From positions 20,322,501 through 20,386,500 of the forward strand of contig NC_091675.1 in NCBI RefSeq assembly GCF_042453785.1: a stretch of DNA of 64,000 bases. The letters run 5' to 3'. Positions within the stretch are counted from its first letter, which is position 1. Every line of letters begins with the position of its first letter. The notes under the pieces are model-generated. The model saw only the letters and a list, made by a program, of their open reading frames with translations, searched no databases and was not told where the DNA came from. This DNA is from Malus domestica (Eukaryota > Streptophyta > Magnoliopsida > Rosales > Rosaceae). Shown piece after piece: positions 1 through 64,000 of the stretch. Both the position numbers and the translations under genes were made by a program.

Positions 1-1125
1 TACAATAGAATGGAATGTGTGAACTATCTTAGCTAATTAGGGTTTCTGAGTTTTGAAACATTTATTCAGTGGTACAGTTACAAACATGCATTGCAACGTA
101 GGTCACTAAAAGTGTGTGTGATGTGGCTTTCTCATGCAATATGTAGCTGGTCTATTTCATGCAGGTTATGGATACTCAGCGCAAGCATGGAGGTCTTGTT
201 CAAAATTAAATAATATCATCTAATTTTACTATAAGCTGAAATGTTATTCCATAATTTATTGTTCAAAATCAAAGATGATAAATAAATTAGAAAATGATTT
301 TCGCACACTCATTTTACTTTCTACACATTCTCGTTAATTTCTATCTCTTTGATTCTCTTTTTCTTTACTTAGGCCAAAAACGAAGAGAGTTGTAGGGTGA
401 GAAAATGTGCAAATCATTTCCTCAGTATTTTTTTTAATACAACGATATATTTACAGTAAGGGGCTAAGAAAATAAATTGGAATCAAATTCTACATTGATA
501 AGATTCAATCATTAAATCTCACTAACATATAAAATGGAATACCACTTGGTTGTATTGCTAAGTAAAATAATTTTTCTAAAAAATTATCCTATACGTAGAG
601 ATGATGGTGTTCACTATCCATCAACACCATGGCCGGTATGTATATTACCTTAATCGGTATTGTTTAACCCTTTCCTGTTGGGCTTATCCTCAATTAATTG
701 AGTTGTTGACCAATTAGGAACATTTTTTGTTTTTGTGATGCGGGGAGGAATTGTAAGACAGCTGAAATTGTTGTGTAGTATCGGAATTGTTACTTCATAT
801 AATAATGCGACCATGTTATTGCACGTAATCATAAATCTGTCCTCTCTCTCCATATAATAATAGGTAATAAGTTGATTTTATTATGTAAATGTGTTTCAAT
901 ACCATACAATAATTTTTCGCAAGATGTACTCATAGTTACATATATAAAACCTTGTGTGTGTGAATGTGTGTTAGGGGTGTGCAAAAGAGAGAGAAATCCA
1001 CTCACAAGCATATTTTTACAAAAATATGTCTTAGGATCGACATTCATCAACCCTTATACCATTTATAATACCTACGTGCGTAACAATAAAATTACCTTCC
1101 CCCAAGTGTTGTCCCTCTTGCTTCA
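1..1125. other. 3' flank of the NAC gene, no gene seen
   Basis: AT-rich sequence downstream of the minus-strand NAC stop codon. It should contain the NAC 3' UTR. A minus-strand AATAAA lies at about 877-882, some 245 bases past the stop, and is the best poly(A) signal candidate I see. Short TG-rich runs occur near 950-975. Open frames here are short, rich in stops on both sides and resemble no family I know. Confidence 0.5.
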
Positions 1126-2786
1126 TTATTTTTCAAATATGCATATCCCAATATCACAGTCAGGACTCGAATTCAGGAACCCATTTAACTTGTTCTCCAC
1201 TTGATCATCATCATCTCTAGCACTACTACTCTGCAACAACAACAATGACATATCTGATTCATCATGTGCACCAAAGCTTGCCTCTCCATCACCTTCATAC
1301 CTCTCCTCTTGACTCAGCTGTGAAGCCACAAACTTGTCCAGAGCCCTCCAGTCAGTAACCTTCTCCGCATTGTTACACCCTCGAATACTTTGCTCGTCTT
1401 CTAACTCAGTATTGTTCTCAGAGATAAGAGACATTGAGGTCGGCCGCTTTATTAAGGGAAGAGACGGGCTCTCAAGCTGAGGAAGCTGGACAAACGGATC
1501 AGAGTGCAGGAAGTTCAAACTATCAGCTTCTGTCTCTTGCTTGCACATGAAATTCTGGCTTAAAAAGCTCTGGGGCTGCCTCGAGATCATAAAATCCGTT
1601 GGATCAGCGACGGAAGTGAGACCGTTAAGTTCTTCGTAGAAGTAGCTTGAGTCCCAGCCTTCAATGCTTTTGTTTTGGCTACTGATTCTCTTCTTGAATG
1701 CTCTGCATACCACCCATCCTTCTTCCTGCAAAAACTTAACCAAATTACTTATTTGTAAGTGAAATGAGACAAAAATAATTAATTATCCGATTTCGATTAT
1801 TTAATTATTAATCATTTTGTTGGTGGAAACTGGAAATAGGTTGAGAGGGTCAATGTTTCTGGAGGAGAAAAGTGAAAATTTTCCCTTTTTACCTTTATAC
1901 ATATACATGCATTTTCTTTAATTAGCTTTTGCAGTTTTCTTTCTGTTTGGTAGAGAGAGGTAGTAACTTGATGTCAATCTAAAGGTAATGGCCATGCATG
2001 AGAAATGGATGTTTGCTTTTTGACAAACTGAAAGCCAAGGTTGGAAGATGAATTGGCAGAAAGAAAATTACAACATGCTTTTGAAGGCTTTAACTTTTGA
2101 CTTTGATGTGTTGGTGGAAGTGAGAGTGCATACATAAGTGGTCTACGAGTTACGCATGCAAATTTGGTCTACGAGTTACGCATGCAAATTAAGCGAGATT
2201 GTTCTACTATTCCCTTTAGAAAATCTGTTAGTTTCTGCTTTTTTAGAATTGCATTACACAAAAATCTACACATCCATATTGCACTTGTTTCTCCTTAAAA
2301 TTCTGTACAAAAGTGCACTTATCTTAATATAGAAGGTCAGTGCCACTAAGTAGAGTGATGGGTAAAAGTAGACCAGAGAACAACATTCAAAACTCGCCTT
2401 CGTAACAAAACAAAAAACAAAAGGGTCAACAGTTCGAACATCGATCCTTCCTCCATTGACCTTCTTTGTAACACAAAGGGGCCGGTAATAAAAGAAATTT
2501 GTAAAATATTTTACAGGTGTACGTTAGCTGGAAAAACTATAGGTCTCATACGAAGAAGTCATGAGAGGCCACTATCACATCTTCTACGATCGAGCATGGA
2601 AAGACAAAGTGTTGTCATTGACATTTTAGTCCATAAAGTGATGGTATGCCAAACTTGATACATTGTACAATTTTATGCTCAAATATTTAAGAACCAAATA
2701 ATCAACCTAAGTATTAGCTAGGTCAACAAGTGCTGTTCAAATTTCTTGACATGGTGACCTTGAAAACAGGTTCAAAGTTTAGGTTT

Positions 2787-2863
<77 letters not shown>

Positions 2864-3607
2864 TGATGATGATGATGATGGGTTTGATCACTTGCCTGCG
2901 GAGGTCCATTTTCGTCGGATTCGAGTCTGTATTCGTGCATGATCCAATCAGTCTTCTGTCCATTTGGAGCCCTTCCTTTGTAGAAGACAAGAGTTTTCCT
3001 CATCCCGATCAGTTTTGCCTTATCGTATACTGATTTGTCTCGACCCGTTGCCTTCCAGAACCCAGCCATGGTTGCTCTGTTGGTCCTTGTCCCAGTTGGA
3101 TACTTCTTGTCTTTGTGGCTAAAGAAGTACCACTCGTTCTGCTCTTCATACCCGATCCGACATCTCTCTGTCCATTAATGCCAATAAGATCATCAAGATC
3201 CATGTTATGTAAACCAAACGTTAATGCAGCAGGTAATGTGGATTAGTATGTATTCGGCACCAACCCATTAATCCGCAAAATAGTACACAAGGTTAGAGCT
3301 AGTATAAGGTTATATATACAAAGAAGAATAAAAAAAAAATAAGAAACATCCACTTGATGAGAACCAAAAACCCTAATTAGCATGATCCGGTAAATGATCA
3401 AGGGATGAAACCCGAACAATGCACTATTAGTTCGTGAGTAGTACCTTGAAGATCCCATGGTTCGATTCTGTAGAGATCAATGTCTCTGATGACATCAAGA
3501 TCGATCTTCTGGGAGGCAACTTTCTTTCTAAGATAGTACCCGACGAGCTCTTCATCCGTCGGATGAAAGCGGAAACCGGGTGGGACAGTAGACTCGATTG
3601 ACTCCAT
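1126..3607 (-). CDS. VND: NAC transcription factor, VND type (secondary-wall/xylem regulator)
   Basis: Three coding exons on the minus strand: 3445-3607, 2896-3167 and 1126-1725, joining in phase to a 344-residue protein. All five NAC subdomains are visible: A ([18 protein letters not shown], residues about 10-27), B ([12 protein letters not shown]), C ([18 protein letters not shown], then FWKATGRDK), D ([19 protein letters not shown]) and E ([12 protein letters not shown], starting exon 3). The C-terminal activation region has [19 protein letters not shown] and [16 protein letters not shown], patterns of the VND1-6 clade rather than VND7. VND proteins are nuclear switches for vessel-element differentiation, activating secondary-wall cellulose, xylan, lignin and cell-death genes. 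ATG at 3607 is the start; an in-frame TTG just before it is not. Length fits the family (about 325-377 residues). Intron 2 has a GC donor. Which VND paralogue this is cannot be settled by eye. Confidence 0.93.
2139..2190. repeat. 26 bp perfect tandem duplication in NAC intron 2
   Basis: Two identical head-to-tail copies (2139-2164 and 2165-2190) of a unit ending ACGCATGCAAATT. Each copy carries a CATGCA (RY-like) core overlapping an ATGCAAAT octamer. Exact identity suggests a recent duplication; a regulatory role is only a possibility. Confidence 0.9.
2792..2880. repeat. Compound microsatellite (GT)n(GA)n(GAT)n
   Basis: About 31 bases of GT repeat run straight into (GA)19 (2823-2860) and then a short GAT/ATG repeat up to 2880. 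On the transcribed minus strand it reads (ATC)n(CT)n(AC)n and begins only about 14 bases after the GC splice donor of intron 2. It also creates spurious open frames on both strands. Confidence 0.95.
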
Positions 3608-6089
3608 CAAAGCGCAGTTGGTAATTTGTACTGTTTACAACTGCATCAAATTCATCACCACTGCCATTAGTACCCACCACCACACCAACTTAACCAATGA
3701 GAACTTATAAGTAGAGCTAGCTAGCTAGAGAAAATGAAAACTCGGAAGAAAACGTTAAAAAAAGTGCCAACACATAGCTTTAATTGTTAAAAGGTAGAAG
3801 AAGAAAATGAAAAATGTAAACAACAGGAACAATGAAGACTCAGAGAATTAAAAAGGTGACAAGTGTTATCAGAGACAATCATCAGCTCATTTGGTGGTGA
3901 GAAACCCCACCATTTCTGGTTTGATCAGGGAATTATAATTATAAAAGCGTGTTACAAACAAATTAGTAAAAGAATACTTTTAATTAGTTAATTAATTACC
4001 ACAGAAACAGAGATTCGGAGACGATAAAGTAATTTAATTTTTGCTCAGGTTAAAAGGAATAGAGTTTGGTTTTGATAAAAAAACGAAGAGGAAGTTGGAG
4101 CTCGCTATTTGTGCAGAGGGGAAATGGGGGCTCTCAAGAAACGGACAAGTAGAGGTTTGTGCTAATGATGTTGTCTTGTGCTGGTGAATGGTGGAAATGA
4201 TGCATCAGAACGGGGTTTTCTATAATAATGACACTATTAACTTAATAATTAACTTTTGTAGACCCAAATATATATATACCCTAAGACCATCTCCAACCCT
4301 TGGGCTAAAAGCTAAATTTTTTAGCCCGAAAAATTTAGCTTTTAGCCCAGAAACATCTTTTCTGCTCCAACCCTTCTACCCTAAAATTTTAGCCCGGAAT
4401 TATTAAAGAATGAAATTAGCCTAAATTTTTTTCTTAAATCAATTTAAAAAAAAAATGTAGATTATTGTAAATTAATTTTATGAACATTTTAATCTAAAAA
4501 AATTTAAATTCCGATAAACATTTCACATTTAGCCCGGGGGGAAAGCTGGGGGGGTATTTGGCCCAGAAATAGCATTTGGCATTTAGCCTAAAATTTTAGC
4601 ATGGGTTGGAGAGTGTTTGGGGGGGTAATTTGGGGGGTAATTTGGCTTTTAGCCCAGGGTTGGAGATGGTCTAAAGATCAAAAACAAAAAATAGTTTTTT
4701 TCTTTTGTACGTTGAGGTGTCACCAATGGTAAAGAAATGAAAATAACAAAAGTTTAACTATGCTCTAATATATAATATGCCCTGAATGAATGAGTGTTGA
4801 ATATGTAACCAAGAATTTAATAGCCATGGATGTCGGTGTATTATATACATAAGTGCATACTAAAAAAATCTCAAAATAAGGAGGACATTTGAATTTGGGA
4901 GTTGCAAAAACAGAAAGGGAGGATGACGTGATCACAATTAAGCATGCGTTTCTCGAAAGGGAAAAGGGTTTGGAAACAAAAAGATGGAGGACGACAGCGT
5001 TTGATTGGATCAAGCCTGCTAAGAGAAAAGGTTAACAAAAAGAGAAAAAGAGAGACCACAAATTCTCTTCTGAGTCTCTGAGTGTGAGACTAGAGACTAT
5101 TTCATACTGCCGAAACGGGGGAGTCTGACCTTCTTGTCTGTTTGTCCAGAATTGCCGTGGCAAATATCTGACCCCTTTTTCCTTGATAGACTAGTACTCA
5201 GCAAAAATGCTGCTGACCCATACCATACATATATACAAAAGAAGAACAAATTAATTAAGAGCATGCATGCATTTTCAACATCATTAGTGTTCTCTTGCTA
5301 ATTAAACTCCATCAAGATGAGATTAATCCATGTGTTTAAATAGTTAATCCTGACCTTAAACTCCAGGTTTGTATCTTCCTCTTCTTTTCCTCTTTCTAGC
5401 TTTAGACTCTACAAGTTCTTAACAAATAGATAGATCATGAGTAAAATGCCACTTTGATGGGTGCCTCTTTAAGGGACAAGCTAGTGCCTTCAAATAGCTA
5501 GGTCAAGAAATCAATAGATCAGAATCATATAATTTTTCATGATGAGAGAAATGATTCAAATTTTCTCATCGGGTAGTGTAGAGACCAAGTCTTGACCGAA
5601 TAACCAGCATAATAGGTGTCGGCAGGAGGACTTGTTGCTCGAGTGGTGGAGAGTATTTAACTCTGAATCCGAAATCAGAGATTGGATTCACCTTCCTGAG
5701 ATCGATTCCCTCTTCCTCTTTGGCCTCTGGGGTTCTTAACAAAAAAAGAAAAGAAGAAGAGAATGAAAGAAAAGTTTGTGAAAGGATCAAGAAGAAACCC
5801 TACCTATACATATAACTGCTGGGAAATGGATCTTATACACATATATTCTTGTTTGGAAATTGGGATTAATATGCATTTGGATAGATTGATGGATGAGAGG
5901 GGGAGAGAGGCCTTCTGCTGATCAGCTCCGTCGTCTTAATTACCAAGAACAAGCAGAGAAGATCATATATATTCCTACTTGTTGAGAATGACTAATGAGA
6001 CGCTGGTTATACATACGCGTTTTGTAAATGTTTAAGGAATTTTCCATTCAAATACAGACTAATGTAGTTAAATAAACAATTAAACTTAC
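3608..6089 (-). other. NAC upstream region / probable 5' leader intron
   Basis: No recognisable coding gene lies between the NAC ATG and the good splice donor at 6090. A possible acceptor, TTTGATGCAG on the minus strand, ends at 3641, 34 bases before the ATG. If used with the donor CAG|GTAAG at 6090 it would define a roughly 2.4 kb leader intron carrying the 387 bp MITE at 4285-4671. Alternatively the region is ordinary promoter. A 74-codon minus-strand frame at 5566-5790 matches nothing I recognise. Confidence 0.4.
4285..4671. mobile_element. Tourist/Harbinger-like MITE (387 bp)
   Basis: Near-perfect terminal inverted repeats of more than 25 bp: GACCATCTCCAACCCTTGGG on the left, and the same sequence inverted on the right ending GGTTGGAGATGGTC. 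It is flanked by a 3 bp TAA duplication (4282-4284 and 4672-4674), the TWA target preference of PIF/Harbinger elements. It has no coding capacity. It sits about 680 bp upstream of the NAC start codon. Confidence 0.88.
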
Positions 6090-6220
6090 CTGATCAACTT
6101 TTGGTATCGGTGTAATTACTCGTTAAACGACAGAAAGCAACGAAGAAGAAGAAGACAAATTCAAGTGGAAGAAGTAGTAGTAGAACTCCGTTGAACAACA
6201 ACAGCAGAAAATAAATAAAA

Positions 6221-6263
<43 letters not shown>

Positions 6264-6285
6264 GTTTTAGGAAAGAAATTCCGTT
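6090..6285 (-). other. Candidate non-coding 5' exon (possibly of the NAC gene)
   Basis: On the minus strand a TATA box (6305-6316) is followed by a CT-rich leader and then an excellent donor, CAG|GTAAG, at 6090. CT-rich 5' leaders are typical of plant transcripts. The exon has no long reading frame. The assignment to the NAC gene is inference from strand and position; an independent non-coding transcript is possible. Confidence 0.4.
6225..6264. repeat. (GA)n microsatellite
   Basis: About 40 bases of GA repeat with one GGG interruption. It lies in the candidate 5' leader and is read as (CT)n on the minus strand. Confidence 0.9.
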
Positions 6286-6304
6286 AGGAGACGAGAGATG
6301 GAGA

Positions 6305-6316
6305 CAATATAAAAGG
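6305..6316 (-). promoter_or_regulatory. TATA box, minus strand
   Basis: The minus strand reads CCTTTTATATTG, with C/T-rich DNA on both sides and a CT-rich putative leader about 30-40 bases downstream. This arrangement is usual for a plant core promoter. A TGACGTCA palindrome (ACTTGACGTCACTCC on the plus strand, near 6375-6389) lies about 70 bp upstream. It is a perfect bZIP/CRE-like site. Confidence 0.5.
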
Positions 6317-6389
6317 GAAGGGGAGGGAGGGGAAGGACCGCTCGATTGCGCATGGGTTGATGGTTGTCCCCAGTACTTGACGTCACTCC

Positions 6390-6967
6390 CCTAGCTTCCT
6401 ACACAAACTCCCTTTTTTCTTCTTTACTTTCTTTCCGTCCATATTCTCTTCTCACCATTTTTAATTAATTTACAAGCTTAGCTTGTTTCCCAAGTTTAAA
6501 AGGCAACTTCCTTTGATGAATTCTTAAATGTTTTTTTTTTTGCACAGTTAAAAAAGATTACAAAAGGATCAACAAAGAATCGTTAAAAAGGATCAACAAA
6601 GAAATGTTGAACTGTGGAAATGAATCCAATATTGATAGGAGAAGGGATCTGGTATGAACTTATAAGGATTTGAGCTATTTTTTATATTGTCAATTGGTTT
6701 AATGATTTGGTGGTTTAATGGTTGGGGATGGAGGGTATGGTGAGGTAGGGAGGAGGAATTTAGTTTTGGTTTTTCTAGGAGGATAATGCAAGGAATGTTT
6801 AAACCTAATTTGTAAACTAAATGATGTATTACTAATAGGAAAAAAAAACACGGCAATCAACATTTAAATAATAATTCAATCATCAACAACCATATCATTT
6901 AATTTACAAAATTTGGTTTAAAAAATTGGTCTCCTTAGAATTACCCTTTTTGGAATGTGTTGTACGG
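6390..6967. other. Intergenic, nothing recognised
   Basis: AT-rich sequence with homopolymer runs and no repeat ends that I can pair. The 87-codon minus frame at 6593-6856 is low-complexity and without a recognisable motif. Confidence 0.5.
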
Positions 6968-7137
6968 GAGAGATTTTTCAATGTGCCCGGAATACAAGGT
7001 GTACACTACGAGTCATTATACAAGTAGTGAGATACTTGTGTTCAAAAATTAACAATTTAAAAATAAAACTTCTCATCATTTATATATTAACACGTGATGT
7101 ATACCACCCGTGTTCTGAGTACAATAAAAAATTTCTC
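6968..7137. mobile_element. Foldback MITE (about 170 bp)
   Basis: Left end GAGAGATTTTTCAATGTGCC and the inverted right end GAGAAATTTTTTATTGTACT are diverged inverted repeats. The similarity continues inwards (GGAATACAAGGTG against AGAACACGGGTGG), so most of the element folds into one imperfect hairpin. No clear target duplication is visible, so the exact ends are uncertain. Confidence 0.6.
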
Positions 7138-8049
7138 ATTGTGCAGAGAGAGAAGTGGAGGGTGTTGTGCGTAGATAGGAAAAAGAGATGAGGAAAGAGA
7201 GAAACGCAATGGGGGATGAGGTTGGTTTTTTTTAATATTTTTTAGAAGTTTTGGAAATATTTTTATTTATCTAAGAATATTAATAATAAATTTACACGCT
7301 CTTGACTTTGCTCTTAGCCAACAAATAGAGTTGCACAAAAGCAAGTATTATTCGGAATGAATAGTAAAAGCAAGTTAACTACCTAAACGGGTAATAGAGA
7401 AATGGGATTTTGTATGGGCTAATCCCCCATACAAATCATAATATTCCTTAACCATGACTTTAGCAGGAAAATTGCTAAACTAGATACAAGACTGGCTGTA
7501 AATTAAAGTGCTCAATTCAAATATTTATAGCAAATATGTGGCCGAACTTTGAATAGTTATAGTAGAAACTCATCAATTTTTTTCCTTTCTAAATATTCAC
7601 TTAATCAAGGCATTTTTTTTAAATATATATATTTTTCTTTTTAATTCCTCTTTTTATACAAGCAATAGTGAGATACTCCATTGATACTATCACTGACTGA
7701 CTGGAGCAAACGATGCAAAATTTTCATGGTAAAAGCGGAGATCAATTCCTGCTTTTTAGTCCAATTCAATTTCGAAGAAAATTGGACTTAAATAAACTTT
7801 GAAAAATATATATTTTCCCATATATTTGTTACATGATGAAACTATATCACTTATTATTTAATTAAAATATTTAATAAATCAAACGATGTCAACTGTAAAT
7901 ATTGAAATTACAACCCTTTTAAGTGCAATGTCCTCAAAACTACATGGATACATGTAGTTTGACCCTTTTTGTTTTGCATATGGAATGTTTTAAGGCTTGG
8001 GAATATCTTGGGGAATTGGTTTAAGGAATCTATCAAATGGAGCAGTTAC
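7138..8049. other. Intergenic, nothing recognised
   Basis: AT-rich, gene-free sequence with short homopolymers. It precedes the 5'-truncated LINE. No promoter or repeat boundary is clear. Confidence 0.5.
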
Positions 8050-11000
8050 TTAAATGAGGAGATTTAAATGCACATGGTGGCAATGAGACATGCAACAGAG
8101 GTTGTCATAGTGGCCATGGTTTTGGGGAGAGAAACAAGGAGGGCGAAGCCATTTTGGATTTTGCAATGGCATACGGTCTTTTTCTAGCCAATATTGTCTT
8201 TAAGAAGAGAGAAGAACATGTGGTCACCTACAAGATTGGGTCATCAAAAGCACAAATAGATTTCTTTTTAATGGGGAAGGGGGATCATATCAATTGTAAA
8301 GATTACAAAGTTATACCAGGAGAGAGCCTAGCTAACCAACATCGCATGTTGGTGAATTCATACATATCAAAAGAGATAGAAGAAAGAACAAGACTATAAA
8401 TTGTCCAAGAACTAGATGGTAGAATCTAAAAGGAGAAAAACAAGTCACTTTCAAAGTGAAAGTACTCGCTCAATGCATTTGGGATACATAGGGGAACGTT
8501 AGCCAAATGTGGGATTCTATGGCTAGTTTTACTTGAAAAATTGCAAAATTAATATTAAGAAAGTCCAAGGGTTTTGCTCACATCAAAGTGGAATGAGGAG
8601 GTATAGGAAAAGGTTAAGGGTAAGAAAAAGTGTTGTAAAGCCTTATCCAAGGATAGAAACCGGCAAAAACTGTGAGAGGTATAATATAGCAAAAAAAAAG
8701 CAAAAAAAAAGCCTTGAGAGAAGCGAAGCTAGTAGCTTTTGATGATATATAAGCGATTAAATACCAAAGAAAATGAGTTGGATATCTATAAACTGGCTAG
8801 AGTAAGGGAAAGGAAGACAATAGACTTGAATCAAGTAATGTGCATTAAATATGACAACGAAAATGTTCTAACAGATGAAGCATGGAAAAGCAGTGGGTCC
8901 CGACGATATACCGATCGAAATGTGGTGGAGATCTTGGGAGAGATCAGTATAGCATGGCTCACAAACTTTTTCGATAAGATTTTGAAAATGAAGAAGATGC
9001 CAAATGGGCGGCAAAAATACTTTGGTGCCTATTTACAAGAATAAGGGCGACACACAAAATTGCATGAATTATAAGTGTACTAAGTTAATGAGTCATAAAT
9101 GAAGCTTTGAAAGAAAGTAATTGAGCATAGATTGAGGCAAGAGACACGAGTCTTAGACAATCAATTCGGTTCATGCTAGGACGCTCAACTATAAATGCAA
9201 TCTATCTATTACGGAGATTGATGAAACGATGTAGAAATATGCATAAGGATTTGCAAGGGCTTATTATATTAACACCCCACATATTGTTGAATAAACCCCA
9301 CATACTTAATACACCCCATATTTACTTTTTCAACTAAAAATTATCTTAACACACCCCATATACTTCTCCATAATACCCTCACACCCCACATTCTCAACAT
9401 ACACCTTACATTTTCACATACACCCCACATTCTTTAAATCTTATTATATTAAAGTTCTATTAGTCAATGCATATGTTACCTTAAATAAAACATTATAAAA
9501 ATTGATCTGAGTTTATATTCTTGCTTATGTGGTTTTCATTATTTTCCATGGAATGATCTTTTGTTTCCTTCTTTTTGTCCAACAGATAGTTTTGCTACTT
9601 TGGCTTTCTCCTTTGCTTTCATTTAACATGTTGAACTATCTCTCGGTGACTTGTGTTAACGTAGGGGACTATGTGTTGGCATCTTGGTTAGGGATGATGG
9701 TATTCACTTGCTTTGTTTAAATACCGATTTAGCCATGAAGATCATTTTTTTTTTTACCAAAGCTCATAATTTACTAATCTATCTAAATGTCAAATCCGAA
9801 AAGTTCAATGCCCACTACCAATTTAGCCATGAAGATCATTTTTTTACCAGAGACCATTTATACCCTATTGTTCCTAGGTTAAAAATTTGGTTCTACAATC
9901 ATGTTTGAATGATATTGCAACCCCACCCATTCTAAGAAATAAACAGCAAGCATGCTTAAAAAAATTTAGCAAAAGAAAAAAAAAACACCACTAAACTATC
10001 TCAAAGTAGATTTGAATATTTTAGAATATATCTTTGTCTGTTATGTTGCAGAATACTTAACAGTTAATAAAAAAAACATAATGACAAGACATTGTGAGTG
10101 CAGGTGTGTACAAACTACAAAATTATAAATAAATTTACAGGTAGTTTTAGGATTTTATTTTTCATGATTTGGGGTGTAGGAAGAAAATAAATGCTTCTTT
10201 TTTTATTTTAGGTTTTTTTGAGAAAAAAGGGTTTAAATAGTCATTTTATACAAGTCATTTAACATTAAATTTTAAGTGGGATGTATTCAATAATTTGTGG
10301 GGTGTTATTAAAAAAATCCTTTGCAAATGATCTTTATAGATTTGAAAAAAGCGTATGATAAGATCCCATGAGAAATTCTTTGGATGATTCTAGAGAAGAA
10401 AGGAGTATGAGTAGCATATATCAAAGCAATAAAGGATATATATGATGTAGCAAAGATTGCAGTACGACTCGTGAAGGACAAATTGAAAGTCTTCCCATAA
10501 CCATAAGGTTACACCAACGTTAAGCTTTAAGTCCTTAACTTTTTGCATTCATATGAATGAGTTAACGAGACATATTCAAGATGATATCTTTTAGTGTATG
10601 TTTTTCACAAATGATATAGTGTTGATAGATAAAACACAGGAAGGAGTAAATGCGAAACTTAACCTTTGGAGGGAATCTAAGAGTCTCCTTCTAAGTTTGT
10701 CAAGGCAGAGTATATGAAGTGCAAGTTGAGTCCGATAGCTAGGGGTAAGGATTGTAGACCAATATCAAAGAGTGAACGCTTTCATTATCTTGGATCTATC
10801 TTTCAAAAGAACGGAGAATTGGATAGGAATCTCAACCATAGAATACAAGTTAGATGAATGAAGTAGAAAATCGTGCATCAGGTGTGTTGTGCAACCAATG
10901 AATACCACTAAAGCTTAAGGAAATTTTTTTATAGGATTGCAATAAGGTCATCAATGCTTTATGGTCTAGGTCAGGCATCAACAAGCGCATAAAATCAGTG

Positions 11001-11142
11001 TAGCGGAAGATTTGGAAAGAGATTCAAAGAAAAATATACAGAGTACTTGAAGTTAACAGAAGACTTGGCATAAAACCAAGTTCAATAGCGTATTAGGATT
11101 CATAAAGCTAACCCTACTTAATGAAATAAGACTTTGTTGTTG
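8050..11142 (+). mobile_element. Dead RTE-type LINE, split by a later insertion
   Basis: Translation of 8050-9250 shows remnants of an endonuclease (ILDFAMAYGLFLANIVFKKR, then THK-like VTYKIGSSKAQIDFFLM) and the start of a reverse transcriptase (DIYKLARVRERKTIDLNQV, LVPIYKNKGD). After the insertion at 9257-10319 the RT resumes with MIFIDLKKAYDKIP-like codons. FFTNDIVLIDKTQEGVNAKL follows, the FADD box with its first Asp changed, and then DRFHYLGSIFQKNGELDRNL. The 3' end is a LINE tail rich in TTG (about 11120-11142), typical of plant RTE elements. Stops and frameshifts occur throughout, and the 5' end is missing. It encodes nothing functional now. Confidence 0.85.
9257..10319. mobile_element. 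1.06 kb terminal-inverted-repeat element inside the LINE
   Basis: It interrupts the LINE reading frame. TTTGCAA is present on both sides (9250-9256 and 10320-10326), a 7-8 bp duplication. The ends are inverted: ...TTAACACCCCACATATTGTTG on the left matches TAATAACACCCCACAAATTATTG inverted from the right. The left subterminal 170 bp carries at least six spaced copies of an ACACCCCACAT-like motif, as in hAT or MULE subterminal repeats. The interior has a 26 bp direct repeat (GCCATGAAGATC core, near 9733 and 9825) and no recognisable transposase. Family is unassigned; a non-autonomous hAT or Mutator element is likeliest. Confidence 0.75.
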
Positions 11143-11526
11143 ACGATGGTTATTCATCAAAACCCAATGAATTTAATTGTTCTTGTCGGCTAAGTCTTTA
11201 CATGGAGCCCTATGGATTTAGCTATAGTTATTTACAAATGAAACTCACTAATCACTCGTGAGGTGCAATGATCATTACTATCAATTAAAGAATTGATCAT
11301 GATCGTGGTGTGTTGTGGTGTTGTTACTGTCCCGTTTTTCCGTGACTACTATCTTCCTCCACATCTCATGGACCCCCCACTTTGAAAGCTTCATGTTATC
11401 CATCCATTGATGCTGCTGCTGCTGCTTCTTCAGCTTGTCGTAAAAAAATTTCCTATTACTTAATTTCGTTTTCAAAGTTCAAATATTCTGACTGACGCAC
11501 ACCTGCCATACGTTCACCCTATTTTC
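11143..11526. other. Intergenic, nothing recognised
   Basis: Gene-free. A 64-codon minus frame (11281-11475) has a short glutamine run from a CTG/CAG repeat but no other support. Confidence 0.45.
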
Positions 11527-11745
11527 ACGAATCCAGATCCTTGCCAGATTCTATTTGTGAGAATTCCGAAGATCCGTGAATCGTGTCTATTCATCGTATA
11601 TTATAAGGTAAAAAGTTATTTTAAATATTTTTATTTAAAATTAAACACAAATAGGATCTGATAAAAACTTACCAAACGATGTACGATGAATGAACACAAT
11701 TCACGGATCCCCATAATCCTTAACAAAGGGATCCAGACAGGATTC
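11527..11745. mobile_element. Foldback MITE with long inverted arms
   Basis: The arm GATCCGTGAATCGTGTCTAT at about 11571 is repeated inverted as GATCCGTGAATTGTGTTCAT at about 11707, with further GGATCC/GAATCC matches towards both ends. The loop is AT-rich and non-coding. Ends and target duplication cannot be fixed by eye. Confidence 0.6.
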
Positions 11746-12041
11746 TGTTGGTATTTTGACAACCTTGCACCATGTGTTGCCGCCAAATGAACGAGACGTT
11801 TCTGCTCGGCTCCCTCTCGGCTCCTCTCGGCTCACATGGCTTCGTAATCATACAGAAGCTGCATGCATATTCACCAAAAACTCCTCTAGGCTCGAGTGTG
11901 AGTAATATTGGAAAGACAACACTAGCATTCATTCTATTCTCTATGTGGAGCACCTTATTTACTTCTTGCTATTGACGCATTATACAAATTTTATAAAAGT
12001 TCTTTGCAATAAAAAATTGTTTAGATATATATATGAACAAA

Positions 12042-12289
12042 TGTTGTGACATATGTTCTAATCAATATTGTGATCGTGTAAATCATAAGTAAAGATAGAA
12101 TATAAATCCTTGGGGATCTAAAAGATCTTTCCTAATAAGTTTTGTATTATTTGGAAAACAAGTTTCTCTCTTCCTTAATACTATAAATAAAGTCACAAGG
12201 ATTGGGGAATGAAAACACAATTCCTTAAGCCTATTCTCCACTCTCTTTCTCTCCACGCCGCACCCCTCAGTTAAATATAGGCCACAACA
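12042..12289 (+). repeat. 5' LTR of Copia A
   Basis: Starts TG and ends CA; carries a TATA-like CTATAAATAAAG near 12180 that would serve as the element's core promoter. It matches 18459-18706. Confidence 0.93.
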
Positions 12290-12303
12290 CGTTATCAGCA
12301 CAC
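12290..12303 (+). other. Primer-binding site of Copia A, tRNA-Ile half type
   Basis: CGTTATCAGCAC follows the LTR directly. It lacks the TGG that pairs with a tRNA CCA end. Its complement, GTGCTGATAACG, matches the anticodon arm of eukaryotic tRNA-Ile (GTGCTAATAACG in the gene), differing only at nucleotide 34, which is inosine in the mature tRNA. See findings. Confidence 0.6.
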
Positions 12304-15300
12304 TCTTTACGCTGTGCTAAAGAGAATTTATTCATCTTCAATTAGGAGAGTATTACTTTTCAATTGTTTTTAATTAATCAAATTTTTATTTTATTGAATT
12401 CATATACTTTTATTAATTCAATTTTATTTTTCTTGTGTTGAATGTGATACAAGCTTTGGAGATGGAAAGCCGACATTGAACAAATAATTTTCTGCATCAA
12501 ACCAGTTCACCAATATCATCACGCAATTAGGTTCTTCCAAAACAACGATTTTTATCTCAATATCTTTGCAGCCCCAATAGCATGAACATTCACCATAATG
12601 CATGACCCAATTTTACGTTTTTCGAATTTTAGATTCTACATAAATTATGTCTACATTATATCCATAATTATGGAATTATGTGAATTGATATTGCATGAAC
12701 TTATATATAGATCAGTATTAAATTATATATGCATATAATTGAATCTGAAAAGAAAAAAACAACAATACAAAAATTAGGGTTTTAAACCTAGACGAGCCGC
12801 AGCTTCAAGCCGCCTAACCCTGAGCAACAAGCTGCTAGCTTGCCAAGCTAGCAGCCTGAGCCGCTGGAGCCTAGCAACCTGCGAGCCAAGCCACGAAGCC
12901 ATGATGGCTCTTGCACCCACCTCGACACCTTCCACGGCGTCGCCACCAGGAAAACCAACTCAAACATGGCTAGCAGTCATGCCTAGCCATAGTGGTTGCC
13001 ACCCCGACGACCTGAAGTCATCCTTATCTTGGTTTTTGGTAGAGATTCACATGAATCTCGCCGGATTTTTGAAAAATTGTTTTTCAAATCCAAGGGTTAC
13101 CTAGTTTTATAGACGTCTAGCTCTTCATGACTCTGTCGCTGGCCTAGTTCCTCTGTTGGAATCCGACTTTCCTTGATAGTCTCAACCTTAAACACAACCG
13201 CAAGAAGCGACAGTGCTGGGCTTCCTCTCCGGCTATCACTTCCAGGGACGCTGGGGTGTTCTTTGGTCCAGTATGAGCCCAAATTGAGCTTCATTTTCCT
13301 TTGGCCCGTAATAACAACCCTATGGGCTTCTCCCAGGGTTTGCCTACAGTAGCCCAGCCCACTGTCGTTAGCCTTTTTTCTTCGTTTAGCCCTTGACGCC
13401 ACATATCTTACCCCTTTGCTCGGCCCACATCTTTCCTAACCCAATATTACGCTTGAGCTTTATATATATACAGCCCCATGTGGGCTTTGGTTGAATTTTG
13501 GACCTGAAACTCCATACTTTTAGGGTCGTTTCACTTAACTTTTAAATAATGGGTCCCGAAGCTACCCACTTTTAATATATTTGTTTTCAATTGCTATATA
13601 TTATGTCTTGTATTTATTGCATTTGTTTGCAGGTACTATGAACCTGAAGTTTATAATTCCGAACCTTAATTTCAGAAAAGTGCCATAGAAACCTAAAGTT
13701 TCTTAATGCGCAACACTCATGTTGAGACCAAAAGTTCTATATGCTTAAATCCGTTTAAACCAAACCATGTCTTAGAACCTGAATGTTCTAACTTTGATGT
13801 TTATGGAAAATTTATTTCCTAAAACACTAATCACATTCTTGTTTCTGTCATTCAGAGTATTGTCAAATCGTAACAAGTTCGATTTCACTGATTTGGAAGT
13901 TTCAAACAAGAAACTGCTTTGTGGATACAAGATGTGACACCCTGCTTGACTAGGATTAGTTGGGAAATCATTATAGCCAGTTATGGTGTGGAATAGCTGA
14001 ATAAGCCTCCCCTTGATCTTCATTCGAAGACTTATGTCTGAAGCATATCAAATGGAAGTACCTTACTTTCGAGGACTCCATTGCTCCCTAACTCGCTATG
14101 GATCATTTCACATCATGCAAAGATGAATTCTTGCTCGAACCAAAACATGATTGGAAGAAAATCTTTCTCGTCCTTCTATATCTAAATTGCTCCTGAAGTA
14201 GTAGTATAGAAAGCAAAAGTTTACCAAATTCTTGGATCTAATTACTATCACACGTGTGAGAGAATGGTACCCCATCAATTTGGCTGGGAGATACCAAATG
14301 GTATCGACCCAGTCTCAGCAGGTGGTGCCCTACTTCAGCAAGGATGCACCGACATGCATTCTCTGCTTGACAGAGATACACCGAAGAGCATGCTCTGTTT
14401 CGACAGACTACTACTCTGTATCGGCAAACATGCACCGAACGGTACTACTCTGCTTCGGCAAAGGCCTACTGAACAAACCCTTCTAGCTTCGACTAAAGCT
14501 TACCTAACATACCATTCCAGGTTTGGCTAGAGCCTACCGAACCCAAGGTTGGGTCTATCTCTCTCTCAAAATCCCAATGCGAGTTTGTTTTACAACATAT
14601 GGTAGAATTAGGCCTGCCAAGAGGTGGTATCATGCCCGAAGCATGATCCTTGGCACCTAAGACCTAAAAACTTTAAGAATATGGGATAGTATTCCTGAAC
14701 CTCAACCCTGCAAAATCTAACTCCGTTTTGACGAAATAGATCATTGGTTATGCACTTTTCTGTGCTTTTACCAATATTGTGAGGAGTACCATTCCTATAG
14801 TCAATATGTGAGACTAATTTTGCTCCACCTAACACATTTGGAAGAGCAAAATTTGACATGGAAGGCCTATTGGCCAAACCCCTTTGTATATTTGGTTTAC
14901 TTTGTGAATAATTTATTTTGTTCTCGGATTTAAGATTGGTGTTCGGATGTCACGATTATTCTCGAATAAGAATTAATTAACAAAAATTACCATATATGAC
15001 TAATACAATTAACTCATGCTTAGGTATATATTGTAGGGAAGTTAACAGTCTGGTTCTATGCTAACTACATACTTAAACATCCGTTGACAACCTTTGGCTT
15101 ATCCAACCTGATTGTGAGGCATAACGCTACCCTATATTGTCCAATGGTACTAATTTTACCATAAAGGGAAGCCTTATACTCATTAATTCCAGAAGAACAC
15201 CTTTTTAGATTTAAGGATATTCGAGAGTATTATTACCATATTGAAACCAATGTAGAAAATGGAGAAAAATTCCTTGGCATATTACCATATTGCACTTCCT

Positions 15301-18300
15301 ATGAATATAGCCAGAAACATATTCTAGAGAGGATAGAACGCTTAACGAATGGATTACACCCATTCAAGCCCACTATATGGCCGACCAAAAGCCCGTGATT
15401 CCAAAGAAATTTTTGTTATGGATGTACATTTGGGATATCTAAAATGATCCGTCACGTACCTTTTTGGGCATCCTCTTACTAGAAGTAAAGACATCTTACC
15501 TAGAAGCGTACCATGCCTTAGTACCCTTCATCTTTTCTACAAAGGATTCAAATAGGACATTTGTGGACTGATTCAACCACCATGCGGACCATTTAGATAC
15601 TTTATAGTATTGGTTAATGCTTCTACATGTTGGTCACACGTGTGGCTGTTGTCCATAAGCTGCATTCTCCACACTGATGACTCAGATTAGCAAGCTCAAG
15701 ACTCACCACCATGATTATCTGATCACATTTATTTGATTGGATAAGTTGGAGAATTTACATTGAAAACTTTCGATGGATATGGCTTGTTAGTTAGGTTTTT
15801 TGAAGTTGAACATCCAGTACCCCATGTTCATACCTAGAACGACCCAGCAGAAGCATTCATTAAACGTCTTCAAATGATTTCGCGATCGATTGGTCATACG
15901 TACCAAGCTCCCGATCTCGGCTTGGGACCATGCAATATTGCAAGCAACCATGTTGGTCCGCCTGAGGCCCATCACGACCCAACCTTACAAAGGACATGTC
16001 AGTTGGTTACCAGATACAAACTCGACATATCGCATTTACTCGTCTTTGGTTATGCAGTCTATATGCCATTTTGCGCCACCCTTACGTACAAAAGAAAGAA
16101 AGAAAAAAAAAGGTCCTCAAGGAAAGATGAAAATCTATGTCGGTTATGATTCGCATTCTAATATTTGTTACATAGAACCTTTTGACAGGCGATCTCTTTA
16201 CCGCTCATTTTACGGATTGTCACTTTTATGAGACAGTCTTCCCAGCATCAGGGGGAGATAAGAACGTCAACGTTCCTACAGAACGACACGAATTATCATG
16301 GACGTCCCCACTATGTCTTATCTCGATCTCAATCTAGATCGTCAAAGTATAACCAGACACTTCCTCTAATCTAATTAAAAATGACGAGATCACATATACG
16401 AGCTGCAAATGTGCCTGCAAAGATATGTACCAAATATACGACGGACCTTTGTCCCGAAAGTAGGAATGCCACTACTGTGGCCGACCCTCGTACATTGGCG
16501 GCTAGCCAATCAATCTATCTTACGCCAGAAGCGTGGCAAATCACTCGGTTCGAGGATTCACTTCCTCAAAATTGGAGGAACATGGCATAAACGAATCCGC
16601 CCCTCGATCGATGTCTCAATCCTTTTCATCTTATAAGATTAAATTTGAATTACTCCCGAGACCTGAAGTTCTTTGTCTAGTATACTAGTTTGGATGAGAT
16701 ATGGAATTCGAGTGAGATTATCATAGATAATGTTTCGTTTATATGGTAACTACTGACATAAATGAAAAACGATGATAATGAACCGCATTCCGTTGATTAG
16801 TGTCAACGTAAAACTAATTGATCAACTAGAAGAATCAATCGATATGATTGTTTGTAGCATTATAAACGTGGTTATAGTATCTTTGGGATCCTGATACGAA
16901 ACATACATGGAGTTTCCAAAGGACTTACATTTCCTGATTCAAATAGTTATAGACCACAAGAACACCCTCTCAGTTCTCAAGAGGCCTTCACTTTGTGGAT
17001 GTAGAACTATTTGGGTGGATGTGGTATACCCGTCTAAGTGAATATTGATCAGTTAGGGATATATGCCCATGCGTGTACAAAATCCAAAATTGCTAGAGTT
17101 GAGAATATTGGTTAGCACCTAAAGTTGGACTTTAAAATGAATGATCTTGGAAAAACTCGACATTACCTTGACCTAAAGTTTCAAGCTAGTTCTGATGGTA
17201 TTCTGGTCCACCACTTGAATTAGACCTAAAAGGTGTTATGTCTGAGTATACCCTGATCATCTATATGCTAGATGCAAATAAGACCTTTACGGACGGTATG
17301 GAGTGTAAGGTTCCATATTGGAACGTGAGGCAACCATATCTAAGTACCATTGGTGTTTGTTGTACTTAGCTCAATGCACTAGAATCGAACATCTTATATG
17401 TTGATAATCTTTTGGCATAAAGCAGCACTATGCCTACACGCCACCATCAAATTTAATGTTAAAGACGTTTTTCCGTTACTACAAATTTGGGCTTATCCAT
17501 CCTTATGCATCTTAGAATAGATCACACCCTTTTGATCATTGGAATGAAGCCTACCTTGTAGGATTTGCTAAATCAGACCATATATCTGACCACACAAAGT
17601 ACTTTCCCAAATGATTATGTCTTTACCATTAAAGGAACACTGTAATATCTTAGAGGTCAACCAGATAGACCTTTGTTGCGAAACCTTTGAATCATTCCAA
17701 GACTCACTATATCTCATCACGTGAAAGATATGGTCGAGAAATCTTGTGGAGCATATTCAAAATCCCTGCGTTTTTCATCTATCGTTAAGTCCTAATAACG
17801 ATGCACGAAGACAACGCCATATGTATCGACCAGATCATGGTACATCCAACAGTCAACACCAAGCATATTGTGTCTATATTAGCATGAGCATCAGAAGATT
17901 GAAGTCAACCAGTCTGATCCCAGATAACCTTTGCCGACCTCTACACGATGTCACTATCAAAGTCTACCTTTCAAAAGCTTGTTTGAGGAATTGGTATGCG
18001 TAACTTTCTCACTTGCAATGCTTGTAGTTTTATTTGGAAGTTTTATCAAACTTAGGGTGAGTATCCAGAAGTATACTCACTTGACCTTAATGTACTATTT
18101 TTCCTACGATTAGGAGCATTTTTCCTACTAGATTTTTGCCACCTGACTAGATTTTGACGAGGCACCTATCTTGGGTTGGTCATACCTTTGTGTACATCCT
18201 AGTTGCATCCCAAAGACATATAGTTTTAACTTAATACAACTTCTCACTTTTCTTCTTTGACTATGGGCTTTTGTCCCACCTTGGGTTTTTCCATGGCGAG

Positions 18301-18458
18301 GTTTTGTGAGTTTTACCACCCATGCATTGTTCCGTTTGTTTTGAGACTCACATTCGTTACTTGTGCCGACTAGACGAGACGACTTCATCAACTGCTTCTA
18401 CATTTGCCTGACGATTTGATGCCCCATCTACTTGAGTATTTGCACACTCAAGGGGGAG

Positions 18459-18706
18459 TGTTGTGACATATGTTCTAATCAATATTGTGATTGTGTAAAT
18501 CCTACGTAGAGATAGAATAGGAATCCTTTGGGATCTAAAAGATCTTTCCTAATAGATTTTGTATTACTTGGAGAGCAAGTTTCTCTCCTCCTTAATACTA
18601 TAAATAAAGGCACAAGGACTAAGGAATGAACACACAATTGCTCAAGCCTATTCTCCACTCTCTTTCTCTCTATGCCTCACCCCTCAGTTAAATATAGGCC
18701 ACAACA
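18459..18706 (+). repeat. 3' LTR of Copia A
   Basis: Directly follows the polypurine tract at 18450-18458. It ends CCACAACA before the ACAAA duplication. Confidence 0.93.
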
Positions 18707-18711
18707 ACAAA

Positions 18712-19993
18712 TAATTTATTATGAATAGTTACTTGATATTAACATTATAAATTTGTTAGATACATATAGTCATTAAAACGATCTATATAATTAATATGCA
18801 TTTCATAGAAATGATCTTAATTCAAAAGGATATTAATACAATGAATAGTTTTGATTATAAATTCTATATGACGAAAATATTTTAGTCGCAATGCTTGGAC
18901 AAAGTGGTGCACTAGCTCCATTAGATGGATGCAAGTATTTTTCATATTGGGAGGATATTTTGGTCATTTAAATTGGTATTCCGCTTCCATTTAGAGGTTG
19001 CAAATGATTTGATGTCTTTGTGGACAAGTATTTTGGAGAAGGAATTGAGTAGAAAAAGAAGGGAAAACGTAAGAGTGAGGAGAACAATCGAACAACCAAC
19101 GTGTGACACTGTATGTGGACGGTGGATGGGTTTTAGGTTTTTTATTTATTTATTTATTTTTTTTTTTGCACTACTTTACGTAGAAGATAAACAAAGCAAA
19201 GCAAACACACATAAATAGTTCCTAAAGACTAAAGAGTAAAGACCAGCTGCTTTTCTTTACCAAAAAATAAAATAAAAATAGACCGTACGTCCAACTAGGT
19301 CAAGTAAGTACCATTTTCATGAAAAACAAATATATACTCGTAACTATTTTGAATTACTTGATATGTTCATAGTCTTATTAATTAAACTGTAATTAAAATT
19401 AAAAAAAATATTAGTATTCGGTTCCTACTTCCTATAGCTACTAATGTTTTTTGACTGAGTGCTTATTATTTTTTCAAATTTGGATCCAAGTCTCTGACAT
19501 TAATGTATTAATAAATTTAGATGTTAGTGATATAATTTTTTTTTAAATAAAAATTGGTAACCAATTTAGAGTTTTAGTGCTCACACCTTCATTATAATCT
19601 CCTAATTAATTTTCAATTTAAAAAATTTTCAAAATACCAAAAAAAAATTAATTTTTTTAAGTTTTTAATTTTAAATGTACCCATTAAGTGTACCCATTCT
19701 TAATTATACCAATTTGTTATATGTAAAATGTCCCCCTTTTTTTATGTAAAACTCCGTTCATTTTTTTCTAATCCATTTTTTAAACTTATATGGTTACATT
19801 CTTTTTTCATGTATTTGAAGAATTTACTAGTGTTATTAAGCCTAATATCTATTATTTATTTTTATTTTTTTGGTTTTGAAGAATGTACCCATTTTTGGGT
19901 CTGAAGACGTTACGTACAATAAATTTTTGGTTAACTTTGATGAATGTACCCATGTTTATATATGTATGTGTGTATATATTTATGCAATATGTT

Positions 19994-20029
<36 letters not shown>

Positions 20030-20396
20030 TACTTTTTTATGGCAAGACATGATTTTCTATTGGTTTTGAATTTTCTTCCATGACGTTGGGAGTATAATTT
20101 TTTTTTTTAATATTTTTCAATCCCAAAATTATGGGTTTTATTTGAAATCTCATTAATATAAGCAACTACAAATTTCAATTTTTAAGTTAAAAACCAATAT
20201 AAGAACCAACATGAAAATATATCAATACATTAATGTTAGGAACTTCGATCAAAAACTAAAAACCAATAAGATTTCAGTAAAAAAACATCGGTAGTTAGAG
20301 ACTGCATAAAAAATCTCCCTAAAATTAATAAATTAAGTTTATGAGTTGGTCAATTGTTTCGCGCGGTGATCACTATTTTGTGTTAAATATATATAT
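18712..20396. other. Intergenic AT-rich stretch
   Basis: No gene recognised. It contains a TTTA/T-rich run (19138-19168) and a (TA)n(CA)n microsatellite (about 19996-20030) that produces spurious open frames. The 97-codon plus frame at 18925-19218 is of unknown nature and probably chance. Confidence 0.5.
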
Positions 20397-21480
20397 TGTT
20401 GCGAGTTGTAGTGTAAATATTAGTTAAATTGTACATGAGTTTTGTCCCACATCGGTGAAATACATGTAACACAATACTTGTAACTACTTCTATATATACT
20501 CCAAATGAAGTATTTTCTTAAAATCAACACTGCGCAATTCAAGCATGATATTTTTTTGTCTTAACGAAAATATGTTCTTGATTTGTTAGCTAAAACAGGC
20601 ATGTTAGATATGTAAACCTACTTATACTACATTGAGTAGAGTCATCACCTAGGTTTATTTCTGGATCATGTTCCTACTCATAAAGAATGATATCAAAGTC
20701 TTGTGGGGAGATTAATTTATTTATCTCACTCACACCATGACATTGCTTATGTAGTCAATTTTATGCACTCTCCTAGTGAAACTCATATGGATGTAGTGAT
20801 CCGTATTTTAAGGTATTTGAAGTTTGCTCCTGGCAAGAGCTTGGTGTTCTCCAAGAATGGTCATTTGATTGTTGAAGGGTATAGAGATGTAGATTTAGCA
20901 GATTCTGGCACTGCCAGATGATCTACATATGGACACTTTACATACTTGGAGAAGTAAGAAATAGAAAGTGGTTGCTAGGTCAAGTGCAGAAGCTGAGTTT
21001 CGTGGCATGTCTCATGGTGTCTGCGAGTTGTTGTGGTTGAGGAAATTGTTGAGAGATCATGGGTTTGGACCTAAAGGTGTTTTGAATCTTCATTGTGATA
21101 ACAAGATGACTATAGAGATTACTCATAATCGAATTCAACATGATCGTACAAAATATTTGGAGATTGGTCGACACTTCATCAAGGAAAAATTGGATGGTGG
21201 AATCATTACATTTTTTTTTTTTTGAGAACCGAGGATCAACTTGTAGATGTGCTGACTAAGGCAGTGTCTAGTAGTGGGTTTTCCAATTCGCTTGACAAGT
21301 TGAGTATGTGTGACATCTTTGCTCCAAGTTGAGGGAGAATGTTGCAAGTTGTGGGGTAAATATTAGTTAAAGTTGTCAATAAATTTTGTCCCACATTGAT
21401 GAAGTACATGTAACACCATACTTGTAACTCCTATATATATTTCAATTAAAAAATAATAAAATATATCAAAAATTCTTAAA
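20397..21480 (+). mobile_element. Internally deleted Copia remnant with two LTRs
   Basis: Two similar LTR-like ends (TGTTGCGAGTTGTAGTGTAA at 20397 and TGTTGCAAGTTGTGGGGTAA at 21340) flank only the 3' end of pol. Recognisable are GRLIYLSHSHHDIAYVVNFM (20703 on) and the RNase H stretch SSAEAEFRGMSHGVCELLWL, HCDNKMTIEIT and QHDRTKYLEIGRHFIKEKL (20970-21200), followed by a terminus with a GAGGGAGAA polypurine tract. Protease, integrase and most of the reverse transcriptase are missing, and a T-tract frameshift lies at about 21211. No target duplication was confirmed, and the right LTR end is indistinct. Confidence 0.8.
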
Positions 21481-21665
21481 ATATAATATTTAATATATTT
21501 GACATTTCCCATATTTAAATCAACTTATATACGGTCTAATTTATGTGCAGGGCATCGATCCCATCTTGATCATCATAATAATCTTGTAGGTTGATTGTAT
21601 GATTTGATTAAGGCATTTGGACGACTAATAATGAGATGGAATGATGAAGATGCTTATGTGTACGG

Positions 21666-21669
<4 letters not shown>

Positions 21670-21696
<27 letters not shown>

Positions 21697-21697
21697 T
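21670..21697. repeat. (AT)n microsatellite
   Basis: About 28 bases of alternating A and T immediately before the Emigrant-like element. Confidence 0.9.
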
Positions 21698-21705
21698 GAT
21701 AGATA

Positions 21706-22219
21706 CAGTAAAACTTCTCTAAAGTAGTACTCTATAAAGAAAAAATAGCTCTTTAAAGTCATAAAATATTTTGGTCCCAACTTGAGACCAATTATGTATG
21801 GGAATAAACTCCATATTTGTAGTAAGTTGTAATTTTTCTTGGTCCCATCATAAGGAACAAGTCTTCACATAATAATACTTGTCAACGAGTACAAAAGTCT
21901 GCAAATCACAAATAAAAGTTTAAGATGAACTAAAATATACCTCTGAAGTTGTTTTGGACAATGATTTAGCTTATAGAGTTTATTTGGACAATGATTTAGT
22001 TTATAGAGTTTATGTTACATCTTTGAGCTTGTGGGTATATATGTGCAAGAAATAATATACCTGGCGTCCACTGAATCGTACTCAGGAAAATACACCATTC
22101 ATAAGAATAAATAAGTCACTAATTAATATTCTTTTAACTATACCTCCATTGAGTAATAACTTCTCTAAAGTTTTAAAATGAGTTTGGTCCAACTTTATGA
22201 CTTTGTAGAGGTTTTAATG
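21706..22219. mobile_element. Emigrant-like (pogo/mariner) MITE, 514 bp
   Basis: The left end CAGTAAAACTTCTCTAAAG resembles the Emigrant/Lemi consensus, which begins CAGTAAAACCTCTATAAA. The right end TTTGTAGAGGTTTTAATG is its diverged inverse. TA dinucleotides flank both sides (21704-21705 and 22220-22221), the pogo/mariner target. The interior is non-coding and includes a tandem duplication of about 29 bp near 21959-22015. Confidence 0.65.
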
Positions 22220-22221
22220 TA

Positions 22222-23202
22222 GTAGGTATATATGTGGTTCATTTCTACAGTACTAAAATATTACATTATAATTTCCAAAGTTTATTGTCTAAATGTTACA
22301 TAATAATGGCGAGGTTATATGATAATATTGTTTATTATAATAACATTGATTGGTATATCATGAACGATATTATAGTATAGAATTATTAGTGAACGCCATA
22401 AAATTACATATTGTCATTATTCACCCTTTAGCTCCTTACCTTCCACTAAATGATATTACAATATGACATTAATATTCAATGTTGAAATTACAAAAATATT
22501 TGTAAGGTTACATTATATAATAATAGTTTAATTAACACAAACTAACATTATTACAATTGCAACGAGATTGATTTTACGTTTGTGAATGTCATATTACATT
22601 ATATACACATGTATTCAAGCAAATAACAGGAATGTAAAAACCAATATTTCCAAAGAAGGCAATATAGCGAGTTACAGGATTCTGGCCTGTGCCATCTAAA
22701 GATATAAGCGGTCCTGGCAGTACAGTAGTGCATGCTTGTTTAGTCACAATAATTTAGATAGTATAGTGAGAACGAGGTCTAGATTCTAGAAAATGATCAG
22801 TTCAGTGGGGTATCTCCCATGGACCAAACAAGTACGTGGTTTCATCTCCTTGTTTGTTGATCGAAATGTTAATTACTAATTGCTATCAAAAGTTCGTATC
22901 TAACAACAACTCATCATCAAAGGTGTTTTTTGAAAGATACCTTGATCTTTGAGAGATTTTTATGGTCTAATTTGAACTACTTTCTGCCAGAAACCTTGAT
23001 TTAATTAAAATCACGATCGTATCCCATTAAATCCTTTTAGTTATTTATAGGTTTTTTGTAACTGATGAAACTGGTTTTCCAGAATCATTCATTATAATTA
23101 AATATATAGTGTGGTGAAAAAAGAATATTGATCGGATTATTTAATAGTGTATTTCCTTGACATGTTATATCATCAAAGTCGAATATGATTTCAGTATTTG
23201 AT

Positions 23203-23237
<35 letters not shown>

Positions 23238-23485
23238 TAGGGAAACTTAATTCCAATACTTAATTCCTAAACCTTAAACTCTAATTTTTTTTTTCCTTCA
23301 ATATATTCACAATAATGTTTTTTTCGTGATGGCAATGTTAGTGTATAAGTAATATTGTTGTTTTAATTAAACAAATAAATAAATAAAAATTCCAATACTT
23401 GATCAAAAAAGACTTCCTCAATTCAATGATTAAATTCAGCATATCAAATTTTGTGTGTCTAAATAGCATTATTATTGCCACTTAA
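22222..23485. other. Intergenic AT-rich stretch
   Basis: No gene seen. An (AT)n microsatellite lies at 23203-23234. Many short palindromic TATTATAAT motifs occur between 22250 and 22560, perhaps another decayed MITE. Confidence 0.5.
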
Positions 23486-23690
23486 TACTACGGTCTAGTG
23501 GTTTTCCTGTTCACTTGTAAGTGAGAGGTCTTAGGTTCGATTCTCGCCAAGAAGGAATTTATACCATATTATTACTAGCCCATTATGAGACTAAACTCAC
23601 CCCCTCCCTCATAGTGTGGAGCAACATTGCAGGCATATAAGTTAAAAGGCCGCACAGCGGGGTCTCTGTGTGTTGAAACTTGATCACTTT
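23486..23690 (+). mobile_element. tRNA-derived SINE
   Basis: ACGGTCTAGTGGT resembles a Pol III A box and GGTTCGATTC is a perfect B box, about 40 bases apart. A related copy at 36363 shares TGAGAGGTCTTAGGTTC and flanking sequence. This is the layout of a plant SINE head, not of a tRNA gene: no acceptor-stem pairing is present. The 3' end is uncertain. Confidence 0.65.
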
Positions 23691-24507
23691 GATGCAAAAT
23701 CATGAGTAACAAAACATGTTGCACGTGTGATGAGGCTAAAAACAGATGGAAATCATATATTCTTCTATTTCTGTAATTTTCTTACCAGGGAGAAAGGTGA
23801 GATAAGGCTATATGATTATTGGAGTTATACCATGTGCTGAAAGAGTACAAATGAAAAAATATACAAGGAGAAAAGTTAACTTTTTCAACCATTTTTGTTT
23901 CCTGCAGGAAAAAGTGAATTATGAACACACCACTTGGAACAAGTTAGAGTTTGGTGGCTGAGTTTATGATACTCAAATGCATTCATTTGGCCAAGGAGAA
24001 TAGGTGATTGGCTTTTTGCTCTTAAAAATAGTTCACGTTTTATAATTATGAGAATGTAAAAAATATGTTTTACATAGAAAACATATGAAATTTTCTGTGT
24101 TTATAAGAAGTTGACCTTTCTTCTTATATTCCCCTTGGTTTTACGGTGACATTCTTGAATTATACAGTACAGTAGAAGAGGTGGCAAACTGGTTTGATCG
24201 GTAAGAGGGTAAATAGGTAAATGTGAAAGAAAGAAAGGGGCAGTTAGGGAAACCAAAAATCCGAAGGGCAAGCTTACAAACTATTATCAGGTCTAAATAA
24301 GCTTGAGGCTGAGAGCTGTGGCTTCTGAATAAAATGAAGTGGAGGGTAGTGAATTGTGATATGGACGTGCAATCCACGTAGGACGGTGATGGTCGGCCGT
24401 GGCCTCCAATCATGCGGCGGACCGCATCATTGTACACTCTCTGGTCCCCGCCATTACATGGCTTTTCCCTCCCTATACATAACATAATCCTTTGTCTCGG
24501 TAAGTTA
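23691..24507. other. Intergenic, nothing firm
   Basis: A 114-codon minus frame (24141-24485) has no recognisable domain. No support for a gene. Confidence 0.45.
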
Positions 24508-24510
24508 TTA

Positions 24511-24884
24511 GAGCATCTCCAATAACACTAGCTAATTTTTATTATTGTAGCTGGTCAAATAATTCAAATGTTAATTTGACTAGCCACCACTTTCAACAAT
24601 AGTAACTAATTTAGCTTAAGTTAAAAAAATTTGTATGACTTTTATACTAAACTTAACAACTCAAGCCCTTTTTCTTCTCTTGAAGTCCACAAAGCAATTT
24701 TATAGTTTTTAATGTATAGCAGAAATTTACCTCTCTCTCCTCCTAACTAAACTTAGCCGGTTAGTGTTCACAAAGTTAAAATAGCTAGCTAGTGATTTAG
24801 CTAGTATGTTTAAGCTTGATGTTTCTGCATTTTTTTGTTGAAATAGCCAAAAAACCTTATTCAGCTAAGTTGTTGGAGATGCCC
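24511..24884. mobile_element. Tourist/Harbinger-like MITE (374 bp)
   Basis: Inverted ends GAGCATCTCCAATAACA and TGTTGGAGATGCCC, inside TTA target duplications (24508-24510 and 24885-24887). Inner CTAGCTAATTT/AGCTAAGTT motifs are also inverted. Its ends resemble those of the element at 4285, so it may be the same superfamily. Confidence 0.85.
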
Positions 24885-24887
24885 TTA

Positions 24888-25530
24888 CTAGCTAGATGGG
24901 GCGGGGAGCGAGCGAACGTTGCATGACCAAACTGTTTGATACGCGCATATGGTTGATAACTATTGATAGTCATTTATATTATTTGGGATACCACACGCCA
25001 CAGTTGCAATATGGTCACTAGAAATATGTGTATTTAATACACCTAGTTTACAAGGTATTGCATGCAATGAGAATGTCATTGTGACATTATCTAAAACCAG
25101 CCAATTGCCATTACCACGTTGAATAGTTAAAGCACGTAATTGTACGTGACTTTGGAACTACTACAATTACATCCTGACATAAGTAAATTTTTCTCGTAGT
25201 TTATACATGACCTTTCTTATAATTTCTACTTTACTATAATAAAATTTTATAATTATCAGCTTTTAGTACTCAAGTTTTTATGTCTTACTTTCTTACTCAA
25301 ACATTTGACTTTCTACTATTTTCATATACATCCGTTAGTCTATTTGTTAAATCTTTCGTTAACCTATGACATGACATGCCTTTGCACCACCGAAAAGTAT
25401 ACTTTGGGTAGTAAAGTAAAAAGTTTGGGAGACTGAAGGTTTGTCACGTCAACAGTTAAATAGAAGACTTAACAAATTTACAAAAGTGGTAGATAAATAA
25501 AAAATCAATAAAAAGAGACTATAGAAACTT
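24888..25530. other. Intergenic, nothing recognised
   Basis: AT-rich sequence between two Tourist-like elements; no gene or repeat ends seen. Confidence 0.5.
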
Positions 25531-25533
25531 TAA

Positions 25534-26395
25534 GGCCTTGTTTGGCACACCGTATAAGACACCGGATAGTACTAATAATACAGTGTACGGTGTTTGGTGG
25601 CCGTTTGGATTAAATAAGCACCGGATTAAATAATCTGGGCCCACCTTTTTTATCCGGTGTTTACCTGCTTGCTTATATCATCCAAATTCCCAGCATAATT
25701 TAGTCGGCCTCGCTCTTGCTCACGCTTCCTCTCCGCTCGCAAACTCGATCCCCTCTCTCTCGCCTTCTCTTGGCATTGTCGTCCTCCCCATCACCTTCTC
25801 TCGCCACCACCGTCCTCACTGTTGCCTTCTCTCACCGTCGCTATGTCGCCGTTGCTTTCTCTCGCCATCTTTGCTCTCCTAGTCCTCATCCCCTTCCTTG
25901 TCGTCCTCTCCTTGTGGCCTTCCTCATTGCCTACTCGTCGTCCTCCCCTGCAACTGGGTTTTCTGCAATCGGGTTTTCTGCCGTCGTTTTCTGCGGCGGA
26001 GATATGATTTCAATTTGCTGTTTGAATTTATTTGGGATTCTTCTGCGGTTGGGGAAGAAGAAGAAGAAGAGAGAGGGAGGGAGTTTGGGGAACAATTATT
26101 TGGGATTCTTCTGTGGTCGGGGAAGAAGAAGAAGGGAGAGAGAGAGGGAGGGAGTTTGGGGGGTGCAGAGAGATCTGGAACAAGATTTCAGTTTTTTTAT
26201 TTTTTTTATTTTAAGTTTAATTTTATTTTAAGTGTGATTCCTCCTATTCGATATAATACCAAACACAGTATAAATAATACGGTCATTAATCCGATACTGC
26301 ACCAAACACCCGATTAATTTAGTCAGTACTATCCGGTGACTATTTATCCTCTCCAACAGAAATAGTCAGTACAGTCCGAGCTGCCAAATGGGGCC
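25534..26395. mobile_element. Tourist/Harbinger-like element, 862 bp, with C/T-rich cargo
   Basis: Ends GGCCTTGTTTGGCACAC and, inverted, GGCCCCATTTGGCAGCTC, inside TAA duplications (25531-25533 and 26396-26398). Subterminal GGTGTTTGGT/CACCAAACACC motifs are also inverted. Between the arms lies about 300 bp of strongly C/T-rich, GC-rich DNA with a duplicated GAAGAAGAAG...GGAGGGAGTTTGGG block. The 171-codon plus frame there (25716-26231) is low complexity and I do not call it a gene. The element is longer than a typical MITE. Confidence 0.8.
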
Positions 26396-26398
26396 TAA

Positions 26399-28137
26399 AA
26401 AATAAAAGCTGAAAATTCAGAAAGTTCAAAATAGTAATATAAAAATTACTCACTTTCCAACAAAGAGTTAGGCCATTAGATCATTTACCAATATAAAACA
26501 ATGTTTTTAGATTATAATTAGAGAGGAAAACTAGAGTCAGATATTGAATAAATTGCCCTCTCTGTAGAACTAAGAAAGTGTGCTGCTGAGGTTAAACTTG
26601 ATTTAGCCAAAAGTTGCAAGCACAAAAATGAAAAAGATGGCTGTGCAGAAAATGTTATTGTTAGGTTTAGCGTAACCAGCAAAAGGAGATTCTTGGGGGT
26701 CCTATTAGGATCTTACAGACCTTTTTGACATCGACCACCCTCCAAACTTTCTTTCTCAAATCTCAATCTCAGAATTACACCTTACCCTTTACAAATTATG
26801 TTTTGAAATTATGTCTTCTTTTTAATATATGGTTTTCATGGCGGTTGGTGAAGAGAAATGACCATGATTAATTTTGTCGATTAATAATTAATTACTAATT
26901 ATCCATAACAAGTAGTACACACTTTACCATCACTCCCTCTTTATCTAAGGTGTGAAGCACAAGGTTCTTTCAGGGACATGGATGATCATTGCATTTGTTG
27001 CAGCAACTAACTCTAAATTAACATTTTATTCACAAATATATTACTTCTAGACTCTAAGACCATAGAGAATTAGAGATTGGAATTATAAAGACCAATTGTT
27101 AGAGCCTAATTGATGGAATTTGTTTGTACCTAATTTCTAGCTTATTTGTGAGTGGAAAAAGTTGAATTAAAACTTGTATTTTGTCATTTATATGAGGTGA
27201 TGATTGATCATAATGCAAATTAGAGTGGATATATCCTGTGGCTAATTTATATAAGCATATATATGATATATCCTGGCAATATTACAGTTATGTTGGTTTT
27301 GTTATTGGAATTATTATAATAAAAAGATAGAGAAGAGAGTGTTGGAGGTTGAACCCAAACCACTCATGGTGTGTGTGTCAATGAAGTAACAATGAAACAG
27401 ACTGAAAAAGGGGGAAAAGAGCACAAAGCAATTCATGTGCAATTGAATTGGTAGCAATTTATGAGAAATGGTATTGGCACATGTGCTGCTAAGTGTAATA
27501 TTTGAATTGGTTCACTCTAGACGACATCCTTTTCCATTTTTTTTTCCCTTATTCAATAAATGTCTATATGAGATTTGAACCTTAAACTTGTTCTAGTAAC
27601 ACTCAATATATATAGAGGTCGCATTCGCATGTGAGATTTGAACTTAGAACCTCTTTCAACTGTGTGAGGGTATGCTGATATATTGTTAAAGAGGTTATCA
27701 TCTTGAACAGGAACTCTCTAGAGGTATGGAAATGGGGGCATATGGGCCATTGATTGAGAAAGGATTCGAATAGATGCCATGATGTGCAATGGGTTAGTTG
27801 AGGTGTCCTCTGCGAGCAGCATGAGCAGCACATATAGCTATGTTAAAGAGAGCTTTCTAAGGTTTCAGTGGAATGTCCAAGTCGAATCGATGATGATGAT
27901 GATGGCGTTGATGATAACGCGTTGATCGAATTGACTTGTTAGATCTGTTGCTTGTGTTGCACAGACATACCTCTTTTGGTTCTTGATACATTTTGGCCCT
28001 GATTAAACATGTTGGTTTGTGCTTGTTTTTGTCAAAAAGGTCTAATACATTCTTTGTCTCTAGCTCTTACCTCTTTTTCTTTTAGAAAACTTTTTTTTTT
28101 CAGTCACATTAATTTCTGTAGATGGATGAAAACTGTA
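26399..28137. other. Intergenic, nothing recognised
   Basis: AT-rich with no recognisable coding exon. A 76-codon minus frame (27603-27833) shows no domain. A (GAT)n run lies near 27888-27903. Confidence 0.5.
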
Positions 28138-28142
28138 GTAAA

Positions 28143-28445
28143 TGTTAGTGTGTAAATTGTGATCTGATGTGGCAGTTGTAATTCTAGCTCATATTGCTAG
28201 AATAATTAGCTAAGTGCTAATTTGGTTGTATGTTTTTTATTTGAGTCTCATAGGTCTTAAGTAAGTAAGGTGCCATGTGTCTACATCTCATAGGGTGTAA
28301 GATGGAAGGCTGAGATTGCCTTGATGTATTTTGAATACTGCCAAAAGTGTATAACTGTTAGAAGTAGAGTGGTATTCCTTCACACTCTTTCTCTAGCGCA
28401 TGTCATGGTGAATGTGTGAAAATCTCATAGTCATATTCTTTGTTG

Positions 28446-28477
<32 letters not shown>

Positions 28478-28527
28478 AGCGCATGTCATGGTGAATGTGT
28501 GAAAATCTCAGAGTCATATTCTTTGTT

Positions 28528-28575
<48 letters not shown>

Positions 28576-28672
28576 ATCATCATCCTTCATTTTGTATTAA
28601 GAATTCATCTAAATTCTCTGTGAATCTATGAAGTCATAGCTCAAAGTGTACCATTTTCAATTTACTCTAAAA
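28143..28672 (+). repeat. 5' LTR of Copia C (expanded)
   Basis: 530 bp, longer than the 445 bp 3' LTR because an approximately 80 bp unit (TCTAGCGCATGTCATGGTGA followed by a CT microsatellite) is present twice, at about 28392 and 28475. The two (CT)n tracts are at 28447-28470 and 28530-28568. Confidence 0.88.
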
Positions 28673-30205
28673 TGGCCTTAGAGCCAGGTTGGGTCTTAAA
28701 TCTTTGGGCGTCGATTCTGTGAGTGGTAGTGAGTTCATTCTCACAACATCTTGTTGCAGAGAAACCAGTGAGAGAGAGGTGTGATCTTAGTCTAACATGG
28801 CTGGGTCTGGCGGAAGGGAGCTTCAAGCTCTGATATTCAACGGAGAAAACTTCAATTTCTGGAAAATTCGAATGAAGACGATTTTCTGATCTCACGAGTT
28901 ATGGAGTATTGTTGAGACAGGTTTTACTTCTCAAACAAAGGCGGACGAAGAGAGAACAGAGGTGGAGATGAAGCTGCATCGTGAAAATTTGGTCAAGGAT
29001 GCAAAGGCTATTGGAATCATTCAATGAGCTATATCGGATCAGATTTTTCCACGCATTGCAACTCTAGAAACTGCAAAAGCAGCATGGGATATTATAAAGT
29101 AAGAGTTCATAGGAAACAAGTACGATATGTGAAATTACAGGGTCTTCGTCCTGATTTTGAGTACACTCATATGAGTGAAGGTGAGTCTCTAGCTGCATAT
29201 TTGGCTAGGTTGTTTGATTTGATAAATCAGATGATGAGTTATGGAGAGCATCTTAGTAATCAAAGAATTGTGCAAAAGTTATTGATCAGTTTACCCAAAA
29301 CAAATGATAATATAGCTTCTGTTATAAAGAATACTAAAGATATTGAAGTAATTGATGCTCAAGATATGGTTACTATATTGAAAGGGTATGAACTGAGGCT
29401 AACTAGACATAGAGAAAGTAGTACTGAGCGTGCATTTACTAGTTTGAATATCTCACCTAAAAATGGTAAATTTGGTAATCAAAATGTCAATGCTGGTGGA
29501 ACAAAATTTCAAAAGAATTTCAAGTTCAAAGGGAAGTAGTGGAATAATAAGTTCACCCCAGGTGTAAGAAATGAAACTAGCAACACTGATGGTGCTTGCA
29601 AATACTATGATAGACTCTACTATGGAAAGTGTTGGATGAAAGAGAATATCAAATGTCATAAGTGTGGCAAGCTTGGCCATATGGCCAGGGTCTGTAATCT
29701 CAATAAGAATGTTCAGCAAGGGAATTTTTGCAAACAAAGTGGAGGAACCTGGAAATCTTTTTCTTGTTAAACAAACAAGTGAAGTGAAAACTGTAAGTGA
29801 CATCTGGTATATAGATAGTGGATGTAGCAATCATATAACCTCCAGAGAATATCTGTTTGTGGATATTGATAGAAGTATTAAAGCAAAAGTACAAGTTGGC
29901 ACATGAGTTCTAGTTGATGTGAAAGGCAAATGAACTCTTGTTATTGACACTGAGAAGGGAAAGAGGTATATAAGAGAAGTCATGCTAGTACCTGGACTTG
30001 TAGAGAATTTACTCAGTATTGGACAGATGACTGAACATAGGTATCTTCTTGTGTTTGGTGATTACAAGGTGGATATCTTTGATGACAAAACACTGACAAA
30101 CTTAGTGGTTAGTGTGAAGCAAAAGAGGAACATGTGGTTTCCATTATTGTTCAAATCCAATTAAAAACTAATATGCATCAGTGTGCTACAATGTGGCATA
30201 CAAGG

Positions 30206-31899
30206 CCGGTCTTGAGTTTTTGGATGCCCAGTGCGAAAGCTCAAAATGTGCCCTTTTTTAATACTGAAATATATGTTTAAAAAATATTTAAAGAGAGCTG
30301 GAACCCAATCGAAGCTGGGGGGCTAGGCCCTCATGCCTAAATTATATTACTTGAGAAAATATACAACGGGGTGGACATAGTACCTAAACCCCGACAATAA
30401 AAAATACAATCATATACAACCATTCCTAGCAAAGCTCCTTGAAATTTCAACCTTTAAGAAATTGTCTTCTAGCATTTTTTGAAGCAAAATCATCAATTAT
30501 ATCATCATACTCCAAGTCTTCAATCTCATCATTTTCAATGCATAAGATTGCTAATCCATTTAGCCTATCTTGAGTCATAGTGGTCCGAAGGTAAGATTTT
30601 AATAATTTCAATTTTGAAAAACTTCTTTCTGCAGATGCCACAGTCACATGTATATACTTAACAGTACATGATAAGCAATCAAGACATTAGGACACATGTC
30701 AGTTTCTTTTACAAAGTTTGCTATTTCCATGGATGTCCAAGGGTTATTAGAGAGAAATTCTTGTTCAAGTAACATCATTTGCAACACCTGTAATTCAAAA
30801 CATAAGTCAGCTCCATCTACATCCATGGTATTTCCATGTTTCAAATTTGCTTCAAGATTCATACAATTTTCTATTAGTTGTTGATCATCCAATGAAATTA
30901 ACTTCAGTGCATCAAACAAGAAGCCAAAAATAGATTCAAAAGTCTTTAACTGTTCAAACCTGTTTTTCAGTTGAGAAAGAGGAATATACACAATAATAAG
31001 AAAATAATTTGTTCTAAATGATTCTTCAGTAGATTGTTGTTCCCTCTCATTACCATCAACTTCATCATGATGTCTTTTTCTAGGTCTATGACGTTTAGTT
31101 TGAAAAATAGGGTCAATTTCCGAATCAAGTGCAATGTCTTTAGCATCACGCATAGCAGAAGCGAAACCAGTTTCTCTATAATTTTCAAAAAAGGTAACAA
31201 GTGCTTCCAATGCCTTTATAGCAACATCAAGACGCATGTCTTCAGATTGTAATTTTGTGCTCACCATGTTAATCTTCAACAAAATGTCATACCAAATAAC
31301 CAAACTTAATACAAAATCAAAACTGGAAAGTTCTCCTGATGCTAAACATCCTGCATCCCTACTCAATTGGGGATTCTCAGTAATTTCCACCAACGTAAAC
31401 AATGCATTTCTAACTTGGGCTACTAGGGATTTAATTGCTTTAACAATTTCAATGTGACTTTCCCATCAAGTAGTTGACAATGATTTCAAAGTTAAACCAT
31501 CAACATGTTCAAACAAAATATTCCAACGCTTTGTAGAGTTGGAAAACACCGTATATATGCATTGAAATGATCCAAAAAAAGATTTTGCTTTAAGACATGA
31601 ACTTGCCATATCACAAACTATTAAATTAAGACAATGAGAACCACATGGCATGTAAAAGGCTCTGGGATTTATGTCTAGCAATCTTTTCTGGACACCTTGG
31701 TGTTTCCCTTTCATGTTAGATCCATTATCATAACCTTGTCCCCTCACATTATCAATATCAAGATCAAATATCATGTCTAGCAATCTTTTCTGGACACCTT
31801 GGCTTCTTTTATTGTTTTTAATGATTGCGGTTTTGACTTTTGAAGCTAAAGTAATTATCCACTCATTTTGGATTTTATGGCTCAAATACTGATTCTTGG
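30206..31899 (-). mobile_element. Truncated hAT transposon nested in Copia C
   Basis: It separates Copia codons for ...CATMWHT from RFGHLNYRSLKQL. Flanking 8-mers ATACAAGG (30198-30205) and ATAGAAGG (31900-31907) agree at 7 of 8, the hAT target length. Minus-strand translation gives the C-terminal part of a ZMYM/TTF-type hAT transposase: GYDNGSNMKGKHQGVQKRLL, FYMPCGSHCLNLIVCDMA, and finally ASAERSFSKLKLLKSYLRTT with MTQDRLNGLAIL (hAT dimerisation region, 30560-30640). The left end (GGCCGGTCTTGAG) resembles hAT termini. The N-terminal half and right end are missing, and frameshifts separate the pieces. It is dead and younger than Copia C. Confidence 0.85.
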
Positions 31900-34568
31900 A
31901 TAGAAGGTTTGGACACCTAAATTATAGGAGTCTGAAGCAATTACGGGAACATGATATGGTTCTTGGATTACTTGTGATGCATGATAGTGAAGGTGTGTGT
32001 CAAGGATGAGCATTGGGAAAGAATTACATAGAGTATTTTCCAAAAGAATCAACTTGGAGAGCAAAGATGTCACTGAAACTAATACACCCAGATGTGTGTG
32101 GCCCAATGCAAACATCAACAATGAGCAGAAATAGGTACTTCATTACATGCATTGATGACTACTCAAGTATGTGATGGATCTATTTCTTGAGACACAATTC
32201 AAAAGTCTTCCATGTGTTCAAGAAGTTTAAGGCTATGGTAGAGTTTCAAAGTGGTTATTCTGTGAAGAAATTGAGAACTGATAGAGGAGGAGAATTCATT
32301 TCAAATGAGTTTGAAAAGTTTTGTGAATCTTTGGGGTTAGAGAGCAGCTCACTGTTGCATATTCTCCACAATAGAATGGAGTTGCAGAAAGGAAAAACAG
32401 AACTATAGTGGAGATGGCTAAATGCATTCTTCATGAGAAAGACCTTTCATATAATTTCTGGGGTGAAGCAATGAACACATATGTGTATTTGCTAAACAAG
32501 TGTCCCACAAAAGCATTGGAGAATATTACACCCTTTGAGAAGTTCAGTGGAAGAAAACCTAGAATTAAACACCTGAGAGTGTTTGGCTCAGTGTGTTATT
32601 TTCTCATTCCAGAAAATTTGAGGCATAAACTAGAAGAAACTAGTGTCACTGGTATCTTCATTGGATATGGTACTTGTGAGAAAGGCTATAGAGTGCTTAA
32701 TCCTGAAACACATAAGGTGATACTCTTAAGGGATATGATCTTTGGTGAAAATGGCAAATGGCACTGGGAGAAACATAAAGTCAAGGAAGTGTGCATTCCA
32801 TTTTCTGCAAATGAATCTCTGGAGATGAGTGAAGTTGATGAAGGTTCAGATTCCATAGAACATGTTGTATCTAAAGGTTCTCAAATCCAAATTGATGGTT
32901 CTCCAGCTATTGTCTCTGGTGAATCAATCAGTTATGTCTCTATACCTCAGTATGATGATACTTCACTAAGATATAGAAACTTAAGTGAGATTTATGGAAG
33001 ATGCCATTTGTGTATCATTGAACCAGAATGCTATAATGAGGCTGCACAGGATGAAGCATGGAAGAAGGTAATTGAGGATGAAATATGTATGATTGAGAAG
33101 AATTAGACATGGGAATTGGTAAGGATACCATCTGATAAACCTGTGATTGGGGTAAAATGGGTGTATAAAACAAAGTTGAACTTAGATGGCTTAGTTCAAA
33201 AGAATAAAGCTAGGCTTGTTGCAAAAGGCTATGCACAAAAGCCTGGGATAGATTATAATGAAACCTTTGTACCTGTTGTAAGGTTAGACACAATAAAGAC
33301 TTTGATTGCACGGGCTGCAAAGAACAAGTTGAAGCTATTTCAGCTGGATGTGAAATCAGCTTTCTTAAATGGTGTACTTGAAGAAGAGGTGTATGTAGAT
33401 CAGCTAGATGGGTTCATTGTGCAATGAGATGAGGATAAGGTTTACAAACTGCACAAAGCTTTGTATGGTTTGAAACAGACACCTAGGGCGTGGTATGGAG
33501 AGATTAATTCATACTTTGCACAGTGTGGTTTCAAAAAGAGTACCAATGAGGCAACATTGTATACCAAGTGTAGAAAAGACTCAGAGATGATTATAGTGTC
33601 CATTTATGTTGGATATATAATCTATACTGGAAGCTGTCAAGATTTAATGGATGAATTCAAAGTTGATATGATGCATAAATATGAGATGATTGATCTGGGA
33701 CTCCTACATCATTTTCTTGGTATGAGAGTAATGTAAACTGAAGAATGTATTTTCATACACCAAAGAAAGTATGATTCATCTCTGTTGAAGAAATTTGGAC
33801 TCCAAGTGATAAATTGTAAACTTGTGAGCACACCACTGGTACCAAGTGATAAATTGAGAAATGAAGATGAAAGTGGAGCTGCAGATGAAGTTAAGTATAG
33901 AAAACTTGTAGGTAGTTTGTTGTATCTCATAGCAACTAGACCTGACATAATGTATGATGCATGTTTGTTAGTAAGGTTCATGCATTGTCCTACTAACAAA
34001 CATTATGGGATAGCAAAGAGGGTTCTAAGATATGTTCAGAGGACTCTTGACTTTGGCTTGGAGTACAAGAAAGGAAAAATAGCAATTCTAATATGATTCT
34101 ATGACAATGATTAGAGTGGTTCAAAAGAAGACATGAAAAACACATCTGGGTATGCTTTTACCTTTGGCAGTGGAGTTTTCTCTTGGGCTTCAATCAAGCA
34201 ATAATGTGTTGCTTTATCCATAGCTGAAGCAAAATATATTAGTGCATCTGAGGCAACAACAAAGATTACTTGGCTAAGGTTTGTTCGGAAGACTTTGGTG
34301 AAGTGCAATATGTTGCAACACCAATGAACTGTGACAATACTTCAGCCATAGCTATCACTAAGAATCCTATTTTTCATCATAAAACCAAGCATATAAACAG
34401 AAGGTATCATTTCATAAAGGAGGCATTGTAGCAAGTAGTGATTGATTTGGTTCACTATCCTATAAAGGAGCAAGTTGCTGATATCTTTACAAAGGCATTA
34501 GCAAGAAAGCAATTCACCAATCTTAGAGAACTTCTTGGAGTGAAATCAGTTCACAATTCAAAAGGGGC

Positions 34569-35013
34569 TATTAGTGTGTAAATTGTGATATGATGTATCT
34601 TTCTTATTTGAGTCTCATAGGTCTTAAGTAATTCTAGCTCATATTGCTAGAATAATTAGCTAAATGCTGATTTGGTTGTATCTTTCTGATTTAAGTCTCA
34701 TAGGTCTTAAGTAAGTAAGGTGCCATGTTTCTACATCTCATAGGGTGTAAAATGGAAGGCTGAGATTGCCTTGATGTATTTTGAATACTGCCAAAAGTGT
34801 ATAACCGTTAGAAGTAGAGTGATTCCTTCACTCTCACTCTTTCTAGCGCATGTCATGGTGAATGTGTGAAAATCTCAGAGTCATATTCTCTATTGCTCTC
34901 TCTTTCTCTTCTCTCTATCATCATCCTTCATTTTGTATTGAGAATTCATCTAAATTCTCTGTGAATCTGTGAAGTCATAGCTCATAGTGTACCATTTTCA
35001 GCTTACTCTAATA
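34569..35013 (+). repeat. 3' LTR of Copia C
   Basis: 445 bp beginning TATTAGTGTG (5' copy TGTTAGTGTG). Near its start the block TGAGTCTCATAGGTCTTAAG occurs twice, about 90 bp apart, unlike the 5' LTR, so the two LTRs have rearranged independently. Confidence 0.88.
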
Positions 35014-35018
35014 GTAAA

Positions 35019-36362
35019 TGCAAATAAAATAACAATAACAAAAAGAAAATTTAATTTCCTGAAATCATAGCAAAGTTTAGAGGGTTTTCAAATGCTGCAG
35101 GAAGTGGACTTGTCACTAAGGGGTATGGAACATCATATAAATGATTACACTTGACTCACTGCCTTACTGGGAAATAAATGTGATTGAGATTTCAAATACC
35201 ACTTTATAAATTTTTTTCCTTTTTCCAGTGATGTTTTTATGGCCTTAATTCCTTCATCTAATCTGCAGGCCACACTGGCCCCATTAGGGTTTCTGAAATC
35301 CTAGACCTGTAAACATCTTGTCTAAGTTATAAAATGATCGATTTAATCAATTATCATAAAGAGTTCATAATGCTGTTTGGAAAAAAAAACAGATAATAGT
35401 CAGCTTTATTTCAGGGTTGGGAATGAATGTATTTTTCTACACTACAACAAATTGTTTTAGGCAAAAATATGATGAAAGAGGAAGAGCTTTTTAATGCATG
35501 TAATCACAATGCATTCAATTTTAAGCATTGCACAGTTGTTTAATCCATCAAACCAGTCATAATTATTTTACTTTAAACTGACTCTTTGAAGAAGCAAGAA
35601 GATGAAAATAAAAGGTAATGGTACTTGTGTGCATGAACATATTGGTGGTTTTACTCACTCTTTTTATAATAAACACTAGCATATGGGCACACACAAAGTG
35701 TGTGAGAAATTTTTTTAGTTTTGTTTTTGAAATAGAAGGAGAAAGGAAGAGAGTGAAAGAGAATGTAGAAGTGGGAAGTTTTTATTGTTATTATTTTTAA
35801 TTAGAGATATATTAGGATTACATGTAGGTGAGGCTTTGGAAGAAAAAAAACAGCAAAATTTGGTTGTGTGAAATTATATTTCTACCCCATATTTCTTATT
35901 CATGTTATGTTTTAATTAGAGGGTTAAACTGGTAATTTCATAGGGTTTTGGTTGACAATGAGTATTTTATTAATTAGTAGAGATGAACTTAAGCAACAAA
36001 CACTAAATACAATTCCCAATTTTTCTTTCAGGGAAACCACAACGGTAAAAAAATTATAATACATGTGAGTCTCATAATGAGTATCTCATTATATATTAGC
36101 AACTAAGATCTCACATATGCACAACTACCTAGCATTCTCTGAAATTTAAAAGTAATGCCACTTTTGTTGCAAAACTAACTATTGAGAGAGAGAATAGTGA
36201 ATGTAGAGAAAAATAAAAGGGCTTGAGGAATCCTCATGCCTAGTGCCTTTATTTATACTAATTGTGATGAATTTTTTTGCCTACAAGTAATACAAAGCCT
36301 ATTAAGATTTGATCTCCAAATCACATTGTGATTCCTACTTTAAGTTTACACAATCACGCCAC
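35019..36362. other. Intergenic, nothing recognised
   Basis: AT-rich; short open frames only. No gene or element boundary identified. Confidence 0.5.
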
Positions 36363-36532
36363 TTAGTTCTACGGTCTAGTGGTATTTCTTTTTCACTTGT
36401 AAATGAGAGGTCTTAGGTTCAATTCTCGCCAAAGGTGAATTTGAATCACATCAGTACTAGCTTAAGACCTAGTAAGTGAGAGGTCTTAGGTTCAATTCCC
36501 CCAGAGTGTAGATATATCATTTGTTCGGAAAA
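36363..36532 (+). mobile_element. tRNA-derived SINE with poly(A) tail
   Basis: ACGGTCTAGTGGT (A box-like) and GGTTCAATTC (B box) as in the 23486 copy. A second AGTGAGAGGTCTTAGGTTCA block at about 36472 shows an internal duplication. It ends in GTGTAGATATATCATTTGTTC plus a nine-A tail. Its 3' end is included in the duplicated flank of Copia B. Confidence 0.65.
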
Positions 36533-37090
36533 AAAAATTGTACACAATCACATTCCAAAAGAAACACACCATCGACAATAACTTTTTTTCTTTCTTTTCT
36601 TTTTTCACTTAGTCTCTTACATGATTAAAGATAGGATTAAGTACCCAAAACTCCCAAACTTTTTAGTGTCATTCTATTGGTCTCAACTTTTTAAACAATC
36701 CAAACAAGTACCCAATTTATTGAAAAGTAAGCCCTAGTTAATTTGACAAAAATTTAATTGGAGCTTAACGGATGTGACATTTTCAATAGGTCGGGTACTT
36801 GTTTGGAATATATAAAAAGATTGAGACCAATTTAGAATGACACTAAAATGTTGGGGGTTTTAGGTACTTCATCCTTAAAGATATAATTGCATATTTTTGT
36901 CATAGAGTTAATTTCACTTTACCCTCAAGTTCGCCACTAATTGTATATTTAGGACTCATTTGGTAATATCAGCCTGAATTAGATAACTTCCTAATCTATA
37001 TTTAGTAATTATAGAATGAAGAAATAGGTGTCATATTGCATATTTTGTACAAGTTGCTTACAAAACAAAAATTAGTAATAAAGAACTAAT
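36503..37090. repeat. Flanking direct duplication, copy 1 (left of Copia B)
   Basis: About 590 bp running up to the 5' LTR of Copia B, from GAGTGTAGATATATCATTTG to TAATAAAGAACTAAT. It matches 43805-44396 almost end to end (about 96-97% identity by eye). It contains no gene. Confidence 0.92.
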
Positions 37091-37359
37091 TGTTGCAGTT
37101 CTATTAGATTAGGAATGTGATTGTGTAAATCCTAGTATATCTTGGAATATCTTTTATATTCCTATTAGGAGTTGATTACCTATTAAATGTTGTAATCCTA
37201 AAGGGAAAGGTTTTTACATATCCTACTACTATAAATAAAGGCACAATGGGGTGGAATAGAATACACCCACAATTACACATCTCTCTCATTCGCTCTGCCT
37301 ATTGTCGCACCCCTCTTTCTATGACCTCTATATTTGTTCAGTAAATTATGCCTACAACA

Positions 37360-37373
37360 CGTTATCAGCATGC
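37360..37373 (+). other. Primer-binding site of Copia B, tRNA-Ile half type
   Basis: CGTTATCAGCATGC directly after the 5' LTR, the same core as in Copia A. The C opposite tRNA nucleotide 34 is conserved in both elements. Confidence 0.6.
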
Positions 37374-37697
37374 TCTTGACGCTACGATACCAAGAGAGTT
37401 TTATCTTCCATCAGGGGAGTATTACGTTTTAATCATTCTTTTTATGATTAGTTCTTATTTTATTGAATTGATCTACATGCTATTGATTCAATTTAATTTT
37501 TTTCTATGTTGACCGTGATACAACGCATTGGAGATGCAATTCCGGCTTTATGAAAAGGATCTTTTACAAGTTCAAAGGTTTTTGTTGTTTTTTGCCAATT
37601 AGGTACGCTTAAAATAAAGTACGATATTTGAAACGACCTTTGAAGCTTGAAAACATTCCCCATGATGCATGAACCTCCTATGTTTATATTTTCCTTC

Positions 37698-37736
37698 CGA
37701 TATATATATATATATAGATATATATATATATATTGT
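37698..37736. repeat. (TA)n microsatellite
   Basis: TA repeat with a single TAGATA interruption inside the leader of Copia B. Confidence 0.9.
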
Positions 37737-40700
37737 ATATGTTCATATATTTGTTTTTTGCATCTCACAATTAAATTGTTATGTGGAATATGTGAGTCAA
37801 AGTATCAAATTAAATTAGAAGCAAATATGGGTTTCCTAAACCCTAAGGGATTTTCGAAAAAAAAGGGAATTGGGCATGGTGCGGCACACCCATTGCACAA
37901 TCACTGTGTAAACAGAAACCAAGCTTCGGCCTGAGGTCAATTTGATAGGCCTGAAGCCCTCAGCATGTTTGTACCTTGACCCATGGCCTGCTACTTTTTC
38001 TCAAACCGAACCAAGCCTTGACTTGGGTTCCAGGCAGCCCAGGCCTACAACCTTCATCCAATCCAGCCCAGTTGGCTAAGTTTTCTACCACGGCCCGTGT
38101 ACTTCACACAGCCCACATGGTTAGGCTTGGTCCCTGCAGCCAACCTATGAGGCTGGGATTAACTCCTGTGTGCCCAGAACCCACAGCCAGCTTGCGCTGG
38201 ACCTCACCCGTGCCCCCCTTCAGCCTAGATTTGAAACCCAGCTACTGCTGGGATTTCACAATACCCCCGTGACTTGAAGTTCACACCCGAGGCCCTTTTT
38301 GGGCCCTGCCTTTTCTACTTAAGGCACCCAACCTATGCCCCTTACTTATGACACCTAGCCCAAATTATTTTGGAGCTATACTTTCGATCCAATAATATTA
38401 TTTTGCTTTTACAATCGACCTTGTATGGCCCAATTTATTGAATTAATTAAAAGTAACCTGCAGTCCATTAATCTGATAATGAATCCAAAATTATTGACCT
38501 GAAAATCATTTTTGGACATTAATGATTCAATAATTTATTTTTATACTTTGAACCGTTGACATACTTTCGTAGTTCCGAAGCACTCACACTTGATTTCTTG
38601 AAGCAACCCAAAACCACTACACTTAGTTATATATTGCATTTTATGTTCTTGCAGGAACCTCTCTTTTATGAATTAAACGTTCATAAACTAAATTGAACCT
38701 GTAGTTTCAAATTTAGTGCCTTTGAAACCCGAAGTTTTCATAAAACAATACACCCATGAAAACCCGACGTTTTTCATGAAAACCATGTCTTAGAACTCGA
38801 ATGTTCTAACTTTGATGCATATGGATGATTCATTCCCATAGCACCAATCACAATCTTGTTCCCTCCAAATCCAATGGATTGTTGAATCGTCACAAGTTTG
38901 ATTTTCTTGATTTGAATGTTTCTAAGATAAACCACTTTAGGTGGGGTACAACACGTGAATCTCCATTTGACTATTAAGAAGCTGAGAAACCATTGAAGCC
39001 AACAACAGCAAGGAAGAGCTGAATAAGCTTCCGCCATGATATTCATTTGAAGACTTATGCCCGAAGCATTACCAACGGAAGTACCTCTTGAACGACGATT
39101 CCATGGCTCTTTGGCTCGCTTCTATGGACTTCATGAAAGACATTGCCTGAAGCACACCATGATTACGTCCATGAATGAGTACAATTCTGAAGTTTATAAA
39201 TCTAATCGAATTTTGACTGGAGAATACTTTTCTCGTCCTTCCTTGTTTCTAACTCGCCCCTGAAGCAGCAATGTAGATAGTGGAAGTTTACCAAATTCTC
39301 AGATCTGATTACTACCACAAACGTGAGAGAAAGGTATGGACCCAGTTTGGCTGGAGTCTATCAAATTGCTCAACCTAGTTCGGTCAAAACCTACCGAATG
39401 GTGATGCACTACTTCAACAAGGATACACCGAATGGCATATTCTCTCACAATCCAATTTCGAGTTTGTTTTTACAACATATGGTATAATCAGGCCTGCCAA
39501 GGTGTGGCATTATGCCCGAAACATGATCATTGGTACCTAAGACCTAAAACTTCAAGAATAAGGGAAAATATTCCCAAGCCTTAACCCTGCAGAATCTATT
39601 TCTGTCTCGATGAAATAGACCATTGGTTATGCACCTGTTCATGCCCTAACCAATGTTGTTAAGGAGTACCATTCTAGTAGTCAATACGTGAGACTAATTT
39701 TGCTCCACCAAACATCGTTGAAAGAGCAGAATTTTGACATGGATGGCCTTGTTGGCCGAATCCCCTTAAGTAAACCATTTACTTTGTGAACTTTCCATGT
39801 TCTTGGATTCACGTTTGGTGTATGTTTTACTTATATAGTCCTCGAATATAAGTTAATTGAATCATGTTTCTTAATACATGTGACCAATTCAATTAAACAC
39901 GTAATTAGGTAGGAATGTGGGAAAGTTAGTTGTCTGGATGAATATGTACTACGCATACTAACTTTACACCTAAATCACATCTCTAACAACGACTTCAGGT
40001 CTATCCAACCTGATTAAGAGCATTGGCACACTCCTCGTTGTATGAATGGTACTGTATCACCATTTAAGGGACCTTTAATTATCCCTGTCGTTGAGTTTTT
40101 AAGGATATTCAAGATGACAATGATCATAAATGAAACCACTGAAGAAAATAAAGTGAAATATCCTTGAACCACCTCCAAAAATGAGCCTGAAGCTTTGATT
40201 TGGGGCTAATAAATTGTCTCCTAACTGGAAACACGTCACGTGTGGCCAGCCTGAAGCTTGGTGATTGAGCAGTTTACTTGTTTTGGTACGACCTTTTGGG
40301 ACACTTAGGTCGCACAATGATGCTACGATGCATCTCTTTAACCGAAGTAAGGATCTTGTGCCTACAAGCACACTTTGCCAAAACCCACTTATTTTAGGAA
40401 ATTTGATTTCTAAATCATCCCTAGCAAAGATACGAAATCACCCATTTGTTCACAGTAGATTCAAGGGAATATATGTGGACTAATCCAACCAAAATGCGGA
40501 CCATATAAATACTTATGGTTTTGGTTGATGAATCAACAAACTGGTCACATGTTTGTCCACACACATAGTTGCTAAACCTCTTGGCCGATTAAAGGTTCAC
40601 CACCCTACTTATCCCTTAAAGTCCGGGAGACTGGATAATGTTAGAGAGTTTACATCGACGGTTTTTGATAAAGTATTGCATGTATTTTGGGTTTATAATT

Positions 40701-43700
40701 CAACATCGAATTTCCATGTTCATCCCTAATAGCCTCGCCTAGTGATCATAAAGCACAATTTAAATGATCGCTCGAATTTTGGTAAACGTACCAAGTTTTT
40801 GGTTTCTGCATAGGGCTATGTAATCTTGTACGCAGCTATGTTGGTCCACATTGAGGCCTACTGCCACCCAACCTATATGATGTTATAGTTGGTTACTAGG
40901 TACGAACCTGATGATTTTCGTATTTACGCATTTGGGTGAGCATTCCATGTGCCAAGTTATGCCGCCACAACGTACCACCATGAGTCCTCAAAGAATGATG
41001 TGTATCTTTTGTCGATCATGATTCTCTTTCACACTAGCTCTCTTCAAGCCCTTGCATGCGATCTCTTTGCCGCTTATTTACGGGTTATCACTTTAATGAG
41101 ACAGTCTTCTCGTCGTTAAGAGGAGATGAGAACGTCAACGTTCCTGTAGAACAACGCGAATTTACGTGGACGTTGCCCATTATGTCTCATCTCGATCCCC
41201 ATACCGCACAAGTGTGATAAGCAAGTGCAAAGAATTCTAGTTTTTAGAATGTTGCTCCAAACGTATTCATCTGATCTAGCTAAAGCGACGAGATCATATA
41301 CCAGCTGCAAACATGCATGCAAAGATAGACGTTCTTAATGGACGTCAAGTCAACATCCCTGGAAGGTGTGCCGCCCTTGTTGGACGGTCCGGTACACTGA
41401 CAGATAGCCAATCAATCTGTCTTGGCTTGGAGCACGACAAATCATTCAGTTCGTATGATTCACTTCCCTAAAAGAAGAAGACACAACACAACAATGAATC
41501 CATACTTGATCGTTGTCTCAAATCATTTCCATCTCATGAGATTAATCCGAATTTCTCCCGAAACTTAAAGTTCTTAGTCCAGTATATTAGTTTGAATAAT
41601 CTAAATGGAATTGAAATGAGATTATCATCGATGATGTTTTCACTTATATGGTAGCTATCAACATAAATGAAAAGCGACGATATCGAACCGTATTCCATTT
41701 GATTAAGTGATAATGTAGAACTGATTGGACAACTGAAAATACAATCTAGGTCAAATTCCTTACCAAAGTGTGTATTGGACCTGTTGTCCCTACACTGCCT
41801 AAGATAACCCTGTTGTGTTACAAGTGGGAAATGAAGCGTTATGAGATGAATGAAATAGTACAATATGATGCACGCTTTACGGTGCAAGGTTTCTCTCAAA
41901 CGTCATGTGATTGATAGCAGTATTATGAAATGTGGTTAGTGTTTTCTCCATGGGGATATAGATACGGAGATTTACATGTAAGTTCCCAAAGAATTACATG
42001 GACTGGTTTAAATAGTTCCAAAACCACGGAACACCCTCTTAACTTGTTTGAGGCGTTCACTTACAATCTGACGGATGTGATATACCCGTCTAAGTGATTA
42101 TTTGATCAGTCAGGGATGAATTATGCCCTTACATGTTAAACTATGAAGTCTTATTCCAAATTGCTAGAGTTACAGTTTAAGTCATTGACACAAATTTCAC
42201 TAAGACTCCAGAAGAGCTTGAGAAAACTGATTCGCACCTGAAGATGGAATTTGAGATGAAAGATCATGGGAAAACTTGTTTATGCCTTGACCTGAAGTTG
42301 AAGCATTGTTCTGACAATATTTTGGTCTACTAGTCGAACTACACCCCGAATGTGTTACCCTTGAGTATACCTATGATCGTCCATACGTTATATGCAAATG
42401 GGACCCTTGAAGAGGTTATGGAATCCAAAATTCCATATCTAAGTTCAACTTTGCACTTCGTTGTACTTAGCTCATTGTATTTAGACAAGATATCTCCTTC
42501 ACTGTTGATCTTGGTAAAGATGCAGCATCGCGCCTACACGCAACCACTGAATTGGTATTAAAGACGTACCATGAAGGTACTACGAAGGAAAATCCCAATG
42601 CATCTCGAGTGGATCCAACCCCCCTGATCCTCAGAATGATGTTTGCCTTGTTTGTTATGCTGACGCTGGTTACTTATCAAACCCGCACAAGGTAAAATCC
42701 CCAAATGGTTATATCTTTACCGTTAGGGATATCGCAATATCTTGGAGGTCCACAATATGACCTTAGTTGCGAAATCTTCGAATCATTCCAAGACTCAACT
42801 CACTTCATTACGCCACAAGTGAGACATGGTTAGGAGTTCTTGTTGAGCATATTCGAAGAACTTGTTGTGTTTTCATCCATCGTTGAGTCCTGATGATGAT
42901 CCATGAAGACTATACCGCATATATCCACCCGACCAAGCCATGATATATCAACAAAGTCAACACCAAGACATATTACATCTACATCAGCAAAGCATTAGGA
43001 GATTGAAGGCATGCAAGCCGATCTCAGACAACTTTGTCAACCTCTACACGACGTCACTGCCGAAGTCAACCTTCCAGAAGCTTGTCCGAGGAACTGGTAT
43101 GCCTAACTATCTTATGCAATGCTTGTAGTTCTCATTTGGAAGTTATGTCAAACTCAGGGGGAGTATCTAGAAATATACTCACTTGATCTTAAAGTACTCT
43201 TTTTCCCTACGATTAGGAGCATTTTCCCCACTGGGGTTTTGCTACCTAACTTGGTTTTAACGAAGCATCCATCCTGGACTGATCATACCCTTATGAGTTC
43301 TTCTACTTGCATCCAAAAGATGTGTAGTATTGACTTAATGCAACTTCTCACTTTTCTCCTTAGTCTTTGGGTTTTCTCCCACCTTGGGTTTTACCATAGG
43401 AAGATTTTGTGAGTTGTACCTTTTTATGCATTCTTCCGTTGATCTGAGACTCGCATTCGCTCATTGTGCCGACGACTTCATCAACTATACTTGCTTTATC
43501 ACTAAAGACCTGATGCGCCATTTACTTAAGTATTTACACACTCAACGGGGGTGTTGCAGTCCTATTAGATTAGGAATGTGATTGTGTAAATCCTAGTATA
43601 TCTTGGAATATCTCTTATATTCCTGTTAGGAGTTGATTACCTATTAAATGTTGTAACCTAAAGGGAAGGTTTTTACTTATCCTACTACTATAAATAAAGG

Positions 43701-43804
43701 CACAATGGGGTGGAATAGAATACACCCACAATTACACATCTCTCTCATTCTCTCTACCTATTGCCGCACCCCTCTCTCTACCTATTGTCGCACCTCCTTC
43801 CCCC

Positions 43805-44396
43805 TGAGTGTAGATATATCATTTGTTCGGAAAAAAAAAAAAAGTGTTCACAATCATATTCCAAAAGAAACACACCATCGACAATAACTTTTTTTCATTT
43901 TTCTTTTTTCACTTAGTCTCTTAAATGATTAAAGATAGGATTAAGTACCCAAAACTCCCAAAATTTTTAGTGTCATTCTAAATTGGTCTCAACTTTTTAA
44001 ACAATCCAAACAAGTACCCAACTTATTGAAAAGTAAGCCCTAGTTAATTTGACAAAAATTTAATTGGATCCTAATGGATGTGACATTTTCAATAGGTTGG
44101 GTACTTGTTTGGAATATTTACAAAGATTGAGACCAATTTAGAATGACACTAAAATGTTGGGGGTTTTAGGTACTTCATCCTTAAAGATATAATTGCATAT
44201 TTTTGTCATAGAGTTAATTTCACTTTACCCTCAAGTTCGCCACTAATTGTATAATTAGGACTCGTTTGGTAATATCAGCCTGAATTAGATAACTTCCTAA
44301 TCTATATTTAGTAATTATAGAATGAAGAAATAGGTGTCATATTGCATATTTTGTACAAGTTGCTTACAAAACAAAAATTAGTAATAAAGAACAAAT
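43805..44396. repeat. Flanking direct duplication, copy 2 (right of Copia B)
   Basis: Matches 36503-37090 and then continues without the element: left copy reads AAAGAACTAAT then the LTR, right copy reads AAAGAACAAAT then ATTTCTTC. So it looks like an empty insertion site placed downstream of the occupied one. Confidence 0.9.
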
Positions 44397-44960
44397 ATTT
44401 CTTCTAATCCTACATTTTTTGTTGGAAATGGTAAGAATACATTTTCTTCATAACTAATCTATGTGTTACCTTTATTTGGATAAAATATACAAGTTAACAT
44501 CCCTTTAATCATTCAACATCTATTAAACTTAGCAATTATTTAATTTCAACTGGCATGCCCTGGACCCGAGGTCGGTGAAAAAAAATCCGAATCCAGAACA
44601 CGAGCTTAAGTAAATAAAAAGGAAAAAAAAAAAAACTGAAACAGATGAAAAATAAATTCATCTTATAAAAAGAAACTCAAGAATTCTTTACATGGCTACA
44701 AAGAAGATAAAAAATAAATAAACTTCTAACCTCACATCTAATTCAATTTCATCCTGCTTACTCTCTTGACCGTCTAGTTTAAAAACTTGCATAACAATAT
44801 AGAGGTAACCTTTAACAGCCCGGTAGGGGTAACCCCAAGGAAAGTCTCGATTGGCCTGTAGTTTATGGGCTGTAAAAGTCAATATGGCTCAGTCCTCAGA
44901 CGACTTAGAAATTTTACAAGAGCCCATTAAAAACCCAATGACCACGTTCTCCATTTTGTC
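44397..44960. other. Intergenic, upstream of V-ATPase gene
   Basis: No gene seen. TGGGCT/AGCCCA motifs (near 44866 and 44922) appear towards the V-ATPase promoter. The short minus frame at 44688-44882 has no support. Confidence 0.45.
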
Positions 44961-44983
44961 GGGTTAACCCAACCCAAACTATA

Positions 44984-44994
44984 GTGGGCCCCAC
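44984..44994. promoter_or_regulatory. Palindromic TCP/site II element
   Basis: GTGGGCCCCAC is a near-palindrome containing the class I TCP consensus GTGGGNCC on both strands. It is 154 bp upstream of the V-ATPase subunit c start codon. TCP-bound site II motifs are known in promoters of plant housekeeping genes, which fits. Confidence 0.55.
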
Positions 44995-45147
44995 TGAAAC
45001 TTCAGAGCAACTGGCACCACACCGTGGCAATTTACAAGCGACAAAAGTCGCGTGTGTGAATCCAAATCTCTGTGTCTCCATTCTCCGCGATCAGAATTTC
45101 CCAAATCTGAGAAACTTCACCCAATCGCTAATCAGAACACCCAAAAG

Positions 45148-46891
45148 ATGGCGTCATCCACCTTCAGCGGCGATGAAACGGCACCGTTCTTCGGCTTTCT
45201 CGGCGCGGCGGCCGCCCTCGTCTTTTCCTGTAAGTTAAAAAATCTCCAACTTTCCCTCCAAATCTAACTCCGATATCGTTTCATTTCTGCTTAAAATTGA
45301 TGATTGAGAGGAGATTGTGGCCAATTTAGGCATGGGAGCGGCGTACGGGACGGCGAAGAGCGGCGTGGGAGTGGCGTCGATGGGGGTGATGAGGCCGGAG
45401 CTGGTGATGAAGTCGATTGTTCCGGTTGTTATGGCGGGAGTGTTGGGTATCTACGGTTTGATCATTGCTGTGATTATCAGCACTGGGATTAACCCAAAGG
45501 CCAAATCTTACTACCTCTTCGATGGGTACGCCCACCTCTCCTCCGGTCTCGCTTGTGGACTTGCCGGACTTTCCGCCGGAATGGCCATCGGCATCGTCGG
45601 CGATGCCGGTGTTAGGTAAATTTGCTTCCATCTGTTTCAGCTGCTTTGTTCGAGTATGTTTTTGTGCGACCAAAGTTTTGATCGTTTGTGGATTTGGCAA
45701 TAATTTTCGGTTTTGTTGTTATGCGTTTGGATTGTGAGGATTTTAAACTGCCAGAAATTCAAAATTCTAGCCAAAAAAATTCAAATTACTCTACTCTATT
45801 TACTGATAAAATTACTGGAAAATAGATGTTGGGTATGAGAGTTTTTCAATGGTTCTTATAGAAGAAAGACTACATTTTTACCTTGTTAGAGTGATCAAAT
45901 CACATCCAACGTCTTTTCTGTTTCGGCTGTCATGTATGCCGTTCCACGTGTTGGTATATGGTCCGGCCCATGATCAATGTTCTAGGTTATTCTAGTAAGC
46001 AAGTGAGGTGGGTGGAGCATGCTAGACAATTCTAGCAGTTATTAAGTTGATGGAAGAAGCTAGAGAGTAGTAGCTTGCTTGGTTGCAAATGGAAAGATTA
46101 GAAGCTACAATTTTGTGGCTAGTCTAGAATTTTCTATGCTAGAGGTTTGAAGAATACACTAGAAACTAGTAGAATGTCAAACCCTTACTTATAAATATGT
46201 GTGTGATGTTGTAGTGAAGTAACCAATTAAGAACCAAGTGTGAGTAGCAAAGGATCAAGTTCAAAGCTAGAGTTCCACTCCAAGAGTGAGAGTGAGAGTG
46301 TTCCACTACACATTGTGAGTGAAGTTTAGAGTGATAGAAAGTGTGTGTCATACTTTCTTGTATCCATCAAGCCTTGTTTTTTGGCTTGGTAAGACTACTC
46401 TTGTTGTACTCATCTTTTTCATATAGTGAAGATTGATCCTTGTTTCATGGATGTAGGCATAAATTGCCGAACCACATAAATTCTTAGTGTCCATTTTCTA
46501 CTTTAACTTGTGCATTCTCTATCTTGTGGTACCGACATTCCTAACACCACGAATTTTAGAATGGATGTTCCCTGAACTGTTTATTCGATTCATGCCTTCT
46601 GCTGCTATGTTTTTTGGTTTTGACTGCCTGCAAGCAGTTCATTTGGATTGCTCCTCGCTTTCTTCTTGTTTAATTGGTCTATTTTCTTTTCTTCGACAGA
46701 GGGTCGAGTTGATCTAGTTGCTTGAGAATGTTTCTAATGCAATTTGTTTGTTCTGCAGGGCAAACGCACAACAGCCCAAGCTTTTTGTTGGGATGATTCT
46801 CATTCTCATCTTTGCTGAAGCTTTGGCTTTGTACGGTCTTATTGTCGGTATCATCCTTTCATCCCGATCTGGACAGTCCAGAGCAGATTAG
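45148..46891 (+). CDS. VHA-c: V-type proton ATPase 16 kDa proteolipid subunit c
   Basis: Three exons (45148-45229, 45330-45615, 46759-46891) with GT-AG introns give 166 residues ending GQSRAD. Subunit c forms the proton-translocating ring of the V0 sector of the vacuolar ATPase in tonoplast and trans-Golgi membranes. Four hydrophobic helices are visible: [53 protein letters not shown] and [19 protein letters not shown]. The last contains the essential proton-binding glutamate, about residue 143. The start context AAAAGATGGCG is good, and length matches the family (164-166). Intron 2 (1,143 bp) carries a 598 bp solo LTR. The gene looks intact. Confidence 0.97.
45949..46546. mobile_element. Solo LTR inside V-ATPase intron 2
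   Basis: Begins TGTTGGTATATGG and ends ATTCCTAACA, flanked by a perfect 5 bp duplication CCACG (45944-45948 and 46547-46551). No internal retrotransposon sequence is present, so it is what remains after LTR-LTR recombination. It brings a TATA-like TATAAATATG near 46190 and polypyrimidine tracts into the intron. Confidence 0.87.
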
Positions 46892-47050
46892 AGATAACAT
46901 TTCTGTCGGCTCCCTATGTGAATGTTGTGGTTACTCACATGTTTGTGATGCTCATTCACAGTGTGCAGTGTCGCGTCGAGTTACTCGTCTTGCATAGGTG
47001 GGAAGAAAGATCCTTTTTCCGATTGTAGAATTCCGAGCGAATTGTCTCTG

Positions 47051-47056
47051 AATAAA
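47051..47056 (+). terminator. Poly(A) signal of the V-ATPase gene
   Basis: AATAAA about 160 bases after the stop codon, followed by T-rich DNA. It is a standard polyadenylation signal position. Confidence 0.7.
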
Positions 47057-47059
47057 GCT

Positions 47060-47570
47060 TTTAATTAGCTGCTTCTTCTTCTTCTACCTTTTTTCTTTCT
47101 TTTACATATTAGTTTGGTATCATGTAGAAATCGTCATTGTGGAATTGTCCACAGAAGGTCGTTTATGTTTCTGATCATCACATTCAATGGTATTACTATC
47201 ATTTGATTATTTGTACTAGGAAATGCATAATACTTCAATAACCTTAAATGGGTTGAATTGTTGGTTGTAAGGGGGAGGGGATGGTTGAATCCGCACCGAG
47301 GTGCATAGACATGATTGCTTTCCGCCATTGCAGTCAAGCACCATCTGCTTATTTAGAAACATAATCTAACTTTTCCTATAAAGTCGTTGGTCACCTTGAT
47401 TTTTTTTTCAGCGTTTCCGGCCAAATTTTCTTATTGCTCCAATTACAAAAGTTACTCTCCGCAACTTTATGTATGTAGTGCCCAAATTCCAAATTTTTGA
47501 TATAATGGAAAACTTAAGAAGTGAATATGAACCCTAATCTATCAAAGTTGGAGATAAACACCATGATGTT
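47060..47570. other. Intergenic, nothing recognised
   Basis: Spacer between the V-ATPase terminator region and the AAA-ATPase pseudogene. Confidence 0.5.
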
Positions 47571-47589
47571 TCCTCCCAACAAATTCTAA

Positions 47590-48527
47590 GATTATCTCCA
47601 CACATCAGCCTCCTTGTTCTCAACTATGCCTCCTTTGCAGCATTTATCATGCTGGTCCGTTCCGTGATCAATGAACTCCTCCCCTATGAAGTCCGCCACT
47701 ACATCTACAAAGCACTCAGGCGCCTCGTCGGTGCTCGCCCCACTTCCAACCTAACTCTCCTCATCCACGAGAAAACCAGCGGAACACCAAACCAAGTCCA
47801 CGAAGCTGCTGAGCTCTAACTCCAAACCAAGGTCAGTCCCTCCACTAAATGCCTTGAACTCGGCAAAACACCACGGCAAAAGAAGGCCAGCCCTTCTATT
47901 GACAAAACAAGAGAATCGTAGACACCTTCGATGGCGTTAGACTAAATGGCATTTCGTCTGCACTGAACTGCAGTCCTGGGCGACCGCAACCTGTATGCTC
48001 CTTTTGTTGAAAAGCGTGACTTTGAGCTAGGATTCCACAAGAAACACGGAGAAAAAGTGGGCGACTCTTACGTACACCATCTTACCACTATAATATGAAT
48101 GGAAACTGGGGAGCATCGACGAATCTTGGGCACCCGGCTACGTTTGAGACAATAGAGATGGAACCGGGGCTTATGAGAATGATTGTTGAGGAGCTGGATG
48201 GGATTGTGAGGAGGGAGTTATACAAGAAGGTGGTCAAGGCTTGGAAAAGAGGCTACTTGTTGTATGGTCCTCCCGGCACTGGAAAATCTAGCTTGATCGG
48301 GGCCACAGCGAATTATCTCAAGTTTGATGTGTATGATTTGGAGCTTTCTAGTATGCACATCGACCTTGAATTGAAGAATATCTTGTTGTCTACTAAACAT
48401 TGTTCGATTTTGGTGGTTGAGGATATTGATTGCAGCATTGATATGCAAAATCAAGAATCGGAGGAACAAACTGAGGAGCCTACCACCAAGCTCACAGTTT
48501 CAGGCTTGCTCAATTTCATAGATGGTC
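47590..48527 (+). pseudogene. AAA-ATPase pseudogene (BCS1/HSR4/ASD-like), 3' end replaced
   Basis: Translation in shifting frames shows the plant AAA-associated N-terminal region (VINELLPYEVRHYIYKALRR, then NQVHEAAEL followed by a stop). Pieces of FHKKHGEKVGDSYVHHL follow, and from 48095 an open frame GNWGASTNLGHPATFETIEM. It includes the Walker A motif GPPGTGKSS and the Walker B region ILVVEDIDCSIDM, ending TVSGLLNFIDG. These membrane-associated ATPases normally continue with LWSSCGDERIIVFTTNH and the arginine-finger region. Here the frame runs instead into Copia RNase H codons (HYIREQLQSKVIQTT). With several frameshifts in the N-terminal half and the C-terminal third gone it cannot make a normal enzyme. 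Confidence 0.88.
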
Positions 48528-48945
48528 ACTATATTCGTGAGCAGCTTCAATCCAAGGTGATTCAAACGACGTAAACTTGTAGTCATGTCAGATTGCTGAT
48601 ATGTTCACCAAGTCCTTAGCTTCTACTCAGTTTCAGTCTCTACTTTCCAAGTTTGGATCAATCAATCCCCTTGATCCAGCTTGAGGGGGAGTATTGGAAG
48701 ATTCTGTATGGTTGTAGTATGGTTGTAGCTGCCACCTTACCTAGTTGTTTTTAGGGTTACGATTACCACCTTGCCGAAAGCTTGTAATAGTTGTCTTTTT
48801 CCTTTCAATCATCTCATAGGGTTGTTAGGTATGGCCTAAAGCATGGAGAGGGTTGCGTAGTTGATTGATCAAAATTCATAATATCCTTGTTTCCTTGTAA
48901 TCTTTCCTTACAACATCAACATACAACTTTTCATCAAAATTCATA
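48528..48945 (+). mobile_element. 3' end of a Copia element fused to the AAA-ATPase pseudogene
   Basis: Encodes the last RNase H segment (HYIREQLQSKVIQTT, then ADMFTKSLASTQFQSLLSKF and GSINPLDPA with a stop), followed by the polypurine tract TTGAGGGGGAG and an LTR start TATTGGAAG at 48692. The terminus is nearly the same as in element D on the other strand, so it is the same or a sister family. The rest of the element is absent upstream. The LTR end is not sharply defined (about 48920-48945). Confidence 0.82.
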
Positions 48946-48954
48946 ATGATTCTG

Positions 48955-49330
48955 TGAGGAGGCGGGAGCTCAAGAGAGTGATTGTAGAGGATTTGGAGAG
49001 GTTTGTGAGGAGGCGGGAGTTTTATATGAAGGTAGGGAAGGCTTGGAAAAGAGGCTACTTACGGTCCTCCTGGGGTTAATCAAGGGCATAGAGGTCAATG
49101 GTGATGGATCCGGAGCTCAAGAGAAGGATTTTAGAGGATTTTGATAGGTTTTGTGAGGAGGAAGGAGTTATTTAAAAAGGTGGGGAAAGCTTGTAAAAGA
49201 GGGTACTTGTTGCATGGCCCTCCTGGCACTGAAAATCGAGCTAATTGTCTCAAGTTTGATGTGTCTGATTTGAAGCTCACTAGTAATAACTTGCATGAAC
49301 ATGACCACCATAACTTGCAAGAGTGAAGTC
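48955..49330 (+). pseudogene. Two further AAA-ATPase fragments in tandem
   Basis: Two diverged copies of the block before and at Walker A: RRRELKRVIVEDLERFVRRR with GKAWKRGYL (48957-49060), then a copy reading PELKRRILEDFDRFCEEEG-like codons and GYLLHGPPGT (49100-49235), followed by CLKFDVSDLKLTSNN. Both are broken: the first loses its Walker A and the second lacks GKSS. With the copy at 48160-48300 this makes three versions of one gene segment within about 1.2 kb. Confidence 0.8.
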
Positions 49331-49334
49331 TGTT

Positions 49335-51550
49335 GTGTCATTTAATCACCATATGACCACCATATGGGAGTCGTGAATTCAATTCAACTGCTATTGATTT
49401 GGTTTGTAGTATGCTGAACATGGTTGAATTCCACGTTTACAGTTCTCATCCCTCATTCAGCAAAACTCTTCCTTTTTGGTGCTTTTAATCTCCTTATCAC
49501 GTGGCTTTTTAGTGTTATTATCTTTTATTTATATTTTTCCCCCTTTGTTCTTTTTTCCCCTATTTTTCCTTGACTTACTTAAATACCCTTGGAGATGATG
49601 AATTGGTCTTTCACGTCAGTTGTTTTTATGTTGTATGGGCATTGTTATCCAATTACCTTGGTTAAGGGACACCAAAGTCCACAACATTTAGTAAAGACTA
49701 ACCTCTCCGTACGCGTTCACGCGCATGCGAGAGACATTTTTCATCATGGGCGCTACGCACCCCTTAAAATGTGTTACTTTAGTTGTTTTCTTATTTGCCC
49801 ATCCAAAGTTTTTTATTTTGAATGACTAACACTTATTTTCCACCAAATTTGTGAGAGGCCAACACTAATATTTCCTCCTATCTTTTCAATAGATAACTTG
49901 ATCGCCCGTATTTTCTCTTTTGATTAGAAGTAGTAAGCACAACCCTAGAACCAAGGAATATGTTAGAAGTAGTAAGCGCAACCCTGGAACCAAGGAATAT
50001 GTTAGCACAACCCTACAAGTTCGTACCTATATATTTTAATTTACTCATTTATTGTTAGATTCAAGGACAAAGAGCACTCTTTGGACCTTTTTTTCCTTAG
50101 AATGAAATAGCAAGAGGCATTTTTTTAATCACAAATGCTATGCACATCTCAAGATGACTTGCATTAGTTGTTAATCATTATAATTGTGAAGATATATATG
50201 AAAAAAGTGTGATACCAAGTACAGAGATAAAGGGTGAAATCTGCTAGATGGCTACACTTAACGGGAAGCATAAAGTCATAGCTATTGTTGTGGTCCTTGT
50301 GGATACTCTCTCACACATGGCAGTGTCTTTAACTATTTTCTCCACGTCACTTTCGCAAGCATGTACATATATTAACTTCTCTTTTTTCTTTGTATTTTAA
50401 AATCTAGTGACTTGGAAATTTTTTACCTGAGTGCTCGTGATGTTTTCATTAGTCATTTTATAAAAAAGGAACTTTTTATAGTACATACATGAAAACTAAA
50501 AAAATTATGAAATGATTGAAGATAAAATTATGGTCATCAACATTAAAAATTTCATATAAAAACCCATCCTAATTCAAAGATGAACAATATTACAAACTAC
50601 AAACATAATGTCTTCTTGCAATATCAACGCCATGGTATCCATCTTTTCCTATGGGGTTGCAACTTCTAAATTGAAAGGTTATAACTTCCAACGTGCAAGT
50701 CTGCCAAGCAAGCAGACTCGGATGAACCCTTCTGCATATACGAAAGAACATTTCGCAGCACTCGGTTTGAATTGTTCTCCTAAAAAAAAAAACAGAACAA
50801 TCTGCTGAAAACTTGCAACATTTATGCAATTAAGATAAGTAAGCACAAAAAATTATATATTCACCTAATCATATAAAACTCAATCTCAATAGTGAATACC
50901 GCCTATTAAAATTGTGATAGCAGTGCGGTAGTTTTATTGAATTGCCCCTTTACACTGCTTTAATTGGTTGAATTTGGGGCTTATTTGGATGGTGATTGAT
51001 TAATTCCAGTGTGGTGATTTTATTTTTGGGGTCGAATTTGGTTTTAAGGAAATCAAATACCGAAAAAACCCATATGCCAAAACATAAACATAAAAATTGG
51101 GCAATAAGATAAAGAATGAAAACCGAAACCTTATTTGTACGGTCCTGCTGACTTACAAAGCTTGATGATGAATGAGTTCCTCACCCGTGCTTTTATGGAA
51201 GATTGAAAAATAGAGAAAAAAAAAACAACACATGAAATCTTCTCTAAGTAGTAGATTGAGCCCTGAATTGAAACAAAAAAATGAAACAAAAAAATTAGAG
51301 GAAAACAGAGAATAGAATGTATAAGACTATAAGCTAACAAATTAGCATCACAAAAAAAATTAAACACCCAACTAAGCATAAACAATGGTAGGATTAGCCA
51401 ATAAAATCCCACGCAGATATAACATATATATACTTACAACTTGTTAAGCCAACCTGTTGAAGAATGACTTGCATCTGGTCACCAAAAGGCAAGAAAAAAA
51501 CGAAGTTAGGGATTTAACAATTCAATGAAAAGATCTACAATCCATGAAAT
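49335..51550. other. Intergenic stretch
   Basis: No gene recognised in more than 2 kb. It contains a 39 bp tandem duplication (49924-50001) and AT-rich sequence. The 66-codon plus frame at 50608-50808 has no known domain. Confidence 0.5.
49924..50001. repeat. 39 bp tandem duplication
   Basis: Two copies of TTAGAAGTAGTAAGCRCAAC... differing at two positions, followed by a partial third (TTAGCACAACCCTA). Confidence 0.9.
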
Positions 51551-51551
51551 T

Positions 51552-51672
51552 TTAATTTAAAATATATTCTGCTGCTCTTTGAAGAGGTCGATGAGTTGGA
51601 GGGGTGGTTATGGACGTCATTCCTCCTGATAGCATATAGTGACTTTCAAGGGAGATAGAGCCATCTGCAAAG
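51552..51672 (-). other. Possible orphan coding exon next to Copia D
   Basis: On the minus strand a possible acceptor TTTGCAG precedes an open stretch reading ALSPLKVTICYQEE in one frame or ADGSISLESHYMLSGG...RPLQRAAEYILN with a stop in another. The latter has balanced composition and could be a 3' exon. I do not recognise the family. Copia D inserted about 30 bp further upstream. Confidence 0.25.
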
Positions 51673-51700
51673 CAACTTTCAAAAAACCTCAATCTAGCAA

Positions 51701-52076
51701 TGTGAAAATTTAGAACCCAAAAAGGTTTTGTAAATTTCTCTATATATTTTAGAACTACAAGGGAGGGCTCTATATAGAGACCGAAAAGGAAGGAGAGAAG
51801 ACATACTCCTTTTGCACACTTACAATCGGAAATCAAGGAACAATTTACAAGAAAGATAGGGGCAAAGATACTAAGAGACATAAACCCTAGAATTAAGGGA
51901 TATGGACCAAGGGTGACGGTAGTGGCAGTAGCCACTTTACCTGAAAACATGGGATAAAGTTGCAGCTATATGGACCAAGGGTGACGGTAGTGGCAGTAGC
52001 CACTTTACCTGAAAATATGGGATAAAGTTGCAGCTGCAACTTGACATCATAGAGCATGTTGTGTCTAGTTTCAATA
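51701..52076 (-). repeat. 3' LTR of Copia D
   Basis: On the coding strand it starts TATTGAAACTAG and ends AAATTTTCACA. It contains a 68 bp tandem duplication (51901-51968 and 51969-52036) that is also in the 5' LTR, so it predates insertion. Confidence 0.94.
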
Positions 52077-53168
52077 CTCCCCCTCAAGCTGGATCAAGTG
52101 GGTTAATTGATCCAAGCTTGCTCAGTAGCCTTTGAAGATGAGTAGAGTCCAAAGCCTTTGTGAACAAGTCTGCAAGCTGATCGTGACTGCGAGTGTAAAT
52201 GGTGTTGATAACTTTGGATTGAACTTGAGCACGAATGTAGTGACAATCCACTTCGATATGTTTGGTGCGCTCGTGAAACACTGGGTTAGAAGCAATATGC
52301 ATGGCAGCTTGGTTATCACAAAACAAGGACATAGGTTCATTGTCGATATAGCCAAAATCTGCTAGAAGACGCTTTAACCAGATTAATTCACATGTCGTGG
52401 CTGCCATGGCTCTGTACTCTGCCTCTGCACTTGATCGTGGAATCACAGTCTGCTTTTAACTCTTCCATGTCACGAGATTTCCACCAACAAACGTGCAGAA
52501 CCTGGTGGTAGACTTTCGATCGAGTGCATTACCTGTCCAGTCAGCATCTGTGTATGCCATAATGTGATTTGAGCCATGGTTCTTTAAGAGCAAGCCTCTG
52601 CCAATTGACCCCTTCAAGTATCTGAGTATTCTTTTGATAATCTCCCTGTGGAGTAGAGTATGAGAGTGCATGAATTGACTGATAAGGCTTACGGAATAAG
52701 CAATGTTAGGCCGAGTAATTGTAAGGTAGATTAACTTCCCTACCATACGTTGATAGACACTAGGATTTGACAGAAGTTCACTAGAGTCATCAAGTTGGAG
52801 TTTGCTTACAATGGGAGTAAAAGTAGCTTTTCAATCCAACATGTGAGCTTCCTCCAATAAGTCAAGCACATATTTGCGTTGATTTAAAAACAAACCCTTG
52901 CCAGAGGTTGCCATCTCAATGCCAAGGAAGTACTTTAGGGTTCCGAAGTCCTTGATTGCAAACTGTTGATGAAGAGAGGATTTTAGAGTAGCAATCTCTT
53001 CTATGTTGTCCCCCGTTATAATGAGATCATCCACATATATAAGAACAATTAATTTTCCATTTAGACCACTGCGAACAAACAAGAAGGAATCGGCATGACT
53101 CCTCTTGAACCCCGCAACCTCCAGAACCGAGCTTAACTTCGAGTACCAGGCTCGGGGGGATTGTTTAA

Positions 53169-53542
53169 GACCTAGTTTGGGAATGAGGTGCTTAAAAAAA
53201 AAGCACTCATGAAAAAAAGCTGTAAGGGTTTTAGGTGTTTGGTAAACTGAAAAAAAAGGGCTTATTTTGGAAGCTGCTGTGAGAATAAGCTGAAATCAAA
53301 GGAAAAAGCTGAAGCTACTATTTGCAGCTTTGGAAAACTGGCTTTTTTTCAAAGCACACGGAGCTACAGTGCTCCTTTAATGAAAAGACCCACTATCAGA
53401 CTGCTTTTTTTTCCAAAAGCACTTTTACAAAAAAGTTTACCAAACACTCTGCTGCTTTATTTCACAGCCGCTTATTCTCACAGCACAGCCGCTTATTCTC
53501 ACAGCAGCTTTTTTTCAAAGCACAGCAATACCAAACCAGCCC
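53169..53542. mobile_element. Tourist-like MITE inside Copia D reverse transcriptase (374 bp)
   Basis: Splits the RT codons for KAIYGL from KQSPRAWYSKL. TAA on both sides (53166-53168 and 53543-53545) and inverted ends GACCTAGTTTGGGAATGAG against GGGCTGGTTTGGTATTGCTG. Its AAAGCTGCTGTGAGAATAAG-type inner repeats occur on both arms, one duplicated (53462-53505). Confidence 0.88.
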
Positions 53543-55718
53543 TAAGTCCATATATGGCCTTGTGAAGCTTGCATATTTTGTTAACTTCACTTTCTTGTGG
53601 GTGTCCAGGGGGGAGCTTCATGTATACCTCCTCTTTAAGGTCACCATGGAGAAATGCATTCTTCACATCCATTTGGAATAGAGGCCAGTTATGATTAACT
53701 GCCACGGACAACAGGACTCGAATCGTGCTCATTTTAGCTATAGGAGCAAATGTCTCCTTGTAGTCGATACCATAAGTTTGAGTGAATCCTCGGGCAACCA
53801 GTCGGGCCTTGTGTCGTTCAATACTGCCGTTGGAATTGAAGTTGTTCTTATATATCCATCTATTCCGTACTGCTTTTTTCCTTTTTGGTAGATCAACTAC
53901 ACTCCATGTGTGATTGTCATTTAAGGCCTTGAGCTCTTCTTGCATGGCTACCTTCCATACTTGACTGTGAGCAGCTTCATAGAAGTTCCTTGGTTCAACA
54001 TTCGAGGATATTTGATTTAGAAATGCAGCATGGGATTTTGACAGTTTGTGATATGTTAGGGCTTCTGAAATAGGATGTCTTGCATTGTAAGTAATGTATT
54101 CTTGAAACCTTGGAGGAGGATGTCTGTCCCGAGTTGGATTTCTTCGAGGAGCTACATATGGTTGTGAGGTGGGGGTTGTGCTTTGTTCACTTGTAAATGT
54201 TCCCTCACCCTCAAGTTGTTCCGACTCCGAGTGAGGTTCAAGAGAATCATTCTGAGAATGGGATTCAAGAAGATTTACTGGAGTAGGTAATGGAAAGATG
54301 TCCATAATATCCTTTCTCTGAGGCTCTTCACTGCAGTCTTTACGAAAAAAAGAAGCAAGCTCATCAAATCTTACATCTCTGGAGACTCCAACCTTACCAT
54401 TCTGAGGATTAAAGTATTTGTATCCCTTTTGAGAGCTTGAGTATCCCATAAAAACACATTTGACAGCTCTAGGTTCGAGCTTATCTCGATGTGCTGCTTG
54501 AATATGAACATAGGAAATGCACCTAAAAGTTCTGAGATGTGAGATGTCAATGTTTCTTCCCTTCATTACTTCAACAAGAGACTTTGAGTTTAAAACTCGA
54601 GTAGGTAACCTATTGATGATGTACGCTGCAGTGAGAAGTGCTTGTGACCAAAACCTTTTAGGCACATTCATTTGAAACATAAGAGACCTTGTTTTCTCCA
54701 ACAAATCACGGTTCTTTCTTTCCGCTATACCATTTTGTTGTGGAGTACCAACACAACTGGTTTGATGCAAAATTCCATGATCACTTAAGTAATTAGACAT
54801 GTTATTGGATGTGTACTCAGTGCCATTGTCCGATTGCAATATGCTTAACTTAGATGAAAATAGATTTATGATGAGTTTATGAAAATCTTTAAAGGCATTA
54901 AAAAACTCACTTTTGGATTTCAAAAGGTAGACCCATGTAACCCGAGAGTAATCATCAATGAAGGTGACATAATATTTATACCCGTTAAAAGAGCTTACAC
55001 GAGAGGGACCCCAGATATCTGAGTGAACGATTTCAAACAGTTTACAGGTTCTAGACTTAGAAGAAACAAAAGGAAGCCTAGTAGCTTTCGACATTTGACA
55101 GATTTCACAAGCATGTGTAGGTTTACAAAAATTGGGAAAAAGTTTGGTCATCACAGGTTCTGAGGGATGAACCAACCGAAGATGCCAAATGTGGTAATCT
55201 TGAGAGAGACTGAGGCTTGCAAGGGGGTGCTTAAGAGACTTGGAATTCTTTGAGAGGTAATAGAGTCCATTCAGGAGATACCCTTCACCAATCTTCTTCC
55301 GAGTGACCCGATCCTGAAATACAACACTGTGAGGAAAGAATATGGCAAGGCAATCTAGGGTGCGTGTGATTTTACTTATGGACAGGAGTTGGAAAGGGAA
55401 AGAATGTACATATAAAGCTGTTGACTCAATCTTATCACTTAACAGTTTAAGTTTCCCTTTTCCCAGAATAGGTTCTCCATTCCCATTTGCAACAGACACC
55501 CGTGTAGACTTAGGCATCTTTTGAAACTTATCCAAGCAAGAAGACTGATTTGTTATGTGGTTAGTAGCACCTGAGTCTATAATCCAACAATCATGACTAA
55601 TTTCATTAAGTGCAGTTTTGAAAGTAGTGATGATACCTGAGACATTGTCATGAGTTGAGGTCTCAGCCAAAAAACCTGCAAATTTTCCGAGCATAGCAGT
55701 AGGAGTTGAAGTGGTCAT
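53543..55718 (-). pseudogene. Copia D pol (protease, integrase, N-terminal RT), truncated by the MITE
   Basis: About 725 codons open from [16 protein letters not shown]. In order: protease active site DSG (about residue 48), GAG-pre-integrase [14 protein letters not shown] with CEICQMSK, integrase core with its acidic triad, [14 protein letters not shown] integrase tail, then RT ([40 protein letters not shown]) up to KAIYGL. The frame then runs into MITE sequence and stops. Only a single in-frame TGA (55743-55745) separates it from gag, so the original was one gag-pol frame. Confidence 0.92.
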
Positions 55719-56826
55719 TTCCTTAATTTGAGTGTTGCCTCCTCATCTTTGAAGAAAGTTTGCAAATTCATTTATCAGATCTATTGGATTCTCAGTGAAA
55801 TTTGAGATTCCACCCGTCGAAGAACTGGATGAGTGGAGGGCCTTAGGGTTGATTTCTTTCCCTTCTTTGATCATTCTTCCTTCCTTATCAAATCTTGGTT
55901 TTAACTCTGAGTGCAAGATCCAGCATTTGTCCCTTAGGTGACCTTTCATGTTGAAGTGAGTGCATTTCCAGTCTGCTTTCTTACTGGCAAAAAATTTTTC
56001 ACCAGTGTTTTTATGATAGCTCGAGAAAACCCTAGCCTCAGGATTTGATTTCAGCTCAATGTGCATAACTTTTCTTCAAGTTTCTTCCCTTTGAATAGCT
56101 TGACAGACACCATTAAATGGGGGCAGCTTAGGAGTCATCAACAAGTGGCTTCGAAGGTCTTCATATTCAACTCCTAGACTTGCTAGAAGTTGAAATACTT
56201 TATCCTCATCAGCTCTTTTAAAGAGCACAGCGGAATCGGTTGAGTGTGGACGATACATGTCAAGTTCATTCCACTTGGACTTGATGCTTCCTAGATGTTG
56301 GACGAAGGATTGATCACCTTGCCTTAGCCCAGCAATATCCTTTTTAGCTGAAAAATACGAGTTGCATTATTTTGACTGCCATACATTCCTTTAATGGATT
56401 CCCAGAAAGTGAAAGAGGACTCTGAGTAACTGAAGAGTTCAGATAACTTTGGTTTCATGGAGTTGAGTATCTAGGACATAACCAACTGGTCGTTTGCATG
56501 CCATGCACCATATGACGTGGATGATCTTTCAGGCGGTCCGATGCTTCCATTGATATACTCGAGCTTCGATCTTCCTCCTAAGGCAAGTGAAATGGCACGA
56601 GACCAAGGTAGATAGTTGAACTCGTTTAATAACACTGAGCATAGACGCAAATTTAGATTGATTTCACCTTGAATGATGCTGGGAGATAAGGAGTTTGAGG
56701 AGCTTGTAGCCTCACGATTTGAGGAACTTTCTTCTATCATTGTAGTGAATGAGGCACGACCGAAACAAGGTTTTTGAATGAATGAACAAACAGAGACATG
56801 ACCCTATGGTTCCTGCTCTGATACCA

Positions 56827-57203
56827 TGTGAAAATTTAGAACCCAAAAAGATTTTGTATATTTCTCTATATATTTTAGAACTACAAGAGAGGACTCTATA
56901 TAGAGACCGAAAAAGAAGGAGAGAAGTCATACTCCTTTTGCACACTTACAATCGGAAATCAAGGAACAATTTACAAGAAAGATAAAGGGCAAAGATACTA
57001 AGAGACATAAACCCTAGAATTAAGGGATATGGACCAAGGGTGATGGTAGTGGCAGTAGCCACTTTACCTGAAAACATGGGATAAAGTTGCAGCTATATGG
57101 ACCAAGGGTAACGGTAGTGGCAGTAACCACTTTACCTGAAAATATAGGATAAAGTTGCAGCTGCAACTTGACATCATAGAGCATGTTGTGTCTAGTTTCA
57201 ATA
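56827..57203 (-). repeat. 5' LTR of Copia D
   Basis: Next to the primer-binding site at 56815-56826; about 12 differences from the 3' LTR by hand count. Confidence 0.94.
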
Positions 57204-57208
57204 AGCAA

Positions 57209-57835
57209 TAATCAAATCACTGCAAGGAAAAAACAAAATAAAAAATCCAACTTTAACATTCTTTTTGCCTAAAGCAACAATCTTGCCGATAGAATGAAAC
57301 GAAAGCAGAGAGAAACATGGAGAAGGAAAAATGAATTTGATAAATGGTAGACAAACATGGGGTGGAGAAAGAATATGCAGAGAAATGGAGAATTCGAGAT
57401 TGAAAGTTACATGCGATAAGAATCATTTGATGTTGAGGAAGAATTTCGAACTTTTGTCACTGATTTGGTCGACCAATTCTTCTCCCGAATCTGGTATGTT
57501 GGTTGTTCTTCCTCCGGAGAAGCACCAAGTTTTCACTGAAAAGTAAATAATCAAAAACATAAAGGAAACTGAATTTGGTGAATAGTAGACAAACGCTGAT
57601 GGAGAAGGAATGCAGAGAAAATGGAGAATCTGAGATTGAAAGCTACCTGCGATAAGGATCGATCGATATATAGATGAAGAATTTTGATCTCTTCACCGAC
57701 TTTTGTCACTGATTTGGTTGATCTGTTCTCCAAAATCTAGTATTTGAAATGTTTTTGCTCCAGAGAACACAATCCCATACTGGGTTTTCGTTCTATCAGC
57801 ATCAAAAGATAATGGGGTTTCAGTTTTGCACAAGG
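57209..57835. repeat. Diverged tandem pair of about 200 bp beside Copia D
   Basis: Two copies (about 57330-57530 and 57562-57770) share ATGGAGAATTCGAGATTGAA / ATGGAGAATCTGAGATTGAA, CTACCTGCGATAAG and TTTTGTCACTGATTTGGT in order, at roughly 80% identity. Short frames exist on both strands, without a recognised domain. It may be duplicated UTR or exon sequence of a former gene disrupted by Copia D. Confidence 0.6.
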
Positions 57836-57837
57836 TC

Positions 57838-57932
57838 TAAAATATCGATAATATCGGAAATATCGGAAGTTCAAAAATACGAAAATTTCAATGGAAATAT
57901 CGGAATATTAACGATATCGATAAACATTGAAT
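57838..57932. repeat. ATATCGGAA short-period repeat
   Basis: AATATCGATAATATCGGAAA and at least five more ATATCG-core units in 90 bp. Such blocks often mark a transposon terminus in woody plant genomes (inference). Confidence 0.55.
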
Positions 57933-58159
57933 AAAAACCACAGAAATTGTAAGAAAAACTTGGAAATTTTTATTGAAACTTTGCAGGATGTTTATTTAGT
58001 CAATTATCTATTAGTTTATCACAAAAAATTGGAAGGAAATGCATTGCATGATGGATTTAACTTATTTAAGTTGATTATATAGCGAGGTGGCAAATATTGT
58101 GCGTGTAGAAAATATTTAGAATTAATGAAAGAAGTTTAAACACACCATAATCATTTATA

Positions 58160-58510
58160 TATAATGAATTAGTACAATATTTTACACTTTATACATTGCA
58201 TGGTAAGATACATGAGTGACTTAGTACCACATAGAGTTCCTACGAGGTTCAAAATTTTCACTATCTTCATCATCTCTATGTGTAGAGTAAGTGTATTGTG
58301 AAGAGTAGTCATCAAATGATTAATCCCCAAAATAAGTTTGCATGTAATTGTTAACATGTCATCCATATGGATCCGAGATTGGTTGACGTTGTCTATAAGC
58401 AAAATCCTTTGAAGATTGAGTCTCGGATTCTTTCCATGAGTCGCTCGATTCCATCCCAACAGGAATGAGATATGAAGAGTAGGAAAATGGTTAATTATAA
58501 GTATAATCAT
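58160..58510 (-). pseudogene. Possible transposase C-terminal tail, decayed
   Basis: One minus frame reads PFSYSSYLIPVGMESSDSWK, then SETQSSKDFAYRQRQPISDPYG and, after a stop, DDYSSQYTYSTHRDDEDSEN with FEPRRNSMWY. The Ser/Tyr-rich, acidic pattern ending in Trp-Tyr resembles tails of plant hAT-like repeat proteins. I rate this weak. With the ATATCGG block it could be one old element spanning 57.8-58.6 kb. Confidence 0.35.
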
Positions 58511-58559
58511 AGTTACTACTTCCTACTCTAACAAAGTCCTTGGCCCTTATGTTTTACGT

Positions 58560-59926
58560 GCTTCCGGTATAAATAGTAGGAAGAAGAAGTGCCATCAAAC
58601 ATAAGGTGCATCATAATTATTTTTAGAAGGACAGATGTAAACCAGAGAGTGGAAATGAAAGGCAATCATGCCATAAATAAAAGTGAGCAGAATAAGCACG
58701 GTTCACTCATTGGAGTGATCTTTTTAGACTTGAGAGTATCACTCCAAAACTCTTCATCATTATCTAATAAAATATATGATAGTCCATCATCTCGTTTTAC
58801 TCCTGCTCTATCTATATTATGATTGAGAAATATTAAGGAGACTTACTAAAAAATAGAATTTTTTATGAACGTTCTGCCACTTTATATTTAAGTAGGATCA
58901 ATTGTTAAGAGTCTAGTTGCTAATCTCTTATGACTACTTTGGTAGGCTCAAATGCTTAGGGTACTCTCTCAAAAGTAGGACTTTCTATGAACTCTCTGTC
59001 AGCTCATGTTTTTAGTACAATGTTTTATAATGTTAGCACATGAATTAACGTTAAATTGTGATATGACAAAAAATTCATGGCGAGTTCCACTTTTAAGAAA
59101 GTTCTCTTAGCATTTCTGGTGGTTAGATTATCTAGGTTCCATTTTAGGGCGTAGGGTTAGGTTCCATGTAGCAAGAATAGGAGATGGGTTGGGTTGGCTA
59201 ATCTTATGTTCTTGAAAGGTTATGTGAGCATGCAAAAGGGAGTTTAGGTAAAATCATTAGGCTAATTAAGAGCATTCCAATCGAGAGAAGCAATTGGAGA
59301 TGTAAGTCGTATTTACGTTTCCGAAATTTTTCATTTTCTTTGAATAAGACTTGAGTCATACACAAGAACAGAAATACTCCGATGTGTGACGTCGCAGCGA
59401 TGTAGGATGTGAGTGTTCGGTTGACCAGTTGTATCTAGTAATGGAGAAAACACTTAGATAAAAGCAGGTTCTTTCTTTTCTTTTGTTATACGAAATGAGA
59501 CAGACCTAGAAAGAGAGCCGAGAAAGGTATAATTAGAAGAGGAAGAATTAGTAGTATCTGAGAATTGTAAAAACTGCAGCTTGGTGTTCATAATTCATGA
59601 AGTGTTCAACAGTTAACCAGTAAAAGAAAAAACACGTATATAACACTCTCATATGGTTACATCTCTCCACCTGGGTTATCAGTAAGGTATTTTACTTTAC
59701 AATAAACTAGGGAAGCCTTTTGCACCATTTCTAGCCTGACCAAATTTACAGTCAATTACAATCAGAACTTTAACCCACAAACAAAAAAATTACAATCAGA
59801 AAGCAGATAAAAAATATACAATCAGAAGAGAGAATATCAAATGGGATTTTGTCGCGGAATCATAATCTACACGCGAATGGAATTGGACTTGATGAAACTT
59901 CTATACTGGGTGATCATCTCGCAAGC
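58560..59926. other. Intergenic, includes kinesin 3' UTR
   Basis: AT-rich and without recognisable genes. The minus-strand kinesin 3' UTR should occupy the part nearest 59926, but no clear AATAAA was found close to the stop. Confidence 0.45.
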
Positions 59927-62900
59927 TTACACAAGAGACTTGAAACTTTCTGACCAAAAGTGAGATTTCCGCTTGGCGACAGTGTCTCGCGGTGCAAATC
60001 TGAGTCCAAACATCTCCTTGAATGCTTGCTCGGGCTCTACTGAACCTACCAACTTTGCAACAATTGTGGCACTATCCATGATGTGGTCCAGGTTTTGTGT
60101 GTTATTCCACAGGAGGTTTGCCAATTGCAACCGCCTATGCTTCGAATGTAGACTGATACCCCACTTTAGGTAGAGGTTATTTCTTTCATCCTCGGAGAGT
60201 CGCCTTCGCATTTGCTTGCTCAGCAAGTCTCTCTCACTCGTCAAAGCCTTCATGCTATTTACAGAATAACACATGTTTAAGTCAATCAATTCAGGCAATA
60301 TGTAACAAAGTAAAAACATACCACCAGTATCTGCAACCTTCTATTCTAGATCAGTGATAAATGATAATGAACATACCTTGAAGCGGGTGTTAGAGTTTGG
60401 CCATCTTCCAAAGTCTGATTTCCACGCGAAAATGTGTCTTTGAGGAAGGACAATCTCCTGAGCTCAACCTCCATGTAAATAGAATCACTTGGGTCACCTT
60501 TAAATAGGAGGAAGAAGTAAGTCCTGTGAACCAATGACACGTTGCAGGCATCCCAAAGTTCAATGATCTCTCTTTGCAGCTTGTTGAATTCTGAAGGCCA
60601 CCTTGAAGGGTTTTCGTCATCAATAGGCATTGGGTCCAAGCCAACATCTTTTACATCCCTTAAAGATGGTATGGGCTTTGAGTCCGTCTCCGGTACCTGC
60701 AACACGAGACAATCCATGTTAGAACCTTTATTAATCAGATTGCCTACCTTCTTTGTGAAGCAATAAAACCAAAATCACTCACCATAGAATCAGAAAATTG
60801 AGTATTGCATTGGGTATCGGTCGTTTCCTCTGTTCCTTCTACTAAAGTAGTGCTTTCAGTTATCTTGTCATCAGCTGTGGATTTTGTATCCTGTGCTTTA
60901 CTGTCACCAATAGCAGCACTTCTTGCAGAAGCCTGAGAAGCATTTCGTGATAGACTTTCAGTCTCAGCACCATAGTTCAGTGAAGGAAGTTTCTTTTGGA
61001 AACCCTCGGGCCTTCCTATAAAACTTTTCTCAAACTCAGTAGCGGGTGTGCTCTCATTCTTCTCCACCAACTCAAACCACCATGGCGATGAATTAGTCAT
61101 AAGCCTTGCTTTGCAACTTCGACTCCTCCTTAACATCAAAACCGAGGGGATAAACATTTCTTTCTCAGGAAGCCATTGAGGTGTCCTTTCAGAAGATGGA
61201 ACTATAAAACCTTTTTGTTTAGGTAGGGGTGACTCCAATTCCTGATTTGTGCCATCTCCATTTCCGACCGTTGTCAGTCCTGAGGTAGCTGTGTTTGCTA
61301 CAGGAGACGACATATTTGAGTTTTGGTATCTGCTAGCACTTGAATCTGATATATTTGACGCTGTATATCTGTTGGTGCCAGACTCTTCCATTTCAATACA
61401 ACGAACTTCCTTGCAGAGATCCTCCGAATTTCCATCAGACTGTTCCTTGCTCTCCTCTTGATGCGGAATACCGAAAGAAAAATTAGGAATGCCATCTGAT
61501 AACTGCCGGGGGGAATCAGTGTGCATGAAATTTTCTTCCATGTCGCGAAGTTGGAACATTGTCTCCTCTGAACTAGTCCTACTGTCTCCATCAGAATACT
61601 GAGAGGTGCCAAAAGATCTCACACTGTTGGCTTGTCTGCGAGAGACGGCCAGAACAGGCGCCCCTGCCTTTTGCATTTCAAAGTCCCATGAATTTCGCAC
61701 ACGTAGTTTGGGGTAATAACGTTCCAGATCCTCCTACGATTATATGAAAAGAAATTGAACTTAGCACAGACAGAGCACATTGCAGTGAAACAAAATTCTT
61801 CAGTTTATTTTAGTACACATACTTCTGATGGTTTATCATCTCCAAGCACTCGCACCAGATCCTTAACCTGAGATTGAGCAAGGTCTCGTTGCTGAGTGAG
61901 CTCCGATACGTCTTTCTTGAGCTTCATAATTGAATAAACAAAACCAAAAAAGTTAGACAAGAAGAAGGAACCTGAATCATGAATAGGGAAAAATGTACTA
62001 TGCCTCTTAATATGAGAACCATGGAACAAAGGACAACCAAGTTGCTATGGTTTTTAACAAGGTGAGCGCAAGTGAAGATGTTCAGAGATTTCCACTTGAG
62101 AGGACCCGAGAATCATAATACATAATTACAACTAACTAACGTCGACAAACATGCTTGATCAAATTGTGGAAAGAACACTTAAGAAAATATTTGTAGGTAA
62201 TTGCGTATTAAAGAGTCAAATTTCACCTCGGCTTTCCATAGTTGGAATTTATATTTGTAACGTCGCTTTTAAATTCTTTCATGAATCCGTGATCTTTTAA
62301 GAGGTCAGCATAGCCTTTGTTATGTGTTTCTTTGCCCGGTTTTAGATATTTTGGGGATAGGTCAGAAATGCATTTTTGAGGACCCGACAGATAATAATAG
62401 AAGCCTCTTCGTTACCTTTTCAATCTGAAGGTCCTTTTCTCTCAGTAATGTTGAAGAATCAGCTGAAACAATTCTGTGTCCTGAACCTCTCAACTCATTC
62501 TCTAGTCTAGTCAATTCTTTCTGCAAATGCTTCACCAATGCTTTATCCGACATGACCACGTTAACCTGTGCGCTTGTTGTCACTTCTTTAGCACAGCTCG
62601 CAAATAAGAGGGTATTTCTTGATTGCTCAACATGGCTATGTGCAGGACTCATGGTACAGATGATGGCAGTTCTAGCATTTCCTCCCAACGAGGACTGCAG
62701 GATGCGGGTTAGCTTTGAATCTCTGTAAGGAACATGCCCACTTCTTCCCTTGCTGCGTTAAACCACAGTATTGAACAATTTATTAAACATTCTTATTATG
62801 CTAGAACTTTATTTTACATGAACTTATACAAAGAATCAATAGAAATACTAAGACTCGACATTTCAATTGCACAAAGTAGAATAGGTTTTTGCAAAGACCA

Positions 62901-63958
62901 TAACTGATAAAATGAAAAACAAGCTATGCAAGCTGACCTGAGCTTACGGATAACAGTGCCCAGAGTTAGTAAACTGCGATTTATGTGGCAACCCTCTTTC
63001 AACCTTGTTCCAGCTGATAACGTCTGGGATGCACGTTCACTTCCAGCAAGATCGACAAAGTTCTGTACAATAAAGAATTGTATCATTCTGTTGTTATCTT
63101 TTATTTCTTTAGTTGTGATTATTTGTTCATTTTTCCCTTTAAAAACTTATAGTACTTACCACAACAGCTGTAAGAGAGCTTGATTTGTCGTAGCCAAGAA
63201 ACTCACGTGCTGAACTTTCAATTACCTGATAAAACCGCAACATATTAGACTCTTGTGATAATTTAACATAATTATTAACCAAACAAGTATTTCTTAGCCA
63301 ACGAAAAAACAATGTGAATTAGTCATACCAATCTGAGAATCTGATGAGATCTGGAGCTTGCTTCATTTAGGGCTGTTTCCCCTATCTGTCTTTGAGCTGC
63401 AAAAATGTATCAAGACATTGTTTGAATTTTCGATCAGACATATGTTGGAAACTTGGAAGACATACTACTTAAGGCATCCTTACCTTCGCAGATAGATAGA
63501 AGTTCTTTGAAATGGTTCCAGTCCGTTAGAGTTTCCTCGGTGAGTTTCTCAACAATTGTACCTCTCTATTAAAAGGCTAACAATTAGTACAGAAACTTAC
63601 GTGTAGGAGTTTTTAAGCACATGAAAAGCGACATTTACCTCTGGATCATCTAGAAGTCTCAGCGGAGTGGTATCTGCACTAAGGAGGTCCCTAACAGATT
63701 CGTTGTAGATCTCCATGGCAGAGAACTTCAAATTGAATTCTCTCTCCGTGTGCTACATATGATTCGGATTATTTCATCAAATATGGAAAACAAAGGACAT
63801 TAATGAAATGCAGAAACAAAAGAATGAAAGATTATTAATAAGTATTCTATAAATTACCTTCTCTATGTAGTCATATATGTCGGCAACAGCGTAATCAGTA
63901 ATGCCACTCATGGTATACGTCTTTCCACTGCTTGTTTGTCCATATGCAAAGATACTTG
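59927..63958 (-). CDS. Kinesin-7 (KIN-7, NACK-like) motor protein, 5' end outside the window
   Basis: Eleven minus-strand exons, all phases consistent: 63858-63958, 63639-63752, 63484-63565, 63329-63396, 63160-63225, 62938-63062, 62416-62752, 61823-61921, 60783-61733, 60377-60696, 59927-60254. They encode about 862 residues; roughly the first 80-100 are off the right edge. Motor motifs: P-loop [19 protein letters not shown] (switch I), [10 protein letters not shown] (switch II) and [21 protein letters not shown] coiled-coil neck follows ([31 protein letters not shown]), then a Ser/Thr-rich middle with [10 protein letters not shown]. The C-terminal DUF3490 runs from [20 protein letters not shown] to the end (FGLRFAPRD). 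KIN-7 kinesins act on microtubules; NACK1 members drive phragmoplast expansion through MAPKKK. The neck and stalk look closer to non-NACK1 KIN-7 members, so a cytokinesis role is not certain. Confidence 0.94.
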
Positions 63959-64000
63959 CTGAAAGGAGATTACCACAAAATAAAATGTTTAGGTATTATT

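What the first reader, a model, noticed from the sequence alone, without database searches (positions are those of the whole stretch)
12286..37373. Copia family A/B appears to be primed by a 5' half of tRNA-Ile, with C at the inosine position
Seen: in both A and B the 5' LTR is followed with no spacer by CGTTATCAGCA(C/T), not by the TGG... of a tRNA 3'-end primer site. Its complement, GTGCTGATAACG, equals nucleotides about 29-40 of eukaryotic tRNA-Ile(AAU) (GTGCTAATAACG in the gene) except at nucleotide 34. Known: A34 of that tRNA is edited to inosine, which polymerases read as G. A primer site regenerated by copying the mature tRNA would therefore carry C there, exactly as seen in both elements. 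Known: Drosophila copia uses an anticodon-loop-cleaved 5' half of initiator tRNA-Met. Inferred: this plant lineage uses a roughly 40-nt 5' half of tRNA-Ile(IAU). Element D in the same window has the ordinary Met-tRNA 3'-end site, so two priming modes coexist here.
Basis: partly seen in the sequence, partly recalled or inferred. Interest (0 to 1): 0.8.

Follow-up and report, generated by a model that had tools for sequence, protein, structure and literature searches.

The report
Bianca-type retrotransposons with half-tRNA-Ile primer site
Two decayed jumping genes in what looks like the apple genome carry a start site for DNA copying that fits the edited front half of the isoleucine tRNA, a feature already described for the plant Copia lineage called Bianca.

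Summary
In A and B the 5' LTR is followed with no spacer by CGTTATCAGCAC / CGTTATCAGCAT, complementary to nt 29-40 of tRNA-Ile(AAU) with C opposite nt 34. The host looks like apple. LTR end plus site occurs 882 times in that genome, 0 times reversed. In a sample chosen without using the site, position 7 is C in 89 of 100 listed copies and T in 11, a rate like the other C/G positions. All 21 tRNA-Ile genes found encode A34, so the C fits inosine. Several unlike leader types share the site, and mosaic copies change ancestry at it, as strand transfer there predicts. A tRNA 3' end or self-priming does not fit the six elements tested.

No call here tested the primer RNA itself.

The parts
12042..12289 (+). 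Element A 5' LTR, TGTTG...CAACA
   Evidence: target duplication ACAAA at 12037-12041 and 18707-18711
12290..12301 (+). Element A primer site CGTTATCAGCAC, complementary to tRNA-Ile nt 40-29 with C opposite nt 34; next base A does not pair with C28
13725..18007 (+). Element A decayed GAG, PROT-INT and RT-RH remains in Ty1/copia order
   Evidence: tblastn with L083 frames
18450..18458 (+). Element A purine tract AAGGGGGAG
18459..18706 (+). Element A 3' LTR, 225 of 248 aligned bases identical to the 5' LTR
37091..37359 (+). Element B 5' LTR
37360..37371 (+). Element B primer site CGTTATCAGCAT; the last T stands opposite G29 (G-U)
38789..43101 (+). Element B decayed GAG, PROT-INT and RT-RH remains
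   Evidence: tblastn with L083 frames
43552..43808 (+). Element B 3' LTR, its end missing (right edge approximate)
56815..56826 (-). Element D primer site TGGTATCAGAGC, ordinary Met-tRNA 3'-end type, for contrast

Best explanation
A and B are dead copies of Ty1/copia elements of the Bianca type. Their reverse transcription was most likely primed by the 5' half of cytosolic tRNA-Ile, with A34 edited to inosine and the tRNA cut in the 3' side of the anticodon stem after nt 40. Nt 28-40 of that half pair with CGTTATCAGCACG directly after the 5' LTR, inosine opposite C. Minus-strand DNA then starts at the last LTR base, and plus-strand transfer happens at the same bases. Shown: the site, its position, copy number, the C at nt 34, A34 in the tRNA genes found, and mosaics that break at the site. 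Inferred: cleavage of the tRNA and use of the half as primer.
For: Site directly after the LTR in A and B; 882 genome copies of LTR end plus site, reversed 0; in 100 listed of 207 places chosen without the site, 83 are within one change of CGTTATCAGCACG and position 7 is C in 89; complement of tRNA-Ile nt 28-40 apart from nt 34; A34 in 21 of 21 tRNA-Ile places; non-C at position 7 in 104 places against non-G at position 9 in 180; several leader types with the same site; mosaics with a switch at the site; no CCA-end or self-priming fit in six elements; the same reading published for Bianca, and two-ORF layout in two copies.
Against: No RNA or cDNA evidence. A and B are decayed and each departs from the commonest 13 bases (A at position 13, B at position 12). 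Position 14 is C in F1 and F2, so the match stops at nt 28 there. The mosaics could come from ordinary recombination in the shared 19 bases. Other tRNAs were not surveyed: one search was too narrow and the others (plastid tRNA-Ile) did not complete. The leader-chosen sample covers one leader type only.
Confidence: 0.85

Rival explanations
1. The C opposite nt 34 is kept because it pairs best with inosine, not because each cycle rewrites it from the primer; priming is by the same tRNA half, but the site is inherited through the element's own RNA.
For: Position 14 is C in 35 of 36 F1, F1C and F2 leaders, not the A that copying through nt 27 would give; the stretch alike in all leader types is about as long as the pairing.
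Against: The standard LTR-element cycle copies part of the primer into plus-strand DNA (established knowledge, not a call); copying that stops at nt 28 would fit F1 and F2 as well.
Confidence: 0.4
2. A complete tRNA primes from its 3' end, as in most plant Copia elements, and the half-tRNA match is chance.
For: Most Copia lineages do this (PMC6317226, passages), and D in this window has such a site.
Against: No TGG in the first 8 bases after the LTR in the six elements tested; the 13-base match is far from chance by my arithmetic.
Confidence: 0.03
3. Self-priming from a piece of the LTR, as proposed for TAR elements.
For: Known in plant Copia lineages (PMC6317226, passages).
Against: Longest LTR complement to the site is under 6 nt in A, B and L020 and 6 nt in L006, L008 and L021; the published definition asks for 10.
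Confidence: 0.02
4. The primer is an organellar tRNA-Ile with encoded G34, so no editing is needed.
For: G34 would explain the C.
Against: As recalled, the plastid tRNA-Ile(GAU) anticodon stem differs from the site outside the loop; not confirmed by any search, since the search did not complete. Priming takes place in cytosolic particles (established knowledge).
Confidence: 0.04

Closest known systems
Bianca lineage of plant Ty1/copia (Neumann et al. 2019, PMC6317226, passages)
   Same: Primer site complementary to half tRNA-Ile with A34 edited to inosine; GAG and POL in two ORFs with a spacer.
   Different: Spacer 244 and 251 nt in L083 and L082 against a published mean of 172 bp. Placement on the RT tree not tested.
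Drosophila copia and yeast Ty5 (PMC5371799, passages)
   Same: Ty1/copia elements that prime from an internally cut tRNA half.
   Different: Ty5 uses initiator tRNA-Met, copia too as recalled; here tRNA-Ile with inosine.
Osser, Bryco and part of Gymco-II (PMC6317226, passages)
   Same: Half-tRNA primer sites in Ty1/copia of green plants.
   Different: They use half tRNA-Met.

Membership tests
Bianca (Ty1/copia) | Ty1/copia domain order GAG, PROT, INT, RT, RH | tested here: met
   L083 frames: integrase core, then RVT_2 downstream; GAG model matched below its curated cut-off (22.2 of 27 bits) and zinc knuckle just below. Remains of the same order in A and B. The 135-aa GAG piece of L082 matched no Pfam family.
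Bianca (Ty1/copia) | Primer site complementary to half tRNA-Ile with inosine at nt 34 | tested here: met
Bianca (Ty1/copia) | GAG and POL in two ORFs with a spacer (mean 172 bp) | tested here: met
   2 of 2 coding copies looked at (L082, L083): 251 and 244 nt from the GAG stop codon to the first POL ATG. Both copies also carry other stops or frameshifts. Not testable in A and B, which are too decayed.
Bianca (Ty1/copia) | RT, RH and INT cluster with REXdb Bianca references | not testable with these tools
   No labelled reference at hand. L083 RT-RH remains about 30% identical to C and D by tblastn, while the 120 best of 3954 database hits are 57-97% identical, many from other eudicots.
Half-tRNA primed elements of the copia / Ty5 kind | Primer is the initiator tRNA-Met half | tested here: not met
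   The site fits tRNA-Ile. It works like these, but with another tRNA.
Self-priming Copia (TAR) | At least 10 nt of the 5' LTR complementary to the site after the LTR | tested here: not met
   six elements, at most 6 nt

The most novel reading that the evidence does not exclude
The primer site is a genomic record of the mature primer: each replication cycle rewrites it from the cut, edited tRNA half. The C then records A34-to-I editing, its 5' edge records the cut after nt 40, and its 3' edge at nt 28 (27 in leader type F4) records where copying of the primer stops, perhaps at a methylated G26. Retroelement ends could then be read as fossils of tRNA editing and cleavage in past hosts.
Probability: 0.4. 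Interest if true: 0.45.

Novelty: already known. Interest (0 to 1): 0.25.

Why it matters
It supports, from one genome and with controls, a published sequence-based inference: a plant Copia lineage primes on the edited front half of a tRNA. Primer-site finders that look only for tRNA 3' ends would miss such elements. It also offers a way to ask who cuts tRNA-Ile in plants and whether editing is needed. Mosaics that switch ancestry at the site are evidence for its role that does not rest on the tRNA match.

Tried and rejected
A hairpin right after the site: many F1, F2 and F3 leaders can draw a short stem, and one pair changes on both sides between types (positions 17 and 32: T-A in 13 of 17 F1, C-G in 13 of 16 F2). 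By type, folding energy is not better than shuffles (median p 0.23 to 0.66), though A and B taken alone give p 0.027 and 0.037 among the 50 leaders tested. Kept only as a remark.

A bipartite primer site, with ACGCT in that loop pairing with tRNA nt 23-27: only 4-5 nt, and not seen in the F3 and F4 leaders printed. Dropped as likely chance; judged by eye.

F4 as a non-coding element: I thought so from its ORFs and wrote 'LARD-like' in the notebook. tblastn then found INT and RT remains in L081, so that note is wrong.

Relatives in viral contigs: 0 matches. A general tRNA pattern gave 10 places, 7 of them one tRNA with anticodon CAG by my reading, too narrow to survey tRNAs.

Full report
What is there. 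Element A has a 248-bp 5' LTR (12042-12289), a 3' LTR (18459-18706), a 5-bp target duplication ACAAA and a purine tract. Its LTRs agree at 225 of 248 aligned bases. Directly after the 5' LTR comes CGTTATCAGCAC. Element B has a 5' LTR at 37091-37359 followed by CGTTATCAGCAT. Both bodies hold decayed GAG, PROT-INT and RT-RH remains in Ty1/copia order and no plus-strand stop-free stretch above 117 aa (A) or 105 aa (B). Element D has TGGTATCAGAGC.

The host. The window is part of a 651-Mb, 19-contig genome. The two closest proteins to the RT-RH frame of copy L083 are Malus domestica, 96-97% identical, so I take the host to be apple or a near relative.

More than chance. LTR end plus site, ACAACACGTTATCAGCA, occurs 882 times (452+430), 0 times reversed. 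To avoid choosing copies by the site itself, I searched LTR end and downstream leader with 13 free bases between: 207 places, reversed 0. Of the 100 listed, 50 have CGTTATCAGCAC exactly, 43 also the next G, and 83 are within one change of those 13 bases; the expected base by position counts C91 G90 T100 T99 A98 T100 C89 A99 G85 C90 A100 C89 G87. Limits: this sample was chosen by one leader type, positions 14-18 are fixed by the pattern, only 100 of 207 are listed, and some copies are in both samples. Of the 30 loci, profiled only the 17 it found in plus orientation.

Match to tRNA-Ile. Two genes fit a 35-base tRNA-Ile pattern; ARAGORN calls both tRNA-Ile, anticodon aat. Their nt 28-40 read CGTGCTAATAACG. 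The site is the exact complement of nt 28-40 except for C opposite nt 34. A 20-base pattern with N at nt 34 found 21 places, all A34. C is the partner expected for inosine. Copies with another base at position 7 number 104 (of 100 listed, 96 T, 2 A, 2 G); copies with another base at position 9 number 180 (of 100 listed, 81 A, 16 T, 3 C; reversed control 2). T at position 7 is thus no commoner than change at that neighbour, and the T count of 11 lies among the commonest changes at the other C/G positions (7 to 11 each). A further control at position 3 did not complete.

Several leader types. The first 48 places listed, plus A and B, were read. By leader they sort into F1 17 (A and B included), F1C 3, F2 16, F3 4 and F4 10 (my sorting by short words). 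They share the first 11 site bases by choice of sample, so they show that unlike leaders go with the site, not how conserved it is. Three F2 rows (L047-L049) are identical in the stretch printed, so rows are not all independent. The tRNA match ends at nt 28 in most F1, F1C and F2 rows (position 14 is C in 35 of 36), varies at nt 28 in F3 (G in 1 of 4), and reaches nt 27 in F4 (position 14 is A in 10 of 10). L081, an F4 copy, holds decayed INT and RT remains; by eye its 3' LTR starts after AAGGGGGAG. L084, an F3 copy, holds an L1-type LINE frame and no Copia remains detected in the 7 kb read.

A footprint that does not rest on the tRNA. L021, L032 and L034 differ from L020, L026, L027, L029, L030 and L037 in the LTR (66-70% identity) but match them at 96-98% in the 300 bases after the site. 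L021 matches the F2 copy L008 at 276 of 280 bases in the seven 40-base windows from -260 to +19, then L020 and L026 from +20 to about +200, then L008 again (40 of 40 twice beyond +220); L032 follows L021, and for L034 I saw the pairwise values and the last 70 LTR bases. The left switch lies inside the shared ACAACACGTTATCAGCACG. One template switch in minus-strand synthesis plus plus-strand transfer at the primer site gives this mosaic. Ordinary recombination in the shared 19 bases would look the same.

Alternatives. In the six elements tested there is no TGG in the first 8 bases after the LTR, so no CCA-ended primer fits, and the longest LTR stretch complementary to the site is 6 nt or less, so self-priming does not fit. 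Other tRNAs were not surveyed: one search was too narrow, and and the plastid tRNA-Ile searches did not complete.

What is known. Neumann et al. 2019 (PMC6317226; passages; [quoted passage not shown] L083 and L082 show the two-ORF layout, 244 and 251 nt from the GAG stop codon to the first POL ATG. Half-tRNA priming in copia and Ty5 is mentioned in PMC5371799 (passages). A whole-word search for Bianca, copia, PBS, tRNA and Ile found that one paper. The 12 site letters were in no paper of the library, and an overlapping 11 letters in three papers whose titles are unrelated. 'half-tRNA' occurred in none of the 20 papers listed of 167, 'tRNA-Ile' in none of the 25 listed of 74, and a search on tRNA fragments and inosine listed 15 of 45, none about this lineage by title. 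Arabidopsis homologues of the enzymes for I34 are described in PMC2956550 (passages). That m2,2G sits at nt 26 of this tRNA is recalled.

Verdict. I put half-tRNA-Ile priming at 0.85; rewriting of the C from inosine in each cycle is plausible but open (0.4).

Noticed in passing
36496-37090 and 43798-44396: B's upstream flank is repeated directly after its shortened 3' LTR, 95.8% identical, and the second copy still shows the unoccupied insertion site. This looks like a crossover between B's 3' LTR and an empty allele; a short run of shared bases lies at the join.
   Followed up: partly
L083 2103-2346 and L082 2465-2715: The spacer between GAG and POL is AT-rich (70% in L083), 94% alike in the two copies, and ends TTCATTCTAG just before the POL ATG, like a plant intron end. 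Splicing was not tested.
   Followed up: partly
L021, L032, L034 (with L008, L020, L026): Mosaic elements: F2-type LTR, then another type's leader from the primer site to about +200; for L021, F2-type again beyond.
   Followed up: yes
L084 537-3707: An L1-type LINE frame (endonuclease and RVT_1, 1057 aa, no stop) lies a little downstream of an F3 primer site.
   Followed up: no
28145-35011: Element C: LTR pair with TGGCCTTAGAGCCAGG close after the 5' LTR, which looks like a decayed Met-type site, and Copia GAG, INT and RT pieces interrupted by minus-strand frames that by eye look like a hAT-type transposase (no family search made).
   Followed up: no
positions 14-35 after the 5' LTR in F1 and F2 leaders: A possible short stem right after the primer site, with one two-sided change between types; energy not significant by type.
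   Followed up: partly
L047, L048, L049 (C1:14.34-14.42 Mb): Three F2 places about 41-42 kb apart with identical printed sequence around the site, as if a segment holding the element were repeated in tandem.
   Followed up: no
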